Below are positions 1-64,000 of a stretch of 64,000 bases of DNA, in pieces. The stretch comes from Niastella populi (GTDB taxonomy: Bacteria; Bacteroidota; Bacteroidia; Chitinophagales; Chitinophagaceae). Where the stretch lies: contig NZ_LWBP01000243.1 of the NCBI RefSeq assembly GCF_002078015.1, forward strand, positions 248,001 through 312,000, in the 5' to 3' direction. Each line of letters begins with the position of its first letter. The stretch's first letter is position 1. The notes below the pieces were generated by a model. That model was not told the origin of the DNA, did no database searches, and was given only the letters and a program-made list of their open reading frames with translations. The translations under genes and the position numbers were made by a program.

Positions 1-1
1 G

Positions 2-979
2 TTTGCCCGCATGAAGGACGGCACCGACCTGCCCGTGGAAGTGAGCCTGAGCTTTTATAAACAGAAAGGCGAATTCTACGTGATCGCATTTGTGGTTGAT
101 ATTACCCAGCGCAAGGAAAGCGAGCGCCGGTTGATAGAACAAAAAGAACAACTGGAAAAAGTATCGGCCGATATCCGGAAATTAAATGCCGAGCTGGAGA
201 ATAAAGTAGAAGAAAGAACGCTCATTCTGAAAGAAGCGTTACAGGAACTGGAAAAATCGCAACAAGACCTGCACGATGCATTGAACAAGGAAAAGGAATT
301 GAACGAGATCAAATCGCGGTTCGTGTCAACGGCCTCGCACGAGTTCAGAACGCCGTTAAGCACCGTGCTGTCGTCTGCCGCCCTGTTGTCGAAGTATGTA
401 CATACGGAAGACCAGGATAAACGGGAACGGCATATCAGGCGCATAAAAGATTCTGTAAAACATTTGAACGACCTGCTGGAAGACCTGTTGTCGCTGGGTA
501 AACTCGAAGAAGGAAAATTACAGGCAAAACCGGAACCGGTAGAGATAAAAGAATTCCTCGACGACGCCGCTGAGGAAATGAAGGCTATTGCCAAACCCGG
601 CCAGCAGATCCTGGTTGAACTGCATGGCGATACCTGGTTCACTACCGATAAAAAATTATTGAAGAACATTCTCATTAACCTGTTGAGCAACGCCGTGAAG
701 TTCTCGCCCGAGGAAGGCATTATAGATCTTTCGGCCCGCAATCTCAACAACCAGCTGGTTATTTCGGTAAAAGACAGGGGCATTGGTATTGCAGAAGAAG
801 ACCAGCAGCATTTGTTCTCCAGTTTTTACCGGGGAAAAAATGCCATCAATATCCAGGGCACCGGTTTGGGACTGCACATTGTTAAAGGGTATGTTGAGCT
901 GCTGCAGGGCGCCATCGCCCTGCAAAGCGCTATCGGCGAGGGTACTACCATCACCATCGATCTCCCCGCTTTGGCATAG
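2..979 (+). CDS. PAS-containing sensor histidine kinase, 5' end cut by window edge
   Basis: The reading frame is open to the left edge, so the start lies outside; 325 residues are visible. The first ~35 residues look like the end of a PAS domain (the EVSLSFYK and FVVDITQRK stretches are typical of the PAS-to-PAC exit). A coiled coil follows (about residues 35-105), then a HisKA domain with the phosphoacceptor motif SHEFRTPL and a HATPase domain with N box (NLLSNAVKFSP), G1 (DRGIGIAEED) and G2 (GTGLGLHI). No membrane segment is seen in this part. The gene points toward the cbb3 oxidase locus, whose far end carries a receiver-CRP fusion regulator; pairing of the two as a FixL/FixJK-like system is inference from position only. 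The signal sensed cannot be told because the N-terminus is missing. Confidence 0.93.
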   Translation, partial: FARMKDGTDLPVEVSLSFYKQKGEFYVIAFVVDITQRKESERRLIEQKEQLEKVSADIRKLNAELENKVEERTLILKEALQELEKSQQDLHDALNKEKELNEIKSRFVSTASHEFRTPLSTVLSSAALLSKYVHTEDQDKRERHIRRIKDSVKHLNDLLEDLLSLGKLEEGKLQAKPEPVEIKEFLDDAAEEMKAIAKPGQQILVELHGDTWFTTDKKLLKNILINLLSNAVKFSPEEGIIDLSARNLNNQLVISVKDRGIGIAEEDQQHLFSSFYRGKNAINIQGTGLGLHIVKGYVELLQGAIALQSAIGEGTTITIDLPALA

Positions 980-1023
980 ATTTCGGGGTAATTTTCGTAA
1001 CTTAATAACATAAAATTCCGAGT

Positions 1024-1257
1024 ATGTTACGAAATCCTGCATTCGTTACAACTTTCGTTACCGTTTACCTGGTAATTTATACCAACCTGTTGCACACCGG
1101 CGCTTCGGAAAACATCACCACTTTGTTATTTGCCCTTTCGCCGTTTTTAGTAATATGGATGGCTGTCACTATTATGAAATACGGAAAATATACCGGACCC
1201 GAACTAAAAGAAGATGAAGAGTGGGGGTACCAGGATGTGGATAAAAGAAAGCCTTAA
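1024..1257 (+). CDS. Small two-helix membrane protein, unknown function
   Basis: A 77-residue protein with two hydrophobic stretches (about residues 8-25 and 33-50) and a charged C-terminal tail (KEDEEWGYQDVDKRKP). It starts 44 bp after the kinase. A TAatTTTc sequence near 989-996 could serve as its -7 element. Its stop overlaps by 4 bp the stop of the convergent SafE-type gene. I do not recognise a family; small membrane proteins of this shape are common near respiratory genes in this phylum, but no role can be assigned. Confidence 0.7.
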   Translation: MLRNPAFVTTFVTVYLVIYTNLLHTGASENITTLLFALSPFLVIWMAVTIMKYGKYTGPELKEDEEWGYQDVDKRKP

Positions 1258-1958
1258 TGGCAAGAGATGACCGGCTGCGGTGCATCGGCCAGTACCGGGC
1301 TTACGAAAGGGATGCCGAGGTTCATACCGCGTAAGATAAGCAGCACCGCCATGCCGGCAACGATGAAGGGCACCGCCTTTTTGATCTGCCGGCGTAATGA
1401 TACCTTTATATGCACGCCAAAGAAAGACAGCAGTAGCATGGCAGGCAAAGTGCCTAACCCAAAGGCCGACATAAACAATACGCTTTCGTCGATCCCCGAT
1501 GTGCTTAAGGCGCCGGCTATGGCGAGGTATACCATTCCGCAAGGCAATAAGCCGTTGGCCATTCCAAGCAGCAGGTAATTATGTAAACGGGGCGCCTGCA
1601 ATAACTTACCCATAAGGTGTTGTATACCGTTATGAAAAGCGCGCAGCCAGCCCGGGCTGAAAGAACGGTTCAGAAAATAAAAAAGAAAAGCGAACGCAAG
1701 TATTATAATTCCCATCGTAATAGAGAACCATTGCTGAAAACCGGCGATGTAAATACCGCGGCCCAGCCACCCGAACAGGGCGCCCATCAAAGAATACGTG
1801 ATCACTCTTCCGGCATTATACAACAATATGGCCAGCGCCTGCTGCATTCTTTGTAAATGATGCACGGGTAATGCCAGCGCCAGGGGGCCGCACATGCCTA
1901 CGCAGTGAAAACTGCTGACCAGTCCCAATAAGATGCCTGCTATTGCTGCCTGCCACAT
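1254..1958 (-). CDS. Sulfite exporter TauE/SafE-family membrane protein of the cco locus
   Basis: A 234-residue integral membrane protein with about six hydrophobic segments. The N-terminus has the motif SFHCVGMCGPLALALP, which is the signature of the SafE/UreH-like branch of membrane proteins that accompany cytochrome c oxidase assembly genes. A second conserved stretch, NGLLPCGMVYLAI, carries another Cys. The two Cys-containing motifs fit a role in metal or thiol handling, and relatives next to ccoG/ccoI are often thought to take part in copper supply to the oxidase; this is inference. It is the last gene of the leftward cco run, 18 bp after fixH. Confidence 0.85.
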   Translation of the reverse strand: MWQAAIAGILLGLVSSFHCVGMCGPLALALPVHHLQRMQQALAILLYNAGRVITYSLMGALFGWLGRGIYIAGFQQWFSITMGIIILAFAFLFYFLNRSFSPGWLRAFHNGIQHLMGKLLQAPRLHNYLLLGMANGLLPCGMVYLAIAGALSTSGIDESVLFMSAFGLGTLPAMLLLSFFGVHIKVSLRRQIKKAVPFIVAGMAVLLILRGMNLGIPFVSPVLADAPQPVISCH

Positions 1959-1976
1959 GATGAGGTCATTGTTTCT

Positions 1977-2420
1977 TTAATGAATAGTTACCGGTACTTC
2001 GCTGTAATAGCTTGTTCCATTGCTTTCCCACCTGATCTTGGTGGTATAGTTTCCGGGAACGAACTGGCGGCTGTCGATGTTTTGAACCGCATTATCGTTT
2101 ACCTGTAACGCTATTTTTTTATCTTTCTTTGAATTATCGGCACTGTAAAACCATAGTGAACCTGTTATTGATTTTTGTTGCATTTCTGCAGGAAACTGAA
2201 TAACCAGCGTTTCATTTTGCTGCGTAATCGTGGTGCGGCTGCCAAGCTGGTTGGCGCGGCTGGTACCATCTATCACCTGCTGGTATTGCAGTTCGTCTTT
2301 GTAATATTCAGTCGATACAAGGTCGTAATGCGTATGCATACTTTGCACCACCATGTAAACGATCATTCCGGCAAAGGCCAGAAAGCCGAGTGTGAGTTTA
2401 TGTCCCCAGTTGAATGTCAT
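1977..2420 (-). CDS. ccoH: FixH/CcoH-family oxidase assembly protein
   Basis: 147 residues: one N-terminal membrane anchor (about residues 8-26) followed by a periplasmic beta-rich domain. The start MTFNWGHKLTLGF and the HYDLVSTEYYKDELQYQQ stretch just after the anchor are characteristic of FixH, which helps assemble cbb3-type oxidase together with CcoG, CcoI and CcoS. It lies between ccoG (150 bp upstream) and the SafE-type gene. The spacer before it (2421-2569) holds a short 7-bp-phased repeat near 2544-2564. Confidence 0.88.
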   Translation of the reverse strand: MTFNWGHKLTLGFLAFAGMIVYMVVQSMHTHYDLVSTEYYKDELQYQQVIDGTSRANQLGSRTTITQQNETLVIQFPAEMQQKSITGSLWFYSADNSKKDKKIALQVNDNAVQNIDSRQFVPGNYTTKIRWESNGTSYYSEVPVTIH

Positions 2421-2569
2421 AATAAGTTATTTTGAGATGTAATGGTCTTTTGTAATTGTAATGATATTTTGTTTGTTGTTTGGCAATCGGCTAAATATTT
2501 CAAAATTTCGCGAGCCCTTTCACGTTTGCCGTTTCACGACTATCGATTCACCATTCACGATGCACATCC

Positions 2570-3997
2570 TCACTCCGCCACCGGCCCCAGGAAGTTAGTA
2601 CTGATCTCATCAACCCGCTCATTCCCATTATACAATCCTATTCGAATGGGCAGCTTCCGTTGGTGAATGACGTTGGCCGGCAGTATCACGAAGAAGGTAC
2701 CTGCTCCCTGTCCTTCTTCTTTTACCGTTATGGCATTTTGACCGCCAATGATCTCAATGTTCCCGCTTACACCTTCCAGTTTTAACTGCAGCGGTATTTT
2801 GTCGATGGTTTTGTTGGCTATTTTGATATTGTACAGGTTCGAAATGCTGTCCGTTCCTCTTTGCTGGTATAACATGCCCGGTGTTCGGATAATGGTAGCA
2901 TCAACATCTTTACGGGTGAACAACAGGAAACCGAGAATGATCAGTAAGATGCTGAGCAGTACCGTATACAATTTCATGCGGCCGGTATATTTCAGCGGTT
3001 CGCGGTTCTCGATGCCGTTCTCCGAAGCGTAGCTGATCAGTCCCAGCGGCTTGTTGATCTTTTCCATGATAGCATCACAGGCATCTATGCAGGCGGTGCA
3101 GCCAACACATTCCAGTTGCGTGCCATTGCGAATGTCGATACCGGTTGGACAAACCTTAACGCATTGCATACAGTCGATGCAATCACCATGATCGCTGCCT
3201 GCTTTTTTGGTGAATTTGCCCCGTGGTTCACCACGTTTGTGGTCGTAGGCAACGATCATGGAATTGCGGTCTAACAATACACCCTGTAAGCGGCCGTATG
3301 GACATACGACAGTACAAGCTTGTTCGCGGAAAAAGGCATATACCGCATAAAATACGCCCGAGAACAGGAGGATGGAGAGCAATCCACCAACATGTTGGTT
3401 TACGGGTTCTGTAATAATTTTGCCCAGCTCTTTTACTCCGATTATATAGGCCAGGAAAAAGTTGGCGATTATAAATGAGAAGAAAAAGAAGACGAGATGT
3501 TTGCTGGTCTTTTTAAATATTTTGTTTCCGGTCCATGGCGCTTTAGCCAGTAACCGTTGTTCTGCGGCATTTCCCTCAATGAAATATTCAATTTTCCGAA
3601 AGAACATTTCCATGAATATGGTTTGCGGACAAACCCAGCCGCAGAACAAACGGCCAAAGGCTGCTGTGAACAAAACAACGAAAACAATGAAGGTGATCAT
3701 GGCCAAACCGAAGATGAAAAAATCCTGGGGCCAGAATACTTTACCGAATATGATGAACTTGGCCTGCGTTACATCAAAAAGAAATAACGGCCGGCCATGT
3801 ACATAAATAAAAGGCAGCGAAAAGAACACGATAAAAAAGAACCAGCTGATATAAGTGCGGGCTGAATACCATTTTCCCTTTGGCTTCTGCGCAAAGATCC
3901 ATTTCCGTTTGCCTGATTCGTCTACCGTAGCTATCCGGTCGCGGAACGATTCGTTCACCTCTGTTGATACGGGCGGTATGTTTGTTTCAGTTTGCAC
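2570..3997 (-). CDS. ccoG: Cytochrome c oxidase accessory protein CcoG (FixG), polyferredoxin
   Basis: 475 residues. Five hydrophobic segments surround motifs CGWVCPQ and CTVVCPYGRLQG; then two 4Fe-4S ferredoxin motifs follow (CIDCMQCVKVCP and CVGCTACIDAC, about residues 275-310), a further membrane helix (about 340-360) and a C-terminal Ig-like domain. This is the standard CcoG layout. CcoG is a membrane iron-sulfur protein reported to act on copper reduction during cbb3 assembly. It starts 8 bp after the ccoP stop, which fits a single transcript. Confidence 0.95.
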   Translation of the reverse strand: MQTETNIPPVSTEVNESFRDRIATVDESGKRKWIFAQKPKGKWYSARTYISWFFFIVFFSLPFIYVHGRPLFLFDVTQAKFIIFGKVFWPQDFFIFGLAMITFIVFVVLFTAAFGRLFCGWVCPQTIFMEMFFRKIEYFIEGNAAEQRLLAKAPWTGNKIFKKTSKHLVFFFFSFIIANFFLAYIIGVKELGKIITEPVNQHVGGLLSILLFSGVFYAVYAFFREQACTVVCPYGRLQGVLLDRNSMIVAYDHKRGEPRGKFTKKAGSDHGDCIDCMQCVKVCPTGIDIRNGTQLECVGCTACIDACDAIMEKINKPLGLISYASENGIENREPLKYTGRMKLYTVLLSILLIILGFLLFTRKDVDATIIRTPGMLYQQRGTDSISNLYNIKIANKTIDKIPLQLKLEGVSGNIEIIGGQNAITVKEEGQGAGTFFVILPANVIHQRKLPIRIGLYNGNERVDEISTNFLGPVAE

Positions 3998-4005
3998 CTG
4001 CTGGT

Positions 4006-5220
4006 TTATTTATTGGTAGCTGATGCTACCTTGTTGTTCAATGAATCTGCCGGGTTGGTATTACCCGCACCTTCTTCTTTATACAATTCGCCCTGTTGTG
4101 CTTTTGCATTGGGCGGGTTGGTTCCATGTATCGATTTTATATAACTGGAAACCTGGGCTATCTGCATGGGCGACAGGTCGTCTTTCCAGCTGCGCATCCC
4201 TTTTTCGGGCCAGCCGTATTTGATAGATTTGAAAACATCTTTTACGCTGCCGCCGTGTAACCAGTAATCATCGGTTAAGTTGGGACCTACGCTGCCTTCA
4301 CCTGCCTTGCCGTGGCAGGCGGCGCAGTTCTGGATGAACACTTTTTCACCGCCGGCTATTTCAGCAGCATCTGTCAATACCTTCACCGTGTTCTCATCTA
4401 CGTTACTGGCCGATTTTTTCAGGTACAATGCTTTTTGCTCTTCTGCTTTTACCATGGCTATTTGCAGCTCTTCGGCGCTCGAAGGCGCAGTATGCGAAAC
4501 ATGGAAACGCCATACATACACAGCCGCGAAAATGATGGAAACATAAAAGCCATACAACCACCATGGCGGTAACCGGTTATCAAGTTCCCTGATGCCATCG
4601 TAATCGTGACCCAGGTCGATCTGTGCTTCCTGTTCGATGGGTTTTAATTTGTTCATTTTATCCCAGAAGCTCACGCCGGGTTTTTTTACTACCTGCGCAG
4701 CCAGGTCCTGCTGTAATTTTTCTTTCGCCAGGAATACGCGCAGTTGATACAGCAGCATGAATACCACCAGCAGCTCGATGCCAATGACCCCAACGATAAA
4801 GTAAAAAGCAGTAGGTGATAAACCGCCAAAAGAGCTGGTTGCCTGAACGGTGGCGGCTGCATCAATGGCGGCATTGCCACCCTGTGCAAATACCGGTGCG
4901 GCAAACAGTAACAGTAAAACGGTAGTTACCGCTGCAACGGCAGAAGCGCCTGACTTTTGCTGTTCGCGTTCTTTTTCTTTCTGGTAGTAATAACTGGCGG
5001 CGCCCATTACCACATTCGCCAGCAAACCGATGGCCAGCAACAGAATGAGCATTATGATGATCATTGTTATTACAAACGGATCGTACATCGACGATTCCTT
5101 TGCAGGCTGTCCGCCGCCTGCTGCCAGGGCAGCAGGGGCAGCGCATAAAAGGACAGCACCTGTCAGGATGGATCTGTATGCTTTGTTGTTTAGTTTTTTA
5201 TACCAATAAATACCGGACAT
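4006..5220 (-). CDS. ccoP: cbb3-type cytochrome c oxidase subunit III (CcoP), mono-heme form
   Basis: 404 residues. The N-terminal third has several hydrophobic segments (about 15-35, 48-75, 92-112, 133-160), then the cbb3 N-terminal domain motif region (HDYDGIRELDNRLPPWW), another helix (about 220-240) and one cytochrome c domain with heme motif CAACH at residue 299; the likely axial Met is in the GMRSW or SPMQIA stretch. Classical proteobacterial CcoP has two hemes c, so this is the single-heme type seen in Bacteroidota. The extra N-terminal helices are longer than in the classical subunit. It takes electrons from the CcoO part toward the catalytic subunit. It lies between ccoQ and ccoG in the leftward run. 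Confidence 0.93.
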   Translation of the reverse strand: MSGIYWYKKLNNKAYRSILTGAVLLCAAPAALAAGGGQPAKESSMYDPFVITMIIIMLILLLAIGLLANVVMGAASYYYQKEKEREQQKSGASAVAAVTTVLLLLFAAPVFAQGGNAAIDAAATVQATSSFGGLSPTAFYFIVGVIGIELLVVFMLLYQLRVFLAKEKLQQDLAAQVVKKPGVSFWDKMNKLKPIEQEAQIDLGHDYDGIRELDNRLPPWWLYGFYVSIIFAAVYVWRFHVSHTAPSSAEELQIAMVKAEEQKALYLKKSASNVDENTVKVLTDAAEIAGGEKVFIQNCAACHGKAGEGSVGPNLTDDYWLHGGSVKDVFKSIKYGWPEKGMRSWKDDLSPMQIAQVSSYIKSIHGTNPPNAKAQQGELYKEEGAGNTNPADSLNNKVASATNK

Positions 5221-5234
5221 ATATTTATATTTTA

Positions 5235-5274
5235 AGTTGACGGGTTAACAAGTTGATGAGTTGACGAGTTAACG
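5235..5274. repeat. 8-bp-phased degenerate tandem repeat (5 units, AGTTGACG type)
   Basis: Five consecutive 8-bp units: AGTTGACG, GGTTAACA, AGTTGATG, AGTTGACG, AGTTAACG. The phase is exact although units differ. It sits in the ccoQ-ccoP spacer. The GTTNANNA core recurs at 31,044-31,075. Confidence 0.85.
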
Positions 5275-5285
5275 GGCGTCTGTTT

Positions 5286-5444
5286 TTAGTCTAAAGGAAT
5301 ACGGCTTACTTCATGTATCTTCTGCTTATCGGTCTTTATAACCCATATAAGCACTACCAGGAAGAACAAACCGAAAATGATGAAAGAGATCAGCGGATAG
5401 ATACTTACACCGGTTATCTTTTCTAAATAATGTATAAACTTCAT
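5286..5444 (-). CDS. ccoQ: CcoQ/FixQ-like small oxidase subunit
   Basis: A 52-residue protein starting MKFIHYLEKITGVSIYP and ending SRIPLD. It has one membrane helix (about residues 15-36) followed by a short charged tail (KTDKQKIHEV). Size, topology and place between ccoNO and ccoP match CcoQ/FixQ, which stabilises the cbb3 complex. The ATG lies 5 bp after the ccoNO stop, so the two are probably translationally linked. Sequence identity to known CcoQ cannot be tested here, so the name rests on context. Confidence 0.8.
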   Translation of the reverse strand: MKFIHYLEKITGVSIYPLISFIIFGLFFLVVLIWVIKTDKQKIHEVSRIPLD

Positions 5445-5449
5445 GGTAC

Positions 5450-7564
5450 TTATTGTTTAGCGGTTGCTTTAATATCTTTTCCAAGGCGTTGCAGGTAGGC
5501 GATCAGCGCTACGATCTCTGCATCTTTGGGCGTTTCTATTTTATCCATCTTCAGGTTGATCCTGATGCCATTGGCCTGTGTCATCAGGTCTTTATTGGCA
5601 ATTTTGTCGAACCCTGCGGGGTAAGGCACACCGAGTTTTTGCATGGCCCTGATCTTTGCCGGTGTAGATGCGGTATCGATCTTGTTATCGAGCAGCCAGC
5701 CATAGGCAGGCATAATAGAACCGGGCGACATAATGCGCGGGTCCATCATATGGTTATAATGCCAGCTGTCGGGGTATTTGCCGCCTTCACGCGCCAGGTC
5801 GGGCCCCGTTCTTTTTGAACCCCACTGGAACGGATGATCGTATACGAATTCGCCGGCTTTGGAGTATTCGCCATAGCGGGCAACCTCATCGCGGAACGGG
5901 CGGATCATTTGCGAGTGACAGGTATAACATCCTTCACGAACATAAATGTCGCGGCCCTGCAGTTCAAGCGGTGTATATGGCCGTACGCTGGCAATGGTTG
6001 GCACATTGCTTTTTACCAGGAAGGTGGGTATCATTTCAATAGCGCCGCCAATGGCTACTACGATCAAACTTAACACCAGCATGGTCATCGGCTTTTTCTC
6101 TATCCAGCGGTGCCAGTATTCTTTTGCATGGCTGGTATGTTTTTCCAGCGGCGCCGCTTCGGCGGCTTCGTTGGCAATGAACCGGCCTTTTTTAATCGTT
6201 TTATACAGGTTGTATACCATTAAGAATGCGCCGATCAGGTATAACGAACCGCCAATGCTGCGGGTAACGTACATAGGAATAATGTGCGTTACTGTTTCAA
6301 GGAACTGGAATTTCAACTGGCCTTCTTCGGTAAATGTCTTCCACATTTGCGCCTGGGTAAAACCAGCCCAGTATAACGGAATGGCATAGATCACAATTCC
6401 TATGGTACCCAGCCAGAAGTGGTTGGTGGCCAGCTTTTTCGAATGCAGCGGTGTGCCCCACATTCTTGGTATCAGCCAGTACAACATCCCGAAGGCCATA
6501 AAACCGTTCCAACCCAAACCGCCGATGTGCACGTGTGCGATCGTCCAGTCGGTAAAGTGAGAAATGGCGTTCACATTTTTCAACGACATCATAGGGCCTT
6601 CAAAAGTGGCCATACCATAACAGGTAACGGCAACCACAAAGAATTTCAGTACGGGTTCTTCACGCACTTTATCCCAGGCCCCGCGTAAAGTGAACAGACC
6701 GTTCAGCATACCGCCCCAACTGGGAGCGATGAGCATAATAGAGAAAACGGTACCCAGCGATTGCGCCCAGTCGGGCAGGGCGGTGTACAACAGGTGGTGC
6801 GGACCGGCCCAGATATAAATAAAGATCAGCGCCCAGAAGTGGATGATGGAAAGGCGGTAAGAATATACCGGCCTGTTGGCTGCCTTTGGCAGAAAATAAT
6901 ACATCAAACCAAGGATGGGCGTGGTGAGAAAGAAAGCCACGGCATTGTGGCCATACCACCATTGCACCAGTGCATCCTGTACACCGGCATACCAGCTATA
7001 GCTTTTAAAGAGTGAAACGGGTATTTCAACAGAGTTTACTATATGCAGCAGCGCTACGGTTACCCAGGTAGCTATATAGAACCAGATAGCTACGTACAGG
7101 TGCCGTTCTCTTCTTTTAATAATGGTGCCAAACATGTTGATGCCGAACACCACCCACACCAGCGTGATGGCAATATCGATTGGCCATTCAAGCTCGGCAT
7201 ATTCTTTACCTGTAGTGTAACCGAGAAGCAGGGTAAGTGCGGCGGCTACGATGATACCCTGCCAGCCCCAGAAGTGCAGCTTGCTTAATTTGTCACTGTA
7301 CATACGCGCTTTACAAAGGCGTTGCAGTGAATAATAAACACCGGTGAAAATACAGTTGCCTACGAAGGCAAAGATCACGGCATTGGTATGCAGGGGGCGT
7401 AAGCGGCCAAAGGTGGTTGGTGCAAAGTTCAGGGTGGCGCCGGGTGCATAGAGCTGAATGGCTGCCCATAAACCGGCTATCATACCCACAATACCCCACA
7501 GCGCCGTGGCGTAGGCGAACTGTTTAACGATCTTGTTGTCATAATGGAATTGCTCTACTTGCAT
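5450..7564 (-). CDS. ccoNO: cbb3-type cytochrome c oxidase, fused subunits I and II (CcoN-CcoO)
   Basis: 704 residues. About residues 1-480 are CcoN with twelve or so helices; visible heme and copper ligand regions are RPLHTNAVIFAF, WYGHNAVAFFLTTP and IAHVHIGGLGWNG. After a linker and one helix (about 492-512), the CcoO part holds a single heme c motif (CYTCH) and the typical stretches SQMIRPFRDEVARYG and FQWGSKRTGPDLAREG, ending near a GSIMPAYGWLL Met ligand region. CcoN and CcoO are separate in proteobacteria; the fusion is known in Bacteroidota. This is the oxygen-reducing core of the oxidase. It lies 38 bp after ccoS. Confidence 0.97.
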   Translation of the reverse strand: MQVEQFHYDNKIVKQFAYATALWGIVGMIAGLWAAIQLYAPGATLNFAPTTFGRLRPLHTNAVIFAFVGNCIFTGVYYSLQRLCKARMYSDKLSKLHFWGWQGIIVAAALTLLLGYTTGKEYAELEWPIDIAITLVWVVFGINMFGTIIKRRERHLYVAIWFYIATWVTVALLHIVNSVEIPVSLFKSYSWYAGVQDALVQWWYGHNAVAFFLTTPILGLMYYFLPKAANRPVYSYRLSIIHFWALIFIYIWAGPHHLLYTALPDWAQSLGTVFSIMLIAPSWGGMLNGLFTLRGAWDKVREEPVLKFFVVAVTCYGMATFEGPMMSLKNVNAISHFTDWTIAHVHIGGLGWNGFMAFGMLYWLIPRMWGTPLHSKKLATNHFWLGTIGIVIYAIPLYWAGFTQAQMWKTFTEEGQLKFQFLETVTHIIPMYVTRSIGGSLYLIGAFLMVYNLYKTIKKGRFIANEAAEAAPLEKHTSHAKEYWHRWIEKKPMTMLVLSLIVVAIGGAIEMIPTFLVKSNVPTIASVRPYTPLELQGRDIYVREGCYTCHSQMIRPFRDEVARYGEYSKAGEFVYDHPFQWGSKRTGPDLAREGGKYPDSWHYNHMMDPRIMSPGSIMPAYGWLLDNKIDTASTPAKIRAMQKLGVPYPAGFDKIANKDLMTQANGIRINLKMDKIETPKDAEIVALIAYLQRLGKDIKATAKQ

Positions 7565-7602
7565 AGGTATATTCTTATTTGAAATTGGTTAGTTGGTTGC
7601 TT

Positions 7603-7767
7603 TTATTCGTTGTTATTGGTGGCAGAAGGTTTGTTATCGAAAAGAATGCGCTGCGGCGGGGAAAAATCATCATCGTATTGCCCGTTACGTACGCTCCAGA
7701 TAAAAGCGGCCAGAAATATGGCGGCTACTGATATACTCGCGATCAAAAGAATGACTATGGCGCTCAT
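7603..7767 (-). CDS. ccoS: cbb3-type oxidase assembly protein CcoS
   Basis: A 54-residue protein starting MSAIVILLIASISVAAIFLA, with one N-terminal membrane helix followed by the family's conserved stretch FIWSVRNGQYDD and a hydrophilic tail. CcoS is needed for cofactor insertion into cbb3 oxidase. It is the first gene after a promoter with two FNR-like boxes and is followed by ccoNO. The ATG is about 20 nt downstream of the predicted transcription start. Confidence 0.92.
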   Translation of the reverse strand: MSAIVILLIASISVAAIFLAAFIWSVRNGQYDDDFSPPQRILFDNKPSATNNNE

Positions 7768-7791
7768 AAAGACGGTTGTTTTACTACACTA

Positions 7792-7799
7792 CAAAAGTA
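7792..7799 (-). promoter_or_regulatory. ccoS promoter -7 element (TACTTTTG)
   Basis: Exact match to the Bacteroidota -7 consensus TAnnTTTG on the minus strand. The predicted transcription start is near 7788, about 20 nt before the ccoS ATG. Its centre is 33 bp from the nearer FNR-like box, the same distance as at ccoI. Confidence 0.7.
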
Positions 7800-7822
7800 T
7801 TTTCTAAGAGAAAGTCGTTTAA

Positions 7823-7834
7823 TGACATGACTCA
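7823..7834. promoter_or_regulatory. FNR/CRP-like box, ccoS promoter, proximal (TGA-N6-TCA)
   Basis: TGACATGACTCA: symmetric TGA-N6-TCA core centred at 7828.5, about -40 from the predicted ccoS start, the usual class II activator place. Outer half-site bases are weaker than in the distal box. On its own this match could be chance; the partner box 22 bp away and the same layout at ccoI raise confidence. Confidence 0.6.
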
Positions 7835-7843
7835 GCGTTGAAA

Positions 7844-7857
7844 CTGATTTTAATCAT
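7844..7857. promoter_or_regulatory. FNR-like box, ccoS promoter, distal (TGAT-N4-ATCA)
   Basis: CTGATTTTAATCAT: perfect TGAT-N4-ATCA core centred at 7850.5, about -62 from the predicted ccoS start. The FNR/FixK consensus is TTGAT-N4-ATCAA. The likely binder is the receiver-CRP fusion regulator encoded at 10,500-11,558 (inference). Confidence 0.75.
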
Positions 7858-7871
7858 AAAGCACTAACAGC

Positions 7872-7918
7872 GGTATGCCACACTTTCCCTGCCGTCGATG
7901 GCAGAAGTGTGGCATACC
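7872..7918. repeat. GGTRTGCCAC palindrome (hairpin) between ccoI and ccoS
   Basis: Perfect 14-bp arms (7872-7885 and 7905-7918, GGTATGCCACACTT) around an inner partial hairpin (CTGCC/GGCAG). It can form a long stem in RNA and may end the ccoI transcript, though no strong T run follows. Arms resemble those at 27,094-27,140 and 59,781-59,813, so it belongs to a dispersed palindrome family. Confidence 0.8.
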
Positions 7919-7964
7919 TGTGTTTCAATTGATATGAAAAAGTAAAGGCGTGTTTTTCTTATGC

Positions 7965-10361
7965 TCAAAAGCGAAACAGCTTCGCGGCTATATTGCTTGA
8001 GCCGAATGTTACCAGCAGAATGCTGAGTGAACTGGCCGGCATCAGGATGGCGGCAATCATGGGCGATAGCAGGCCCTGAACGGCAAAACTGAGACCTACG
8101 ATATTGTAAAGTATGGAAAGTATAAAACTGGCGATCACTATCTGTTTGTTGGCCCTGCACAGGCGAATGAACCGGTACAGGTTGCGCAACTGCCCGGCCT
8201 CCATGATGGCATCGCTGGCCGGTGTAAAGTTGTTGCAGTCGTCGGTTAGGGCGATGCCCACATTGCTTTGCTTCAGGGCGCCGGCATCGTTGAGGCCGTC
8301 GCCTATCATCATTACGCGTTCACCCCCGTTCTGCAATTTTTTTATGTATTGAAGTTTATCGGCAGGTTGCTGATTGAACAACAGGCTGGCGTCATTGCCT
8401 GTCATCTGTTGCAGGGTTTTCCGTTCGGTTGGGTTATCGCCCGACAATACCGATAACCGGTACCGGGAGGCAAGTGTTTTTAGCAATGGCGCCGCAGATT
8501 CGCGGTAGTGGTTGTGGAATGAAAAATGACCGTATAACTTATCATCGATGGCAACATATACCTCGCCCGCCCGCCCGGCCGAACCCGGGGTACCAACAAT
8601 AAACTGGTGCGATCCCAGCGAGATCCAGTCATCGCCCACCATGCCCTCTATTCCCCTGCCTGGTATTTCATGAAACTCTTCAACGGGCAGGCGTTTTATA
8701 ATTCCGAAATAAGCTGCCAGCGCCCGGCTCAATGGATGGCTCGATTGTGCGGCGAGGCTGGCAATCGCCTGTTGCTGGTGTTTGCTCAATGTAAGTCCCT
8801 TATAATCGATCTCCTGTTGGGCGGTGGTTGTCAGTGTGCCTGTTTTGTCGAAAACTATATGCGTGATGCCGGCCATGTCTTCAATGGCCTGGGCGTTGCG
8901 CATGTACAATTTGTTACGGCCCAGGATGCGCAGGATATTGCCATTGGTGAAGGTATTCGACAGTAATAACGCGCAGGGGCATGCCACTATCAAAACCGCA
9001 GTGATCACGTTCCATACTTTTGAGCTGTCGGTAAATGCCCAGTAAACGGCTGCCGAAGCTGCAATGGTAAATAAAATGTAAGTGAAGTACCTGCTCAGCA
9101 GGTGAACAAATGAAATGCTTTTAGGCTCATTGTTCTTTTTAAATGCATCGGCCGACCATAACCGGGTTAAATAACTTTGGGCTACTTCTTTTATCACCAG
9201 TATCTCTATGGCGCTGCCGGTTTGTTTACCGCCGGCGTACACCATTTCACCCATTTCCTTATTTACGGGTAACGATTCGCCGGTTACAAAACTGTAATCG
9301 ATACAGGCTTTGCCGCGGGTGCAGATGCCATCGGCCGGTATCAGTTCGTTGCTATGGATCAGCAGCGTGTCGCCGGCTTTTATGTCGGGCAATGATACGG
9401 GTGTTTCTTTCCCATCCTTAACCAGTGTGGCCGCTACGGGGAAGTAGGAAGTAAAATCGCGCTCGAACGACAATTGCTGATAGGTTTTATCCTGCAATAC
9501 CCGGCCTACCAGCATAAAGAATACGATCCCCGTCATGGAATCGAAATACCCGGCGCCGGTTCCGCTTATCACCTCGTACAGGCTGCGCGAAAATGTTACG
9601 ATGATGGCAAGCGCAATGGGGGCATCGATATTCAGGAATTTATGCCGTAAACCCTTCCAGCCGCTTTCATAAAACGGCCACGCGCTGTAAAAGAATACGG
9701 GTAATGCCAGCAATACGTTCAACCAGCGAAAGATGCCCTGTAATAGTATTTCGGCTGCTTCGAGGCCCAGGTATTCGGGAAAGCTCAGCAGCATGATATT
9801 GGCAAAACAGAAACCGGCCACGCCCAATTGATAAATAAGGCTTCTTTTTACACCGGGTTTATGGTTTTGCAGGTTCTGTAAACTGATATATGGTTCATAA
9901 CCGATACTGGTTAACAGTTCGGCCAGTTTTTGCAGGGAGAGTTTATTGTGATCATAAATGATACTTATTTCCTTTCGGGTAAAATTTACGGTAGCGCTGA
10001 TAACGGCCGGCTGCAACCGGTGCAGGTTTTCGAGCAGGTACAGGCACGAGCTGCAATGTACCTGCGGAAGGTAAAAAGTTATATGGGTTTGCTGGTCGTT
10101 GCTGAACGTGATCAGTTTCCGTTGAATGGCCTCATCCCCGAGAAAGGCAAATTTGTCTTTCCGTACGGGAATGCGCTGGTTAAGGCCCGGTTTGTCGTTC
10201 AGGGAATAATAATCGCATAATCCGCTTTTATTCAACAACTGGTACACCATTTTACAGCCTTCGCAGCAAAAATGTTTATCTTCAGCGGTAATGTTACCTG
10301 TTGGGCACACTTCGCCGCAATGGAAACACAGCAAATGATTGTGCACGCTGGCTTCAGCCAT
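7965..10361 (-). CDS. ccoI: Heavy-metal P1B-type ATPase CcoI (FixI), copper supply to cbb3 oxidase
   Basis: 798 residues from the MAEAS start. The N-terminus has a Cys-rich zinc-ribbon-like segment (CFHCGEVCP ... FCCEGC), a heavy-metal-associated domain with CSSC, eight predicted helices, the actuator stretch SFVTGES, the ion site CPCAL in helix 6, the phosphorylation motif DKTGTLT and the hinge GDGLNDAGAL. This matches CcoI/FixI, which moves copper needed by cbb3 oxidase. A longer frame reaches an ATG at 10,443-10,445, but that ATG lies inside the distal FNR-like box and upstream of the predicted promoter, so I chose the ATG at 10,359-10,361. Confidence 0.95.
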   Translation of the reverse strand: MAEASVHNHLLCFHCGEVCPTGNITAEDKHFCCEGCKMVYQLLNKSGLCDYYSLNDKPGLNQRIPVRKDKFAFLGDEAIQRKLITFSNDQQTHITFYLPQVHCSSCLYLLENLHRLQPAVISATVNFTRKEISIIYDHNKLSLQKLAELLTSIGYEPYISLQNLQNHKPGVKRSLIYQLGVAGFCFANIMLLSFPEYLGLEAAEILLQGIFRWLNVLLALPVFFYSAWPFYESGWKGLRHKFLNIDAPIALAIIVTFSRSLYEVISGTGAGYFDSMTGIVFFMLVGRVLQDKTYQQLSFERDFTSYFPVAATLVKDGKETPVSLPDIKAGDTLLIHSNELIPADGICTRGKACIDYSFVTGESLPVNKEMGEMVYAGGKQTGSAIEILVIKEVAQSYLTRLWSADAFKKNNEPKSISFVHLLSRYFTYILFTIAASAAVYWAFTDSSKVWNVITAVLIVACPCALLLSNTFTNGNILRILGRNKLYMRNAQAIEDMAGITHIVFDKTGTLTTTAQQEIDYKGLTLSKHQQQAIASLAAQSSHPLSRALAAYFGIIKRLPVEEFHEIPGRGIEGMVGDDWISLGSHQFIVGTPGSAGRAGEVYVAIDDKLYGHFSFHNHYRESAAPLLKTLASRYRLSVLSGDNPTERKTLQQMTGNDASLLFNQQPADKLQYIKKLQNGGERVMMIGDGLNDAGALKQSNVGIALTDDCNNFTPASDAIMEAGQLRNLYRFIRLCRANKQIVIASFILSILYNIVGLSFAVQGLLSPMIAAILMPASSLSILLVTFGSSNIAAKLFRF

Positions 10362-10379
10362 AGTTCTGCTTTTAAGCAA

Positions 10380-10387
10380 CGAAAATA
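10380..10387 (-). promoter_or_regulatory. ccoI promoter -7 element (TATTTTCG)
   Basis: Minus-strand TATTTTCG, one mismatch to TAnnTTTG. Its predicted start near 10,377 lies about 16 nt before the chosen ccoI ATG. The element is centred 33 bp from the proximal FNR-like box, exactly as at ccoS. Confidence 0.6.
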
Positions 10388-10409
10388 AAACGGGGTTTAC
10401 CGGGGTGGA

Positions 10410-10423
10410 ATGATGTGCATCAT
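10410..10423. promoter_or_regulatory. FNR-like box, ccoI promoter, proximal
   Basis: ATGATGTGCATCAT: perfect TGAT-N4-ATCA core, with symmetric outer and inner bases, centred at 10,416.5, about -40 from the predicted ccoI start. Confidence 0.78.
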
Positions 10424-10431
10424 CCGGGGGT

Positions 10432-10445
10432 ATGATCCTTATCAA
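10432..10445. promoter_or_regulatory. FNR-like box, ccoI promoter, distal
   Basis: ATGATCCTTATCAA: one mismatch to the FNR consensus TTGAT-N4-ATCAA, centred at 10,438.5, exactly 22 bp from the proximal box and about -62 from the predicted ccoI start. On the plus strand it is about 55 bp before the regulator ATG and near its possible -33 region, so it could also control the regulator gene. Confidence 0.78.
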
Positions 10446-10499
10446 GGCGAAAAAAAATACTAATTTGCCATTATTATTGAACCACTAATTAAAAATAAC

Positions 10500-11558
10500 A
10501 TGAGCAGGATACTTGTTATTGACGATAATACGGATATCAGGGAGAACACGGCTGAGATACTGGCGCTGGCAGGTTACCAAACCTATACCGCCGAAAATGG
10601 CAAAAAGGGCATGGAAGCGGCTATTAAAGAAAAACCTGATCTGATCATTTGTGATATCATGATGCCTGAGCTCGATGGCTACGGGGTTTTGCACCTGCTG
10701 CGAAAAAATCCGGAAACGGAAAATATTCCATTTATCTTCCTTACCGCCAAAGCCGAGCGAACCGATTTTCGTAAAGGAATGGAAATGGGCGCCGATGATT
10801 ATATCACCAAACCGTTTGATGACCTCGAATTGCTGAAGGCGGTGGAGATCAGGTTAAAGAAACTGAACATTCTGCAAAGCCAGTACGAAACAGGGGAGAA
10901 GGGAGCCGGCAAACTGATGCAGGACCTCAGCGGCACCGGAATTATTCTGCCCGACCCTGAGAAATACGGCAGTGAATCATATATGAAAAAACAGGTGTTG
11001 TATACCGAAGGCAAACATGCGCGCCACCTGTACTTCCTGAAAAGCGGCAAGATCAAAACCTTCAAGATCCATGAGGATGGAAAGGAATACATTACCAATT
11101 TATACGGCGCCAATGAATATATAGGCCATGTGGCCCTGCTCGAGAACCAGCCTTATACCGATACGGCCGAGGTGTTGGAGAATGCGGAAGTGATCGCTAT
11201 TCCCAAAGACAGTTTTCTGCAGGCGGTATATAACGATATGTCTGTTGCCGCCAAGTTCATCAAACTTATAACCAATGATGTAAAGGAGAAGGAAGAGCGG
11301 TTGTTGCGGCTGGCTTATGATTCGCTGCGCAAGCGGGTGGCCAAAGCGCTGATCGATGTGCACCAGAAATTCAATAAAGAAAAAAAGGATCCTGCGCTGA
11401 TAGAGATCTCGCGTGAAGATTTTGCACAATACATCGGAACGGCTACCGAGTCGGTGATACGCACATTGAGTGACTTTAAATCGGAGAAGCTCATAGAGAT
11501 AAAAGATGGGAAAATAAAGATCCTGAACCTCGAGAAGCTCAATAACCTGTTGTATTAA
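10500..11558 (+). CDS. Response regulator: receiver domain fused to cNMP-binding and CRP/FNR-type HTH
   Basis: 352 residues. Residues 1-120 are a CheY-like receiver with acidic pair DD (9-10), phosphoacceptor Asp in CDIMMPELDG, Thr in FLTAKAE and Lys in YITKPFD. After a linker, about 160-260 form a cyclic-nucleotide-binding fold (LYFLKSGKIKTF, GEYIGHV-like stretch), and 270-352 a CRP-type HTH. The recognition helix reads GTATESVIRTLSDF: the Glu and Arg that read TGA/TCA in CRP and FNR are kept, while the residue before the Arg is Ile. No Cys cluster like that of FNR is seen, so it should not bind an FNR-type iron-sulfur cluster; phosphorylation is the more likely signal. It diverges from ccoI, sharing the boxed promoter region. 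Likely activator of the oxidase genes (inference). Confidence 0.93.
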   Translation: MSRILVIDDNTDIRENTAEILALAGYQTYTAENGKKGMEAAIKEKPDLIICDIMMPELDGYGVLHLLRKNPETENIPFIFLTAKAERTDFRKGMEMGADDYITKPFDDLELLKAVEIRLKKLNILQSQYETGEKGAGKLMQDLSGTGIILPDPEKYGSESYMKKQVLYTEGKHARHLYFLKSGKIKTFKIHEDGKEYITNLYGANEYIGHVALLENQPYTDTAEVLENAEVIAIPKDSFLQAVYNDMSVAAKFIKLITNDVKEKEERLLRLAYDSLRKRVAKALIDVHQKFNKEKKDPALIEISREDFAQYIGTATESVIRTLSDFKSEKLIEIKDGKIKILNLEKLNNLLY

Positions 11559-11977
11559 GCATCCCGGTTCAGTTCATAGTCGAAACGATCACGGTTATCT
11601 ATGTGGGTATGGCCAACGGATATTTCGCGGCCATGATCGTTTTGTTGTTTCAGCGTCCAGTAGTCGGTAATGGTTGTTTCGAGCCAGAGGTTGCCCGAGC
11701 GGCGGAATACCTGGGCTGAAAGACCGAACTGGTCCATAAGGGCGTTCTCGAAATCGGTGACCGTCATGGTATCTGTAATGGCAAGCTGACCTTTATCCTG
11801 CTTATAATGCCAGGCGTTTTTTACCGGCTGGCTTGCGGGTATCAGTTTATTGACCGGATATCTGTCGCGGCGTATTTTACCGTTCCTGAAGAACTCTATT
11901 TTCAGAAAAGGATAAGCTGCGCCGAAATCCTTCTGTATCTCGCTGATCAATCGTTCCCCGTTTATTTCCAAATTCAT
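11555..11977 (-). CDS. Hypothetical protein, 140 aa
   Basis: Soluble 140-residue protein without signal peptide or membrane helix. The sequence has a mixed alpha/beta look with a DTMTVTDFENALMDQFGLSAQVFRRSGN centre and a polar C-terminus. I do not recognise a named family; similar small proteins are widespread in this phylum as hypotheticals. Its stop overlaps that of the receiver-CRP gene (convergent, sharing TTAA), so the two are separate transcripts. Codon use looks like its neighbours. Confidence 0.75.
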   Translation of the reverse strand: MNLEINGERLISEIQKDFGAAYPFLKIEFFRNGKIRRDRYPVNKLIPASQPVKNAWHYKQDKGQLAITDTMTVTDFENALMDQFGLSAQVFRRSGNLWLETTITDYWTLKQQNDHGREISVGHTHIDNRDRFDYELNRDA

Positions 11978-12079
11978 ACAGAATAGTTTAATAGTGAAAT
12001 AACTAACACTGTCACAAAACTAATATGTAATGAAGGGAAGGGAAATGACTTAAAGGGTTAATGCGGCTGATTTTCATCA

Positions 12080-12481
12080 TTAATCCATAAATTCATCGAG
12101 GTCACGGCGTTCCTTCTTCGTAGGCCGGCCAACTTTACTGAGGCGTTTACCGGTATGGAAGCTCGATGCCTGCCGTTGGAATTGAAGGCGTTCCAGTTCT
12201 TCGGCAGGTGTAATATCGGTGTAAAATTTTATAGCTTCTGAATATTGTACGCGGTTGTGCAAAAGACCGGTGACTTTTATGCGCCAGAGGCGTCCTTCCG
12301 TTCTCACATCATATTCGTCGCCCACATGTACCTGTTTGGCTGCTTTTACGGCGGTGCCTTCCTGCTTTACCTTTCCGCTATCGCACGCCGTTGCAGCCAG
12401 GGAGCGTGTTTTGAATAAACGGATTGACCACAGGTACTTATCCAGTCGAAGTTTTTCTTTTTTTTCGGTGTTGCTGCTCAT
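12080..12481 (-). CDS. S4-domain RNA-binding protein, Hsp15-like
   Basis: 133 residues from the chosen ATG. The S4 domain begins at about residue 10 (LRLDKYLWSIRLFKTRSLAATAC) and continues through VKAAKQVHVGDEYDV; the C-terminus is basic (KVGRPTKKERRDLDEF). This is the layout of Hsp15 (HslR), which binds stalled 50S subunits carrying nascent chains. The start at 12,481 is supported by an AGGAG Shine-Dalgarno-like sequence 6-7 nt upstream and by a perfect -7 element at 12,508-12,515, which would lie inside the coding region of the longer 149-codon frame. Confidence 0.88.
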   Translation of the reverse strand: MSSNTEKKEKLRLDKYLWSIRLFKTRSLAATACDSGKVKQEGTAVKAAKQVHVGDEYDVRTEGRLWRIKVTGLLHNRVQYSEAIKFYTDITPAEELERLQFQRQASSFHTGKRLSKVGRPTKKERRDLDEFMD

Positions 12482-12507
12482 TGCTTTCTCCTTTGATCTT
12501 GTCTGTT

Positions 12508-12515
12508 CAAAGGTA
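12508..12515 (-). promoter_or_regulatory. -7 element of the S4-protein gene (TACCTTTG)
   Basis: Exact TAnnTTTG on the minus strand, about 27 nt before the ATG at 12,481. It decides between the two possible starts of the gene. Confidence 0.65.
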
Positions 12516-12641
12516 AATAAAAAAGACATTGGGGCTGTGAAGTTGCGAGCGGGCGGGGAAAGTGCAGAATGGGGCAGCGGAGGGCTGCGGTATTAAAATG
12601 TGAATGGTGGGCAGGGCGCCAAAATTTCCGGGTTCTCTACT

Positions 12642-12669
12642 CACCATTCACCATTGACCATTCACCTTC
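12642..12669. repeat. 7-bp-phased tandem repeat (CACCATT type)
   Basis: Four 7-bp units: CACCATT, CACCATT, GACCATT, CACCTTC, ending right at the stop of the M20 peptidase gene. A partly complementary TGAATGG lies at 12,601-12,607. The same words recur at 52,077-52,104. Confidence 0.85.
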
Positions 12670-14037
12670 TTACGAAGTAAAATACTTATGGAAGTAAGGA
12701 ATGGTCTCAATTCCCTTATAAAAGTTCACCAGGTCGAATTTTTCGTTCGGTGAATGCAGGTTATCGCTGTCGAGGCCAAAACCCATGAACACGATCTTAA
12801 CACCCAGTTCTTTTTCGAGAATAGTGCAAATAGGTATACTGCCACCGCCGCGTACGGGGATTGGCTTTTTGCCAAAGGTTGTTTCAATGGCCTGTGCCGC
12901 CGCTTTGTAGGCTTTGGAATCTATCGGCGTCATATACGGTTCACCGCCATGCAGGTTATACGCTTCTACCGTAACGCCGGCCGGGGCTATCTTTTTGAAA
13001 TACTGCAATAACATTTCCGTTATCTTTTCGCTCGACTGGTTAGGCACGAGGCGGGCCGAGATCTTTGCATATGCTTTTGACGGCAATACGGTTTTGGCGC
13101 CTTCGGCAGTATAACCGCCCCAGATCCCGTTTATTTCAAGGGTTGGGCGAATACCGGTTCGCTCATTGGTGGTAAACCCTTTTTCGCCCCATAGTTCTTT
13201 CACCCCAAGATCGTTCTTATATTCAGTTTCATCATAAGGCGCTTCGGCCATTAACTTTCTTTCTTCCGGTGTTGATTCAACCACATCGTCGTAAAAACCG
13301 GGAATGGTAATATGGTTGTTGGCATCGTGACAGGAAGCGATCATTTTCGCCAGCAGGGTAATAGGGTTGGCTACAGCGCCGCCGTACACGCCGCTGTGCA
13401 GATCGCGGTTGGCACCCGTAACCTCAACCTGTATATAGGCCAGGCCGCGCACGCCGATATCGATGCTGGGTGTTTCCATGCTGATCATAGAGCTGTCGCT
13501 GATAAGGATCACATCGCATTTCAGCAGGTCTTTATGAGCGGCCACGAAACCGGCGAGGTTGGGCGAGCCCACTTCTTCTTCGCCTTCGATCAGGAACTTG
13601 ATATTGTTTTCAAGTGAATTGGTTTTGGAAAGAATTTCCAGCGCCTTCACATGCATATAGAACTGCCCCTTATCATCGGCTGAGCCGCGTGCATAAATAC
13701 GGCCGTCTTTGATCACAGGTTCGAACGGACCGCTGTGCCAGAGGTTCAGCGGATCGGGTGGCTGTACATCATAGTGGCCATAAACCAGTACGGTTGGTTT
13801 GGAAGGATCAACGATCTTTTCGGCATACACTACCGGGTGACCGGCGGTTTCATATACCCGGGCGGTGGCGGCGCCCGCTTCCAGTAAACGCTGTTGTACT
13901 TTTTCCGCACATTTTCTCATATCGTCCTTATGGTCGCTGTTGGCGCTCACAGAAGGAATGCGTAACAATTCCAGTAATTCATCCAGGAAGCGATCTTTGT
14001 TCTTCTCCTGGTAATCTTTCCAGGCTTGCATAATCAT
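12670..14037 (-). CDS. M20-family dipeptidase/peptidase
   Basis: About 455 residues from the MIMQAWKDY start. The metal-site motifs of M20 peptidases are present: VLVYGHYDVQPPDP (His and Asp), the bridging Asp in YARGSADDKGQ, the catalytic pair in EGEEEVGSPN, and a late His in NLHSPNEKF. The lid domain with HSGVYGGAVANP sits in the middle. No signal peptide follows the chosen start, so it is probably cytoplasmic and cleaves dipeptides or similar. The frame extends 28 codons further upstream, but that part (MPIANCQLPIGF...) is translated from a 7-bp repeat array and is unlikely to be protein. Confidence 0.93.
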   Translation of the reverse strand: MIMQAWKDYQEKNKDRFLDELLELLRIPSVSANSDHKDDMRKCAEKVQQRLLEAGAATARVYETAGHPVVYAEKIVDPSKPTVLVYGHYDVQPPDPLNLWHSGPFEPVIKDGRIYARGSADDKGQFYMHVKALEILSKTNSLENNIKFLIEGEEEVGSPNLAGFVAAHKDLLKCDVILISDSSMISMETPSIDIGVRGLAYIQVEVTGANRDLHSGVYGGAVANPITLLAKMIASCHDANNHITIPGFYDDVVESTPEERKLMAEAPYDETEYKNDLGVKELWGEKGFTTNERTGIRPTLEINGIWGGYTAEGAKTVLPSKAYAKISARLVPNQSSEKITEMLLQYFKKIAPAGVTVEAYNLHGGEPYMTPIDSKAYKAAAQAIETTFGKKPIPVRGGGSIPICTILEKELGVKIVFMGFGLDSDNLHSPNEKFDLVNFYKGIETIPYFHKYFTS

Positions 14038-14090
14038 GAGTTTATTTGAGTAATATGTTTTATGAGAATGGAAAGCGAATATAGGAAAAC

Positions 14091-14132
14091 CAATGGGCAA
14101 TTGGCAATTGGCAATGGGCAAATGGCAAAGGG
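14091..14132. repeat. 7-bp-phased tandem repeat (CAATTGG type, 6 units)
   Basis: Units CAATGGG, CAATTGG, CAATTGG, CAATGGG, CAAATGG, CAAAGGG in exact 7-bp phase, upstream of the M20 gene. Confidence 0.88.
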
Positions 14133-14157
14133 TACCGGTACTCAGATGCTTGTATTC

Positions 14158-14189
14158 CTTGTCAACCTGTCAACTTTTCAACTTGTCAA
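14158..14189. repeat. 8-bp-phased tandem repeat (CTTGTCAA type, 4 units)
   Basis: Units CTTGTCAA, CCTGTCAA, CTTTTCAA, CTTGTCAA in exact 8-bp phase, only 26 bp from the 7-bp array before it. Two different phases in one spacer suggest separate origins. Confidence 0.86.
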
Positions 14190-14232
14190 CATGCCTGTTT
14201 TGTTTCCTTCAGTCACATGTAGTGTACATAAG

Positions 14233-15216
14233 CTACAAACTATGTTTTTTATCCCTTAATACATTCTCCAGTGTCCACGCTACCTTTTTCTTAAAGTATT
14301 GCCTGCGAACCTGGCAATCTTCCTTTGTACATATAGGGCAGCTGAAATCGAGACAGGCATCGGTATGCACAAAGAGCTCGAATACGGTGCCGAATTCTTT
14401 TTTTATCAGCCGGCCCAGTTCTTCCACTTCTTTATGCGCTTCCACCACGTTCAGGTACCAGGGTACGGTGAGGTGGCAGTCGATATGGTACTGACCGCCG
14501 TATTTGATCACCCGCAAATTGTGCAGGTCTATCCAGTTGGGGCGGCGGTTGGCGTTGAGCACCGCCAGCATTTTTTGCAGCAGTTCTTTATCGGCCTCAT
14601 CCATGATGCCAGCCAGTGAATGCCGCAGAATATGGTAACCGGTGTACATGATAATAAATGCAAATACAATTGCGGTTACACTATCGAGCCAGGCCAGCCT
14701 GGTAAGCCTGATCAACACCAGTCCGAGTATGATTCCGAGGGTAGACCAGGTATCGGTTTGCAGGTGTTTGCCGCTTGCCACCAGTGCAAGTGAATTGTTC
14801 TTTTTTCCGATACGGATGCTGATAAAGCCAACTATGAAGTTCACTACCGCGGTACTGGCTACCAGTATGATGCCGCTATCGAGCTGTTTAAGTTCGCGGG
14901 GATATATAAAGTGCAGAACAGCTTCGTAAATAATGACCAGGGCGGCCACAATGATAAGGGTGCCTTCCACGGCGGCCGATAAGAATTCGGCTTTACCATG
15001 ACCGTAAGGATGGTTTTCATCGCGTGGCTTGGCTGCCACGTATAAGCTGTATAAGCCAATGAAACCGGCAATTACATTAACGGTACTTTCCAGCGCATCG
15101 GTGAGAATGGCTACTGAGCGGGTTACCCAGAATGCCACCATCTTAATGATGAAAAGCAGCACTGCCACCGCCACCACCCATTTCTGTATGCGAAGATTTT
15201 CCCTGCCGGTTGTCAT
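14233..15216 (-). CDS. Cation diffusion facilitator (CDF) family metal efflux protein
   Basis: 327 residues: six helices in about the first 205 residues and a cytoplasmic domain after that. Metal-site positions typical of the family are visible in helix 2 (TDALESTVN) and helix 5 (HLQTDTW, an HxxxD pair), and the loop HPYGHGKAEF is well conserved. CDF proteins export Zn, Fe, Co or Mn against protons. The C-terminus carries an unusual Cys-rich piece (CLDFSCPICTKEDC, four Cys), which could bind metal. A separate transcript from the LptF/G gene upstream is possible but not shown. Confidence 0.93.
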   Translation of the reverse strand: MTTGRENLRIQKWVVAVAVLLFIIKMVAFWVTRSVAILTDALESTVNVIAGFIGLYSLYVAAKPRDENHPYGHGKAEFLSAAVEGTLIIVAALVIIYEAVLHFIYPRELKQLDSGIILVASTAVVNFIVGFISIRIGKKNNSLALVASGKHLQTDTWSTLGIILGLVLIRLTRLAWLDSVTAIVFAFIIMYTGYHILRHSLAGIMDEADKELLQKMLAVLNANRRPNWIDLHNLRVIKYGGQYHIDCHLTVPWYLNVVEAHKEVEELGRLIKKEFGTVFELFVHTDACLDFSCPICTKEDCQVRRQYFKKKVAWTLENVLRDKKHSL

Positions 15217-15278
15217 TCCTGGTTGCAGTTCTTTGTTTGTTAATAACTGATTTATGCAATGGCCGGCGGAAGCATTCT

Positions 15279-16769
15279 CTACGCCGCCTGCGGCTGTTGC
15301 TTCGCTACCTTACCTTTCTTAACCAGTTTGCGCACGATCCTGAATATACGATAGTAGAATTCTTTATTGAACAACTGGGAATCGTGCAGGGCTTTGAAGA
15401 TAAGAAAAACAGCGATGGGCATCAGTACGGCAGTGGCCAGCCACATACCCGCTGCGGGCTGCAAAACATCTTCCTTCACGAACTTTTTACCGAAGTTGTT
15501 CAACAGGAAGAAGATCACAAAGAAAATAACCGCAAACACCACCGGTGTTCCAATACCTCCTTTGCGTACAATAGAGCCCAGCGGGGCACCAATCAGGAAC
15601 AATACCAGAACGGCAATCGACATGGTGATCTTTTCGTGGTAGGTCATCAATGTCATGCGCAATTCTTTCCGTTTGCCGTCATAATCGAAAGAGGGGCCTT
15701 CAATGGTTGATTTTATAGAGTTGGCATAGGAAATACTCTGATCTATCACATGCTGTTTTACACTCGCTTTTGAAACGTCGTTTGGCGACATTTTCAAGCT
15801 GTCGGGCAACTGATCGAGAAATGAAACGCCTTTTTTAACCGGCGGCGCTTTTACATCTACCCAACCGGTATCGAGATATTTTGAAAAGGTAAGGTAGCCC
15901 TGTAATTCGCGGCGGTCGCGTTCACTGAATTTCGCCAGGCTCTTGCTCAGCGAGTCGACATTTTTACTCAACTGCCGGGTACTAAGCATTTCATAACGGT
16001 CTTTATACGCGCTGTCAGATGTTCTGTTAAGCACCAGCGAACTCAGGTCGAGCACTTTTTTATATTCCTTGAAGCCAAGCCTGATAAACTCGGTATTGCC
16101 GGCATAGCGGTTACCCCGTTCTTCATAACGCCAGCCGTTGAACAAAAGGAATTCAAGAAAGCGTTGATCGGAAGAAATGCGCATGATGCCTTTTTCGGCG
16201 GCAACTATATTATCCTGCGGGCCGGCGGGATTGCTTTCAAAAATGATCACATTATGTAAGATGGAGTCTTTTTCTTTTTTCGACACCTTGATGGCGTAAT
16301 CGGGAATGTTGGTATAGAATACGCCTTCCTTGAGATCGAAGGCCGGTTTTTTATTTACGAGATCATAGTGCAGGGTTTTCATTTTCAGGTTGGCTACCGG
16401 AATAACATAGTTGTTAAACATGAAGGCCATACCCGACAGCAGAATGGCTACCACGGTGAGGGGCAGCATAAAACGTAACAACCCGATGCCGGCCGATTTG
16501 ATGGCCACCAGTTCGAACGTTTCGCCGAGGTTACCGAATGTCATGATAGAAGATAACAGAATGGCTAACGGCAGGGCCAGCGGAACAAGCGTTGCGCTCA
16601 GGTAAACAACCAGGCGCAGCATGGTAACGGCGTCGATACCCTTGCCCACAAAATCATCGATCCACAGCCAGAAGAACTGTAAGATGAGTACGAACAGCGT
16701 AAGGAAAAAGGTTGCGATAAACGGACCGATAAATGATCGCAATACGAGTATGTCTAATTTTTTTATCAC
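15279..16769 (-). CDS. LptF/LptG-family permease
   Basis: 496 residues. Two or three helices near the N-terminus (IGPFIATFFLTLFVLIL; LVPLALPLAILLSSIMTFG), then the family's conserved cytoplasmic stretch (GETFELVAIKSAGIG), a large periplasmic beta-jellyroll domain (about 130-360) and three C-terminal helices. This is the YjgP/YjgQ (LptF/LptG) layout; such proteins pair with LptB to pull lipopolysaccharide toward the outer membrane. Which of F or G this is cannot be told from the sequence alone. The periplasmic domain is longer than in enteric LptF. No lptB is in the window. Confidence 0.92.
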   Translation of the reverse strand: MIKKLDILVLRSFIGPFIATFFLTLFVLILQFFWLWIDDFVGKGIDAVTMLRLVVYLSATLVPLALPLAILLSSIMTFGNLGETFELVAIKSAGIGLLRFMLPLTVVAILLSGMAFMFNNYVIPVANLKMKTLHYDLVNKKPAFDLKEGVFYTNIPDYAIKVSKKEKDSILHNVIIFESNPAGPQDNIVAAEKGIMRISSDQRFLEFLLFNGWRYEERGNRYAGNTEFIRLGFKEYKKVLDLSSLVLNRTSDSAYKDRYEMLSTRQLSKNVDSLSKSLAKFSERDRRELQGYLTFSKYLDTGWVDVKAPPVKKGVSFLDQLPDSLKMSPNDVSKASVKQHVIDQSISYANSIKSTIEGPSFDYDGKRKELRMTLMTYHEKITMSIAVLVLFLIGAPLGSIVRKGGIGTPVVFAVIFFVIFFLLNNFGKKFVKEDVLQPAAGMWLATAVLMPIAVFLIFKALHDSQLFNKEFYYRIFRIVRKLVKKGKVAKQQPQAA

Positions 16770-16806
16770 AGGCTTAAGTTCTTATTTCTATGTTCTGCGT
16801 TTTAAA

Positions 16807-16841
16807 GTTGCAGGCTACAAGCTGCATGCTTCAAGCTGCAA
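16807..16841. repeat. 7-bp-phased tandem repeat (GCTGCAA type, 5 units)
   Basis: Units GTTGCAG, GCTACAA, GCTGCAT, GCTTCAA, GCTGCAA in exact 7-bp phase in the LptF/G to hypothetical-protein spacer. Confidence 0.87.
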
Positions 16842-16883
16842 GCGAATTCAAAATACCTGAAAGCAACTGCCTTTTGGGTTTTT

Positions 16884-16915
16884 CCTCGTTGCCATTATGC
16901 CTTGTTGCCACGTTG
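16884..16915. repeat. 8-bp-phased tandem repeat (CCTTGTTG type, 4 units)
   Basis: Units CCTCGTTG, CCATTATG, CCTTGTTG, CCACGTTG in exact 8-bp phase. The same words appear at 19,281-19,310 and inside the rluB coding region near 28,855-28,925. Confidence 0.88.
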
Positions 16916-16930
16916 CCTTAATTTTATACT

Positions 16931-17539
16931 ATGAACGTCGCAAAAATACAGCTTTCGGCAGAGGAATTGTCGCTGGTGCAAAATGCCGGCTGGCTTTTAA
17001 CAAAGAATACGATAATAGAAAAAGTTTTTGCTTTGTTCGGCGATGTGGCCCATCAGATGCGTGATAATTTCGATTCCCGGCGTGGTATTTTACCGGCCGA
17101 AGTACTGGTTCCTTCACCAAAGATCTCAAAAGGGGAAAATTACAGGGGGCTGCCCTGGGTAATGCTCGATTACCCGCGATTATTTACCCGCCACGACGCG
17201 TTTGCCATTCGCACCATGTTCTGGTGGGGACATTTTTTAAGTGTGACCCTGCATTTAAAAGGGGAGTACAAAAAGCGGTACGAGCAACAACTGCTTAATA
17301 ACTTTTCCTTACTTACCACAAAGCAATTCTATGTATGCGTTAGCGGGGAGGAGTGGCGGCATGAATTTGATGAAGACAATTACAAGCCTCTCACCCAGTT
17401 GAATTCATCTGCTGTAGAAGAAATTCTGCTGGCTAATAATTTTTGCAAGCTATCCGCTAAAATATCACTTCCTCAATGGAATCAGTCAAAGGCATTATTG
17501 ATTGATCTACACGAAACAATTATCACATCCATCATTTAG
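16931..17539 (+). CDS. Hypothetical protein, 202 aa
   Basis: A 202-residue soluble protein with no signal peptide. It contains a stretch rich in aromatic residues (LPWVMLDYPRLFTRHDAFAIRTMFWWGHF, positions about 75-105) that looks like a folded core. I do not recognise the family. The ATG follows an AT-rich leader. Its 3' end overlaps the convergent START-like gene by 4 bp. Confidence 0.75.
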   Translation: MNVAKIQLSAEELSLVQNAGWLLTKNTIIEKVFALFGDVAHQMRDNFDSRRGILPAEVLVPSPKISKGENYRGLPWVMLDYPRLFTRHDAFAIRTMFWWGHFLSVTLHLKGEYKKRYEQQLLNNFSLLTTKQFYVCVSGEEWRHEFDEDNYKPLTQLNSSAVEEILLANNFCKLSAKISLPQWNQSKALLIDLHETIITSII

Positions 17540-17916
17540 TTTCCAAGCCGGTGAAACAGGTCTTTCACCTGGTAGCCCCATAGCTGGCTTTGGTCTTTAA
17601 CATCGCCTTTGTCTGCGAAGTCTTTAATAACAAGGATGGTCTGATTTGTTACTTCTGATTTCTCAATTCTGAATTCGAAATATTCATCTTTGGGTGCGTG
17701 CAACCAATGAAACCTGATAAATTTTTCTTCTTCGCTTTCCATAACCTCAGCCTTGTCTGTAGTGCCGTTCCATGAAAAACTGAAAACGTTGTCTCTTTCG
17801 TCTACTTTATCGGCAAACCATTCCTGCAAACCTGCAGGGGTACTTAAGAATTCGTATAAAATGGAAGGAGAACATCTTACCGGATACTCTAACGTAAATA
17901 TTTGTTTCTTACTCAT
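17536..17916 (-). CDS. START/SRPBCC-fold domain protein
   Basis: 126 residues. The opening (FTLEYPVRCSPSILYEFLSTPAGLQEWFADKV) is the usual first strand and helix pair of the AHSA1/START-like fold, with later strands FSFSWNGTTDKAEVMES and FEFRIEKSEVTNQT and a long C-terminal helix. The fold binds hydrophobic ligands or acts as a cochaperone domain; no ligand can be named. START-like proteins next to the primary sigma gene are common in Bacteroidota (recalled, not checked). Confidence 0.85.
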   Translation of the reverse strand: MSKKQIFTLEYPVRCSPSILYEFLSTPAGLQEWFADKVDERDNVFSFSWNGTTDKAEVMESEEEKFIRFHWLHAPKDEYFEFRIEKSEVTNQTILVIKDFADKGDVKDQSQLWGYQVKDLFHRLGN

Positions 17917-18246
17917 CTAACCCTTGTATTGATCTTTATTAGAAAATACCAATGGTGCAATTATAGAAAAATAATGCTACCCTCAAAATTTTTTTTTGGC
18001 AAAATCAGGTAAAAAGCCCTAAAAATGAGTAAATAAGCAAAAAAATCTCATATATCTGAGGTTCAGCCGCTTATGAATATTTCTGAGGAAAATGGGAATA
18101 AATCGCTATATTAGGTGGAAAGATTTTTAGTTTTTTTTAAGAACTTAATGCTTGTTCATATAACAAATAGGACAGGTATTTCGTTTTTTGAAAACCATTG
18201 ACCGTTATTAACCTAAAAAACCCTTTAAAATGTCCTACCTATGAGT
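17917..18246. other. AT-rich intergenic region upstream of rpoD
   Basis: About 330 bp between divergent genes, with A and T runs and no convincing gene, repeat array or hairpin. The rpoD promoter should lie here; TATTTCG near 18,177-18,184 is a weak -7 candidate. Nothing else is supported. Confidence 0.5.
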
Positions 18247-19116
18247 ATGCGGCAACTCAAGATCACGAAATCAATTACGAATCGTGAATCTCAGAGCCTT
18301 GAAAAATACTTGCAGGAAATCGGAAAAGTTGAATTGATCAGTCCCGAAGAAGAAGTAAAACTCGCGGGTTTGATCAAGCAAGGAAACCAGGCAGCCCTTG
18401 ACAAACTAACGAAAGCGAATTTAAGGTTCGTTGTATCCGTAGCCAAGCAGTATCAGAATCAAGGTCTCTCATTACCAGACCTCATCAATGAGGGTAATTT
18501 GGGTCTCATTAAAGCAGCGCAACGTTTTGATGAAACCCGTGGTTTTAAGTTCATTTCTTACGCCGTGTGGTGGATTCGCCAAAGCATTCTTCAGGCATTA
18601 GCCGAGCAATCGCGCATTGTAAGGCTCCCATTGAACAAAGTAGGGTTAACAAACAAGATCCAGAAAGCGTTTTCGCAGCTGGAACAGGAGTTTGAGCGGG
18701 AACCCTCGCCCGAAGAACTGGCCGATCTGCTGGAGCTCGAAACCGAAGAAGTTTCTGCTACCCTGGGCATCGCAGCCCGCCACGTAAGCATGGATACTCC
18801 GCTCTCTGAAGGGGAAGACAATACCCTGATAGATGTACTGGAGAATCACAATGCCGAACGCGCAGAAACAAACATCGAGCACAAGGAATCCCTTAAACAG
18901 GAGATCGAGCGTTCGATGAAAATGCTTACCGAACGGCAAAAAGAAGTGATTTGCTATTTCTTTGGTTTGGGCGTCGATCATCCAATGAGCCTGGAAGATA
19001 TCGGCGAGAAATTCAACCTTACCCGCGAACGGGTTCGCCAGATCAAAGACAAGGCAATTACCAAGTTGCGTACCAATTCACGTTCAAAGGCCCTGCGGGG
19101 ATTTTTGGGCGTTTAA
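18247..19116 (+). CDS. rpoD: Primary RNA polymerase sigma factor RpoD/SigA, short Bacteroidota type
   Basis: 289 residues from [14 protein letters not shown], the form in which this protein usually starts in Bacteroidota; an in-frame ATG six bases upstream is also possible. Region 1.2 ([16 protein letters not shown]), region 2 ([43 protein letters not shown]), region 3 and region 4 with HTH ([23 protein letters not shown]) are complete. Region 1.1 and the non-conserved insert of E. coli sigma-70 are absent, which is normal for this phylum. This sigma is expected to read the TTTG / TAnnTTTG promoters seen across the window. Confidence 0.97.
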
Positions 19117-19170
19117 CCTAAAAACTTATAGCCGGCAAAAGAAACTTTACACAACAAAATTTACTTCCTG

Positions 19171-19178
19171 TAAATTTG
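19171..19178 (+). promoter_or_regulatory. Candidate promoter -7 element (TAAATTTG) before ffh
   Basis: Exact TAnnTTTG match; the start would be near 19,182, only a few bases before a strong hairpin. It could drive ffh with a leader of about 155 nt. No good -33 TTTG is seen. Confidence 0.45.
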
Positions 19179-19186
19179 CAGTCCAT

Positions 19187-19220
19187 AAAGTGAATATAAC
19201 TTAGGGTATATTCACTTTTT
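19187..19220 (+). terminator. Intrinsic terminator after rpoD
   Basis: Perfect 12-bp stem AAAGTGAATATA / TATATTCACTTT with an 8-nt loop, followed by T residues. It is 70 bp after the rpoD stop. Because of the promoter-like element just upstream it could also act as an early stop or attenuator for ffh transcription. Confidence 0.8.
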
Positions 19221-19230
19221 TGCTTTTAGA

Positions 19231-19317
19231 AAAAGGCAAATAGGCAACAAGGCAACGGGGCATAAAGCCAGGATTCCCTCTCGTTGCCTTTATGCCTTGT
19301 TGCCTCGATGCCTTTTT
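19231..19317. repeat. Inverted pair of 8-bp-phased arrays between rpoD and ffh
   Basis: Left arm units GGCAAATA, GGCAACAA, GGCAACGG, GGCATAAA (19,235-19,266); right arm CCTTTATG, CCTTGTTG, CCTCGATG, CCTTTTTC (19,287-19,318). The arms are largely reverse complements and could pair as a long imperfect hairpin around a short loop. The right arm shares words with 16,884-16,915. Confidence 0.88.
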
Positions 19318-19336
19318 CTCATTAAAACAGGAAGTT

Positions 19337-20653
19337 ATGTTTGAAAATCTTACCGACCGGTTAGAATCGGCCTTTAAACAGATAAAAGGTGAAGGCCGCA
19401 TCACCGACCTCAATATTGCCGCCACCGTAAAAGACATTCGCCGCGCCCTGGTGGATGCCGACGTGAACTATAAAATTGCCAAGGAATTTACCGATAGAGT
19501 AAAAGATAAAGCCCTGGGTCATAAAGTATTAAAGGCAGTAAGTCCCGGCCAGCTGATGGTGAAGATCGTGAAAGACGAGCTGGTTGAACTGATGGGGGGT
19601 ACCGAAAGCGAATTCAATGCCAAGGGCAATCCCGCCGTTATCCTCATCGCCGGTTTACAGGGTTCCGGTAAAACCACCTTCAGCGCCAAACTGGCCAATT
19701 TCCTCAAATCAAGGGGCCGGCTTTCGCCCATGCTCGTAGCGGCCGATATTTACCGCCCCGCGGCCATCGACCAGTTGAAAGTACTGGGCGAACAAATTCA
19801 GGTTGATGTTTACAGTGAGCCCGAAAATAAAGATGCGGTTCAGATAGCTTCCAATGCAATCAAAGAAGCACGCGCTAAAAACAAGAACGTGGTCATCATC
19901 GATACCGCCGGCCGTTTGGCCATCGATGAGGCTATGATGACCGAAGTTGCCAATGTAAAATCGGCCGTCAGCCCGCAGGAGATCCTGTTCGTTGTTGACT
20001 CCATGACCGGTCAGGATGCCGTGAACACTGCAAAAGCGTTTAACGATCGGCTTAACTTCACCGGTGTGGTGCTCACCAAACTCGATGGTGATACCCGCGG
20101 TGGCGCCGCCCTTTCTATCAAATACACGGTTCAAAAGCCCATTAAGTTCGTAAGCAGCGGCGAAAAGCTCGATACGCTCGATGTTTTCTATCCCGAACGT
20201 ATGGCGCAGCGTATCCTGGGTATGGGTGACATCACCACCCTGGTTGAAAAAGCACAGCAGCAGTTCGACGAGGAAGAAGCCCGCAAACTGGAAAAGAAGA
20301 TCCGCAAGAACCAGTTCAATTTCGAAGATTTCAAACAACAGCTCGAACAGATAAAAAAGATGGGTAATATCAAAGACCTGTTGGGAATGATCCCCGGTGT
20401 TGGTAAAGCCATCAAGGACATCGACATCAGCGACGATGCGTTCAAAGGCATCGAGGCGATGATCAACTCCATGACGCCGGCCGAGCGTAACGATCCCGAT
20501 CTGATCGATGCGCGCCGTAAACAACGGATTGCCAAAGGCGCCGGGAAAGATCTCACGGAAGTGAATGCCTTTCTGAAGCAGTTTGAGCAGATGAAACAGA
20601 TGATGAAAATGATGAATAAGATGCCTATGGGCAGAATGGGCATGAAAAGATAA
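19337..20653 (+). CDS. ffh: Signal recognition particle protein Ffh
   Basis: 438 residues from MFENLTDRLESAF. N domain, then G domain with P-loop GLQGSGKTT, DTAGRL, TKLDGDTRGG, then the M domain rich in Met at the end (KQMMKMMNKMPMGRMGMKR). Ffh binds SRP RNA and signal sequences and delivers nascent chains to FtsY at the membrane. The frame is open 15 codons further upstream, but that part is encoded by the 8-bp repeat arm, so the later ATG is preferred. No SRP RNA gene was seen in the window. Confidence 0.97.
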   Translation: MFENLTDRLESAFKQIKGEGRITDLNIAATVKDIRRALVDADVNYKIAKEFTDRVKDKALGHKVLKAVSPGQLMVKIVKDELVELMGGTESEFNAKGNPAVILIAGLQGSGKTTFSAKLANFLKSRGRLSPMLVAADIYRPAAIDQLKVLGEQIQVDVYSEPENKDAVQIASNAIKEARAKNKNVVIIDTAGRLAIDEAMMTEVANVKSAVSPQEILFVVDSMTGQDAVNTAKAFNDRLNFTGVVLTKLDGDTRGGAALSIKYTVQKPIKFVSSGEKLDTLDVFYPERMAQRILGMGDITTLVEKAQQQFDEEEARKLEKKIRKNQFNFEDFKQQLEQIKKMGNIKDLLGMIPGVGKAIKDIDISDDAFKGIEAMINSMTPAERNDPDLIDARRKQRIAKGAGKDLTEVNAFLKQFEQMKQMMKMMNKMPMGRMGMKR

Positions 20654-20716
20654 GGTGCCGGTTCCCCGTTCCCGGTTTCAGGTTTTCCCGGCAAGTGGTT
20701 CCCGGTAACCGGAATC
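20654..20716. repeat. 7-bp-phased tandem repeat, 9 units (GGTTCCC type)
   Basis: Nine units in exact 7-bp phase: GGTGCCG, GTTCCCC, GTTCCCG, GTTTCAG, GTTTTCC, CGGCAAG, TGGTTCC, CGGTAAC, CGGAATC. It begins directly after the ffh stop and is the longest 7-bp array noted here. Confidence 0.85.
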
Positions 20717-20799
20717 GGTTGAGTTTTTGCTTTTTTTGCATGCGTTTTTCCTAGAGAAATAGTGCAGTTAGGTAAAAATTATTCACAAGGATTATTAAA

Positions 20800-20830
20800 T
20801 TTGGAAAAATCAGTTCGATTGTTATTTTTG
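20800..20830 (+). promoter_or_regulatory. rpsP promoter (TTTG-N19-TATTTTTG)
   Basis: -33 TTTG at 20,800-20,803, 19-bp spacer, -7 TATTTTTG at 20,823-20,830: a full match to the Bacteroidota promoter. The start should be near 20,835, giving a leader of about 53 nt. Confidence 0.85.
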
Positions 20831-20887
20831 CAATCGTTATAATGGAAAGTAACCCTATTTGTTCACGCATTTAAATTTCTATTTAAG

Positions 20888-21316
20888 ATGCCAGTTAAAA
20901 TCAGACTGCAACGCCATGGGTCTAAGAAAAGACCTTTCTATTTCATCGTAGTGGCCGATGCACGCTCTCCGCGTGATGGTAAGTTTATCCAGAAGTTAGG
21001 TACTTACAACCCTCTTACAGTTCCTGCAACAATTCAGTTAGATCGCCAGAAAGCCCTCGATTGGCTGCACAAAGGCGCTCAACCTACTGATACTGTGCGC
21101 AGAATCCTGTCATACAAAGGTGTACTGTACCTGAAACATTTGTTGCGTGGTGTGAAACTGGGTCTATTCGACGAAGCTACCGCTATGGAGAAATTCCAGA
21201 AGTGGCATGCCGAGCACGAAGTTCAGGTTAAAAAACGCCAGGAAACCAATGCAAAGGATAGAAGACCTCGCAGAGGTGCTGGTGGACCACCTGTAAGACC
21301 ACGCAGAGGCGAGTAA
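20888..21316 (+). CDS. rpsP: 30S ribosomal protein S16
   Basis: 142 residues. The first 80 are the S16 domain ([31 protein letters not shown] ... IQKLGTYNP); the rest is a basic extension ([19 protein letters not shown]) that enteric S16 lacks but Bacteroidota S16 often has. S16 is an early-assembling 30S protein. It has its own strong promoter and is closed by a strong terminator, so the downstream rimM is read from another start. Codon use is biased as in a highly expressed gene. Confidence 0.97.
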
Positions 21317-21345
21317 AAAGCAGTATAGCTAGCTGTCAACTTGTT

Positions 21346-21378
21346 AAATCCCGGTACTTAAGTGCCGGGATTTTTTTC
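21346..21378 (+). terminator. Intrinsic terminator after rpsP
   Basis: Stem AAATCCCGG ... CCGGGATTT with inner pairing ACTTAAGT, followed by seven Ts. Confidence 0.9.
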
Positions 21379-21459
21379 TTTTGGGGCATCTTAAACGCCC
21401 GGGCCGGGTAGTTATTTCAGCAATGGAAGGCTACCGGAAACCCTCTTCCACAGCCCGGC

Positions 21460-21491
21460 CATTATCACATTATTCCATTATCGAATTATCA
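21460..21491. repeat. 8-bp-phased tandem repeat (CATTATCA type, 4 units)
   Basis: Units CATTATCA, CATTATTC, CATTATCG, AATTATCA just upstream of the rimM promoter. The AATTATCA word recurs at 45,991-46,022. Confidence 0.87.
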
Positions 21492-21503
21492 CATTGGTTT
21501 TTC

Positions 21504-21511
21504 TACCTTTG
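21504..21511 (+). promoter_or_regulatory. rimM -7 element (TACCTTTG)
   Basis: Exact TAnnTTTG ending 8 bp before the rimM ATG; the transcript would have a leader of only a few nucleotides. Confidence 0.65.
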
Positions 21512-21519
21512 CCCGGCAT

Positions 21520-22035
21520 ATGACTAACTATCACAGTGTTGGAAAAATAGTGGCCACTTTCGGCGTAAAGGGAGAGGTGGTACTGCACCACTCATTGGGC
21601 AAGAAAACCTCGCTGAAGGGCCTCGAAACCATTTTTATCGAGGTGAAGAAAGACGAAATGCTGCCCTACTTCCTGGAAAGTACCCGCATCAAAAATGATG
21701 AAGAACTGTTTCTCAAATTCGAAGGCATCGATACAAAGGAAGCCGCCCACCTGCTGATGCAAAAACGCGTTTGGCTGCCGCAGGAGGAGTTCGAGAAGTA
21801 TGTGGCCAAATCGGCCCCTATTATGTTGCTGGGTTTTCATATCATCAATGAGGGCGAAGATATCGGTGAGATCCTGGAGGTGATAGAACAACCGCATCAA
21901 TTGCTTTGCCGTATCGATTTAAAAGGCAGGGAAGCCCTGATACCCGTACATGAGGACTTCCTGCTCAAAATTGATAAAAAGAAGAAACAGGTGCATGTGG
22001 AGCTGCCTGAGGGGCTGCTTGATATCTATAGTTAA
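21520..22035 (+). CDS. rimM: 16S rRNA processing protein RimM
   Basis: 171 residues. N-terminal RimM barrel (YHSVGKIVATFGVKGEVVLHH) and C-terminal PRC-barrel domain (LLGFHIINEGEDIGEILEVIEQPHQLL ... ALIPVHEDFL). RimM helps assemble the 30S head and binds S19. The rpsP-rimM order is widespread, but trmD and rplS, the usual next genes, are absent here. The very short predicted leader suggests leaderless or near-leaderless translation. Confidence 0.95.
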   Translation: MTNYHSVGKIVATFGVKGEVVLHHSLGKKTSLKGLETIFIEVKKDEMLPYFLESTRIKNDEELFLKFEGIDTKEAAHLLMQKRVWLPQEEFEKYVAKSAPIMLLGFHIINEGEDIGEILEVIEQPHQLLCRIDLKGREALIPVHEDFLLKIDKKKKQVHVELPEGLLDIYS

Positions 22036-22153
22036 TGTGCTGATGTGCTGATTGAGGAATTCGGCAGTTCTTATAAGAAGCGAAGTTCACGCGAAAGCAT
22101 TCTCTAAAGCTGTATTCATTAGCATATTAGCACATTAGCAAATTAGCTAATTG
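22034..22153. repeat. Inverted pair of 8-bp-phased arrays after rimM
   Basis: Left arm AATGTGCT, GATGTGCT, GATTGAGG (22,034-22,057); right arm ATTAGCAT, ATTAGCAC, ATTAGCAA, ATTAGCTA (22,118-22,149). The arms are partly complementary around a 60-bp loop and run into the 3' end of the DinB-fold gene. Confidence 0.86.
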
Positions 22154-22697
22154 TACTCTCTATTTGCACAAAATGCCGTTGATGGTGCGCAATGATAAAC
22201 CCGAACACATCGCCCATTTTTAGTTTAATGAACGGCGCAATGGATACGGGAATACGGGAATGATTGATATTTACCTGCTGCGCTTTATTTAGCAATTGCA
22301 ATAACAGGATCTCCTGCCGCTCAAACTCCTCCAATGCTTTAATGGCGTCAATGCCGGGGGCCGGACTATGATTCTTAAACGCCTTCATTTTGTTGCCAAT
22401 GGTTCCATCGGGTTTGGGCATCATGCTTTTGGTAAAATAACCGCCCAGCAGGCCCGGCGTAAACCATTCGGCAGGTTCCCTTTTGTTATTGTCGATGGCC
22501 TGTTGCAGCTTTGGCAAATAATACCGGCCATACGTGTTCAGGTGCTCTATTACCTGGGCTACGCTCCAGCGCCCGGGCGCTGGCTGCTGTGCCAGCCGGC
22601 TTACCGGTAATTGTTTCAACTGAGCCGTTCTGAGCATGATCTGGCGGGTATCGGTCTCTAATGTCTCCAGCAGGGAAGAAGCCTGTATTTTTTTCAT
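22143..22697 (-). CDS. DinB-fold (DinB_2/YfiT-like) protein
   Basis: 184 residues, four-helix-bundle type. Family marks are APGRWSVAQVIEHLN (first metal His) near residue 45 and the C-terminal AHHQRHFVQ pair of His. These His would bind a divalent metal, as in DinB/YfiT thiol-transferase-like proteins. Substrate unknown. The gene has a perfect -7 element 38 bp upstream. It is not related to DNA polymerase IV, which is also called dinB. Confidence 0.88.
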   Translation of the reverse strand: MKKIQASSLLETLETDTRQIMLRTAQLKQLPVSRLAQQPAPGRWSVAQVIEHLNTYGRYYLPKLQQAIDNNKREPAEWFTPGLLGGYFTKSMMPKPDGTIGNKMKAFKNHSPAPGIDAIKALEEFERQEILLLQLLNKAQQVNINHSRIPVSIAPFIKLKMGDVFGFIIAHHQRHFVQIESTIS

Positions 22698-22874
22698 TTG
22701 TTAATATGTTTGGTGCTTTGTGCTTTTACAGATGCAAAGCTACCGGCGGTCTTTTTTTAAAATCTTGGCGCCCGCCAATATTTTTGAATGTAGACGTGTA
22801 ATGCAGGGAAATGATGCGGAAGAAAGGAGTTGATAAGTTGATGGAGGTTGATGATGGTGACAGAGGGTATACAG

Positions 22875-22916
22875 AATGTTGAATGTGGAATATTCAATAT
22901 CGAATGTAGAAGTGAG
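22875..22916. repeat. 7-bp-phased tandem repeat (AATGTTG type, 6 units)
   Basis: Units AATGTTG, AATGTGG, AATATTC, AATATCG, AATGTAG, AAGTGAG in exact phase. Words recur at 41,466-41,479, 41,534-41,547 and, as complement, at 54,392-54,419. Confidence 0.88.
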
Positions 22917-22961
22917 GGGAGGAAATGAAGGCGGGAAATGAGCTGTATTTATATTCGATTT

Positions 22962-22989
22962 GGGCTTTCGGCTTTGGGCTTTTGGCTGT
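22962..22989. repeat. 7-bp-phased tandem repeat (GGGCTTT type, 4 units)
   Basis: Units GGGCTTT, CGGCTTT, GGGCTTT, TGGCTGT. The same words are found in the rluB coding region near 28,783-28,810. Confidence 0.86.
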
Positions 22990-23018
22990 AATACCTTGCG
23001 GCCCCGGCCAGCTGTATT

Positions 23019-23603
23019 TTACTCAATTCTTACCGTCGCCATCAGTTTACTGAATGTAGTGGCATCCATGCCCAGATAGGAGGCCAGGTATTTATGGGGG
23101 ATCAGCTGCAATACGTGCGGACTGCGTTTCAGCAGGGTCCTGAACTTTTCTTCGGCGCTGTATGTTAGAAGTTCCACATGACGCTCCAGCACACCCATGA
23201 GTGCAAATGCGGTAAATGTGCTGATCAGTTTTTCTATGTCGCGGTGTTTTTCCATCAATTGCTGAAACTGGGTATGCGTGCTGCGCAGCAGGGTGCTGCT
23301 GGTGAGGGTTTCAAGAAAATACCGCGAAGGCAGGCGGGTAAGAAAGGAATCGGCGATGCCCGAAAAGGAATAGGGATACGTGAAAACAAGGGTGGCTTCA
23401 TGATGGGCGTCGATATAAAAAATGCGTTGAACGCCGTTCAATACAAAATAAACATGACGCTCGGTTTCGCCGGCTGCCGTTAATATGGTTTTCCGTTTAT
23501 AATGATGCAACTGCCAGATGCCCGCCAGGTCCTGCCAGGCTTCGTCGCTGAGCGGCTGCATGGCGAAAACGTGTTTTTTCAGGTGTTCAATTCCTTCTTC
23601 CAA
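23019..23603 (-). CDS. Crp/Fnr-family transcriptional regulator
   Basis: 194 residues. A cyclic-nucleotide-binding fold fills about residues 10-125 (YFVLNGVQRIFYIDAHHEATLVF is the beta-roll), followed by a dimer helix and a C-terminal HTH (IPHKYLASYLGMDATTFSKLMATV). The recognition helix MDATTFSKLM lacks the Glu/Arg pair of CRP and FNR, so its target should differ from the FNR-like boxes of the cco promoters. Ligand residues for cAMP are not obvious. Transcribed away from the polymerase IV gene, sharing a 118-bp divergent promoter region. Confidence 0.9.
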   Translation of the reverse strand: MEEGIEHLKKHVFAMQPLSDEAWQDLAGIWQLHHYKRKTILTAAGETERHVYFVLNGVQRIFYIDAHHEATLVFTYPYSFSGIADSFLTRLPSRYFLETLTSSTLLRSTHTQFQQLMEKHRDIEKLISTFTAFALMGVLERHVELLTYSAEEKFRTLLKRSPHVLQLIPHKYLASYLGMDATTFSKLMATVRIE

Positions 23604-23721
23604 GAGAGCGTGTTTCTGGTAAAATTATGAAAAAGGAAAGAAGTAAGTGGCGGGTGGCATTTACCAACATTCAGCAACTACCAGCCGATAATTAACCTAA
23701 TTTCGTATTGATTTCCAAAAC

Positions 23722-24876
23722 ATGAGTAACCCGCAACGTATCATAGCGCATTTCGATCTCGATGCATTCTTCGTTTCAGTAGAATGCCTCAACGATCCGT
23801 CGTTGAAAGGAAAACCGCTGATCGTTGGCGGCCGTGAGCGTGGGGTGGTAGCAGCCTGTAGTTACGAGGCCCGCAAATATGGCATTCATTCAGCCATGCC
23901 AATGAAAACCGCTTTGCGTTTATGTTCGCACGCCACCGTTGTAAAAGGCAGCCGTGGCGAATACAGCCGTTATTCGCGCTGGGTAACAGAGATCATTGCC
24001 GCAAAAGCCCCTTTATTCGAAAAAGCTTCCATCGACGAGTTCTATCTCGATCTAACAGGGATGGACAAGTATTTCAACCCGTATCAATGGACCATCGATC
24101 TGCGGCAGGAGATCATCGATAAAACCGGGTTGCCTATTTCGTTCGGGCTGGCAGGCAATAAGATGGTTGCCAAGATCGCTACCGACGAAGCGAAACCGAA
24201 CGGGTATTTATACATCGCCTTTGGCCGCGAAAAAGAATTCCTGGCCCCGCTAAAAGTGAACAAGATCCCCGGGGTAGGGGCACATACATACCAGTCGCTG
24301 CGCGACCTGGGTATAGATACCATTGAACAGGTGGCCGCTTATCCCATTGAACTGCTCGAAAAGGTGTTGGGCAAATATGGCGGCGAACTGTGGCACAAGG
24401 CTCATGGCATTCACCATAGCGAGGTAGTTCCTTATCATGAAGCAAAATCAATTTCAACAGAAAGCACGTTTGAAGAATATGTGACCGATACCGACTGGCT
24501 GCTTGCACAACTGGTGGGTATGACAGAGCGGGTTGCTTACGAGTTGAGACAGGATAATAAAATGGCCGGGTGCATTGCGGTAAAAATACGCTATCCCGAT
24601 TTCGAGACCACTTCCCGCCAAACCGCCATTGCCTATACCTTTTATGATGATGAACTAATTCCAAAGGCTAAAGACCTGTTTCACAAGCTATACCGGAAAG
24701 GCCAGCCGGTAAGGTTACTTGGCGTACGGCTCAGCGAGCTTACCGATGAAGCAGTTCAAACGAATTTGTTCAGTAATGTTGAAAAAAAGACCGAGCTTTA
24801 TAAGGCTATCGATGATGTAAAGAACCGGTTCGGCAGCAATTCCCTTACCAAGGCCACCCGGCGGAAAGATCGATAA
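23722..24876 (+). CDS. dinB: DNA polymerase IV (Y-family translesion polymerase)
   Basis: 384 residues. Catalytic motifs are clear: HFDLDAFFVSVE (metal Asp), YEARKYGIHSAMPM, and ASIDEFYLDLTGMD (metal Asp and Glu). Two helix-hairpin-helix parts (NKIPGVGAHTYQSL) and a little-finger domain (VRLLGVRLSELTDE) follow. The full-length protein copies past lesions with low fidelity. A TAatTTcG -7-like element lies at 23,698-23,705, 17 bp before the ATG. No LexA-type box is recognised. Confidence 0.96.
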   Translation: MSNPQRIIAHFDLDAFFVSVECLNDPSLKGKPLIVGGRERGVVAACSYEARKYGIHSAMPMKTALRLCSHATVVKGSRGEYSRYSRWVTEIIAAKAPLFEKASIDEFYLDLTGMDKYFNPYQWTIDLRQEIIDKTGLPISFGLAGNKMVAKIATDEAKPNGYLYIAFGREKEFLAPLKVNKIPGVGAHTYQSLRDLGIDTIEQVAAYPIELLEKVLGKYGGELWHKAHGIHHSEVVPYHEAKSISTESTFEEYVTDTDWLLAQLVGMTERVAYELRQDNKMAGCIAVKIRYPDFETTSRQTAIAYTFYDDELIPKAKDLFHKLYRKGQPVRLLGVRLSELTDEAVQTNLFSNVEKKTELYKAIDDVKNRFGSNSLTKATRRKDR

Positions 24877-25025
24877 ACCAGCATCTGCAAAGTCCCTTAA
24901 AACCAACCGGTTCAATCCCTGAAAACAAAAATTCAGATATCAGTCTACTTTTTGAGTAGGATTTGTATCTTCGTACCCCATTTTAGCGTAAATAATCATT
25001 TTCTCAACCTTAAAATACTTAGTAT

Positions 25026-25661
25026 ATGAGTTTAAGATTAGGCGACATCGCTCCTAACTTCCAGGCTAAGACCACTGCCGGCGATATTGATTTCTACGAA
25101 TACCTTGGAAACGGCTGGGGAATTTTGTTTTCCCATCCTGCTGATTATACACCGGTTTGTACTACCGAGTTAGGGAAAACTGCTTTGTTGCAGGAGGAAT
25201 TTGCCAAACGCAATGTGAAAGTGCTGGCTGTTAGTGTTGATCCGCTCGATAAACACCTCGGTTGGGTTAATGATATCAACGAAACACAGAATTGCACAGT
25301 AGGTTTCCCAATCATCGCCGATGAAGACAGGAACGTAGCTACTTTGTACGATATGATCCACCCCAATGCTTCTGAAACTTTCACCGTTCGTTCACTGTTC
25401 GTGATCGGTCCCGATAAAAAAGTGAAGCTGATGATCACTTACCCTGCTTCCACAGGAAGAAACTTCTATGAAGTATTGCGCGTGGTTGATTCATTGCAAC
25501 TGACCGCTAACTACAGCGTGGCTACGCCGGCCGACTGGAAAAATGGTGAAGATGTAATTGTGGTTCCTGCAGTTTCTACCGACGACGCTATCAAGAAGTT
25601 CCCTAAAGGTGTTAAAGTGGTAAAACCTTACCTGCGTTATACACCTCAGCCGAATCAGTAA
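25026..25661 (+). CDS. Peroxiredoxin, 1-Cys (Prx6) type
   Basis: 211 residues. The active-site motif PADYTPVCTTELG holds the peroxidatic Cys at about residue 46; the downstream PASTGRNFYEVLRVVDSLQL stretch and C-terminal domain are typical of the Prx6 group. A second Cys lies in QNCTVGFP but not at the usual resolving position. The protein reduces hydrogen peroxide and organic peroxides. Upstream, TATCTTCG at 24,966-24,973 is a near match to the -7 element. A strong terminator follows. Confidence 0.95.
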   Translation: MSLRLGDIAPNFQAKTTAGDIDFYEYLGNGWGILFSHPADYTPVCTTELGKTALLQEEFAKRNVKVLAVSVDPLDKHLGWVNDINETQNCTVGFPIIADEDRNVATLYDMIHPNASETFTVRSLFVIGPDKKVKLMITYPASTGRNFYEVLRVVDSLQLTANYSVATPADWKNGEDVIVVPAVSTDDAIKKFPKGVKVVKPYLRYTPQPNQ

Positions 25662-25687
25662 GAATAAATTATTTCTTTATACATGCA

Positions 25688-25727
25688 CAATGCCGTTCCG
25701 GTTCAACCGGAACGGCATTGTATTTTA
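25688..25727 (+). terminator. Intrinsic terminator after the peroxiredoxin gene
   Basis: Near-perfect 15-bp stem CAATGCCGTTCCGGT ... CCGGAACGGCATTG with a short loop, followed by TATTTTATT. Confidence 0.88.
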
Positions 25728-25814
25728 TTGCGGGTTGTTTGAATTAATGTTTACCCTGAATATCCGTTACCCACAAGCTGTTTAAATGTTTTATCTTCCG
25801 TAAAAATTCGTCAC

Positions 25815-27086
25815 ATGAAGAAACTACTGCTTGGGGTATTGATCTGTAACCCGTTACTGTTGCTTTCACAACGCACCATTCTTCACTGCGGTAAATTGAT
25901 CGATGTAAAAAAAGGACAGGTACTGAATGAATATTCCATTGTCATAGAAGGCAACACCATCACCGATGTACAGGCTGGTTATTCCAAACCCGCCGGTACC
26001 GACAAAGTGATCGATCTTAAAAACAAAACGGTATTGCCGGGTTTGATCGACTGTCATGTGCATATGGAACATGAAACCAGCCCAACCCGCTATATGGAAA
26101 CCTTCACTTACAACCCGGCCGACTATGCCTTTCAATCGGTTGTTTATGCCGAGCGTACGTTGATGACCGGTTTTACTACCGTGCGCGACCTGGGCGGTTC
26201 GGGTGTGAATATCTCGCTCCGCAATGCCATCAATAAAAAACTTATAAAAGGCCCCCGGATATACACAGCCGGTAAATCAATTGCCACTACGGGCGGCCAT
26301 GCCGACCCCACCAATGGTTACCGCAACGACCTGATGGGCGATCCCGGTCCGGCAGCAGGTGTGGCCAATGGGGCCGACGAATGCAGAAAGGCTGTGCGGC
26401 AGCGTTATAAAGATGGCGCCGACCTCATAAAGATAACTGCCTCCGGCGGCGTATTGAGCGTTGCAAAAAGCGGGGAGAACCCCCAGTTTACGGAAGATGA
26501 GATAAAGGCCATTGTAGAAACGGCGCGTGATTACGGATTTAAAGTAGCCGCGCATTGTCACGGGGCCGAAGCCATGAAACGGGCGGTAAGGGCCGGTGTG
26601 AACAGCATAGAACATGGCACTTTAATGGACGATGAAGTGATGCAGTTGATGAAACAGTATGGCACTTATTATGTGCCTACCATTACAGCGGGAAAGGCCG
26701 TAGGCGATTCAGCAAAAAAGCCCGGTTATTATCCTGCACTGGTAACGCCCAAAGCACTGGCCATTGGCCCTAAAATTCAAAGCACGTTTGGCAAAGCCTA
26801 TAAAGCCGGTGTGAAGATTGCGTTTGGCACCGATGCCGGCGTGTATGCGCATGGCCGTAACTGGCTCGAGTTTGTATATATGACAGAAGCAGGAATGCCG
26901 CCTATGGAAACCATTCAGTCAGCTACCGTTACGGCCGCCGGGTTGATAGGTGTTGCCGATAAAATAGGCAGTATTGAAAAAGGCAGGCTGGCAGATGTAA
27001 TTGCGGTAGATGGCGATCCGGTTAAAGATATTCAGGCAATGGGAAGAGTGAGCTTTGTGATGAAGGACGGGGTGGTTTATAAATAA
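25815..27086 (+). CDS. Secreted amidohydrolase (imidazolonepropionase/prolidase-like)
   Basis: 423 residues with a signal peptide (MKKLLLGVLICNPLLLLSQ). The amidohydrolase fold shows LPGLIDCHVHMEHE (metal HxH), a Lys in the ADLIKITASGG stretch, AAHCHGAEA and SIEHGTLMDD (metal His residues), and FGTDAGVY (catalytic Asp). Family members of this group cleave Xaa-Pro or Xaa-Arg dipeptides or cyclic amides; the substrate cannot be set from sequence. Export points to the periplasm. It is convergent with the RluA gene, with a hairpin between them. Confidence 0.93.
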   Translation: MKKLLLGVLICNPLLLLSQRTILHCGKLIDVKKGQVLNEYSIVIEGNTITDVQAGYSKPAGTDKVIDLKNKTVLPGLIDCHVHMEHETSPTRYMETFTYNPADYAFQSVVYAERTLMTGFTTVRDLGGSGVNISLRNAINKKLIKGPRIYTAGKSIATTGGHADPTNGYRNDLMGDPGPAAGVANGADECRKAVRQRYKDGADLIKITASGGVLSVAKSGENPQFTEDEIKAIVETARDYGFKVAAHCHGAEAMKRAVRAGVNSIEHGTLMDDEVMQLMKQYGTYYVPTITAGKAVGDSAKKPGYYPALVTPKALAIGPKIQSTFGKAYKAGVKIAFGTDAGVYAHGRNWLEFVYMTEAGMPPMETIQSATVTAAGLIGVADKIGSIEKGRLADVIAVDGDPVKDIQAMGRVSFVMKDGVVYK

Positions 27087-27093
27087 AGCTAAA

Positions 27094-27140
27094 AGGTGTG
27101 CCACATTTCTTTGGCGGCGATAATCAAATGCGGCACACCT
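27094..27140. repeat. GGTGTGCCAC palindrome between convergent genes
   Basis: Arms AGGTGTGCC (27,094-27,102) and GGCACACCT (27,132-27,140) with further pairing ACATTT/AAATG. It lies between two gene ends and could stop both transcripts. Same family as 7872-7918 and 59,781-59,813. Confidence 0.82.
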
Positions 27141-27150
27141 CGTCAACTGG

Positions 27151-27870
27151 TTAACTGTTCTTTCTCAACTGCTGAAGCAGCGCCCTCATATCCTTTGGCA
27201 TTTCAGCCTCGAGATCATACTGGTTCCCATTCATATCGGTAAATCGCAGCCGTTGGGCATGCAGCCCGGTGCGGGCGAGTATGGGCCTTTCTTCTTCCTC
27301 GTTTTTCGAAAGTTTATAATTCCGTTTGAAAGAAGAGATCTTAACCGGTAAACCATCGCCATATATTTCATCGCACACCAATGGGTGACCGAGGTATTGC
27401 ATATGCACCCTGATCTGGTGCGTACGGCCGGTATGGATCTGGAATTGAACGAACGAGAACTTACCAAATTCTTCCAGCACCTTGTAATCGGTAATGGCGG
27501 GTTTGCCTCTTTTATGAATGATCATAACGCCCCGTTTAACGGTGTTCTCGGTAATGGGCGCTTCGATGGTCTTTTGTTTATCGGGCAATGTACCTGCAAC
27601 CAGGCCTACATAATATTTCTCTACAGTTCTTTCTTCAAATGCCTGCGACAGGAACTTATGCGTTTCGGCGTCTTTGGCAAATACGATGATGCCGCTCGTT
27701 TCGCGGTCGAGCCGGTGCACGGTGAATATCTGCTCGTATTTCTGCTGTAAGATCTCTTTCAGCGAAGCTTCTTTCCCCTCCCGGTCGGGAATACTCAACA
27801 GGCCCGGCGGTTTATTGATGACTATAAAATGTTCGTTCTCTAAAATGATCTCCGGTGATACTTTAACCAC
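27151..27870 (-). CDS. RluA-family RNA pseudouridine synthase
   Basis: 239 residues. No S4 domain; the catalytic domain starts at once (ILENEHFIVINKPPGLLSIP) and holds the motif HRLDRETSGIIVFAK with the catalytic Asp, followed by QIHTGRTHQIRVHM. It turns uridine into pseudouridine in rRNA or tRNA; the target site cannot be told. Its start overlaps the end of the upstream rluB-like gene by 8 bp, so the two pseudouridine synthases are likely co-transcribed. Confidence 0.94.
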   Translation of the reverse strand: MVKVSPEIILENEHFIVINKPPGLLSIPDREGKEASLKEILQQKYEQIFTVHRLDRETSGIIVFAKDAETHKFLSQAFEERTVEKYYVGLVAGTLPDKQKTIEAPITENTVKRGVMIIHKRGKPAITDYKVLEEFGKFSFVQFQIHTGRTHQIRVHMQYLGHPLVCDEIYGDGLPVKISSFKRNYKLSKNEEEERPILARTGLHAQRLRFTDMNGNQYDLEAEMPKDMRALLQQLRKNS

Positions 27871-29182
27871 GTGTAGCTGTTTTGTTTTTTGTATAAGAGG
27901 CGTTCAGGTATTTAAGGAGGCGTACTTCTTTTTCTGTTAAGAAGCGCCACTTGCCTCTGTCTACATTTTTCTTGGTGAGGTTGGCATACATTACCCTGTC
28001 GAGGTTACGCACATCATACCCCAGGTGTTCGAATATACGGCGAACGATACGGTTGCGGCCGCTGTGGATCTCGATTCCGATAACGCTTTTGTCTTTCGAA
28101 TCGGCGTAGGCCAGCGAATCGGGTGAAACGAAACCGTCTTCGAGCGTAATGCCGTTCAGAAGGGTATCAAAATCTTTTTTTATAAGGGGCTTGTCGAGTT
28201 TTACTTCGTAGATCTTTTTGATCTCGTAGCTGGGGTGCGATAATTTTTGCGCCAGCTCGCCGTCGTTGGTAAGTAACAAAACACCGGTGGTGTTCCGGTC
28301 TAACCGGCCAATGGGATAAACGCGTTCTTCTGTTGCGTTCTTTACAATGTCAAGCACCGTTTTACGGCCTTGCGGGTCTTCGGTGGTGGTGATGAAATCC
28401 TTTGGTTTATTGAGCAGAATGTAAACGAGGTTCCTGCGCAGGAACAGCTTTTTGCCGTTCACTTTGATCTCGTCTTTATCGGAAACCTTATGGCCCGGTT
28501 CAGCGATCTTTTCGCCGTTCACGATCACCTTACCGGCTTTCACCAGGTCGGCTGCATCGCGGCGCGAGCAGATGCCGGCATGGGCGATGAATTTGTTGAG
28601 CGGCATAGCGCCGGCAACGGCGGTTCCACTTGTTTGTGGTTTGCTGTTTGTTGTTTGTGGTTGGGTGCCCGATTTGGCGGTTTGTGGTTTGTTGTTTGTG
28701 GTTTGTGGTTGGCTTCCTGAATTTTTGGCTTTTCCTTTGTCGGCTGTAGCCCTGGCGTAGGTGGAAGCTTTTTCTGTATTGCTTTCGGCTTTCGGCTTAA
28801 AACTTTTGGCTCTATCTGTATTGCCTGCAGCTTGCGGCTTGAAACCTGGGGTTTTCCTGTTGCCTTTATGCCTTGATGCCTCTGTGCCTTGCTCGTTGCC
28901 CCGCTGCCTCGTTGCCTCGTTGCCTTTAAAGCCTTTCCCTGTATTGCGTGAAGCGTTCGGCGTGGAGCTTGCAGCCTTTTTATCGCCATATTCCTTCCTG
29001 CCTCTTTCCGACTGATAACCACCGGCCTGGCCCTGGGCTCTTGCCTGGCGGGCTTCCTGCTTTTTCTTTTCGAAGTATGCTTTGGTTTCCTGGCGAAGCT
29101 TTTTCTTCTCCTGGCGGATGCGTTCTTTCTTTTTGGCGCCGCTGTCGCCTTTACTCATAAATTTCTTAAATCCTTGTGCCAT
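27863..29182 (-). CDS. RsuA/RluB-family pseudouridine synthase with long repeat-derived linker
   Basis: 439 residues from MAQGFKKFMSKG. Residues 1-60 are a basic coiled coil; about 60-190 form a low-complexity linker; an S4 domain follows (MPLNKFIAHAGICSRRDAADLVKAG) and then the catalytic domain with GRLDRNTTGVLLLTNDG. The linker (GNEATRQRGNEQ, QPQTTNNKPQT repeats) is encoded by 7- and 8-bp-phased repeats of the same kinds found between genes. The start was chosen because a perfect -7 element at 29,220-29,227 lies inside the longer 493-codon frame. It modifies rRNA uridines. Confidence 0.92.
   Translation of the reverse strand: MAQGFKKFMSKGDSGAKKKERIRQEKKKLRQETKAYFEKKKQEARQARAQGQAGGYQSERGRKEYGDKKAASSTPNASRNTGKGFKGNEATRQRGNEQGTEASRHKGNRKTPGFKPQAAGNTDRAKSFKPKAESNTEKASTYARATADKGKAKNSGSQPQTTNNKPQTAKSGTQPQTTNSKPQTSGTAVAGAMPLNKFIAHAGICSRRDAADLVKAGKVIVNGEKIAEPGHKVSDKDEIKVNGKKLFLRRNLVYILLNKPKDFITTTEDPQGRKTVLDIVKNATEERVYPIGRLDRNTTGVLLLTNDGELAQKLSHPSYEIKKIYEVKLDKPLIKKDFDTLLNGITLEDGFVSPDSLAYADSKDKSVIGIEIHSGRNRIVRRIFEHLGYDVRNLDRVMYANLTKKNVDRGKWRFLTEKEVRLLKYLNASYTKNKTATRG
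28625..28930. repeat. 7- and 8-bp-phased repeat arrays inside coding sequence
   Basis: On the plus strand, 28,855-28,925 is made mostly of 8-bp words such as CCTTGATG and CCTCGTTG; 28,783-28,810 has GGCTTTC-type 7-bp words; 28,625-28,716 has GTTTGTG/GTTTGTT-type 7-bp words in two runs. All fall in the linker of the rluB-like gene and match intergenic arrays elsewhere. Confidence 0.85.
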
Positions 29183-29219
29183 GTGTAGTAGTTTGCTGTT
29201 TTTCAACAGTAATGAGCCG

Positions 29220-29227
29220 CAAAGGTA
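29220..29227 (-). promoter_or_regulatory. -7 element of the rluB-like gene (TACCTTTG)
   Basis: Exact TAnnTTTG on the minus strand; predicted start near 29,216, about 34 nt before the chosen ATG. Confidence 0.65.
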
Positions 29228-29230
29228 CAA

Positions 29231-29264
29231 ATAAAAAACTCTCCCCACGAAAGCGGGGAGAGCC
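29231..29264 (-). terminator. Intrinsic terminator of the Spy-like gene
   Basis: On the minus strand: CTCTCCCC / GGGGAGAG stem followed by TTTTTTATTT, 22 bp after the Spy-like stop. Confidence 0.9.
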
Positions 29265-29285
29265 TCAATTATAACAGCGTAACCT

Positions 29286-29933
29286 TTATGATTGAACAGG
29301 CGGTTGTTGCCTGTGATGTTTATGCTGATTCTTCTGCTGTTCAAGCTTTTGCAACTGTTCCGGCGTGAGGATCGATTTCAGGCTTTCGTGCTGTTGTTTC
29401 CTGAATTCTTTCATTTCGGCCTTCTTTTGATCTTCGCTCAGGTTCTTATCTTCCCTCATAGCTTTAAATTTTTGTGCCATGTCCTCACGGTTCTTTTTTA
29501 AAGCGTTTACCTGGTCATCGGTGAGGTTCAGCTCTTTCTTCATGTGCTCGAGGTTACGGCCGCCATGTTTGCGCATCTCGTGTTTGTTCTCATGCCGCAT
29601 CTTTTTCATGCTGGCTTTTTGCTCATCGGTAAGCACCTTTTCTACTTTTTCATGGTGGTCTTTCCTGATGGTGGCCATCTTGCTTTTCCACTCGCTTACG
29701 GTAATTTTATCTTCACTCTTTTTAAGATCTGTCAGCTGCGTTTTAAAGTCCTCGTTAATGGCCTTCAGCTCGGTCTTTTGCTGGTCGGTTAAGTTGAGCT
29801 GTTCCATCTTTGCCATTTTATTACCACGGTGATGTTTTTTAGGGTGGCCAGAAAGGCTGTTCGACTGATCCTGTGCACTGGCGCCCAATGTGATACATGT
29901 GGCTATCGCTATTCCAAAAATTGCTTTTTTCAT
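29286..29933 (-). CDS. Spy/CpxP-like periplasmic protein with LTxxQ motifs
   Basis: 215 residues with a signal peptide (MKKAIFGIAIATCITLGASA). The mature part is all helical, rich in Lys, Glu, Met and His, with repeated LTxxQ-type motifs (NLTDQQKTELKAI, NLTDDQVNALKK, LTPEQLQKLE). This places it near the Spy/CpxP periplasmic chaperones or metal-responsive proteins. The His-rich tail (KNQHKHHRQQ) could bind metal. It is followed by a strong terminator and diverges from the DUF2490 gene. Confidence 0.9.
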   Translation of the reverse strand: MKKAIFGIAIATCITLGASAQDQSNSLSGHPKKHHRGNKMAKMEQLNLTDQQKTELKAINEDFKTQLTDLKKSEDKITVSEWKSKMATIRKDHHEKVEKVLTDEQKASMKKMRHENKHEMRKHGGRNLEHMKKELNLTDDQVNALKKNREDMAQKFKAMREDKNLSEDQKKAEMKEFRKQQHESLKSILTPEQLQKLEQQKNQHKHHRQQPPVQS

Positions 29934-30264
29934 ATTTCCTTATTTTACTGTTTAGATGCCGGGTGAGGTTTTTAGCCTGCGGCAGGGTTTGTTAAAATAT
30001 CCTTTATACGGCATCATAGACCGCGGCCGGGCGTGCAGGTTTAACGTATGTAAGAAATTGTTCGTAGATGGCGGAAATCGCGGATGAGCGGGTTGGGAAA
30101 ATGTTAAGGACGCTTAACGCTGAAGGCTTAACGCTTAAAGCCGGTTCCCGAACCTCTTTGCCGGTTTTGTTTCCGGGGCTTCGCTACAGGGCAGCCGTAA
30201 TTACCCACCTGATTTATAGAGTAACATTTTGTAATTGGACAGGGCGGGGGTATTTTTGAACATC
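29934..30264. other. Divergent intergenic region with a 7-bp array and a DUF2490 promoter
   Basis: 331 bp. It holds a 7-bp-phased array at 30,104-30,138 (TTAAGGA, CGCTTAA, CGCTGAA, GGCTTAA, CGCTTAA) and the promoter at 30,228-30,258. No gene was seen; a 63-codon open frame here has no family features. Confidence 0.75.
30228..30258 (+). promoter_or_regulatory. DUF2490 gene promoter (TTTG-N19-TATTTTTG), near-leaderless
   Basis: -33 TTTG at 30,228-30,231, 19-bp spacer, -7 TATTTTTG at 30,251-30,258. The start should fall at about 30,262-30,265, on or next to the ATG at 30,265. Confidence 0.8.
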
Positions 30265-31038
30265 ATGCACAGGAGGAATATATTTATTCTATTAGTATTT
30301 ACAGCTGTATCCATCAAAACGTTTGGCCAAACTACCAGAAGCCATGGGGTGTTCTGGGGAAGGCTAATTCTGGCAGACCGTATTAACGACAGGTGGAAGT
30401 GGGAATTATTCCTGCAGAAAAGGACGCAGAACATTCCCCACGAGAAAAACATCTTTGGCGCGCTTCATTACAATAGTTTTTTGATCTGGACTAACTACTG
30501 CATCAATAAGAACCTGAAACTTTACCTTTCACCGTTGGGTTATTTCGATTCCTATCCTTTTCTTTCAGAACCTGAAGACATAGATCTTCCGGGCATAAAG
30601 GAGTTCCGGTTCAGCGCGCGGCTTGAACATGAATTAAAGGGTAAACATGTTGACTTCTCCAGCCGCTTTACAACGGAGTGCCGCAGACGCGATATAAATC
30701 AGAATGACGTGTATATTCCTAACTGGCGGCTACGTTATATGACGCGGTTTGAAAAACCGGTAATTGGCATATTACAGAATAATAAGCCTGTTTCGTTTTT
30801 TATCTCCGATGAGGTGTTGGTGCAATTCGGTAAAGCGGTTAAGAACAATGCCAGTATGTTCGATCAGAACAGGGCCGCTGCTGGTTTCTCACTGGAAGTG
30901 GTAAAAAATATAAAAGCTTCATTCAGCTATCTCAACATATTTCAGCAGCGTGCCAACGGTAAGGATTTCGACGATGCACACGCCCTTTGGGCCGTTGTTA
31001 CGTTTGATAATTTATTCTCGCAGTTTAAAAGGCCGTAA
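30265..31038 (+). CDS. DUF2490-family outer-membrane-like protein
   Basis: 257 residues with a signal peptide (MHRRNIFILLVFTAVSIKTFG). The mature part alternates hydrophobic and polar residues with many aromatic ends (FSARLEHELKGKHVDFSSRF, WRLRYMTRF), as in outer-membrane beta-barrels, and matches my memory of DUF2490. Function unknown. The ATG at 30,265 was chosen over an earlier one at 30,235 because the promoter lies between them and because the signal peptide begins there. Confidence 0.85.
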   Translation: MHRRNIFILLVFTAVSIKTFGQTTRSHGVFWGRLILADRINDRWKWELFLQKRTQNIPHEKNIFGALHYNSFLIWTNYCINKNLKLYLSPLGYFDSYPFLSEPEDIDLPGIKEFRFSARLEHELKGKHVDFSSRFTTECRRRDINQNDVYIPNWRLRYMTRFEKPVIGILQNNKPVSFFISDEVLVQFGKAVKNNASMFDQNRAAAGFSLEVVKNIKASFSYLNIFQQRANGKDFDDAHALWAVVTFDNLFSQFKRP

Positions 31039-31043
31039 AGCCG

Positions 31044-31129
31044 GTTGATAAGTTATTGAGTTATTCAGTTAGTAAGTGCGTGGGCTTGCAATTAATAGCG
31101 AATATAACTCACTAACTCAATAACCCGGT
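31044..31129. repeat. Inverted pair of 8-bp-phased arrays (GTTATTGA / AACTCAAT)
   Basis: Left arm GTTGATAA, GTTATTGA, GTTATTCA, GTTAGTAA (31,044-31,075); right arm AACTCACT, AACTCAAT, AACCCGGT (31,106-31,129). The arms are complementary in kind. The left arm shares words with 5235-5274. Confidence 0.87.
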
Positions 31130-31180
31130 TCCCGATCCGGAGTTTCTATTCACTTAATGCCCCCTTTACGTGCTGGAATA

Positions 31181-32233
31181 TTACAATTGATCTTTATTCG
31201 CCAACTGACCGCAGGCTGCATCGATATCTTTTCCCCGGCTGCGGCGAAGGCGGGCGTTTACGCGGTGCCGTTCGAGGTAAGCCATGAATTCATTAACGGT
31301 ATTCTCCTCGGGTTTTTCAAAACGGGCGGCGTCGATGGGGTTATACTCAATGATGTTTACCAGGTCGGCAGGCACCTGCCGGCAAATCCTGATCAGTTCA
31401 TCGGCATCCTTTATACTGTCGTTAAAGTCTTTGAAGAGGATATATTCGAAGGTGATCTCGTTCCCTGTTTTTTTATAGAAATAGTTCAGTGCCTCTATCA
31501 GTGCTTTGAGATTGTTGGTTTCGTTTATAGGCATGATCTCGTTCCGCTTGGTATCATTGGCGGCGTGCAGTGATAAAGCCAGTTTGAACTTCACATTATC
31601 ATCACCCAGTTGTTTTATCATTTTGGCAACGCCGGCGGTAGAAACAGTTATACGGCGGGGGCTCATGCCCAATCCATCGGGTGAAGTAATACGTTCTATG
31701 GCATGTAATACGTTCTTGTAATTGAGCAGGGGCTCACCCATACCCATAAATACAATATTGGTGAGCTTTTTATTATACACGCGCTCGCTTTGCTGGTTTA
31801 TAAGCACCACTTCGTCATAGATCTCATCAAACTCAAGGTTACGTTTGCGGTCCATATAACCGGTGGCGCAGAATTTACAGCTCAACGAACAACCGATCTG
31901 GGAAGAAACGCAGGCGGTCTTGCGTTCGTCGGTAGGGATCAGTACGCCTTCAACAAGGTGTTTGTCCTGCGTGCGAAAGCGCGACTTAATGGTGCCATCG
32001 GCAGAGTATTGCGTGGCGTCGACGGTTAAAGCGGGCAAAGAAAAGTTTTCGGTAAGCTTGGCCCGCAGTTCCTTACTGAGGTTGGTCATCGCCTCGAAGG
32101 AATGGGCCTGTTTCAGCCAAAGCCATTCGTACACCTGTCTGGCGCGGAATCTCTTCTCGCCCAGGGTTTCAAAATACTGTTCCAACTCACTGAGGTTCAG
32201 CTGCCTTATGTTCTTATGCGCCGTCTTTAACAT
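31181..32233 (-). CDS. rlmN: Dual-specificity RNA methyltransferase RlmN
   Basis: 350 residues from MLKTAHKNIRQLNL. Radical-SAM motif CSLSCKFC, the GMGEPLLNYKNV stretch and a C-terminal Cys in AACGQLAN are as in RlmN, which methylates C2 of A2503 in 23S rRNA and A37 in some tRNAs. A perfect -7 element (TACCTTTG, 32,238-32,245) ends only 4 bp before the chosen ATG, so the mRNA is probably leaderless; it also rules out the ATG five codons upstream. Confidence 0.95.
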   Translation of the reverse strand: MLKTAHKNIRQLNLSELEQYFETLGEKRFRARQVYEWLWLKQAHSFEAMTNLSKELRAKLTENFSLPALTVDATQYSADGTIKSRFRTQDKHLVEGVLIPTDERKTACVSSQIGCSLSCKFCATGYMDRKRNLEFDEIYDEVVLINQQSERVYNKKLTNIVFMGMGEPLLNYKNVLHAIERITSPDGLGMSPRRITVSTAGVAKMIKQLGDDNVKFKLALSLHAANDTKRNEIMPINETNNLKALIEALNYFYKKTGNEITFEYILFKDFNDSIKDADELIRICRQVPADLVNIIEYNPIDAARFEKPEENTVNEFMAYLERHRVNARLRRSRGKDIDAACGQLANKDQL

Positions 32234-32237
32234 GGTG

Positions 32238-32245
32238 CAAAGGTA
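32238..32245 (-). promoter_or_regulatory. rlmN -7 element (TACCTTTG), leaderless
   Basis: Exact TAnnTTTG on the minus strand, 4 bp from the ATG. No clear -33 TTTG at the usual spacing. Confidence 0.65.
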
Positions 32246-32360
32246 CAAAGGCCGCGGCGGATTAGCTAATGAGGCTTTGGCTGGCTTTGGGGAATAGGGG
32301 TATTTTCCTGAAATTCAGGATTATAGAATTGCAGGAGAATGTGAATTTCCTGGCGGGGGG

Positions 32361-33206
32361 TTATTCTTCTTTTCGTAATGCAGGTGGTGGCGGTGTGGTC
32401 ACCGGCAGAACGCTTATTTTACGCTCGAAATAGTCTTTTGTCAGCGAAGGATCAGGCTGCATTTTTACCTGCCAGTTCAGGTCACTTAACTGGTTCAATA
32501 AAAAGTACAGTTCCATCGGTTCCCGGTAATGGCCATAGGTTGCAGAGCGAATGACCTTATCGCCATAAACAATGGAAACGCCCATCGTTTGATCGCCCTG
32601 CCAGGGGGCTACATAAATTAATTTTAAGGAATCGGCCGGTAGCTTTCTGATACTGCTGACAATGGAGTTATATGCTTTTTCGGTAAGCGTTCCTTTATAC
32701 CCCTGTTTCGTTGAAGAATCCCGTATACCCCAAAAGCGTACGTTGCGTAATGAATCTATTTCAATATAGTACCGTGAATGAAGGAATTCCACGGGGCCTT
32801 CGTAACCAAAATAAATGGCAGCGGGAGTAATGTTGTTTTTCGGTTGCAGTTTTACATATTGAAATGAATCCTGCTGGTATCGGCCTGCTGTGCAAATGAA
32901 GGAGTCGTTTGTAAGTTTTGCAATATGGAAATAACGCAGGTGTACTTTTTTGTCATCATTGAAATCCTCAACGATCAGGGTATCTTCTTTGATCTGGTAT
33001 TTCAGGCCAAACCTGTGCACCGACCTGCGGATCACCGTGTCGTCTATAAGCAAATACGCTGTTTGGGTTTGCCTGTTTTCCTGCAGTTTTTCTTTACCAA
33101 TCCAATCACCTTTGATCAATTCAGCATAATTGGGTGGCTGCTTTTTTTGATCCCGGCAGGAAAAGGTAAGGCTGATGAATGACAATAAAGCAATATATTT
33201 CAGCAT
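32361..33206 (-). CDS. Hypothetical lipoprotein, 281 aa
   Basis: The N-terminus is a lipoprotein signal with lipobox-like LTFSC (Cys near residue 17). The mature protein is beta-rich, with repeated Gly/Tyr/Trp stretches (YAELIKGDWIGKE; IRRSVHRFGLKY) in the first half like a lipocalin-type cell-surface domain, and a second half (YIEIDSLRNVRFWGIRDSSTKQGYKGTLTEKAY) resembling the small DUF6438-type domains seen in this phylum. Both assignments are tentative. Function unknown; probably sits in a membrane facing the periplasm. Confidence 0.75.
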   Translation of the reverse strand: MLKYIALLSFISLTFSCRDQKKQPPNYAELIKGDWIGKEKLQENRQTQTAYLLIDDTVIRRSVHRFGLKYQIKEDTLIVEDFNDDKKVHLRYFHIAKLTNDSFICTAGRYQQDSFQYVKLQPKNNITPAAIYFGYEGPVEFLHSRYYIEIDSLRNVRFWGIRDSSTKQGYKGTLTEKAYNSIVSSIRKLPADSLKLIYVAPWQGDQTMGVSIVYGDKVIRSATYGHYREPMELYFLLNQLSDLNWQVKMQPDPSLTKDYFERKISVLPVTTPPPPALRKEE

Positions 33207-33385
33207 GTGCGGAACGGGTTTACTATTAGATGCCCAAAAGATAAGAATTCATAAATAGATTGGAGAATTTTAGTAGTATAAGTTGCTGTAACTGTTTTAA
33301 TTATTAAAGTTTTTAATAAAGCATTCAAATCAGATAGTTTACAATTACTTTGCGAACGCAAATTCCAGCTCAAACAAAAACTAAT

Positions 33386-34582
33386 ATGAAGAAAGTATAT
33401 GTCATAGATGCGGTAAGAACACCTATAGGTAAATATGGTGGCGCATTAAGTACTATTCGTCCCGACGATCTGCTCGCTCATGTGATAAAGTCATTATTAC
33501 AACGCAATGCCGCTATAGATGTAAATGCAATAGAAGATGTTATTGCCGGCGATGCCAACCAGGCCGGGGAAGATAACCGCAATGTGGCCCGTATGGCCGC
33601 GCTGCTGGCTGGTTTACCCGTAACTGTTCCGGGCAACACGGTGAACCGTTTATGTGCCTCCGGTTTGCAGGCTATTATGGATGCCGCCCGCGCCATCATG
33701 TGCGGCGACGGCGAGCTGATGATTGCCGGTGGTGTTGAAAGCATGACCCGTGCGCCATTTGTACAGCTCAAGTCATCCGGCGCCTGGAACCGTACACCCG
33801 AAGTGGTTGATTCAACCATCGGCTGGCGTTTTCCGAATAAAAAACTTACCGACAAATATCATCCCTATTCCATGGGCGAAACCGCCGAGAACGTAGCCAA
33901 ACAATGGAAGATCGGCCGCCAGGCCCAGGACGAGTTTGCCCTCCAAAGCCAGGAGAAATATTTTGCTGCGCTGGAGAAAGGAAAATGGAAAGAAGAGATC
34001 AGTGGGGTAGAGATCTTTGGCGGCAAGGAAGAAAAAATATTTCTTGAAAAGGACGAACCGCCGCGTGTTACTTCGCTCGAAAAGCTCAGCTCGCTGCGCC
34101 CCGCCTTTATAAAAGATGGAACGGTTACCGCAGGTAATTCATCGGGCATTAACGATGGCGCTGCCGCCATGCTGCTGGCCAGTGAAGAAGCGGTTCAAAA
34201 ATATAATTTGAAACCCCTGGCCCGTATAGTATCGATGGCGGTTGCCGGGGTTGACCCCGCCATTATGGGTATTGGCCCGGTACCAGCCAGCCGGAAGGCA
34301 TTGCAACGGGCAGGGTTGACTGCAGCCGATCTCGACCTGATAGAGTTGAATGAGGCATTCGCTGCGCAATCCATTGCCTGTATACAGGACCTGAAGTTCG
34401 ATGTAAACAATGTGAATGTGAACGGCGGCTCCATTGCCATCGGCCATCCGCTGGGTTGCAGTGGGGTGCGCATTTCGGCTACGCTTGTTCATGAAATGAA
34501 AAAACGTGGTGCAAAACACGGGCTCGCTACCATGTGTGTGGGTGTAGGGCAGGGGGGCGCTATTGTGTATGAAGGGGTATAG
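33386..34582 (+). CDS. Acetyl-CoA C-acyltransferase (thiolase), 3-oxoadipyl-CoA thiolase-like
   Basis: 398 residues from MKKVYVIDAVRTPIGKYGG. Thiolase catalytic residues are present: nucleophile Cys in NRLCASGLQA, NEAFAAQ and GHPLGCSG (second Cys with His). The stretch AGDANQAGEDNRNVARMAALLAGLP is much like PcaF/PaaJ, the thiolase that cleaves 3-oxoadipyl-CoA at the end of aromatic or phenylacetate breakdown; an acetyl-CoA acetyltransferase role remains possible. No paa or pca gene lies nearby, so context does not help. Confidence 0.92.
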   Translation: MKKVYVIDAVRTPIGKYGGALSTIRPDDLLAHVIKSLLQRNAAIDVNAIEDVIAGDANQAGEDNRNVARMAALLAGLPVTVPGNTVNRLCASGLQAIMDAARAIMCGDGELMIAGGVESMTRAPFVQLKSSGAWNRTPEVVDSTIGWRFPNKKLTDKYHPYSMGETAENVAKQWKIGRQAQDEFALQSQEKYFAALEKGKWKEEISGVEIFGGKEEKIFLEKDEPPRVTSLEKLSSLRPAFIKDGTVTAGNSSGINDGAAAMLLASEEAVQKYNLKPLARIVSMAVAGVDPAIMGIGPVPASRKALQRAGLTAADLDLIELNEAFAAQSIACIQDLKFDVNNVNVNGGSIAIGHPLGCSGVRISATLVHEMKKRGAKHGLATMCVGVGQGGAIVYEGV

Positions 34583-34669
34583 TAAGTGAACGCCCTAAAT
34601 GTGTTCTTTTTCTATTTGGTGGTTATGGTTTTAAATTTCCGAAGTAAGAAGTATGCTGCCGTTTAATTT

Positions 34670-34749
34670 CTGATTTTGCGATTTGAAGATTTGGAGATGT
34701 CCCCTGGTTCGAATCGTAAACAAATCTCTAAATCCCGAAATCTTTAAAT
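34670..34749. repeat. Inverted pair of 7-bp-phased arrays (TTGAAGA / AAATCTC)
   Basis: Left arm CTGATTT, TGCGATT, TGAAGAT, TTGGAGA (34,670-34,697); right arm AAATCTC, TAAATCC, CGAAATC, TTTAAAT (34,722-34,749). Arms are complementary in kind. Right-arm words recur at 56,830-56,857. Confidence 0.84.
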
Positions 34750-34762
34750 TCTTTCCGATATT

Positions 34763-35338
34763 ATGCGGGAAACCGAACTGACCACGCTGATATATAAATA
34801 CAATCCGTACGCGCGTTTTCTCGTGGTACTGTATATGTTATGCATGTTCTTACTTTGTATGTTCCTGAGCGACTGGCTGCCCATGTATGTTATCTGGACG
34901 GCACTGTGCATTTGGGCCATACCCCTGGTGTATGCGGCTATTTCAAAAAAAACGGTTTTTAATTTCAGGGCGCTCGACAACCGCCTGCTCACGTTGTCGC
35001 CTTCGTTCATCAGGTTAGGCAGGGAATATTACCCTATTAAAGAGGTAGCGCTGGAACTGCATATAAACGCCTATGACGGGTTTGTTTACCGCATCAGGCA
35101 GGAAGGAATGCTGACCCCGCAAATAACCTATGGCGTAAATAATGTATTGCTGATCACTTATAAAGGCGTTACCCACGATCATGAGTTTCACCTGCGTAAT
35201 TATGATGATTACACTATGTTGTGCCGGCTAACCGATGAGTGGCGCGCTGCCGGTGTAAAGCTGGTGGTAAAAGAAGCGTTCACACGCGAGTTCGTACATA
35301 AGCAATATGCGCGGTTGAACAAAAAGAAACGTCATTAA
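34763..35338 (+). CDS. Two-helix membrane protein with cytoplasmic PH-like domain, unknown
   Basis: 191 residues. Two adjacent membrane helices (about 19-37 and 42-60) are followed by a beta-rich domain with FNFRALDNRLLTLSPSFIRLGREYYPIKEVALELHI and LRNYDDYTMLCRLTDEWRAAGVKL. The layout resembles bacterial PH-type membrane proteins and is shared with the gene at 35,796, one gene further on. No function known. It starts a three-gene run with short gaps. Confidence 0.78.
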   Translation: MRETELTTLIYKYNPYARFLVVLYMLCMFLLCMFLSDWLPMYVIWTALCIWAIPLVYAAISKKTVFNFRALDNRLLTLSPSFIRLGREYYPIKEVALELHINAYDGFVYRIRQEGMLTPQITYGVNNVLLITYKGVTHDHEFHLRNYDDYTMLCRLTDEWRAAGVKLVVKEAFTREFVHKQYARLNKKKRH

Positions 35339-35349
35339 ACCAATTCCAT

Positions 35350-35796
35350 ATGGACCTGCAAACTGCCATCCTTCATTTAGAAAAACATATTCAGGAAGTT
35401 CCTGAAAGGTTACAACAATTTGCTGCGGAGATCTTATTACAAAAGCCGGCCCCTGGCAAATGGTCGAAACAGGAGATCCTTGGCCACCTCATTGATTCGG
35501 CCATCAATAACCTGAAGCGCTTTACCGATACCCAATATTTTCCGCAGCCGTACACGGTGATCCGGTATAACCAGGACGAACTGGTAGCCATAAATCGTTA
35601 CCAGCAATTACCGTTGGCGCATTTGCTGCAGTTGTGGAGCGTGTTGAACCGGCAGGTGGTAAATGTTATGAGAACGTTTCCTGCTGATAAACTTTCTTAT
35701 ACCGTCATCATTCCTTCCGGTGAACCTAAAACGCTCGAGTGGCTCGCTATTGACTATGTTGTGCACCTGGAGCATCATTTGAAACAGATAGATTGA
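35350..35796 (+). CDS. DinB-fold (DinB_2) protein
   Basis: 148 residues. Family marks: KPAPGKWSKQEILGHLIDSAINNLKRF (first His) and DYVVHLEHHLKQ at the C-terminus (two His). Four-helix bundle with a likely metal site; substrate unknown. It starts 11 bp after the preceding membrane protein gene and its stop overlaps the next ATG (TGATG), so the three genes are translationally coupled. Confidence 0.88.
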   Translation: MDLQTAILHLEKHIQEVPERLQQFAAEILLQKPAPGKWSKQEILGHLIDSAINNLKRFTDTQYFPQPYTVIRYNQDELVAINRYQQLPLAHLLQLWSVLNRQVVNVMRTFPADKLSYTVIIPSGEPKTLEWLAIDYVVHLEHHLKQID

Positions 35797-36380
35797 TGGA
35801 ATTTTCTACCTATATCATTACAAGGAATACCGACAAAACGGTAGTAAAAGGTACCAACATTGTGCTGGTACTCATCGCAGGCGCACTGGTAGCCAGTTTA
35901 GCAGGATGGTATAAAACCGGAACTACCCTGTTTATTCTTGCTGTGGTTGCCGGAATTACTTTAGCCGTTATGAAGAAAGGCAATGTGCAGGCATATATTT
36001 TATCAAAGACCAAACTGGTGATAACTACAGCTTCAATAGAAATTGCGGGTGTAGTGTATGAAATGGAAAAAATAAGGAACCTGCGATTTGTTATTCATTC
36101 CTATGCGGGGCTGAAATATAAAGATAAAGGCAACATGATGTCGCAAACATCAGATGGTTTGCAGAATACTTTGAGTTTTACCTATGATGGTAAATCGATC
36201 GCTTGCCAGTTCTATCTAAATAGTGAAAAACATACATTTATTTTATGCCAGGTGCTTCAGGAGTTTTACTACAAAAAAATCCCTTTTGTTGAAGCAGACC
36301 GCAATGGTTATCAAACCTATCTGCTCAAGCAACTAAATGAAAAAGAATTAGCCGCATTTAAAGAAAAATACGGCTACTAA
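35796..36380 (+). CDS. Two-helix membrane protein with PH-like domain, unknown
   Basis: 194 residues from the ATG in TGATG. Two helices (about 20-38 and 42-60) then a beta-rich domain (LVITTASIEIAGVVYEMEKIRNLRFVIHSYAGLKY ... FTYDGKSIACQFYLNSEKHTFILCQVLQEFY). The order of elements mirrors the protein at 34,763, so the two may be distant paralogues flanking a DinB-fold gene. Function unknown. It is convergent with the ABC permease gene. Confidence 0.78.
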   Translation: MEFSTYIITRNTDKTVVKGTNIVLVLIAGALVASLAGWYKTGTTLFILAVVAGITLAVMKKGNVQAYILSKTKLVITTASIEIAGVVYEMEKIRNLRFVIHSYAGLKYKDKGNMMSQTSDGLQNTLSFTYDGKSIACQFYLNSEKHTFILCQVLQEFYYKKIPFVEADRNGYQTYLLKQLNEKELAAFKEKYGY

Positions 36381-36393
36381 GTTCTATTGCCAA

Positions 36394-37590
36394 TTACACC
36401 AGTTTATACAACAACTTCTTTACCATACGGTAATTGGTAAGCAGTGAAAGCCCAATTAAAAACAACGCGGTGGTAAGCACCGACCAGTGAAGCAGTGACG
36501 ACAGCTCGGGGCGGTCGAACATGGCAAAATGATGAAAGGCCCACTGCATGCCTTCGGTAAACACCAGTGCGGTAAGCACTACCAGGATATATACCGGAAT
36601 AAATTGTTTCGATACATTTTTGCTCAGCCAGTTGGGCGAGTAACCCAGCATCAGCAATAGCTGCAAATTGTCTTTACTGCGCGCGATCATCAGCTGCAGA
36701 TAAAACGAAAACAACATCAATGCAAGAATAACCACCAGCATCCCGAAAATTCCCAGTCCGCTAAAGATGCCCTGCAGTACCTGTTTTACCCTGCCGAATT
36801 TTGTTTTATCCTTATTTACCTTATAGTTCTTCTGTTGCAGGTAAGAAAGAAAATCGGGGTTGTTGGCATCCTTTGTCTTTATGTATAAACGCGATGCTTT
36901 TACATCGTGCACATTCCCGAATTTCATATTGGCCCAGTCGAGAAAAGTCTTGGGAACAATGATGGAGTTAACCCGGTCGCTCAATGCCACAATGGAGCCG
37001 CGGAAAGTTTGCTGCAAGCCGTTGGCTCCGTAGCAGGTAATGTAAACCATAACCTGTGAGGCGGTTGCTTCGGACAATTGCGGTAATCCGTAACCGGGCG
37101 CAAATACGTTGTATATTTCCAGGAAGTCGGATGAGAAAACGATGGGAATATAATCCTGGCCTTCTTTCCAGGTAAAGTTGGGTGGAACGGTATCGATGAA
37201 AGTATTGTCAAGCGTTTCGAGGAACATATCGGTGCTGAAGGGAATAATTTCACCGGCGCTTAACTGTACGCGAAAGCGGTTGGCTACCAGCGGCGATACG
37301 CCCTGTACAAAAGGTTTGCTGCTTATTTCTTTTATGTCATTCTCATTGAACAGGTTCTTCTCCAGCTGGCCCATGGTTTCATTGGTAATGGTTTTCGAGA
37401 TCGAAATGAAATCGTAACCTTCCTTTCGCTGGTTTTCACCCCCTAACAATTGCTGAATATTGATGAACATTTGAATGGAGCACAACAACAGCAATACGCC
37501 AATGCCTAAACCAATATAGGAGAACCAGCGGGAACCGGTGTTGGTACCGGTTTGCAATAATGTGCGGATGGGTTTGAAAGATACTGCCAC
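36394..37590 (-). CDS. FtsX-type ABC transporter permease
   Basis: 398 residues. One helix near the N-terminus (WFSYIGLGIGVLLLLCSIQMFINI), a periplasmic domain (about 50-270) and three C-terminal helices, as in MacB/LolC/FtsX-type permeases. It lies 9 bp after the ATPase gene, forming a two-gene transporter. No outer-membrane or adaptor gene is next to it. The substrate cannot be told; lipoprotein release or peptide-type stress roles are usual for this class. Confidence 0.88.
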   Translation of the reverse strand: MAVSFKPIRTLLQTGTNTGSRWFSYIGLGIGVLLLLCSIQMFINIQQLLGGENQRKEGYDFISISKTITNETMGQLEKNLFNENDIKEISSKPFVQGVSPLVANRFRVQLSAGEIIPFSTDMFLETLDNTFIDTVPPNFTWKEGQDYIPIVFSSDFLEIYNVFAPGYGLPQLSEATASQVMVYITCYGANGLQQTFRGSIVALSDRVNSIIVPKTFLDWANMKFGNVHDVKASRLYIKTKDANNPDFLSYLQQKNYKVNKDKTKFGRVKQVLQGIFSGLGIFGMLVVILALMLFSFYLQLMIARSKDNLQLLLMLGYSPNWLSKNVSKQFIPVYILVVLTALVFTEGMQWAFHHFAMFDRPELSSLLHWSVLTTALFLIGLSLLTNYRMVKKLLYKLV

Positions 37591-37599
37591 GTGAAAGAA

Positions 37600-38241
37600 T
37601 TACAAATGAAACAATCGGGTGTACGGAAAAAAGTCAATACGTTCCAGGTCGGCAAAGATGATGGCGGCATTGCGCAGCCTGGCTTCCTCCAGCATAAGTT
37701 GCATGGCGTTCTGCGAGTTCTTGTCATCGAGATGGCTGAAAGGTTCATCCAGCAACAGGAAGTCGAAGGGCTGCATGAGGGCGCGGATGATAGCCACACG
37801 TTGTTGTTCGCCATAGGAACAAATGCGGCTTTTATTTTTCAGCTTACTGCCGATACCCAGGCGTTCTGCCATTTCTTTTATCTTTTCAGCAGGGTGAAAG
37901 GAATTCAGCTGCCGTTTCAGCTCGATGTTCTCATACACGGTTTGTTCGGGAAAAAGACGCAGGTCCTGGAACACAATGCTTACCTGATCTTTCCGGTAAA
38001 CGGCAAAATCTTCTGCGGTAAATTTCTTAAGGTCGTTGTTGTTGTAAGTTATGTTGCCGTTGTACTCATTGCGCAGGCCATACAAAAAATGCATGAGCGA
38101 CGACTTGCCGCTGCCTGAAGGCGCTACGATCTTTATATACTCGCCTTTGTTGAACGTAAGGTCCTTCCGCCATACTTCAGATCCGTTGCGCTGGCTTTCA
38201 TCGAAATAAACCGGTAATAGTTGCTGTAATTGAAGTTGCAT
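37600..38241 (-). CDS. ABC transporter ATP-binding protein (MacB/LolD-like)
   Basis: 213 residues. Walker A (APSGSGKSSLMHF), Q loop (VSIVFQDLRLFPEQTV), Walker B (FDFLLLDEPFSHLD) and a late D-loop are present. The signature motif reads CSYGEQQRVAI in place of the usual LSGGQ, a clear deviation. It pairs with the permease just downstream. A hairpin at 38,268-38,308 separates it from the DUF4836 gene. Confidence 0.9.
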   Translation of the reverse strand: MQLQLQQLLPVYFDESQRNGSEVWRKDLTFNKGEYIKIVAPSGSGKSSLMHFLYGLRNEYNGNITYNNNDLKKFTAEDFAVYRKDQVSIVFQDLRLFPEQTVYENIELKRQLNSFHPAEKIKEMAERLGIGSKLKNKSRICSYGEQQRVAIIRALMQPFDFLLLDEPFSHLDDKNSQNAMQLMLEEARLRNAAIIFADLERIDFFPYTRLFHL

Positions 38242-38267
38242 GTTGGCCGCTGATTACTTGATCAAGC

Positions 38268-38308
38268 AACAAGCCTGCCCGTTGGTTATCCCGTGAGCAG
38301 GCTTGTTC
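38268..38308. terminator. Hairpin between DUF4836 gene and ABC transporter genes
   Basis: Arms AACAAGCCTGC and GCAGGCTTGTT around a 19-nt loop. No strong T run on the minus strand, so termination of the DUF4836 transcript is probable but not certain. Confidence 0.6.
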
Positions 38309-38332
38309 CTGATGTATAAATATATTGTTTTA

Positions 38333-40030
38333 CTAATGCAATGCAGGTTCAAGCGCAGCCAGGCTCAATGCGGCCGGGTCGCTGTATTTCAGATTTACCT
38401 GTGCATCGTACGGATTGCGTTTTGGGCTTACGATCTTAGTGATCGTATCGAGGTATTTGTTCAGTTGTTTTAAGCTGTTGGTGTTTTTGTCGACCAGGTT
38501 AATTTCACCTTCAGCTGTATAGGCGCCATTCTCTTCGCCGCCGCTGATCATGTAAACATCCTGCCACATATTGATCGATGCATCCAACGCTGCTTTGGCG
38601 CTGCTGTCGGTGGCGGCAGCGGTAGCCGTTTTCAGCAACTGTTGAATATTGATGTAACCGCCGAATGCTTTACCGCTGATGCGTTTTGTAAATTCGAAAT
38701 TGTTATTGCCGCCGCTCAGGAAACTGGTTACCTGTTCAGGTGAGTTACCCGCGGCAAACCATTCGTTGTTCAGTTTAAAGTGAATATCCTTTGTATAAGG
38801 TTGAAATTCCTGGGCTTTTGATTGCAAAATACCGAACAGTTTATCGAAGGCCGGTTTGTCGTTCACTGAAGTAGCAACCAGTACATTGGCGTTCGGACTG
38901 GGCGCACCACCCTCAATGGTCATTGGTTTTCCATCGGGGCCTTCCATGGTTATGGAACGCGATTTCATTTCAAAATCGGTAACGGCTATCAGCATATCGC
39001 CATTATTGGCTTTAATGAATTCATCGGTGCTGTAACCAACGCCGCTGAAAAAGCTGTTCACAAGACCATCAACACCGAGCAGTTTGATAAGATCTCTCAA
39101 CCCTTCGGGTGGGTATTTGAAAGCAAATGCAGCTACTACATTTTTTGAAGGAATGCGGTTGATGGTGGCTTCGCTAACCTTGCCGCCTGCATATTTCTTC
39201 ATCAGTTCCTTCAGTTCTTTGTTGTACCAGCTTTTCGATTTCATGGTGATCTTGCCATTGTCGAAGCTGATGGTAGCGCCGTAGGCATTGCCTTCGAACA
39301 GTACATTCAGTTTAAGCATCGACAAATAACCGCCGAGTGCATTGTCGTATTGAGCGGCGTTGACCCAGTAGTGAATATCGCCGGCTTCTTTTGTCAAAGC
39401 CGCAAAACGATCGTCGTTGGCCAGGTTGTCACTGCCTTTCAGATCGAACAATTCAACAGCGAATTTCTGTAAACTGTCGGTTTTGAAAGAGAATGGTTCG
39501 TATGAACCGGGATTGCTATTGTTCAGCCTGGCGCTTGCAGTGGCCATGGGCATATCCATGATATAAATAAAACGGCTGTTCGTCCAGGCTACCAGGCTTT
39601 TAAGACCGGTGGCCAATACATTCACATCGCCTTCTTTTACCACTTTACCGCCTTTGTTCACTTTTGTCGTAAAAGCTTCAAAAGCAGCTGCATCCTGCAC
39701 GCCGCCTTCAAATGCCATGTAACCGCCCTGGTTTTGTTTTTTGATAAAGAAAGCCAGGTCGGCTTTCAGATCGATACCTGTACTGGCGGGATTCTCCATT
39801 ATTTTTTTACCGAGTGAATCGGTTTCCTCGTTATACAGTTTTTTGAACCACTCGTTTTGCTTGATCTCTTCCCAGCTCACTTTTGAGGTAAGGGAGCTGG
39901 TGCTAACTTGCACAGCTACAGAAGCGTCTTTGGGTATGGCTATACCAGATTTGTTGCTTTTGCAGGATACGATGCCTGATATTGCTATTGTGAGCAATGC
40001 CAGCGTTATTCGGTTTCGTTGCATTATCAT
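38333..40030 (-). CDS. DUF4836-family lipoprotein
   Basis: About 565 residues from MIMQRNRITLALL, with lipoprotein signal and lipobox ISGIVSC. The mature part starts with AIPKDASVAVQVSTSSLTSKVSWEEIKQNEWFKKLY, which I associate with DUF4836, a family of large Bacteroidota lipoproteins without known function. It has many Lys/Asp-rich beta stretches and no membrane helix. The frame runs a further 18 codons upstream over the end of hisS; the chosen start removes this overlap. Confidence 0.85.
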   Translation of the reverse strand: MIMQRNRITLALLTIAISGIVSCKSNKSGIAIPKDASVAVQVSTSSLTSKVSWEEIKQNEWFKKLYNEETDSLGKKIMENPASTGIDLKADLAFFIKKQNQGGYMAFEGGVQDAAAFEAFTTKVNKGGKVVKEGDVNVLATGLKSLVAWTNSRFIYIMDMPMATASARLNNSNPGSYEPFSFKTDSLQKFAVELFDLKGSDNLANDDRFAALTKEAGDIHYWVNAAQYDNALGGYLSMLKLNVLFEGNAYGATISFDNGKITMKSKSWYNKELKELMKKYAGGKVSEATINRIPSKNVVAAFAFKYPPEGLRDLIKLLGVDGLVNSFFSGVGYSTDEFIKANNGDMLIAVTDFEMKSRSITMEGPDGKPMTIEGGAPSPNANVLVATSVNDKPAFDKLFGILQSKAQEFQPYTKDIHFKLNNEWFAAGNSPEQVTSFLSGGNNNFEFTKRISGKAFGGYINIQQLLKTATAAATDSSAKAALDASINMWQDVYMISGGEENGAYTAEGEINLVDKNTNSLKQLNKYLDTITKIVSPKRNPYDAQVNLKYSDPAALSLAALEPALH

Positions 40031-40052
40031 GGGTTTGTTTGTGAAATAGAGC

Positions 40053-41429
40053 TCAAATAAACAATTTATTACTAAGGTTGGCAAGTGCCATGCTTTCCTG
40101 TACGCCGGTTTTAAGGTTTTTTACGACGGCCGTATTATTAAGTAGTTCCTGGCTGCCAATAATTACAACAAAACCTATATTTTTCTTTTCTGCATATTTG
40201 AACTGTTTGTCCATTTTGGCCTGTTCGTGGTATAATTCGCATCTAACGCCCTGGTTCCGCAACGATTGCATAGCCGAAAAGGCGGTGATGCTTTCTGCGG
40301 GGCCCAGATTAAAGAATAATACCTGGGTGCCGGTATAAACGCCCTCGGGGAACAATTTCAGTTCTTCCAGCACATCATAGATCCTGTCGACCCCGAAACT
40401 GATGCCTACACCGGGCATATTGGGTACACCAAACAAACCTGTAAGGTCGTCGTACCGGCCGCCGCCGCCAATGCTGCCCATTTTAACGGCAGGCGGTGCT
40501 TTTGCCTCGAAAATGATGCCGGTGTAGTAGTTAAGGCCGCGGGCCAGGGTGAAATCGATGATGATCGGTGAGCGTTGATTTTGTATCTGATTGTTGTTTA
40601 TTACATATTCAAGCTCTTCAATTCCTTTGCTGCCGGTTTCCAGGTGGCCGATCAGTGTTTTGATCAGCTCTAATTTTTCCCTGTTATTTCCGGTGATGTT
40701 CAGGTACTTTTCGATGGTGGTTATCTGTTCTTCGTTCAACCCGCGTTGCGCCAGTTCCTCTTTTACTTTATCGATGCCGATTTTATCGAGCTTGTCAATG
40801 GCAATAGTGATATCGATCATTTTATCGGCGCCGCCGCACAACTCAGCCAGCGCGGCCAGAATTTTCCGGTTATTGATGCGCAGTTCGTAGTCGGCTATAC
40901 CCAACTTTACAAATACTTCCTCATAAATGTTTACCAGTTCCAGTTCATTTAACAGGGACTTGCTGCCCACCACATCGGCATCGCATTGATAAAATTCGCG
41001 GTAGCGGCCCCGTTGGGGCCTGTCGGCCCGCCATACCGGTTGAATCTGGTAGCGTTTAAAGGGAAAGGTGAGTTGTCCCTGGTTCATGGCTACGTAGCGG
41101 GCAAACGGAATGGTGAGGTCGTATTTGAGCGCACGTTCGGTTATGCCCTTTACATTTTTGCCTTCCAGCACCTTCTCAAAATCTTCGCGGGCCTGTTGAT
41201 GTTTGCCGGTATTATCGAGGCCGTTATTAAGAATTCTAAAGATCAGTTTATCGCCTTCTTCGCCGTATTTGCCCATCAGCGTTTCGAGGTTCTCCATGGC
41301 GGGCGTTTCAAGCGGTTGAAAGCCGTACAGTTCAAAAACACTGCGAATAGTATTGAAAATATATTGACGTTTGCGAACCACTTCCGGTCCGAAATCTCTT
41401 GTACCCTGTGGAATTGATGGTTTTGACAT
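40053..41429 (-). CDS. hisS: Histidyl-tRNA synthetase
   Basis: 458 residues. Class II synthetase motifs: motif 1 region near KRQYIFNTIRSVFELYGFQPLETP, motif 2 (QPVWRADRPQRGRYREFYQCDADVVG), the histidine-specific LARGLNYYTGIIFEAK and motif 3 (GVGISFGVDRIYDVLEEL). The C-terminal anticodon-binding domain (YEAK-like KYAEKKNIGFVVIIGSQEL) is complete. It charges tRNA-His. It lies between the DUF4836 gene and the phosphatase gene, with a repeat-rich spacer on its 5' side. Confidence 0.97.
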   Translation of the reverse strand: MSKPSIPQGTRDFGPEVVRKRQYIFNTIRSVFELYGFQPLETPAMENLETLMGKYGEEGDKLIFRILNNGLDNTGKHQQAREDFEKVLEGKNVKGITERALKYDLTIPFARYVAMNQGQLTFPFKRYQIQPVWRADRPQRGRYREFYQCDADVVGSKSLLNELELVNIYEEVFVKLGIADYELRINNRKILAALAELCGGADKMIDITIAIDKLDKIGIDKVKEELAQRGLNEEQITTIEKYLNITGNNREKLELIKTLIGHLETGSKGIEELEYVINNNQIQNQRSPIIIDFTLARGLNYYTGIIFEAKAPPAVKMGSIGGGGRYDDLTGLFGVPNMPGVGISFGVDRIYDVLEELKLFPEGVYTGTQVLFFNLGPAESITAFSAMQSLRNQGVRCELYHEQAKMDKQFKYAEKKNIGFVVIIGSQELLNNTAVVKNLKTGVQESMALANLSNKLFI

Positions 41430-41465
41430 TTATAGTTACCTGATTTTTTAGACTCGCTATTATTA

Positions 41466-41610
41466 AATGTTGAATGTCGAATCGCAACGAAGCTCTGCTT
41501 GTCGGGATGCCAACCGAAAGCGTCGGCATATCCAATGTTGAATGTCGAAGTGAAAACAGAATTTTATTTTTACTTCGAAGTTCGAAATTCATCATTCAAT
41601 ATTCGATATT
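41466..41610. repeat. Inverted set of 7-bp-phased arrays upstream of hisS (AATGTCG / CAATATT)
   Basis: AATGTTG, AATGTCG at 41,466-41,479 and again at 41,534-41,547; complementary CGAAGTT, CGAAATT, CATCATT, CAATATT, CGATATT at 41,576-41,610. Same words as 22,875-22,916 and 54,392-54,419. Confidence 0.87.
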
Positions 41611-42055
41611 TATCTATGATCTTATCGCATGCCTGGTTTATCATGGCGAATACTTCATGGTAGCCGGGTTCGGTGCCATACCAGGGATCGGGCACATCCA
41701 TGTTTTTACCGGGATGCAGTTCGTTCATCAGCAAATCTACCTTTGTTGCGTCGAAATCTTTCCGCGCAATGCGCTGCATTTCTTCTATCACGTCTTCGGC
41801 CATGGCGTATATCTTATCATACTCCCTGAAATCGGCAGCCGTAAAACGGCGGGCGCGCTGATGGCTGATATCTATTCCGTTCTGCAATGCCACTTTTTGC
41901 GATAACCGGTGCGGCTGTTCGCCCACATGATAGCCATTGGTGCCGGCGCTGTCGATGGTCCACGACAAACCTTCCTGTTGTGCCTTATGATGTAAAATGC
42001 CTTCGGCCAGCGGGCTTCTGCAAATATTGCCGAGGCAAACCATTAAAATCTTCAT
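41570..42055 (-). CDS. Low-molecular-weight protein tyrosine phosphatase
   Basis: 161 residues from MKILMVCLGNICRSPLAEG; the P-loop CLGNICRS carries the nucleophile Cys and Arg, and DPWYG carries the general-acid Asp. Such enzymes act on phosphotyrosine proteins or arsenate. The last ~13 residues are encoded by a 7-bp repeat arm (41,576-41,610), so the C-terminus is partly repeat-derived. A -7 element (TATCTTTG, 42,062-42,069) with TTTG 20 bp upstream ends 6 bp before the ATG, predicting a near-leaderless mRNA and excluding the ATG three codons upstream. Confidence 0.94.
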   Translation of the reverse strand: MKILMVCLGNICRSPLAEGILHHKAQQEGLSWTIDSAGTNGYHVGEQPHRLSQKVALQNGIDISHQRARRFTAADFREYDKIYAMAEDVIEEMQRIARKDFDATKVDLLMNELHPGKNMDVPDPWYGTEPGYHEVFAMINQACDKIIDKYRILNDEFRTSK

Positions 42056-42061
42056 AGCCGG

Positions 42062-42093
42062 CAAAGATAGTTTGTAGTTTCACGAACGACAAA
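42062..42093 (-). promoter_or_regulatory. Phosphatase gene promoter (TTTG-N20-TATCTTTG), near-leaderless
   Basis: -33 TTTG (minus strand of 42,090-42,093), 20-bp spacer, -7 TATCTTTG (42,062-42,069). Predicted start is within about 3 nt of the ATG at 42,055. Confidence 0.75.
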
Positions 42094-42214
42094 CCGCAAA
42101 CCATTTTATGGAAATCGCCCGTACCCGCATCTCATTTTTTGAATAAAGTCATTGCAACCGGGATTTTCGTAACGTGTTTATTTCTTATCTTGCCCGGACC
42201 CTAAAAATGTACCT

Positions 42215-42454
42215 ATGGCGTCGGAATTTGATTATGAAGAAAAAAAGCAACGGGCTTATGTCAACAGGCGGGCTATAATGGACTTAGGCATGGGACTCTT
42301 ATACAGCGGCATGGCCGTGGTTATGTTCTTCGCCCAAAAGTTCGGACTGGGTGAGGTGTTTTCCGTGCCTTTTAACTACATATTTGGTGGGCTGTGTTTG
42401 CTGTATGGCGGATTCAGGATCTACCGCGGCATTAAGAGGGACTATTTACGGTAA
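42215..42454 (+). CDS. Small two-helix membrane protein, 79 aa
   Basis: A charged N-terminus (MASEFDYEEKKQRAYVNRRA) is followed by two helices (about 21-40 and 47-66) and a basic end (YRGIKRDYLR). I do not recognise a family with certainty. It lies 147 bp before the PstS-like gene, with which it may form a run together with the TPR gene. Confidence 0.78.
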   Translation: MASEFDYEEKKQRAYVNRRAIMDLGMGLLYSGMAVVMFFAQKFGLGEVFSVPFNYIFGGLCLLYGGFRIYRGIKRDYLR

Positions 42455-42601
42455 AGCATTTCTTCTGCAACGCAGCAAACGCTGCGGCAGAAATTGCAGG
42501 TGACACATGTAATCTGGCTGAACTCGTATTAAAATCTGATTAAACTGACAGGCTTTTAAAGGGTTTCTCCAGGCTTTGATAACTAAGAAGAAGATATACA
42601 G

Positions 42602-43549
42602 ATGAAATGGAAAGGGTTAGCTCAACGGGTGTTTCGCGCACTGGTAGTGATCAGTTGCATCAACATATTTGTAACTGCATGTAAATCGCGCCCCGCAGAC
42701 GCCACACATCCCCAGGAAACCAGTACCAGCGGCACTATCTACATTAGTGTGGATGAGAGTTTTAAGCCGGTGATCGACTCGCAGATAAAGGTTTTTGAAT
42801 CGCAACATCCCGATGCACATATTGTAGTAAATTATAAGCCGGAAGCGGAATGCCTGCGCGATCTGAATGTTGACAGTATTCGCATGGTTATTGTAACAAG
42901 AGGTTTAAGTGAAACTGAGGAAACTACACTTACCAATAAGTTGCAATTCAAGCCGGCTTATGGTGTTATCGCTTACGACGCCGTTGCGGTGATCGTAAAC
43001 AACGACGTAAAGGATACTTTGTTCACCATGCAGGATATACGTGCTATTGCCAAAGGCACAAGCGGTTATAAATATAAGATGCTGCTCGACGGAAAAACCG
43101 CCACCAGCACCGTGCGGTATGTGGTTGATTCATTGCTGAAAGGGCAGCCATTGAGCGAGAACATAGTAGCGGCGCAAAATACCGAGGCCGTTATAGATTA
43201 CATATCAGAGAATAAGGATGCGATCGGCCTGCTGGGAGTGAGCTGGATCGGGAATAAAGACGATACAACACAACGTAGTTTCCTAAAAAAAGTTAAAATT
43301 GCACAAATAGAGAGTAAGGTTAAAGATGAAGCGGGAATTTACGTAGATCCGGTGCAATATAACATTGCTTATGACCGGTACCCGATGACAAGACCCCTTT
43401 ACTATATTTTAAAGGAAAATTACGATGGGCTTGGCAACGGTTTTGCTAATTTTCTTATCTACGAAAAGGGACAGAAAATATTTTATCGGGCATACTTATT
43501 GCCGGCGAGAATGGCGTTTGAGAAAAGGAATATGCAGATAAGTAATTAG
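42602..43549 (+). CDS. PstS-like phosphate-type substrate-binding lipoprotein
   Basis: 315 residues. Lipoprotein signal with lipobox FVTAC (Cys near residue 22-23). The mature part starts with GTIYISVDESFKPVIDSQIKVFESQHPDAHI and continues with YDAVAVIVNNDVKD, IGLLGVSWIG and a C-terminal RPLYYILKENYDGLGNGFANFLIYEKGQKI, all typical of the PstS/SphX-type periplasmic binding fold. No pstABC genes are near, so it may serve another role than phosphate uptake. It stands directly before a secreted TPR protein. Confidence 0.88.
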   Translation: MKWKGLAQRVFRALVVISCINIFVTACKSRPADATHPQETSTSGTIYISVDESFKPVIDSQIKVFESQHPDAHIVVNYKPEAECLRDLNVDSIRMVIVTRGLSETEETTLTNKLQFKPAYGVIAYDAVAVIVNNDVKDTLFTMQDIRAIAKGTSGYKYKMLLDGKTATSTVRYVVDSLLKGQPLSENIVAAQNTEAVIDYISENKDAIGLLGVSWIGNKDDTTQRSFLKKVKIAQIESKVKDEAGIYVDPVQYNIAYDRYPMTRPLYYILKENYDGLGNGFANFLIYEKGQKIFYRAYLLPARMAFEKRNMQISN

Positions 43550-43606
43550 TTTTTAATCAGCGGATTCCTAATACATTATAAAACTTTAAAAAAATAGCGA
43601 CTTACA

Positions 43607-45289
43607 ATGAGCAAGCGATTCATTTGTTTTGTAACCATGGTTCTACTGGGTAGCAATATGCTATTTGCCCAGAGTGTGGAGCAGGGAAGGAAGTTTTTCT
43701 ATTACGAACGGTACAAAAGTGCCAGGGAGAATTTTGAAAAAGTCCTGGCTGCGAATCCGAATAATATCGAAGCAACATACTGGCTCGGTCAAACCATGCT
43801 GGAGCAGAAAGATTCTACTGCAGCTAAAAACCTGTATCAAAAAGCACTGCAGCAAAATGGCAATGCCCCGTTGATTTTGGTAGGCATGGGCGAAATTGAG
43901 CTGCGTGAAGGTAAAACCAACGATGCCCGCCAGCGTTTTGAAACCGCCATCTCCCTCACAAAAGGCAGAGATGTGGAAGTGTTCAACGCAATCGGTCGTG
44001 CGAATGTAGATGCAAAAGCCGGCGATGCCAATTACGCTATCCAAAAGCTGAATGAGGCAACCCAGGTAAAGAAATTCGATAACGCCGAGACCTACCTCAT
44101 CATGGGCGATGCTTACCGCAAATTGATCGACGGCGGAAATGCCATTACTTCTTATACCAAGGCCCTCAATCTCGATCCTAAATTGGCTGCAGCGCATCAC
44201 AAGATCGCCAAGGTATATGTTACCCAGCGGAACAGTGAAATGTTCCTGCCTGGTTTTGAGAAAGCGATCGAGGCCGATCCCGCATATGCGCCTACTTATT
44301 TTGAATTGTTCTACTACTGGTATTTCAAAGATGTAAATAAAGCCGCTCCTTACCTCGACAAATTCATAGCCAATTCAGACCAGGGTCCCGATGTCGAGTA
44401 TTTGAAGACCGACTTCCTGTTCGCTTCCGGTAAATTCGGCGAAGCGAAAGATAAAGCGTTAGGCCTCATCAGCCAGTATGGCGATAAGGTGGCGCCCCGT
44501 ATGTACAAAATGGTGGCTTATGCCTGCGATACCCTCAAAGACATGAACTGCGCCAACAAGTACATGACCGAATATTTTGCAAAACAGAATCCCGATGATA
44601 TCGTTTCTGCCGACTACGAAGAGCTGGCGAACATCAACGCACAAACACCCGGCAGCGAGGCGCAGGCTTTTGTAAATCTGCAAAAAGCGGTTGAAATAGA
44701 TACACTTGAAGAAAACAAGATCAAATACATCAGCAAAGCTGCTGCACTGGCTAAAAAACAGGGCGACCGCAAACAGGAAGCCAACTGGCTCGGTATTGCC
44801 TACGGCCTGAAAAAAGATCCAACCCAAACCGACCTGTACAACTGGGGTATGGCTAACTACCAGGCTGCCAATTATGAAGCCGCAGACAGCATTTTCTGTA
44901 ATATTTATCAAACCCAATATCCCGATCAGATCTATGGATACCTATGGTGCGCAAGAACCATTCAGGCCTGGGATACAACCATGCAATCGCCCAAATTTGC
45001 CCCTGCCCAGGAAAAGCTCGCAGAAATGGCCCTGAAACTGGATTCGGTAAAATTCAAGTCACAGGCCACCGGCGCGTATGCAGCCCTGACCTCATATTAT
45101 AATGATGTTAAAAAAGACAGCAAAACGGCATTAACCTATGTCGACAAGATCCTGGCCATCGATCCGGCTAACTCTTTTGCCAACCAGGTGAAACCCATTT
45201 TGCAGAAACTGATCAATCAATCTTCGGCCCCTGCTAAAAAATCGGGCAGCAGCACCACGGCTAAACCGGGTTCCGCGGCGAAGAAATAG
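43607..45289 (+). CDS. Secreted tetratricopeptide-repeat protein
   Basis: 560 residues with signal peptide (MSKRFICFVTMVLLGSNMLFAQ). At least six TPR units fill residues 25-330 (for example YYERYKSARENFEKVLAANPNNIEATYWLG and AITSYTKALNLDPKLAAAHHKIAKVY), with more, weaker repeats to the end and a Ser/Lys-rich tail. It is likely a periplasmic scaffold. It follows the PstS-like lipoprotein by 57 bp and ends at a strong terminator before the nuo operon. Confidence 0.9.
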   Translation: MSKRFICFVTMVLLGSNMLFAQSVEQGRKFFYYERYKSARENFEKVLAANPNNIEATYWLGQTMLEQKDSTAAKNLYQKALQQNGNAPLILVGMGEIELREGKTNDARQRFETAISLTKGRDVEVFNAIGRANVDAKAGDANYAIQKLNEATQVKKFDNAETYLIMGDAYRKLIDGGNAITSYTKALNLDPKLAAAHHKIAKVYVTQRNSEMFLPGFEKAIEADPAYAPTYFELFYYWYFKDVNKAAPYLDKFIANSDQGPDVEYLKTDFLFASGKFGEAKDKALGLISQYGDKVAPRMYKMVAYACDTLKDMNCANKYMTEYFAKQNPDDIVSADYEELANINAQTPGSEAQAFVNLQKAVEIDTLEENKIKYISKAAALAKKQGDRKQEANWLGIAYGLKKDPTQTDLYNWGMANYQAANYEAADSIFCNIYQTQYPDQIYGYLWCARTIQAWDTTMQSPKFAPAQEKLAEMALKLDSVKFKSQATGAYAALTSYYNDVKKDSKTALTYVDKILAIDPANSFANQVKPILQKLINQSSAPAKKSGSSTTAKPGSAAKK

Positions 45290-45330
45290 CGTTAATAAAT
45301 GATTAACTAACAACTAATCGTACATATTTG

Positions 45331-45380
45331 ATCCCCCCGAACGGGTTTTTTAAAAAATCTCTCGGGGGGATTTCTATTTT
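45331..45380 (+). terminator. Intrinsic terminator after the TPR gene
   Basis: Arms ATCCCCCCGA and TCGGGGGGAT around a 21-nt loop with its own TTTTTT/AAAAAA pairing, followed by TTCTATTTT. It separates the TPR gene from the nuo operon. Confidence 0.87.
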
Positions 45381-45393
45381 AATTCGTTAATAA

Positions 45394-45424
45394 GTTGAAA
45401 ATCTAAAACCCTGTCTTATTTTTG
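45394..45424 (+). promoter_or_regulatory. nuo operon promoter (GTTG-N19-TATTTTTG)
   Basis: -33 GTTG at 45,394-45,397 (one mismatch), 19-bp spacer, -7 TATTTTTG at 45,417-45,424. Start near 45,429, leader about 16 nt to the nuoA ATG. The only strong promoter seen for the operon. Confidence 0.8.
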
Positions 45425-45444
45425 CCCCTAAACCAAAACGGGTT

Positions 45445-45858
45445 ATGATTATGTACCTGTTACAAGTCCAAGTTTCCGCCGTTGCCCAAGATCCCGATAG
45501 TTCCTACTGGTATCTCCCTATTGCTATTCAATTAATTTTCGCAGTCATTTTTGTTGCTGGTATGATGGGCATTACCCACTGGCTGGGGCCCAAACGTAAT
45601 ACTTCCGACAAATTAGAGACTTTTACCAGCGGTATTAAAAGTCATGGCGACGCCCGTCAGCCCATGGCCATTAAATACTTCCTGGTAGCGATCTTATTTG
45701 TTTTGTTCGATGTGGAAGTGATCTTTTTCTATCCCTATGCCGTAAATTTTAAACAGTTGGGATGGAGTGGTTTTGGCGCTGTATTGATGTTCATTGCATT
45801 TTTTCTGTGCGGCTTTATATACATAATAAAGAAAGGAGCGTTAAAGTGGGAAGATTAA
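45445..45858 (+). CDS. nuoA: NADH-quinone oxidoreductase subunit A
   Basis: 137 residues with three helices (about 22-45, 82-103, 108-130). The conserved Glu/Asp stretch FVLFDVEVIFFYPYAVNF in helix 2 and the loop KLETFTSGIKSHGDARQP are standard for NuoA. It is a membrane-arm subunit at the quinone-site junction of complex I. First gene of the nuo operon. Confidence 0.96.
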   Translation: MIMYLLQVQVSAVAQDPDSSYWYLPIAIQLIFAVIFVAGMMGITHWLGPKRNTSDKLETFTSGIKSHGDARQPMAIKYFLVAILFVLFDVEVIFFYPYAVNFKQLGWSGFGAVLMFIAFFLCGFIYIIKKGALKWED

Positions 45859-45866
45859 TAACCAAT

Positions 45867-46030
45867 GTGATAATGTGATAATGAGATAATGGGATAATGC
45901 TTTTGCGCCGCCAGGAAGGCACTAATGCCTTTTTAATCCGGTGCGTAGAAACTTACGAGGTTGCAGGTTGTTATATTAAAGTGCATTGTCAATTATCAAA
46001 TTATCAAATTAGCTAATTATCAAATTAAAT
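45867..46030. repeat. Inverted pair of 8-bp-phased arrays in the nuoA-nuoB spacer
   Basis: Left arm GTGATAAT, GTGATAAT, GAGATAAT, GGGATAAT (45,867-45,898); right arm AATTATCA, AATTATCA, AATTAGCT, AATTATCA, AATTAAAT (45,991-46,030). The arms can pair over about 30 bp around a 92-nt loop that has no gene. It lies inside the operon, so it would be transcribed. Confidence 0.9.
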
Positions 46031-46031
46031 T

Positions 46032-46610
46032 ATGGCACGTCCTGTTCAATATAATATTTACGGTCAAACCGATGTGAAACTGGTAAAGGAAGGCCCTGAA
46101 GGGTATATGGGTGAAGGATTCTTTTCAACCAACCTCGATAAAGTGGTTGGGCTGGCCCGCAAGAACTCCATCTGGCCCCTGCCTTTTGCAACTTCCTGTT
46201 GTGGAATTGAATTTATGGCCACTATGGCTTCGCACTACGATCTGGCCCGTTTTGGCTCAGAGCGTGTGGGTTTTTCTCCCCGCCAGTGCGATCTGCTGAT
46301 GGTAATGGGAACCATTGCCAAAAAAATGGCCCCTGTGGTAAAGCAGGTTTACCTGCAAATGGCCGAGCCCCGCTGGGTACTGGCCATGGGCGCCTGCGCC
46401 AGCAGTGGCGGCATCTTCGATACCTACAGCGTATTGCAGGGTATCGATCAGATCATTCCTGTAGATGTGTATGTACCTGGTTGTCCGCCCCGACCCGAAG
46501 CGGTTATCGATGGCATTCTGAAAGTGCAGGAACTTATAGGAAATGAAAGCCTCCGCAGAAGGAACAGCGATAAGTATAAACAATTAATGGAGAGCTACGG
46601 AATACAATAA
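46032..46610 (+). CDS. nuoB: NADH-quinone oxidoreductase subunit B
   Basis: 192 residues. The N2-cluster ligands are visible: the tandem Cys in ATSCCGIEFMAT, a Cys in MGACASSGG and one in VPGCPPRPEA. NuoB carries cluster N2, which passes electrons to quinone. It begins 2 bp after the repeat arm upstream. Confidence 0.97.
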   Translation: MARPVQYNIYGQTDVKLVKEGPEGYMGEGFFSTNLDKVVGLARKNSIWPLPFATSCCGIEFMATMASHYDLARFGSERVGFSPRQCDLLMVMGTIAKKMAPVVKQVYLQMAEPRWVLAMGACASSGGIFDTYSVLQGIDQIIPVDVYVPGCPPRPEAVIDGILKVQELIGNESLRRRNSDKYKQLMESYGIQ

Positions 46611-46611
46611 C

Positions 46612-46643
46612 AATTAGCTAATGTAATAATTAGCTGATGTGAT
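46612..46643. repeat. 8-bp-phased tandem repeat in the nuoB-nuoC spacer
   Basis: Units AATTAGCT, AATGTAAT, AATTAGCT, GATGTGAT beginning one base after the nuoB stop. Confidence 0.87.
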
Positions 46644-46714
46644 AATTGAACTCCGTAATCTCGTCTTAATAATAAAATCTAAAATGTCTGCCGCCACACG
46701 GCGGGGATAGTTAT

Positions 46715-47218
46715 ATGGCATTAACGAACGAAATTATTCAACAGCGGTTAATTGAAAAGTTTGGCGATCAGGTGCAACAGTTCGGGGAACCTTTTGGCAT
46801 GCTCACGTTTGAAGCGCCTAAAGACCTAAACCTGAAAGTGCTTCAGTTCCTGTATGACGATGAAGTATTGAAGTTTCAGTTCCTCACCGATCTGCAGGCG
46901 GTTCACTATCCCGATAACAAAGGACGTGAGCTGGCAGTTGTATACCACCTGCACAGCCTTACCAATAATGTACGCATCAGGTTCAAAGTGTTCACCGATA
47001 TTCTTACACCCGATGTATACAGCGCCACCGCTTTATATTCATCGGCCAACTGGATGGAAAGAGAGACCTATGATTTTTACGGAGTGAACTTTGTGGGCCA
47101 TCCCAACCTGAAGCGGATCCTGAATGTGGATGAAATGGATTACTTCCCGATGCGTAAAGAGTTTCCGCTGGAAGAACAAACGCGGGTTGACAAGGACGAC
47201 GAAATGTTTGGACGATAA
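46715..47218 (+). CDS. nuoC: NADH-quinone oxidoreductase subunit C
   Basis: 167 residues, separate from NuoD (not fused as in E. coli). The conserved C-terminal part reads YSSANWMERETYDFYGVNFVGHPNLKRIL, the NuoC family signature. It is a peripheral-arm subunit next to NuoD. 29 bp separate it from the nuoD ATG. Confidence 0.96.
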   Translation: MALTNEIIQQRLIEKFGDQVQQFGEPFGMLTFEAPKDLNLKVLQFLYDDEVLKFQFLTDLQAVHYPDNKGRELAVVYHLHSLTNNVRIRFKVFTDILTPDVYSATALYSSANWMERETYDFYGVNFVGHPNLKRILNVDEMDYFPMRKEFPLEEQTRVDKDDEMFGR

Positions 47219-47247
47219 GTGAATTTTGCAAATTGCTAATTGAATTT

Positions 47248-48471
47248 ATGAGTGATCATCATATAAAATTACCCGAAGGCTCAATTGAGAAGCTGACCAC
47301 GACCCTGAATTTAGGGCCTACGCACCCGGCTACCCATGGTGTATTCCAGAACATCCTCGAACTGGATGGGGAACGCATCATTTCAGCCGAGCAAACGATA
47401 GGTTACATTCACCGTGCGTTTGAAAAGATCGCCGAGCGCAGACCCCTGTACCAGATCACCCCATTGACCGACCGGTTGAACTATTGCTCAGCGCCCATCA
47501 ACAACATGGGCTGGCATATCACCTGCGAGAAATTACTGGGTGTAAAAATCCCCAAGCGGGTCGATTACCTCCGTGTGATCATTATGGAACTGGCGCGTAT
47601 AGCCGATCACCTCATTTGTAACTCTATCGTTGGGGTTGATACCGGCGCATTTACCGGGTTCCTGTATGTGATGCAATACCGCGAATTGATTTACGAAATA
47701 TACGAGGAAGTGTGCGGCTCGCGTCTTACGACCAACATTGGCCGTATCGGCGGGTTCGAAAGAAATTTCACGCCCACCGCATTCGAAAAGCTCGAGAAGT
47801 TCCTGCGCGAATATCCCAAAGTGCTGAGGGAATTCGAGAACCTGTTCACCCGTAACCGCATCTTTATGGAGCGTACCATAGGTTGCGGCCCTATCACTGG
47901 TGAAAGAGCGTTGAATTACGGTTTTACCGGACCAAACCTGCGCGCAGCGGGTGTCGATTACGATGTACGCGTACATACGCCGTACAGCAGCTACGAGGAA
48001 TTTGAATTCGATATACCGGTGGGCAGCACCGGCGACTGTTACGATCGTTTCCTGGTGCGTAACCAGGAGATGTGGCAATCGCTTCGCATCATTGAGCAGG
48101 CATTTCGTAAGGTGAAAGAGTTCAAGGGCAAAGACGCTGAAATATTTCATGCCGAAGTGCCTGAGTATTACCTGCCCGAGAAAAAGGATGTATACACGAA
48201 GATGGAAGCATTGATCTGGCACTTCAAGATCATCATGGGTGAAATTGATATGCCTGCAGGTGAGGTGTACCAGTCGGTTGAAGGCGCCAATGGAGAGTTG
48301 GGTTTTTACCTCATAACCGATGGAGGCCGTACGCCCTACAGGCTGCACTTCCGCCGACCCTGTTTTGTTTACTACCAGGCATACGAAGAAATTTCAAAAG
48401 GGGCCATGTTGAGTGACGCCATCATTACCCTGAGTAGCCTGAACCTGATAGCAGGTGAAATGGACGCTTAA
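47248..48471 (+). CDS. nuoD: NADH-quinone oxidoreductase subunit D
   Basis: 407 residues from MSDHHIKLPEG; an earlier in-frame ATG at 47,233 is less likely because the intervening codons are from the repeat-like spacer. Quinone-site residues are in LNLGPTHPATHG and LTDRLNYCSAPINNMGW; the end (GGRTPYRLHFRRPCF) is conserved. NuoD forms the quinone pocket with NuoB and is related to the large subunit of NiFe hydrogenase. Confidence 0.97.
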   Translation: MSDHHIKLPEGSIEKLTTTLNLGPTHPATHGVFQNILELDGERIISAEQTIGYIHRAFEKIAERRPLYQITPLTDRLNYCSAPINNMGWHITCEKLLGVKIPKRVDYLRVIIMELARIADHLICNSIVGVDTGAFTGFLYVMQYRELIYEIYEEVCGSRLTTNIGRIGGFERNFTPTAFEKLEKFLREYPKVLREFENLFTRNRIFMERTIGCGPITGERALNYGFTGPNLRAAGVDYDVRVHTPYSSYEEFEFDIPVGSTGDCYDRFLVRNQEMWQSLRIIEQAFRKVKEFKGKDAEIFHAEVPEYYLPEKKDVYTKMEALIWHFKIIMGEIDMPAGEVYQSVEGANGELGFYLITDGGRTPYRLHFRRPCFVYYQAYEEISKGAMLSDAIITLSSLNLIAGEMDA

Positions 48472-48472
48472 A

Positions 48473-48512
48473 GCTAATGTGATAATTCGATAAGGTGCTA
48501 ATGTGCTAATGG
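48473..48512. repeat. 8-bp-phased tandem repeat in the nuoD-nuoE spacer (5 units)
   Basis: Units GCTAATGT, GATAATTC, GATAAGGT, GCTAATGT, GCTAATGG in exact 8-bp phase, starting 2 bp after the nuoD stop. Confidence 0.88.
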
Positions 48513-48568
48513 AAAACAATATCCGATAGAACATTTAGCTGATTATAAACATAAATCTTTCAAAGAAA

Positions 48569-49069
48569 GTGGCTCAATTTTCTGCAGAGAAACTGGCAAA
48601 AGTAAACGAGATCATTGCACGCTATCCGCAAGGAAAGCAAAAAAGTGCATTGATACCGGTACTGCATATTGCACAGGAAGAATTTGGTGGCTGGTTAAGT
48701 GCTGAAACCATGGATTATGTGGCTTCGATACTCAAAATAGAACCTATTGAAGTGTACGAAGTGGCCACGTTCTATAGCATGTACAACCTGAAACCTGTTG
48801 GTAAATACGTGTTTGAAGTTTGCCAAACCGGTCCGTGCATGTTGAACGGCAGCGACGATATAATTGAATATATAAAGAACAAACTGGGCATTAAAGTAGG
48901 GGAAACCACCGCCGATGGTTTGTTTACGCTGAAAACAGTGGAATGTTTGGGCGCCTGTGGTTATGCTCCCATGATGCAGTTGGGTAAACATTACCGCGAG
49001 CACCTGACGAAAGAAAAGATAGATGCTATTATAGATGAGTGTGAGAGGAATGCAGTAACAAATAACTAA
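48569..49069 (+). CDS. nuoE: NADH-quinone oxidoreductase subunit E (GTG start)
   Basis: 166 residues. The thioredoxin-like 2Fe-2S domain has its four Cys in CQTGPCMLNG and CLGACGYAPMM (cluster N1a). NuoE pairs with NuoF in the NADH-oxidising module. The start is a GTG preceded by an AAAG-rich sequence; no in-frame ATG lies close upstream, and the next one (MDYVASIL) would cut off the helical N-terminus. Confidence 0.95.
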   Translation: MAQFSAEKLAKVNEIIARYPQGKQKSALIPVLHIAQEEFGGWLSAETMDYVASILKIEPIEVYEVATFYSMYNLKPVGKYVFEVCQTGPCMLNGSDDIIEYIKNKLGIKVGETTADGLFTLKTVECLGACGYAPMMQLGKHYREHLTKEKIDAIIDECERNAVTNN

Positions 49070-49126
49070 GATATCAGTTACCAGTTGCCAGGTCCCGGGC
49101 CTGCCCCGATAAAGTTGGGGTTTACG

Positions 49127-49154
49127 GGAAACTGGAAACCGGTAACAGGCAACG
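49127..49154. repeat. 7-bp-phased tandem repeat in the nuoE-nuoF spacer
   Basis: Units GGAAACT, GGAAACC, GGTAACA, GGCAACG; a partly complementary arm (ACCAGTTGCC) lies at 49,080-49,089. Words resemble those at 20,654-20,716. Confidence 0.82.
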
Positions 49155-49161
49155 AATAAAT

Positions 49162-50526
49162 ATGGGAAGAAAACTATTATTAGAAAAAGCGCATGTTCCG
49201 GGGATCCGTAATTACGATGTATACCGTCGTGAGGGCGGTTACCGCAGCGTAGAGAAAGCGCTCAAGACCATGAGTCCCGACCAGGTAACCGAAGAAGTAA
49301 AGAAAAGCGGATTGCGCGGCCGTGGCGGCGCAGGTTTCCCTGCCGGTATGAAGTGGAGCTTTCTGGCCAAACCCGAAGGGGTTCCCCGTTACCTGGTATG
49401 TAATGCCGATGAATCGGAGCCCGGTACTTTCAAGGACCGTTACCTGATGGAGTTCATTCCCCACCTGCTGGTGGAAGGGCTGATCGTTGCATCCTATGCG
49501 TTAGGTTCAGGCAGAACATTCATTTATATCCGCGGCGAATACGCGTGGATCGTTGATATACTCGAGCAGGCCATTGCCGAAGCAAAACAAAATGGCTGGC
49601 TGGGTAAGAATATCCTTGGCACCGGGTTCGATTGTGAAATATATGTACAGCGTGGAGCAGGCGCCTATATCTGCGGTGAAGAAACGGCATTGATCGAATC
49701 GCTGGAAGGAAAAAGAGGCAACCCAAGAATTAAACCGCCGTTCCCCGCCGTGAAAGGGTTGTGGGACTGCCCAACGGTAGTGAACAACGTAGAAACGATC
49801 GCCGCTGTAGTACCGATCATAAACATTACCGGGGAAGAGTACGCCAAAATAGGTGTGGGAAAATCAACCGGCACCAAGCTCATCTCTGCCTGCGGTAACA
49901 TCAATAAACCCGGCGTGTATGAAATAGACATGACCATTTCGGTGGAAGAATTTATATACAGCGATGAATATTGCGGTGGTATTGCCCATGGCAAACGCCT
50001 CAAGGCATGTATACCGGGTGGTTCATCGGTTCCCATTCTGCCTGCCAACCTGTTGTTGAAAACGGCAAAAGGGGAGAACCGCATGATGAACTATGAAAGC
50101 CTTTCCGATGGTGGTTTTGCCACCGGTACCATGATGGGCTCTGGCGGTTTTATCGTGTTGGATGAAGACCAGTGCGTGGTGCGTCATACGTTAACGCTGG
50201 CGCGTTTCTACCGCCATGAAAGTTGCGGACAATGTTCGCCCTGCCGTGAAGGAACCGGCTGGATGGAGAAGATCCTGAAGAATATCGAGTACGGAAAAGG
50301 CAAGAAGAGCGATATCGATCTGTTGTGGGATATTCAACGTAAGATAGAAGGCAATACGATTTGCCCGTTAGGCGATGCCGCCGCCTGGCCGGTAGCTGCC
50401 GCCATCCGTCATTTCAGAGATGAATTTGAATGGCATGTGCAGTACCCGAATGCGGCGCAGAACAGGAATTATGGAATAGCGCATTATGCCGACCCGCTGC
50501 CCGCAGCGGCTGCCAAAACCTCCTGA
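49162..50526 (+). CDS. nuoF: NADH-quinone oxidoreductase subunit F
   Basis: 454 residues. FMN/NADH site motif GLRGRGGAGFPAGMKW, NADESEPGTFKDR, then the 4Fe-4S (N3) ligands in ESCGQCSPCREGTGW and the last Cys in GNTICPLGDAAAWP. NuoF takes hydride from NADH. It is followed by a 367-bp insertion-like spacer before nuoG. Confidence 0.97.
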   Translation: MGRKLLLEKAHVPGIRNYDVYRREGGYRSVEKALKTMSPDQVTEEVKKSGLRGRGGAGFPAGMKWSFLAKPEGVPRYLVCNADESEPGTFKDRYLMEFIPHLLVEGLIVASYALGSGRTFIYIRGEYAWIVDILEQAIAEAKQNGWLGKNILGTGFDCEIYVQRGAGAYICGEETALIESLEGKRGNPRIKPPFPAVKGLWDCPTVVNNVETIAAVVPIINITGEEYAKIGVGKSTGTKLISACGNINKPGVYEIDMTISVEEFIYSDEYCGGIAHGKRLKACIPGGSSVPILPANLLLKTAKGENRMMNYESLSDGGFATGTMMGSGGFIVLDEDQCVVRHTLTLARFYRHESCGQCSPCREGTGWMEKILKNIEYGKGKKSDIDLLWDIQRKIEGNTICPLGDAAAWPVAAAIRHFRDEFEWHVQYPNAAQNRNYGIAHYADPLPAAAAKTS

Positions 50527-50893
50527 CCCCCTGAAGGGGAGTAAAGGGCATCTGAAACAAAAGGAACATATGAAAAAGAAAATGTTCTACGGTGCTTCTC
50601 ACTTGCTCTTAAAGTTAAGAAGTTGCGCGGGAACATGACAGAGGCAGAAGTTGTTCTTTGGAAATATTTGAGACAACATCCTTTGGGATATAAGTTCAGG
50701 CGACAACATCCATTAGGAATACATATAGTGGATTTTTATTGCCACAAACGTGGAAAGGTTTACAAATGAAGAAGTTTTGAAGAAAAAGGAAGTGGTAATA
50801 GGAAAAATAATATTATTAATCAACGAACGAGTAGGAACTGCTTAAAGTTTCGCGAGTTCAAAAAGCCCCTTTAGGGGTTTGGGGTGTGGTTTT
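50527..50893. mobile_element. Candidate DUF559-bearing palindromic element in the nuo operon
   Basis: A 367-bp spacer. Left end has CCCCCTGAAGGGG (50,528-50,540), right end GCCCCTTTAGGGG (50,866-50,878); each is a palindrome and the two are similar in inverted view (CCCCTRAAGGGG). Between them lies the broken DUF559 gene. The layout suggests a small insertion that carried an endonuclease gene. That it is mobile is inference. Confidence 0.55.
50570..50845 (+). pseudogene. Decayed DUF559 (PD-(D/E)XK-type) endonuclease gene
   Basis: Three pieces in three frames: MKKKMFYGAS from 50,570, then (after a frameshift near 50,597-50,602) KVKKLRGNMTEAEVVLWKYL and GYKFRRQHPLGIHIVDFYCH up to a stop at 50,768-50,770, then FTNEEVLKKKEVVIGKII from 50,759 to a stop at 50,843-50,845. 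In intact DUF559 proteins (about 120 residues) some 35-40 residues, including the catalytic core after VDFYC, lie between the last two pieces, so an internal deletion has occurred. The protein cannot be active. It sits on the same strand as nuo. Confidence 0.85.
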
Positions 50894-51985
50894 ATGGCTG
50901 ATCAACCTAAATTATTTAAAGTAACCATTGATAACATCACCATTGAGGTGGAAGCGGGAACCAGTATCCTGAATGCAGCCCGGATGATCGGCGGCGAAGT
51001 AGCGCCACCGGCCATGTGTTATTACAGCAAACTGAAAGGCAGCGGCGGTAAATGCCGTACCTGTTTGGTGGAAGTAGCAGCAGGCTCAACAGCTGATCCC
51101 CGCCCGATGCCGAAACTGGTTGCCAGCTGCCGTACCAATGTAATGGACGGTATGGTGGTAAAGAACATCACCAGTGAACGCGTACAGGAAGCAAGAAAAG
51201 GTGTGGTAGAGTTGTTGCTTATCAACCATCCGCTCGATTGTCCTATCTGCGACCAGGCCGGTGAATGTCACCTGCAGGACCTCAGCTACGAACATGGTGC
51301 GGAAGGAACCCGTTACGAATTTCCCCGCCGTCAATTTGCAAAACATGACCTGGGGCCCTATATACAACTGCACATGACGCGCTGCATCCTGTGTTACCGT
51401 TGTGTATTCACCGCCGACCAGCTCACCAATAAACGTGTTCACGGTGTACTCGATCGCGGCGACCATGCCGAGATCGCAACCTACATCGAGAAAGCACTCG
51501 ATAACGACTTTATCGGTAACGTCATTGACGTTTGTCCGGTAGGCGCATTGACCGACAAAACCTTCCGTTTCAAAAACCGCGTATGGTTCCTGAAACCGGA
51601 AGATGCACATTGCAGTTGTTCTAAATGCAGCGGTAAAGTAACCCTGTGGCGCCGTGGTGATGAAGTGTTCCGCGTTACCGGCCGTAAAGACCAGTGGGGC
51701 GAAGTACAGGATTGGATCTGTAACGAATGCCGCTTCGAGAAGAAGAAAGTGAGCGACTGGGTAATTGAAGGCCCGGCCAACGTAAGCCGTCATTCGGTGA
51801 TCAGCGCCAACCATTATGTAGGTACGGTAAAACCACATGAATCCTTACCGGAAGTGATGGGTGGCCGCCAACCCCGCCTGCTGATGGATATTCATTCAAT
51901 AAGTGAAGTGAACAAGCCGAATATCGATCTGTCGAAGATCCAGGGACCGGCGCACTCGACTGACTTTAAAGAGAGCAAGTCCTGA
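50894..51985 (+). CDS. nuoG: NADH-quinone oxidoreductase subunit G, short form
   Basis: 363 residues from MADQPKLFKVTIDN; an earlier ATG at 50,879 lies in the palindromic spacer end. A 2Fe-2S ferredoxin domain (CYYSKLKGSGGKCRTC), the His/Cys N5 motif (HPLDCPICDQAGECHLQDL) and the 4Fe-4S motif TRCILCYRCVF are present, followed by CSCSKCSGKV and WICNECRF. The large molybdopterin-like C-terminal domain (about 500 residues in E. coli) is missing, as in other Bacteroidota. The four Cys in CSCSKC plus CNEC could still bind one more metal centre. Confidence 0.95.
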   Translation: MADQPKLFKVTIDNITIEVEAGTSILNAARMIGGEVAPPAMCYYSKLKGSGGKCRTCLVEVAAGSTADPRPMPKLVASCRTNVMDGMVVKNITSERVQEARKGVVELLLINHPLDCPICDQAGECHLQDLSYEHGAEGTRYEFPRRQFAKHDLGPYIQLHMTRCILCYRCVFTADQLTNKRVHGVLDRGDHAEIATYIEKALDNDFIGNVIDVCPVGALTDKTFRFKNRVWFLKPEDAHCSCSKCSGKVTLWRRGDEVFRVTGRKDQWGEVQDWICNECRFEKKKVSDWVIEGPANVSRHSVISANHYVGTVKPHESLPEVMGGRQPRLLMDIHSISEVNKPNIDLSKIQGPAHSTDFKESKS

Positions 51986-52076
51986 AGTTTTAAGCGTTCT
52001 GAATAAAAGAAGAGAAGGAAGTAAGAAGTACGAGGGAAGAAAAGAAATTAAAGATTTGGAATGGCGGCGGCCAATT

Positions 52077-52104
52077 GACCATTGACCATTCACCATTGAC
52101 GATA
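52077..52104. repeat. 7-bp-phased tandem repeat in the nuoG-nuoH spacer (GACCATT type)
   Basis: Units GACCATT, GACCATT, CACCATT, GACGATA; words shared with 12,642-12,669. A looser GAAGTAA/GAAGTAC run lies at about 52,012-52,040. Confidence 0.86.
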
Positions 52105-52117
52105 ATAAATAACAAAA

Positions 52118-53185
52118 ATGCATTCTGCTTTATTAGCTATCGATTTGTTTTTTGTGATTGAGAAACTGGTGCTCATTGTGGCAATCGTTTCCATATCATT
52201 GGTAATTGCCATGTACGAAACTTATGCCGAACGTAAAGTAGCTGCTTTTATCCAGGACCGCCGCGGTCCTAACCGGGCAGGCCCCTTTGGTCTTTTACAA
52301 CCACTGGCCGATGGGGTGAAACTGTTCATGAAAGAGGAAATTATTCCCAACACCTCGAACCGTTTCCTGTTCATTCTGGGCCCATGCCTTGCTATGCTGG
52401 CCGCTATGATGACATCGGCGGTTGTGCCCTGGGGCGGTACAATCGATTTTTTTGGCCGCCAGGTGAATTTGCAAATTGCCGATATCAATATCGGGATCTT
52501 ATACGTGTTTGGCGTTGTGAGCATGGGCGTATATGGTATTATGATCGGAGGCTGGGCTTCCAACAACAAATTCTCGCTTATGGCCGCCCTGCGCGGCGCA
52601 TCGCAGGTGATCAGTTACGAACTGCCTATGGGGCTTTCGTTGATCGCATTGCTGATGCTCACCGGTTCTTTGAAAATGAGCGAGATCGTAGCGCAGCAGA
52701 TCGATGGCTGGTACAATGTGTTGTACCAACCGCTGGGATTCTTTATTTTCCTGGTGTGCGCATTTGCAGAATGTAACCGTACGCCATTCGATTTACCCGA
52801 AGCCGAAAACGAATTGAACTTTGGATACCACCAGGAATATTCATCCATGAAACTGGGCTTTTACCTGTTTGCCGAATACATCAACATGTTCATAAGCAGT
52901 GTAATAATGGCAACCCTGTTCTTTGGTGGTTATGATATTCCGTTTGTAAATGATGCAAGCCTGAGTGGTTTGGGCAACTGGCTGGCGCTGCTGCAGGGGC
53001 TGTCGCTGATCATCAAGGTGTGCATCTTCATCTTTGTGTTCATGTGGGTACGCTGGACCATTCCACGTTTCCGCTACGACCAGTTGATGAACCTGGGCTG
53101 GAAAACGTTGATTCCCCTGGCCCTGGTCAATATGGTGGTAACCGCAGCCATCGTATTGTTGAAAAGCAACGGCTGGAAATTTTAA
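52118..53185 (+). CDS. nuoH: NADH-quinone oxidoreductase subunit H
   Basis: 355 residues, about eight helices. The quinone-channel loop YAERKVAAFIQDRRGPNRAGPFGLLQPLADGVKL and the FAECNRTPFDLPEAENEL loop are the family hallmarks. NuoH connects the peripheral arm to the proton-pumping arm. Confidence 0.97.
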   Translation: MHSALLAIDLFFVIEKLVLIVAIVSISLVIAMYETYAERKVAAFIQDRRGPNRAGPFGLLQPLADGVKLFMKEEIIPNTSNRFLFILGPCLAMLAAMMTSAVVPWGGTIDFFGRQVNLQIADINIGILYVFGVVSMGVYGIMIGGWASNNKFSLMAALRGASQVISYELPMGLSLIALLMLTGSLKMSEIVAQQIDGWYNVLYQPLGFFIFLVCAFAECNRTPFDLPEAENELNFGYHQEYSSMKLGFYLFAEYINMFISSVIMATLFFGGYDIPFVNDASLSGLGNWLALLQGLSLIIKVCIFIFVFMWVRWTIPRFRYDQLMNLGWKTLIPLALVNMVVTAAIVLLKSNGWKF

Positions 53186-53290
53186 TACCGCGAAAACGCG
53201 GCACGATTTAATTGGAGTATTGAAAGGATAAAATACTTTTGCGGTTTCAATAGTGAAGCAAGTTTAAGAAGATCAAGTTAACTAATTATA

Positions 53291-53848
53291 ATGCAAGCAT
53301 TAACAAACAGAGCCAAACCGGTAAGTCGTAAACCCATGACACTTGTGGAGAAACTCTACATGTGGAATATTCTGAAGGGTATGATGATCACCCTGCGGCA
53401 TCTATTTAAAAAGAAAGCGACCATCAGCTACCCCGAGGAGAAACGCCCATTTAGCCCGGTGTTCCGTGGTTTGCACATTCTGAATCGCGATGAGGAAGGA
53501 CGTGAACGTTGTACGGCCTGTGGCTTGTGCGCATTGGCTTGTCCGGCCGAGGCCATAACCATGGAAGCGGCCGAGCGTTTACCGGGCGAAGAGAACAAGT
53601 ACCGCGAAGAGAAGTATGCCGCCAAATACGAGATCAACATGCTGCGGTGTATCTTCTGCGGATTGTGTGAAGAAGCATGTCCCAAGGATGCAATATACCT
53701 GAGTGAAACCTTTGCGCCTTCGAACTACCAGCGTAAAGGCTTTATATATGGAAAAGAGGATCTGTTGATCCCCAGCCCTAAAGAGAACCCCGGCGAATAC
53801 TGGAAAGCGGTGGGTAACCGGAAAGCAAATAAAGAACAGTCCAATTAA
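53291..53848 (+). CDS. nuoI: NADH-quinone oxidoreductase subunit I
   Basis: 185 residues with two 4Fe-4S motifs, CTACGLCALACP and CIFCGLCEEACP (clusters N6a and N6b). The N-terminal helix lies on the membrane (YMWNILKGMMITLRHL). It starts 105 bp after nuoH; that spacer has no clear array. Confidence 0.97.
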   Translation: MQALTNRAKPVSRKPMTLVEKLYMWNILKGMMITLRHLFKKKATISYPEEKRPFSPVFRGLHILNRDEEGRERCTACGLCALACPAEAITMEAAERLPGEENKYREEKYAAKYEINMLRCIFCGLCEEACPKDAIYLSETFAPSNYQRKGFIYGKEDLLIPSPKENPGEYWKAVGNRKANKEQSN

Positions 53849-53866
53849 CAGAACCAACAAGCTGCA

Positions 53867-54364
53867 ATGGATATATCACAAGTATTATTTTATGCTTTAA
53901 GTGCAATGGCACTGGGCAGCGCCATTATGGTCGTTATCAGTCGTAACCCGGTACATAGTGTATTGTGGCTCATTATTACATTTTTTGCTATTTCAGGACA
54001 TTATATTTTACTGAATGCCCAGTTCCTGGGTATCGTGAACCTGATCGTTTACGCAGGCGCCATCATGGTATTGTTCCTGTTCGTGATCATGTTGATGAAC
54101 CTGAATGCCGAAACCGAACCGCAAAAGAATAAATGGCTCAAACTGGCCGGTGTGGTGGCAGGCGGATGTTTACTGCTGGTACTGGTAGCTGCATTGAAAC
54201 AGGCTGAGGTAAAAGGAAAAGTGGCTATGCTGGGAACCGGTGACATCGGGTTGATCAAAAACCTGGGACATGCCCTGTTCACCGATTACGTAGTGCCTTT
54301 CGAGCTCAGCAGTATCCTGTTCCTGAGCGCCATGGTTGGTGCTGTTGTTATAGGCAAGAAGTAA
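53867..54364 (+). CDS. nuoJ: NADH-quinone oxidoreductase subunit J
   Basis: 165 residues, five helices. The [23 protein letters not shown] helix carries the family's conserved pi-bulge region. 18 bp after nuoI, so tightly linked. Membrane-arm subunit. Confidence 0.95.
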
Positions 54365-54391
54365 ATAACCGACGGATCCCGAACACTTCGG

Positions 54392-54419
54392 CGTTCGACA
54401 TTCAATATTCGATATTAAA
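54392..54419. repeat. 7-bp-phased tandem repeat in the nuoJ-nuoK spacer
   Basis: Units CGTTCGA, CATTCAA, TATTCGA, TATTAAA; complement of the AATGTCG/AATATCG words at 22,875 and 41,466. Confidence 0.86.
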
Positions 54420-54426
54420 AGAGATT

Positions 54427-54756
54427 ATGTTAATTGAAAGATATATCTACCTGGCTATCGCACTTTTTTGTATAGGTATTGTGGGAGTGCTGGCCCGCCG
54501 GAACGCCATCATCATTTTCATGTGCATCGAGCTTATGCTGAATGCCGTAAACCTGTTGCTGGTTGCATTTTCAAAAATGCATCATGCGGCCGGTGTTGGT
54601 AAAGCTGCTGCAGCCGGTATCGACGGACAGCTATTCGTATTCTTCATTATGGTGGTGGCTGCTGCGGAAGTGAGTGTGGGCCTTGCCATTATTGTAATGA
54701 TGTATCGCAATACGCATTCGGTGGATGTAAATTTTTTAAACAGGTTAAAACACTAA
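54427..54756 (+). CDS. nuoK: NADH-quinone oxidoreductase subunit K
   Basis: 109 residues, three helices. Conserved Glu in [19 protein letters not shown] and in [19 protein letters not shown], both in the proton path. An insert of small residues ([15 protein letters not shown]) lies in the loop between helices 2 and 3. Confidence 0.96.
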
Positions 54757-54766
54757 AAGGCGAAAT

Positions 54767-54882
54767 GCTCAAGGCTTAAGGCTGAACGCCACACCCCGCA
54801 CTTCGAGGTGTTTGGGTTATAGCGGAAAGCCTGAATTTCGGAGAATAGCCTTAAGCGTTTAGCCTTTAGCCTTCAGCTTAAA
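54767..54882. repeat. Inverted pair of 7-bp-phased arrays in the nuoK-nuoL spacer
   Basis: Left arm GCTCAAG, GCTTAAG, GCTGAAC (54,767-54,787); right arm GCCTTAA, GCGTTTA, GCCTTTA, GCCTTCA, GCTTAAA (54,848-54,882), ending 3 bp before the nuoL ATG. Arms are complementary around a 60-nt loop. Words recur at 30,104-30,138. Confidence 0.88.
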
Positions 54883-54885
54883 AAT

Positions 54886-56802
54886 ATGAACGTGTTACAA
54901 TTAGTTTGGTTGGTTCCCTTTTTTCCACTGGTTGGCTTTCTGATCAATGGCTTGCTCAGAAAACAACTTTCCAAACCGTTGATCAGTATTATCGGCAGCG
55001 GTATGGTATTGGCCTCGTTTATTGTGAGTGTGCTGCTTTTTACCGAGGTAAAAAACGGGAACACCCATGTAGCCAACCTGTTTGACTTTATCAGCTTCGG
55101 ACAATTATCGATTCCCTTCGCCTTTCAGATAGACCAGCTTTCTTCCCTCTTTCTGCTGATCATTACCGGTATCGGTTTTCTGATACATGTATATTCAGCG
55201 GCGTATATGCACGAAGAGCGCAATGAGCATTTCGGTCGCTTCTTCTGTTACCTCAACCTGTTCGTGTTCTCCATGTTGCTGCTCGTACTGGGCGCCAACT
55301 ATGTGATCATGTTCATCGGTTGGGAAGGTGTTGGTTTGTGTTCTTACCTCCTTATCGGATACTGGTTCAAGAATACCGAATACAACAATGCGGCCAAGAA
55401 AGCCTTTATCATGAACCGTATCGGCGACCTCGGCTTTCTGATCGCTATCTTCTGGCTTATTTCGAAACTGGGTACTGTTACATATACTACACCTGAGGGT
55501 ACCGGAGTGTTCGATCTGTACAGCAAATTATCACCTGTTGATATTACCGGTATTACCATTTTGCTGTTTGTAGGCGCTACCGGTAAAAGTGCGCAAATTC
55601 CCTTATATACCTGGCTGCCCGATGCGATGGCGGGTCCAACCCCGGTTTCGGCGTTGATCCACGCGGCAACGATGGTTACCGCCGGTATTTATATGATCGC
55701 GCGCAGCAACATTTTATATACCCTGGCGCCAACTACCCAAAGCCTGGTGGCAGCCATTGGCCTCGCAACCGCACTGTTTGCGGCAACCATTGCCATTAAA
55801 CAGAACGATATTAAAAAAGTACTGGCTTACAGTACCGTTAGCCAGCTGGGTTACATGTTCCTCGGTTTGGGCGTAGGCGCTTACACCGGAGCGGTATTCC
55901 ATGTAATGACGCACGCGTTCTTCAAAGCCCTGTTGTTCCTTGGAGCTGGTTCTGTAATTCACGCCATGCACCACGAACAGGATATTCGCCGTATGGGCGG
56001 GCTGGCAAAGAAATTACCGGTCACGCACTTCACTTTCCTGATGGGTTGTATCGCCATTGCGGGTATCTTTCCCTTCAGCGGCTTCTTTTCAAAAGATGAG
56101 ATATTAGCGGCTGCATATGCCAAAGACCCCATGTATTATTACCTGGGTGTTGCCGGCGCTGTAATGACCGCTTTCTATATGTTCCGGTTATACGCTACCA
56201 CCTTCCTGGGTAAATTCCGCGGTACCGAAGAACAAAAGCATCACCTGCATGAAAGCCCTGCTGCCATGACCATTCCATTGATCGTGCTGGCTATCCTGAG
56301 TGTTGTGGGTGGTTTTCTGGGAACGCCCGAAGTACTGCATATGGGCGAGCACAGGCTGGAGCATTTCCTGGCGCCGGTATTCGAGGCCTCGGCCGGTTTA
56401 AAAGAAGCGCATCACCTCGATCATAATACCGAGTATATGCTGATGGGGGTTGCCATGGCACTGGCCATTATTGCCATACTTGTTGCCCTGTTCCGTTACA
56501 GCAAAAAGCCTGAAGTGCATGAACCCGCAGGTTTCGGAAAAGTACTGGCCGACAAATGGTACATCGATGAGCTGTATAGTTTCGTAGTGGTAAAACCGAT
56601 GAACTGGCTGGCTAAATTCCTGAATAATATTTTTGAAAAGAGAATAGTTGACTGGCTGGTGAACGGTGTTGGCCGTGCGGTGAATTACACAAGCCGCCAG
56701 GTGCGCCTGTTACAAAGCGGGCTGGTTGGCAACTATGTGCTGTTGATGGTGTTGAGCATGCTGGCGCTGTTTGTAGTGACGTTCTTTTTTAATAAGAAAT
56801 AG
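54886..56802 (+). CDS. nuoL: NADH-quinone oxidoreductase subunit L
   Basis: 638 residues with about fifteen helices and the C-terminal lateral helix region. Antiporter-like core motifs: FIGWEGVGLCSYLLIGYW, GATGKSAQIPLYTWLPDAMAGPTPVSALIHAATMVTAG and KALLFLGAGSVIHAMHHEQDIRRMGG. It is the distal proton-pumping subunit. The ATG directly follows a repeat arm that could hide it in a stem. Confidence 0.97.
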   Translation: MNVLQLVWLVPFFPLVGFLINGLLRKQLSKPLISIIGSGMVLASFIVSVLLFTEVKNGNTHVANLFDFISFGQLSIPFAFQIDQLSSLFLLIITGIGFLIHVYSAAYMHEERNEHFGRFFCYLNLFVFSMLLLVLGANYVIMFIGWEGVGLCSYLLIGYWFKNTEYNNAAKKAFIMNRIGDLGFLIAIFWLISKLGTVTYTTPEGTGVFDLYSKLSPVDITGITILLFVGATGKSAQIPLYTWLPDAMAGPTPVSALIHAATMVTAGIYMIARSNILYTLAPTTQSLVAAIGLATALFAATIAIKQNDIKKVLAYSTVSQLGYMFLGLGVGAYTGAVFHVMTHAFFKALLFLGAGSVIHAMHHEQDIRRMGGLAKKLPVTHFTFLMGCIAIAGIFPFSGFFSKDEILAAAYAKDPMYYYLGVAGAVMTAFYMFRLYATTFLGKFRGTEEQKHHLHESPAAMTIPLIVLAILSVVGGFLGTPEVLHMGEHRLEHFLAPVFEASAGLKEAHHLDHNTEYMLMGVAMALAIIAILVALFRYSKKPEVHEPAGFGKVLADKWYIDELYSFVVVKPMNWLAKFLNNIFEKRIVDWLVNGVGRAVNYTSRQVRLLQSGLVGNYVLLMVLSMLALFVVTFFFNKK

Positions 56803-56829
56803 TTAGCGGCAAGGAGAGATACAATCCAT

Positions 56830-56857
56830 AAATCTAGAAATCAGAAATCAAGAAATT
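56830..56857. repeat. 7-bp-phased tandem repeat in the nuoL-nuoM spacer (GAAATCA type)
   Basis: Units AAATCTA, GAAATCA, GAAATCA, AGAAATT, ending 3 bp before the nuoM ATG. Related words at 34,722-34,749. Confidence 0.86.
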
Positions 56858-56860
56858 ATA

Positions 56861-58327
56861 ATGATACCTGTATTGCTGATAGTTATTCCGTTGGTGAGTG
56901 GTTTGCTTGGGTTCCTCATTAAAGAGGAAAAGAGCGTGAAAGTATGGTCATTGTTTACATCCATTTTAACGATGGTGGTGGCTATATTGGGCATCGCTTT
57001 TTTACACAAGCCGGAGTACCTGCAAACCGATGTAGCCTGGTTGCCGTCACTGGGCAGCCGTTTCTCGCTCACTATGGATGGAATGAGCAAGCTGATGTGT
57101 TTGCTTACAGGTATTGCTTATCCCGGTATTTTCATTGCCACCTGGAACGCTACCTACCGGAATGCGAATAAGTTCTATGCGCTCATGTTGCTGATGCAAA
57201 CCGGTTTAATGGGTGTGTTTGTAGCTTCCGATGCATTGTTGTTCTACTTCTTCTGGGAACTGGCGCTTATTCCCGCTTACTTCCTCTGTTCTATCTGGGG
57301 TGGCGAAAGAAGGATCGCGGTTACATTCAAATTCTTTATTTACACATTTGTAGGATCATTGCTGATGCTGGTTGGCATCATCTGGATCTATTTCCATACC
57401 GCCGACCGCTCATTTGCCATGAGTGCGTTCTACAATGTGAACCTGCCCGGTAATGTTCAGGGCTGGTTGTTCTGGCTGTTCTTCCTGGCATTCGCCATTA
57501 AAATACCATTATGGCCATTTCATACCTGGCAGCCCGATACCTATGAGCAATCGCCCACGGCGGTTACCATGGTACTCAGCGGCATCATGGTTAAAATGGG
57601 TGTGTTTGGGATCCTGCGGTGGCTGGCGCCGGTATTACCGGTTGGTTTGTGGGGCTGGGGCGATCCCGCGGCATCCATGTGTGTGATAGGAATGATCTAT
57701 GCATCGTTCGTGGCCATGCAACAGGACGACCTCAAACGCCTGATCGCTTATTCATCTATTGCCCACATGGGGTTAATGGGCCTAGCTATATTCGTTACCT
57801 CTTCTATAGGAATACAGGGGGTAATGGTGCAAATGTTCAACCATGGTATCAACATCATCGGGTTGTGGATAGTGGTGGAACTGATAGAGCGTCAGTTTGG
57901 AACCCGTAAAATGAGCGAACTGGGCGGCCTGGCGCAGAAAGCGCCTTCCCTGGCTATTATGCTGGTGGTAGTGGCGCTGGCTAACGTAGCCCTGCCATTG
58001 ACCAATGCCTTTATCGGCGAGTTCATGATGTTCAATGGCGTTTTTGGTTCAAAGGCTTCCAACTACCATTACATATTCATGGTAGCGGGTGGTATCAGTA
58101 TCATTCTGTCGGCCATTTATACGCTGAACATGATCCAGAAAGTATTGTATGGCAACACCAGTACGCTTACTGCCAATGCCCGCGATATACGGGTAAATGA
58201 AAAGTTTGTGCTGGTGGTATTACTGATAGGCATTGTAGTAATGGGTGTTTATCCAAAACCAATGATAGAGGCAACGAAGCATGCGGTAGATGCCATTTAT
58301 TCAAAAATGTTTATCAAATTACCTTAA
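56861..58327 (+). CDS. nuoM: NADH-quinone oxidoreductase subunit M
   Basis: 488 residues, about fourteen helices. Key stretches FFWELALIPAYFLCSIWGG (Glu of the antiporter core), FLAFAIKIPLWPFHTWQPDTYEQSPTAVTMVLSGIMVKMG and the LIAYSSIAHMGLMGL helix. Proton-pumping subunit between NuoL and NuoN. Confidence 0.97.
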   Translation: MIPVLLIVIPLVSGLLGFLIKEEKSVKVWSLFTSILTMVVAILGIAFLHKPEYLQTDVAWLPSLGSRFSLTMDGMSKLMCLLTGIAYPGIFIATWNATYRNANKFYALMLLMQTGLMGVFVASDALLFYFFWELALIPAYFLCSIWGGERRIAVTFKFFIYTFVGSLLMLVGIIWIYFHTADRSFAMSAFYNVNLPGNVQGWLFWLFFLAFAIKIPLWPFHTWQPDTYEQSPTAVTMVLSGIMVKMGVFGILRWLAPVLPVGLWGWGDPAASMCVIGMIYASFVAMQQDDLKRLIAYSSIAHMGLMGLAIFVTSSIGIQGVMVQMFNHGINIIGLWIVVELIERQFGTRKMSELGGLAQKAPSLAIMLVVVALANVALPLTNAFIGEFMMFNGVFGSKASNYHYIFMVAGGISIILSAIYTLNMIQKVLYGNTSTLTANARDIRVNEKFVLVVLLIGIVVMGVYPKPMIEATKHAVDAIYSKMFIKLP

Positions 58328-58387
58328 CAAGGGAACGAATAAAATATGCGTCCTGATCGATCGGGATTCAAATTTTCAAATTGATTT

Positions 58388-59773
58388 ATGAATGCAATTG
58401 TAATTTCGGCTGTTCTGGGTGTAGTGATGATGTTTAGTGGCGTGCTCACGAATAGTAAAACCGCTGTGCGCACTGTAGCTATTATTGGCCTGCTGGGTTT
58501 AATAGTAGCCAATGTGCTCGATATGGGCGGCTATCATTTTTTCAATGTGAACGTAAAGGGCATGCTGTCCTTCGATGTTTTCGGCCTGCTGTTCAATACC
58601 ATTGCCTTTGCCAGCACCTGGATCTATTTTCTGCTATCGGGCCGCGATATGGAACGTGTTGGGATTAACCTGGCCGAGTACTTTGCATTGATATTTTTTG
58701 TGCTTTGCGGAATTGCCATCGTGTCGTCGTTCAATTCGCTGCTGATGCTGTTCCTCGGTATCGAAATCATTTCAATTCCTTTATACATATTAACAGGTAG
58801 CGACAAACGCAACCTTAAAAGTAATGAGGCCGCACTGAAATATTTCCTGATGGGTTCTTTTTCAACCGGCATCATGCTCATGGGTATTACACTGCTCTAT
58901 GGCGTAAAAGGCAGTTTCGATATGGATGTTATCCGCGCGGGCACTACCAGTTTAACGCCAATGATCACAGCCGGTTTATTGCTGCTGTTATTTGCCATGT
59001 CGTTCAAAGTATCGGCTGCGCCTTTCCACTTCTGGACGCCCGATGCCTATGACGGTTCGCCCACCGTATTCACCTCCTTTATGGCAACTATAGTAAAGGT
59101 GGCCGGTTTTATTGCCTTCATCCGTTTGTTCGAAGGATGTTTTGGCGATGTAAAAGGGCAATGGCAATTGCTGGCAGCTATCATAACCGCCGCCACCCTG
59201 TTCATTGGTAACATTACAGCGGTGTTCCAGCAAAGCGTAAAAAGAATGCTGTCGTATTCAAGTATTGCGCAGGCAGGTTTTATGTTGTTCGCCCTGGTTG
59301 CCATGAACGATATGGCAAAAGAAGGGATGATCTTTTATGCAGCCGCCTATAGCCTGGCCACCATCGGCATCTTCGCCATACTGTTGAAGATGAAAGATTA
59401 TACGTTCGAAGGCTTTAACGGACTGGCCAAACGCCAACCCGTGCTGGCCGCCACCAATACGATCTTTTTATTATCACTTGCCGGTATTCCTGCCACCGCA
59501 GGTTTCTGGGCCAAGTTCTATATGTTATCGGCTGCCATCAACGATGGAAAAGTATTGTGGCTGGTTATTGTTGGGGTGTTGTGCGCCGCCATCAGCGTAT
59601 ATTATTATTTCCGCGTAATACAGGCAATGTATTTTAAAGATGGCGAGCCGCAGGATATCGAAACCTCAAAAGGTTTCAGGGGCCTGCTTATTGGCATAGC
59701 GGCGGTAGTGGTCTTACTGGGTATTTTCCCGCACTGGCTGCTCGATCAGTTGTCGAATTTCCTTTACCTCTAA
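58388..59773 (+). CDS. nuoN: NADH-quinone oxidoreductase subunit N
   Basis: 461 residues, about fourteen helices. FLGIEIISIPLYILTGSDKRNLKSNEAALKYFLMGSFSTGI holds the conserved Glu and Lys; FKVSAAPFHFWTPDAYDGSPTVFTSFMATIVKV is the second core repeat. Last gene of the operon, closed by a strong palindrome. All fourteen nuo genes are therefore present in canonical order. Confidence 0.97.
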   Translation: MNAIVISAVLGVVMMFSGVLTNSKTAVRTVAIIGLLGLIVANVLDMGGYHFFNVNVKGMLSFDVFGLLFNTIAFASTWIYFLLSGRDMERVGINLAEYFALIFFVLCGIAIVSSFNSLLMLFLGIEIISIPLYILTGSDKRNLKSNEAALKYFLMGSFSTGIMLMGITLLYGVKGSFDMDVIRAGTTSLTPMITAGLLLLLFAMSFKVSAAPFHFWTPDAYDGSPTVFTSFMATIVKVAGFIAFIRLFEGCFGDVKGQWQLLAAIITAATLFIGNITAVFQQSVKRMLSYSSIAQAGFMLFALVAMNDMAKEGMIFYAAAYSLATIGIFAILLKMKDYTFEGFNGLAKRQPVLAATNTIFLLSLAGIPATAGFWAKFYMLSAAINDGKVLWLVIVGVLCAAISVYYYFRVIQAMYFKDGEPQDIETSKGFRGLLIGIAAVVVLLGIFPHWLLDQLSNFLYL

Positions 59774-59780
59774 TATCATT

Positions 59781-59819
59781 AGGTGTGCCACGTCTCGAAG
59801 ACGTGGCACACCTCTTTTT
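59781..59819 (+). terminator. nuo operon terminator, GGTGTGCCAC palindrome
   Basis: Perfect 15-bp arms (59,781-59,795 and 59,799-59,813) with a 3-nt loop, followed by CTTTTTA. Third member of the GGTGTGCCAC family after 7872 and 27,094. Confidence 0.88.
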
Positions 59820-59896
59820 AGCCGGCTCGCTTACCTTTCATCCATCTTCTGCACCGGGCGCCGTAATATTTACTAAATTAGGCTCACTAATTCAGT

Positions 59897-61171
59897 ATGA
59901 CACTTCGCGATACGCTTTCCCTGTCTTTTCGTACGGTACGCAGTAACAGATTGCGTACGGGTATCACTGTGGCCATTATTGCCCTCGGTATCACTGCCCT
60001 TATTGGTATCAATACCGCTATCGTGGCCATAAAGCAAAAGTTCCTTGAAAGCTTCTCCTCTATGGGGGCCATGGGTTTTACCATCCGGTACCAGGAGCCG
60101 CGCCGGAATTTCAACAACGATGAAATAAAAAAAGAAAAGAAAGGGGCGAAGAAGGAGAAGAAATCGAACATGGGCAGGCCCATAACCGAAAAACAGGCCG
60201 AAGCGTTTAAAGAAGCATATAAGTTCCCTGCGCTGGTAAGCGCCAATCTTATGGGAACGCGCAATGCAATTGTTGCCTATGGTAATAAGAAAACCAATCC
60301 CAACGTATGGGTGGTTGGCGGCGACGAGAACTACACCAGCCTGAACGGGTTTACGGTTTTATTTGGCCGCGATCTGAATACGCTCGATATTCAATCGAGC
60401 CGTAATGTGTGTCTGATTGGGAGCGACGTAGCTACCCGGTTCTTTGGTGAAAATGTGGAACGGCCGTTAGATAAGGTAATTCGCATTGATAACATCCCTT
60501 TCAGGATAATAGGCACTTTGAAACCAAAGGGTTCCACCTTTGGCCGCAGTCTCGATAACGTTATCATCACTTCCTACACCAATGTGCGCCGGTTCTTCAA
60601 TAACAATCCCAACGCCTCCTTCAATATACAGGTAAAGGTGCCCGATATTAAATATGTAGATGGCGCTATAGGCGAAGCCACCGGAGTTTTCCGCACCATT
60701 CGCCAGCTATCGGTTACCGAAACCGATAATTTCAAGATAGACAAAAGCGACAGCTTTGCCGAAATGCTGATCCGCAACCTGAGCTTTATTACCGTGGCTG
60801 CATTGCTTATTGGGGTAATTACCCTGGTTGGCGCGGCCATTGGGTTAATGAATATTATGCTGGTGGCGGTTACCGAGCGCACGAAAGAAATAGGGCTGGT
60901 AAAGGCCATTGGCGGAAAAAGAAAGAATGTTCGCTACCAGTTCCTGTACGAATCGATCATCATCAGTTTGCTGGGCGCTGCCTTCGGTATTGTACTGGGA
61001 GTGATTTTAGGCAATATCGTGGGCTTATTATTGAGCACCAGTTTTGTGATCCCCTGGGACTGGGTGTTTACCGGGGTGTTCATTTGTACGCTGGTTGGAC
61101 TGCTGGCGGGCTTATATCCTGCTATAAAAGCGGCCAAGCTGAACCCGATCGAGGCGTTGAGGTATGAATAA
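59897..61171 (+). CDS. MacB/FtsX-type ABC transporter permease
   Basis: 424 residues: N-terminal helix ([25 protein letters not shown]), periplasmic MacB core domain (about 50-270, beginning with a Lys-rich stretch at 75-90) and three C-terminal helices, with the conserved [34 protein letters not shown] region between helices 2 and 3. No ATPase gene is adjacent in the window, so its partner lies elsewhere. Substrate unknown. Confidence 0.92.
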
Positions 61172-61240
61172 TGCCTACCGGGGAAAATTTCAAAGCACAC
61201 CCCTGGTTTGAATTTTAATCACCCGTAAAAGCCATTTCCT

Positions 61241-61480
61241 CCCCATTTCCCGCAGGGAATTGCGATTTCCCGTATGGTTTTGCCAATTCCCTTTTGCTTT
61301 TCCATTTTCCTGTAAGGTTTTTCCTTTTGCCGGTTTCTTTTCTGTTATCCTGAAGGCTTTTTTGAAATCCCGTAGGGAAAAGGGAATTCCTGTGTCATTT
61401 CCTGGTTTCCCTGAAGATTTCGTATTTACCTGTTGGATGCTGCGATTTCCCGGAAGGAAAAGGCAATTTCTGCAGGGTTT
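61241..61480. repeat. 20-bp-phased degenerate tandem array, 12 units
   Basis: Twelve (perhaps thirteen) consecutive 20-bp units without a single shift in phase. Rough consensus TGCGATTTCCCGTAGGGTTT; the TTTCC/TCC block falls at the same place in 11 of 12 units (ending 61,250, 61,270, 61,290 and so on). Several units hold a small palindrome (TTCCCGCAGGGAA, ATCCCGTAGGGAA). 20 is not a multiple of three and no long frame spans the array, so it is not coding. Confidence 0.85.
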
Positions 61481-61610
61481 CTTTTCCGGATAAAACAGGA
61501 CTGGCAGCCGGCGGAGCCGTTAGCGTTAAATTGAGAAAAGTGTTCATTTTCAATGTATACGAGCGGTGAAGCCCAGGGAGCATTAACCGGTTATAGAGGC
61601 ACAAACATAA

Positions 61611-61668
61611 AAAAAGCCCGAAAGCGTGTTCCGCCATGGCGAACTCACTTTCGGGCTTTGTTATTTTA
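61611..61668. terminator. Bidirectional intrinsic terminator
   Basis: Arms AAAGCCCGAAAG (61,613-61,624) and CTTTCGGGCTTT (61,648-61,659), A run on the left and T-rich GTTATTTT on the right. It serves the MacB-type permease gene and the convergent metalloprotease gene. Confidence 0.88.
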
Positions 61669-61747
61669 AATTATGAGTTTCGGAATTGCAGCAGGGTGCA
61701 TTAAAGCAACCATAAACTACAAACAGGAAACCATAACCTGCTCCCGG

Positions 61748-64000
61748 TTACTTCGGGTCCAGTACCCGGTCAATACGCTCTTTCAGGTCCTGCAAATGAT
61801 AGCGGCTCATTTTGTCGCTATAGGCAGGGATCGCAGCGGCGATCTCGGCCCTCAGTGAACGCAGTGTTCCGCGGGCAACCGATATGATATCGGTCTTTTT
61901 AACGTCAACCGACGGACCGAAGCTGATCGTAATTCCGCCACCGCCGCCACCGGATGCAGGCGGGGTGATGTTGGCCAGCGCGTTCAGCCTTTCAACATAT
62001 GCCTTTTGCAGGTTGCGGCGGTAGTTGTCGATAGGTTTGCGGGCAGGCAGTTCGCTCCAGATGCCTTTTTTCAGATCATTCATATACTCATCGATGCGGT
62101 AAGCGCCCGCATCGCGGTTGGTTGATGCAATAAGGCGTTGTAAACGCAGGGGGCTGAACAGGGAGTTCAACCAGCTGTCCTGCAGGCTGCTGATCTTATC
62201 TTCAACGGGCCTCGTAACCTTTTCCATGATAGATTTGTGTAACAGCCACGTAGGGGTGGTGAACAGGTTTTTCTGAATAAAGGCCATCGCCTCTTTTTGA
62301 ATGGCTTTAGGCACAACGGTATATACAGCGCCTTCCTGTTCGGTTGTTTTCAGATCGGTATATATGCCGCCGATATGCATGGCGGCATGGCCGATATACC
62401 TGCTGAAAGTATTGTAAACTTCGTCGTACACCTGATCGAGGTTCTTGTAATCTTCTCCCTTTTCGTTCAGCCATGCAGGCAATTGCGGAACGATCCATTT
62501 CAGGTTTTTGATACCGTATTCATTTGCCTTCATGGGGTTGTCGCCCAGGCTTTCGGTTTGAGCGCGGGGGTCCATGCCATCGGCATGCAAAAAGCGCAGG
62601 CTTTTATTGTTGAAACGGCTTTTAACCCAATCGTTCAGGATCTCTTTTTCTTCTTCTTCGGTTTTGCCGGGGAGCATTTTATAACCCCACTCAATTGACC
62701 ACATGTCGTATTCGCCAATACGGGGGTATAAACCGGCAATGCCGATACTGTCGTTAGGCTGGGCCACGTAGTTGAAGCGGGCATAGTCCATGATCGACGA
62801 TGTATGGCCATGTTCTTCAACCCAGGCTTTATTGCGCAGTTTTTCAACCGGCGTGGCCGATGATGAACCCATGTTATGAGGTAAACCGAGGGTGTGGCCA
62901 ACTTCGTGCGATGATACAAAGCGAATGAGATCGCCCATCAACTCATCGTCGAAATGGGCTTTACGGGCGCGCGGGTCGCTGGGCGAAGCCTGGATCAGGT
63001 ACCAGTTGCGGAGCAATGACATTACGTTATGGTACCAGTTGATATGCGATTCGAGGATCTCGCCGCTGCGGGGATCGTGCACATGAGGGCCGCTGGCATT
63101 GGGGATCTCAGATGGTTTATAAACAATGGCCGAATAACGGGCGTCTTCGAGGCTCCATGTACTGTCTTCCTCTCTGGTAGGCGCGCGTTTGGCGATGATG
63201 GCGTTTTTGAACCCGGCCTTTTCGAAGGCTTTTTGCCAGTCGTTCACCCCGAGGATGAGGTAAGGCACCCATTTTTCGGGGGTGTGCGGGTCAATGTAAT
63301 AAATGATCGGTTTTTTAGGTTCAACCAGTTCGCCCCGTTTGTATTTCTCCATGTCTTCCTCTTTGGGCTCAAGGCGCCAGCGGGTAATAAGGCTAACGTC
63401 TTTAACGCCTTGCGGGTCGGCATCGAAATCGGTGTATTCGGTAGTGAAATAAGCTACGCGATCGTCGTAATAGCGGGGCTGCATGGCAGTTTTCGGCAAT
63501 AGTACGAGTGAGCTGTTGAGCTCGAATGTAGCATTACCTGCAGGCCCTGCTGATGGCATGCCGGGGAACAGGGCGGGAGCAGGCATTTTAGCATATGTTT
63601 TAACCGTTTTTATTTCGGTATTGATGGGGTAGGTCTTTATATCGGCGATATAAGACTTGTCGGGCTGAACGCCGCCAATACGAAGTGATGATTTAAAGAA
63701 GGAAGCGAAGTACAGGATATCATTATCGCTGTTGACGAAATCGGTGACATCGATAACAAATCCACTGCTGTCTTTTGTGAAGGCCTTAATATCGAAGGCG
63801 GCTGCGATGGGTTGAATATTGCTGTTCTGAACCGATTTGTACATGGGTTTCGATGAGTCCTTCGCATATACGGAATATGAAATATTACGGAGGAAGATCT
63901 TGTTATTGGGGCCTTTTTCAAAGCGGATAACGTTCTCATTGATCTCATCACCGGCATAACCAAAAAAGCCAGCACGGGTATTGATAGGTGCTTTCGAAAT
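61748..64000 (-). CDS. Zinc-dependent metalloprotease (DUF5117/DUF5118-type), 5' end cut by window edge
   Basis: The frame is open past the right edge, so the protein is longer than the 750 residues visible. The zincin motif HEVGHTLGLPHNMG (two His, Glu, third His) is complete and is followed by a Met-turn-like SIMDYARFNY. The N-terminal beta-rich part and helical C-terminal part match large exported Bacteroidota metalloproteases with DUF5117 and DUF5118 domains. A glycine run (ASGGGGGGITI) lies in the C-terminal third. The signal peptide should be beyond the window. Substrate unknown. Confidence 0.92.
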   Translation of the reverse strand: MSKAPINTRAGFFGYAGDEINENVIRFEKGPNNKIFLRNISYSVYAKDSSKPMYKSVQNSNIQPIAAAFDIKAFTKDSSGFVIDVTDFVNSDNDILYFASFFKSSLRIGGVQPDKSYIADIKTYPINTEIKTVKTYAKMPAPALFPGMPSAGPAGNATFELNSSLVLLPKTAMQPRYYDDRVAYFTTEYTDFDADPQGVKDVSLITRWRLEPKEEDMEKYKRGELVEPKKPIIYYIDPHTPEKWVPYLILGVNDWQKAFEKAGFKNAIIAKRAPTREEDSTWSLEDARYSAIVYKPSEIPNASGPHVHDPRSGEILESHINWYHNVMSLLRNWYLIQASPSDPRARKAHFDDELMGDLIRFVSSHEVGHTLGLPHNMGSSSATPVEKLRNKAWVEEHGHTSSIMDYARFNYVAQPNDSIGIAGLYPRIGEYDMWSIEWGYKMLPGKTEEEEKEILNDWVKSRFNNKSLRFLHADGMDPRAQTESLGDNPMKANEYGIKNLKWIVPQLPAWLNEKGEDYKNLDQVYDEVYNTFSRYIGHAAMHIGGIYTDLKTTEQEGAVYTVVPKAIQKEAMAFIQKNLFTTPTWLLHKSIMEKVTRPVEDKISSLQDSWLNSLFSPLRLQRLIASTNRDAGAYRIDEYMNDLKKGIWSELPARKPIDNYRRNLQKAYVERLNALANITPPASGGGGGGITISFGPSVDVKKTDIISVARGTLRSLRAEIAAAIPAYSDKMSRYHLQDLKERIDRVLDPK

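Follow-up and report, generated by a model that had tools for sequence, protein, structure and literature searches.

The gaps between genes in a stretch of the Niastella populi genome (Chitinophagaceae) hold short tandem arrays whose letters vary from unit to unit while the phase stays constant, which raises the question of what these arrays are and what keeps their pitch. The window (the whole stretch of 64,000 nucleotides that was analyzed; contig NZ_LWBP01000243.1, positions 248,001 to 312,000) had been described from its letters alone, and this sequence-only reading ascribed the constant phase either to ongoing local copying or to selection on spacing. The evidence presented here indicates that many of the arrays are probably arms of short foldback intergenic elements, which belong to several families and whose arms are either intact or decayed.

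Periods 7 and 8 in the gaps between genes

Open reading frames (ORFs) of at least 100 amino acids, picked by a simple greedy rule, were taken as genes, which left 44 spacers of at least 30 b (7,607 b in total) in the window. Measured against 200 dinucleotide shuffles, self-match in these spacers is raised at lag 7 (0.310 vs 0.266 shuffled, z 8.9) and at lag 8 (0.303, z 7.4). Lags 4, 5, 9, 10, 11, and 12 show no excess, smaller excesses occur at lag 6 (z 2.8) and lag 3 (z 2.7), and those at lags 14 and 21 (z 3.3 and 4.8) are harmonics of 7. Clusters with 13 matches in 16 positions number 10 at lag 7 and 8 at lag 8, compared with none at lags 2 to 6 and 9 to 12. At these two lags shuffles yield about 0.05 clusters, and 56 kb of coding sequence used as a control holds 5 (lag 7) and 3 (lag 8). 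An absence of excess at these two lags over neighboring ones had been set beforehand as grounds for giving up the pattern; since both lags rise well above shuffled sequence and above their neighbors, the pattern stands.

The arrays lie where they had been reported in the window, in strict 7- or 8-bp phase, and include the following:

5236..5274, + strand: 8-bp array GTTRACnn, a word also tandem elsewhere in the genome
12641..12666, - strand: 7-bp array CACCATT
14091..14132, + strand: 7-bp array CAATKGG, 74% inside the end of a called ORF
14160..14193, - strand: 8-bp array TGTCAACn
16811..16843, unstranded: 7-bp array CAnGCTn
20658..20685, unstranded: 7-bp array CCGGTTC
21460..21495, - strand: 8-bp array CATTATCA
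22874..22911, + strand: 7-bp array GAATGTT
22959..22987, unstranded: 7-bp array TTTnGGC
28632..28925, - strand: 7- and 8-bp arrays within the long N-terminal part of an rluB-like ORF
30110..30141, unstranded: 7-bp array ACGCTTA
46608..46647, + strand: 8/16-bp array, nuoB-nuoC spacer, under the threshold of the nuo comparison among genomes
48475..48511, + strand: 8-bp array GnTAATGT, nuoD-nuoE spacer
52074..52103, - strand: 7-bp array ATTGACC/ATTCACC, nuoG-nuoH spacer

The S4 domain of the rluB-like ORF begins at residue 247, and the arrays are internal to this gene only if the called start is right. Some details of the earlier description had to be revised. Its count of at least 24 array-bearing spacers falls to 16 or 18 of the 44 by the thresholds used here, and the arrays, said to hold 3 to 9 units, mostly have 3 to 6 among those listed. 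The units at 56,830, described as strictly 7 bp, run 8/7/8 and are mixed, and the claimed 8-bp array at 16,884 is present as a weak one (71% matches from 16,898).

The two periods extend beyond the window. A sample of the source genome (21 pieces, 464 kb, 311 spacers) holds 86 arrays at lag 7 and 93 at lag 8, whereas none of the other lags from 3 to 13 has more than 8. Of the 20 stretches added to the window, ten were chosen for holding a GTTGAC array; the other ten, taken regardless of arrays, contain 18 arrays at lag 7, 16 at lag 8, and at most 2 at other lags. A genome search for tandem GTTGAC gave 62 matches and a reversed control pattern gave 54, so the count reflects the commonness of such 8-bp arrays rather than that word alone. 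All three gene contexts hold arrays, which occur in 10 of 43 divergent spacers vs 91 of 219 others. Strict periods of 7 and 8 characterize the spacer arrays of the sample.

Inverted arms and dispersed families

Inverted pairing with a fixed order of words is a feature that the sequence-only reading missed. The arms and family copies in the window are:

19230..19262, + strand: left 8-bp arm AAGGCAnn, upstream of ffh
19285..19314, - strand: right 8-bp arm TGCCTnnn, upstream of ffh
22035..22152, unstranded: copy of dispersed family A, with 8-bp arms GnTAAT/ATTAnC and a core, convergent rimM/DinB_2 spacer
31051..31077, + strand: left 8-bp arm AGTTATTn, inverted similarity 0.85
31105..31124, - strand: right 8-bp arm TAACTCAn
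34661..34749, unstranded: copy of the GATTTnnn/AAATCnnn 8-bp family, from whole-genome BLAST
45864..45899, + strand: left 8-bp arm GATAATGn, nuoA-nuoB spacer
45991..46027, - strand: right 8-bp arm ATTATCAA, nuoA-nuoB spacer, inverted similarity 0.77
49056..49099, + strand: left 7-bp arm GTTACCA/GTTGCCA, nuoE-nuoF spacer, first bases inside the nuoE ORF
49124..49153, - strand: right 7-bp arm, nuoE-nuoF spacer
54387..54416, - strand: 7-bp array TTCGATA, one arm
54756..54789, + strand: left 7-bp arm AAGGCTn, nuoK-nuoL spacer, inverted similarity 0.79
54847..54877, - strand: right 7-bp arm AGCCTTn, nuoK-nuoL spacer

Inverted pairing of arrays exceeds a strict null drawn from the other array-bearing spacers: 35 of 176 arrays have an inverted partner at p<=1/31 (about 6 expected) and 65 at p<=0.1 (about 17 expected), leaving 111 with none at the latter level. 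The order of the words is fixed in 15 of the 15 spacers that hold both orientations (two words, p 6e-5), with GnWAAT to the left and ATTWnC to the right in 11 of 11 and GTTTRT to the left of its complement in 4 of 4. GTTGAC arrays are single in 14 spacers and same-strand in 3. The earlier remark that the same words turn up at distant places was correct, and in two 8-bp families these words are the arms of dispersed elements.

Both families are dispersed through the genome, each with a related core, and the window holds one copy of each. Model R1 of family A, built from 12 copies of the source genome (G000), matches window positions 22039-22129 with an E value of 5.9e-18 over 96 kb, this copy being one of the 12. 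Family A has at least 53 matches in G000, and the six congeners that were searched have at least 27, 15, 11, 6, 2, and 0; the search favors G000 because the model was built from its copies, and the numbers are lower bounds because scoring covered 40 or 150 candidates in each genome. Four genomes from other families of the same order gave no match. The length is 86-160 bp in 39 of 40 measured copies, some ends being shortened by the end rule used, and the remaining one is a tandem of 242. Flanks of 28 of the 40 fetched copies are unrelated to those of any other copy, and the 12 with related flanks include one pair of tandem neighbors and four pairs in which two genomes carry a copy at the same site. 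The GATTT family has at least 40 matches at no fewer than 37 places, query included; its match at C242:282661-282749, which is window 34661-34749, has 72% identity over query 8-96. Like the arrays with no inverted partner and the GTTGAC arrays, the following results weigh against the element reading. Once arrays are masked, a relative of the core is found within the 464 kb for 11 of 100 array spacers vs 7 of 143 array-free ones. Among the best 40 of 267 candidates for the nuoA-nuoB spacer, the 69 other matches are confined to query 1-51 or 114-170, which are the arms plus up to 16 nt beyond, and the nuoK-nuoL spacer has one full-length relative.

The two arms of family A agree in some columns and not in others. 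Among 40 copies, 34 have arms of the type GnTAAT/ATTAnC and 3 of the type GnAAAT/ATTTnC; one is discordant on one unit in each arm and two are undecided. Compared unit by unit from the core, the n of GnWAAT agrees between arms in 66 of 102 cases (null 0.50) and the W in 94 of 102 (null 0.79), but the two free letters agree in 17 of 102 (null 0.27, as for different copies). The shuffles behind these nulls do not preserve the kinship of copies, so subfamilies alone could raise arm agreement without selection. Neighboring units share both free letters in 40 of 191 cases, the expected share being 0.23. At one site in G000 and G005 (L216 and L247), where the upstream flanks are related (81% over 108 nt), W differs in all four left units while n is the same in four of four and the free pair in three of four. 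Outside family A, free columns of 83 inverted pairs neither favor nor avoid pairing (26 of 103 paired, 26.0 expected; 43 of 165 paired, 35.2 expected). The two arms of a family A copy are alike in their word letters and not in their free letters, which suggests that word and spacing, rather than copying of units, are kept. Of the two processes named in the earlier reading, selection on spacing is the better supported, on evidence from family A.

Variation among relatives and competing explanations

All genome comparisons are between species. Array presence varies at 10 of 13 nuo spacers among nine genomes, where "absent" means under the array threshold in a spacer that is sometimes not short. 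The nuoA-nuoB spacer carries an array in all nine, and presence is variable at nuoG-nuoH. A hairpin at nuoE-nuoF occurs in L115, L116, L119, and L120 and a 36-nt spacer in L114, L117, L118, and L121; by eye, the hairpins of L119 and L120 differ by one unit. Both arms at nuoK-nuoL hold AACGC/GCGTT words in several relatives, and G005 carries two arrays in the spacer of 54387..54416. Across nine genomes the rimM/DinB_2 spacer contains at least three different words or is missing, family A being confirmed in the window and G007. The spacer of 34661..34749 has a similar hairpin in G003 and is short in six relatives. A nuoM-nuoN hairpin is common to G003 and G007, which match in 86 of 102 columns, whereas six genomes have a short spacer there; several losses, transfer, or repeated insertion could each produce this pattern. 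Orthologous spacers hold an array, lack one, or hold another word. A 253-aa ORF at nuoD-nuoE of L009 has no Pfam match.

Arrays are concentrated in Chitinophagaceae within the Bacteroidota sampled. Their density per 10 kb of spacer is 16.6 in the own genome, 21.4 in the genus, 11.3 in the family (2 of 23 stretches being from one genome, G022, and taken around Y1_Tnp matches), 2.5 in the class, and 1.3 in the phylum; three further same-family stretches have 2.1.

An element of the proposed kind would consist of n copies of a 7- or 8-bp unit, a core, and n copies of the reverse complement of the unit. Each unit would combine one or two free letters with a word of some 6 bp, and this word would pair, or be read together, with its counterpart in the opposite arm. 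Selection or a reading factor would keep word and pitch, so that free columns could drift while the phase stays. Elements may be gained and lost by an enzyme-driven DNA process without target duplication and may persist where the hairpin does little harm.

The arrays could instead be long simple sequence repeats, formed by polymerase slippage favoring 7-8 bp units, as reportedly proposed by Mrazek et al. in 2007, with copies that then decay and no element involved. Heptamers are reported to be more common than any other class of long repeat in most of the genomes studied, and have been linked to the stretch contacting DNA polymerase (PMC4679880, PMC4692102). The 7-bp tandem excess over chance (with a similar number at 8 bp), the many single arrays, and the one-unit difference at nuoE-nuoF are in keeping with this explanation; part of the arrays, however, are not direct repeats without partner or core. 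We consider slippage unlikely, since it predicts neither inverted partners in fixed order nor cores common to distant sites nor agreement of word letters between arms, and the sharing of free letters by neighboring units in family A does not exceed expectation. A detection-matched simulation also shows less concentrated column variation than the 141 arrays tested (z 9.1), a weak point because the null includes no genealogy of units. Copying within a folded single strand or cruciform, with one arm serving as template for the other and units handed on from place to place in the array, would keep phase while letters change and would fit the switches of whole-arm words in both arms together. Such copying should carry the free letters along, but these agree between arms less often than in different copies and are not shared by neighbors, and at the G000/G005 site it is the word letter that differs. 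Furthermore, array columns are not hypermutable. Hypermutable arms, an idea suggested by eye at one spacer pair, were dropped since five genome pairs show no faster divergence in array columns than in other spacer columns (L119-L120, 0.195 vs 0.345; L118-L121, 0.205 vs 0.201; L117-L121, 0.037 vs 0.146; L117-L118, 0.169 vs 0.170; W-L115, 0.245 vs 0.296). Arm-templated copying is therefore very unlikely, and the ongoing local copying of the earlier reading finds no support.

Hairpins kept by selection on transcript folding (terminators, mRNA stabilizers, or intercistronic zippers) are suggested by the long stems in nuo operon spacers, some closing over terminator-like cores, and by the agreement of word letters between arms. 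On the transcript strand, however, helices of co-directional arrays contain 121 G.T and 147 A.C, compared with 258 and 193 in 187 array-free hairpins; pairs inside one stem are not independent, which makes the p-value for G.U optimistic, and some relatives are possibly counted twice under two locus names (e.g., L067, L130). Convergent spacers of the own genome, where the strand is arbitrary, have 12 G.T and 34 A.C. Since G.U is not favored, these counts support the view that pairing of the arms, if relevant, acts in DNA rather than RNA. The presence of arrays in all three gene contexts, their absence from spacers of relatives, and the lack of an Rfam match in the window at the gathering threshold also make selection at the RNA level quite improbable.

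The foldback-element reading leaves the question of movement. Families A and GATTT, as distinct from every array, share with miniature transposons (MITEs) the inverted termini in fixed order and dispersed copies without a transposase gene. No target site duplication was found in 40 family A copies (mean shared flank word 3.55 vs 3.50 in the null), partial family A matches show by eye no pairing at transposon distance (best 150 candidates per genome), and no autonomous parent or mobilizing enzyme was found. Movement by a RAYT (Y1) transposase, as for REP/BIME-type repeats, would be consistent with the absence of target duplication. In a Y1_Tnp search of 59 genomes, each of the ten genus genomes (G000-G009) has a single strong match (E values from about 1e-22 to 1e-19), some with weaker ones too; inspection by eye places arrays close to the strong match in G000, G001, and G005. 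Outside the genus, on one or two stretches per genome, the two do not track: G011, G024, and G034 have a strong match and no period-7/8 arrays, and G012, G017, and G028 have arrays and no strong match. RAYT was accordingly rejected as the driver. The elements also exceed REP size, and the family A consensus lacks GTAG and CGTC; a REP/RAYT origin is highly improbable.

Comparison with known systems

No description of such elements in Chitinophagaceae was found in the open-license PMC literature. Foldback transposons of eukaryotes are similar in having inverted termini of short direct repeats around a variable middle, and they are much larger. REP/BIME repeats (PMC3733652) are likewise short dispersed intergenic palindromes with inverted pairs and variable spacers, but REPs are 20-40 bp and carry GTAG or CGTC tags, unlike family A. 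The BrickBuilt MITE of Porphyromonas gingivalis, also in the Bacteroidota, is intergenic and dispersed and has tandem repeats within an inverted-repeat element; its body consists of 23-bp direct repeats (PMC4596501) with short inverted ends, whereas the Niastella repeats are the inverted arms, at 7 or 8 bp.

TAACTGA direct repeats occur in Beggiatoaceae, cyanobacteria, and some Bacteroidetes and are similarly intergenic 7-bp arrays with 7-nt indels between relatives and a sporadic distribution (PMC4679880). They consist of one direct word, which in Beggiatoaceae lies mostly just upstream of start codons, whereas Niastella has degenerate words, inverted pairs, and arrays in all gene contexts. 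TAACTGA occurs 48 times in the 464 kb, with none in tandem at 7 bp and two at 8-bp spacing. The sequence-only reading rightly likened the arrays to cyanobacterial heptamers in size and set them apart in uniformity.

The dominance of 7-bp repeats in so many bacteria is a long-standing open question. One genus here provides many words, two unit lengths, orthologous sites with and without an element, and a cultured species, so direct tests are possible of how the 7/8 pitch and the paired arms arose. The elements would explain some of what fills the spacers in these genomes, and the comparison shows that the hairpins between a given pair of genes differ among congeners.

The closest published case found is that of the GGGAATC/(GGGANTN)n pairs of Xanthomonas, studied as G-quadruplex repeats. 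According to PMC4692102, these arrays most often have 4 units, are intergenic (7-8% between divergent genes), and include 70 and 75 inverted pairs that are convergent. Both systems have degenerate 7-bp units with conserved and free columns, and ordered inverted pairs between genes, as the Xanthomonas arrays are described, are found in Niastella as well. Xanthomonas has one word at period 7; in contrast, Niastella has many words, mostly not G-rich, at periods 7 and 8, cores common within families, and different words at one site in congeners. It is conceivable, albeit rather unlikely, that a trans-acting reader with a pitch of 7-8 bp (a repeating DNA-binding protein or a polymerase) recognizes or writes inverted pairs of strings of 6-bp words between genes while leaving the intervening letters free, using many words in Chitinophagaceae but a single one in Xanthomonas. 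If so, paired 7/8-bp word strings would be a general kind of bacterial DNA rather than unrelated repeat families.

Periods of 7 and 8 bp in the spacers

The window (64 kb, 46.7% G+C) lies at 248,001-312,000 of contig C242 in the 8.6-Mb genome of Niastella populi (G000), and its NuoF is 97% identical to that of Niastella yeongjuensis and 96% identical to that of Longitalea luteola. The sequence-only reading claimed a strict 7- or 8-bp phase for the degenerate tandem arrays in the spacers, and this holds against shuffled spacers: in the 44 window spacers autocorrelation stands above dinucleotide shuffles at lag 7 (z 8.9) and lag 8 (z 7.4), with no excess at lags 4, 5 and 9-12. Lag 7 accounts for 86 arrays and lag 8 for 93 in a 464-kb sample of the same genome (21 pieces including the window; 311 spacers between ORFs of at least 100 aa), while each other lag from 3 to 13 has at most eight; lags 14 and 16 are harmonics. 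An array-blind subset of ten stretches gives 18 arrays at lag 7, 16 at lag 8 and no more than two at any other lag. By these counts periods 7 and 8 alone stand out, and both are frequent.

Arrays occur in 21 of 131 spacers in freely picked stretches of the sample, in 70 of 136 in stretches chosen for one GTTGAC array and in 18 of 44 in the window. Arrays of 7 and 8 bp are also found at 28,632-28,925 of the window within the long N-terminal part of an rluB-like ORF as called, preceding its S4 and pseudouridine synthase domains.

Inverted arms and dispersed families

Two arrays of one spacer frequently share a period and form a reverse-complement pair. Examples in the window, together with the copies of two dispersed families, are as follows.

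45,864 and 45,991: inverted pair, AATGTGAT x4 with AATTATCA x4
31,051 and 31,105: inverted pair, AGTTATTn with TAACTCAn
54,756 and 54,847: inverted pair, AAGGCT with AGCCTT
22,035-22,152: family A copy
34,661-34,749: GATTTnnn/AAATCnnn family copy

Among listed pairs with inverted similarity of at least 0.7, the arms are mostly separated by 11-141 nt, and by 373 nt at most. Of 176 arrays tested with other array-bearing spacers as the null, 35 reach p<=1/31 for an inverted partner and 65 reach p<=0.1; the numbers for a same-strand partner are 17 and 33. Word order is fixed: GnWAAT is on the left in 11/11 spacers that hold both orientations of its family, as is GTTTRT in 4/4 (p 6e-5 for the two), whereas a chance palindrome could have either direction. 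GTTGAC arrays occur singly in 14 spacers and as same-strand arrays in three, with no inverted pair among these 17. Many of the arrays are best explained as arms of short foldback elements, in which words of about 6 bp would follow one another at a 7- or 8-bp pitch, separated by free letters.

Two families are dispersed. When the nuoA-nuoB spacer was searched against its own genome by blast, at least 69 further matches came from the 40 of 267 candidates scored, all within the arms or at most 16 nt beyond, and some spacers of the genome have both arms and core in common. The core of family A carries GAAGCTCACGCGTAAGC and CCTGTATT, and its arms are GnTAATnn and ATTAnCnn. A model based on sequence alone, built from 12 copies and with 150 candidates scored per genome, matches at least 53 times in G000 and, among its congeners, 27 times in G005 (three sites counted on both strands), 15 in G006, 11 in G002, six in G001 and two in G003; it has no match in G004 or in four genomes from other families of the order. 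Among 40 fetched copies, 27 of them from G000, the flanks of 28 are unrelated to those of any other copy; the 12 with related flanks include a pair of tandem neighbours and four pairs that occupy the same site in two genomes. No target duplication was seen in the 40. The second family, with GATTTnnn and AAATCnnn arms, is matched in G000 at least 40 times and at no fewer than 37 places, counting the query, among the 40 of 68 candidates scored. No comparable dispersed family was shown for the remaining window arrays; the nuoK-nuoL hairpin has one relative at full length. Within the 464-kb sample a core relative was found for 11 of 100 array spacers versus 7 of 143 array-free spacers.

Several family A copies carry a short second hairpin, CCCGGCTTTAGTCGGGA-like, inside or beside the right arm (in the right part of the match at L140, L141, L145, L147, L148 and L150), and some spacers have the appearance of a two-family chimera.

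Word letters, free letters and strand

Left and right arms agree in word type. GnTAAT on the left is joined with ATTAnC on the right in 34 of the 40 family A copies and GnAAAT with ATTTnC in three; one copy is discordant, with one unit each, and two are undecided. At nuoA-nuoB, units are exclusively TAAT in six of nine genus genomes, mixed in two and AAAT only in G003 (three left and two right units). When family A units were numbered outward from the core, W of GnWAAT was equal between arms in 94 of 102 comparisons (0.79 for arms of different copies; 0/500 shuffles as high) and n in 66 of 102 (0.50; 1/500), in shuffles that ignore the kinship of copies. Removal of one of each related pair left 82/89 for W, 61/89 for n and 17/89 for the two free letters. 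Agreement in n is clearest in k-to-k register and that in W is present in every register.

Ongoing local copying, which the sequence-only reading had offered as one explanation, is not borne out by the free letters. These are equal between family A arms in 17 of 102 comparisons, below the 0.27 for different copies, and common to neighbouring units of one arm in 40 of 191 (expected share 0.23). In two copies with related upstream flanks, L216 (G000) and L247 (G005), W differs in four of four left units and the free pairs are identical in three of the four. The words thus alter jointly while the free letters remain, which favours something that preserves the word over a copying of units or of arms. 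Word and pitch would be kept by DNA pairing or by a reading factor. In free columns pairing is neither favoured nor avoided (83 inverted pairs, all families), and, compared with a detection-matched simulation, column variation within arrays is less even (z 9.1, 141 arrays).

An RNA-selected stem would be expected to prefer G.U, and no such preference was seen in array helices between co-directional genes. With G.T and A.C scored alike, these helices hold 121 G.T versus 147 A.C on the transcript strand, in contrast to 258 versus 193 in compact hairpins of array-free spacers; the p of 0.002 for this contrast is optimistic because cells belonging to the same stem depend on each other and because convergent spacers of the own genome, where the strand is arbitrary, give 12 G.T and 34 A.C. 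Arrays are scarcer between divergent genes (10 of 43 spacers versus 91 of 219 others), which fits inserts that interfere with promoters.

Variation among relatives and comparison with known repeats

Nine genus genomes, with fourfold-site differences of 0.23-0.43, were compared at orthologous sites. Array presence varies in 10 of 13 nuo spacers; nuoA-nuoB has an array in all nine genomes and two spacers have one in none. The nuoM-nuoN spacer is 21-22 nt in six genomes, 60 nt in the window and a 102-nt hairpin in G003 and G007 (86/102 columns alike). Between rimM and DinB_2, family A is present in the window (E 6e-18) and G007 (E 2.5e-9), GTTGAC units in G002, GTTGAT in G004, GTTGAC plus others in G005, 7-bp GTTRCAn arms in G009 and GnTAAT arms with a different core in G006; the sequence in G001 may be a remnant, and the stop codons of both genes overlap in G003. 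A GATTT element lies 3' of the thiolase gene in the window and G003, with 26-51 nt in six others; the following gene was not found in G006 and G009. These presences and absences may reflect several losses, transfer or repeated insertion.

At 50,527-50,878 of the window, the nuoF-nuoG spacer holds a DUF559 endonuclease-like ORF remnant between CCCCT/AGGGG palindromes; the corresponding ORF of L114 (G001) matches DUF559 (E 1e-34), L116 and L120 also have long versions, and five relatives have a spacer of 24-39 nt. Additional ORFs at nuoD-nuoE comprise 340 aa in L116 and 253 aa in L009 (8682-9443), the latter with no Pfam match.

In the nuo regions of 80 relatives, one or more spacers hold a 7/8 cluster at 43 loci. 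Lags 3-6 and 9-13 yield rare, single clusters, aside from L014, where clusters are abundant at every lag, and L042 and L060, with some at lag 9. The density of 7/8 arrays scoring at least 11, per 10 kb spacer, reaches 21.4 in the genus (eight stretches) and 16.6 in the own-genome sample, against 11.3 in other genera of the family (23 stretches), 2.1 in three additional same-family stretches, 2.5 in other orders of the class (ten stretches) and 1.3 in other classes of the phylum (26 stretches); at other lags it ranges from 0 to 1.7.

A Y1 (RAYT-like) gene is found in all ten genus genomes, with one strong Y1_Tnp match each. It is an unlikely spreading enzyme, since in the one or two stretches inspected per genome its presence does not track the arrays across the family. 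The match at L158:2724-3245 (G000:C145), like those in L160 and L161, has arrays in the adjoining spacers and adjoins an ORF that we take to be aroA-like.

The Niastella elements resemble MITEs in their inverted ends and dispersed copies but show no target duplication in the 40 copies, and no parent was found among the partial family A matches in the 150 candidates scored per genome; they are therefore not classed as MITEs. BrickBuilt of Porphyromonas has 23-bp direct repeats within a MITE (PMC4596501). TAACTGA arrays are direct (PMC4679880), and the slippage idea, as relayed in PMC4679880 and PMC4692102, concerns direct arrays. The nearest published case seen is that of the (GGGANTN)n arrays of Xanthomonas. 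They number 186 and 183 per genome, 7-8% of them lie between divergent genes, and 70 and 75 inverted pairs have convergent orientation (PMC4692102). Their architecture is largely like that of the Niastella elements, but one word is used there.
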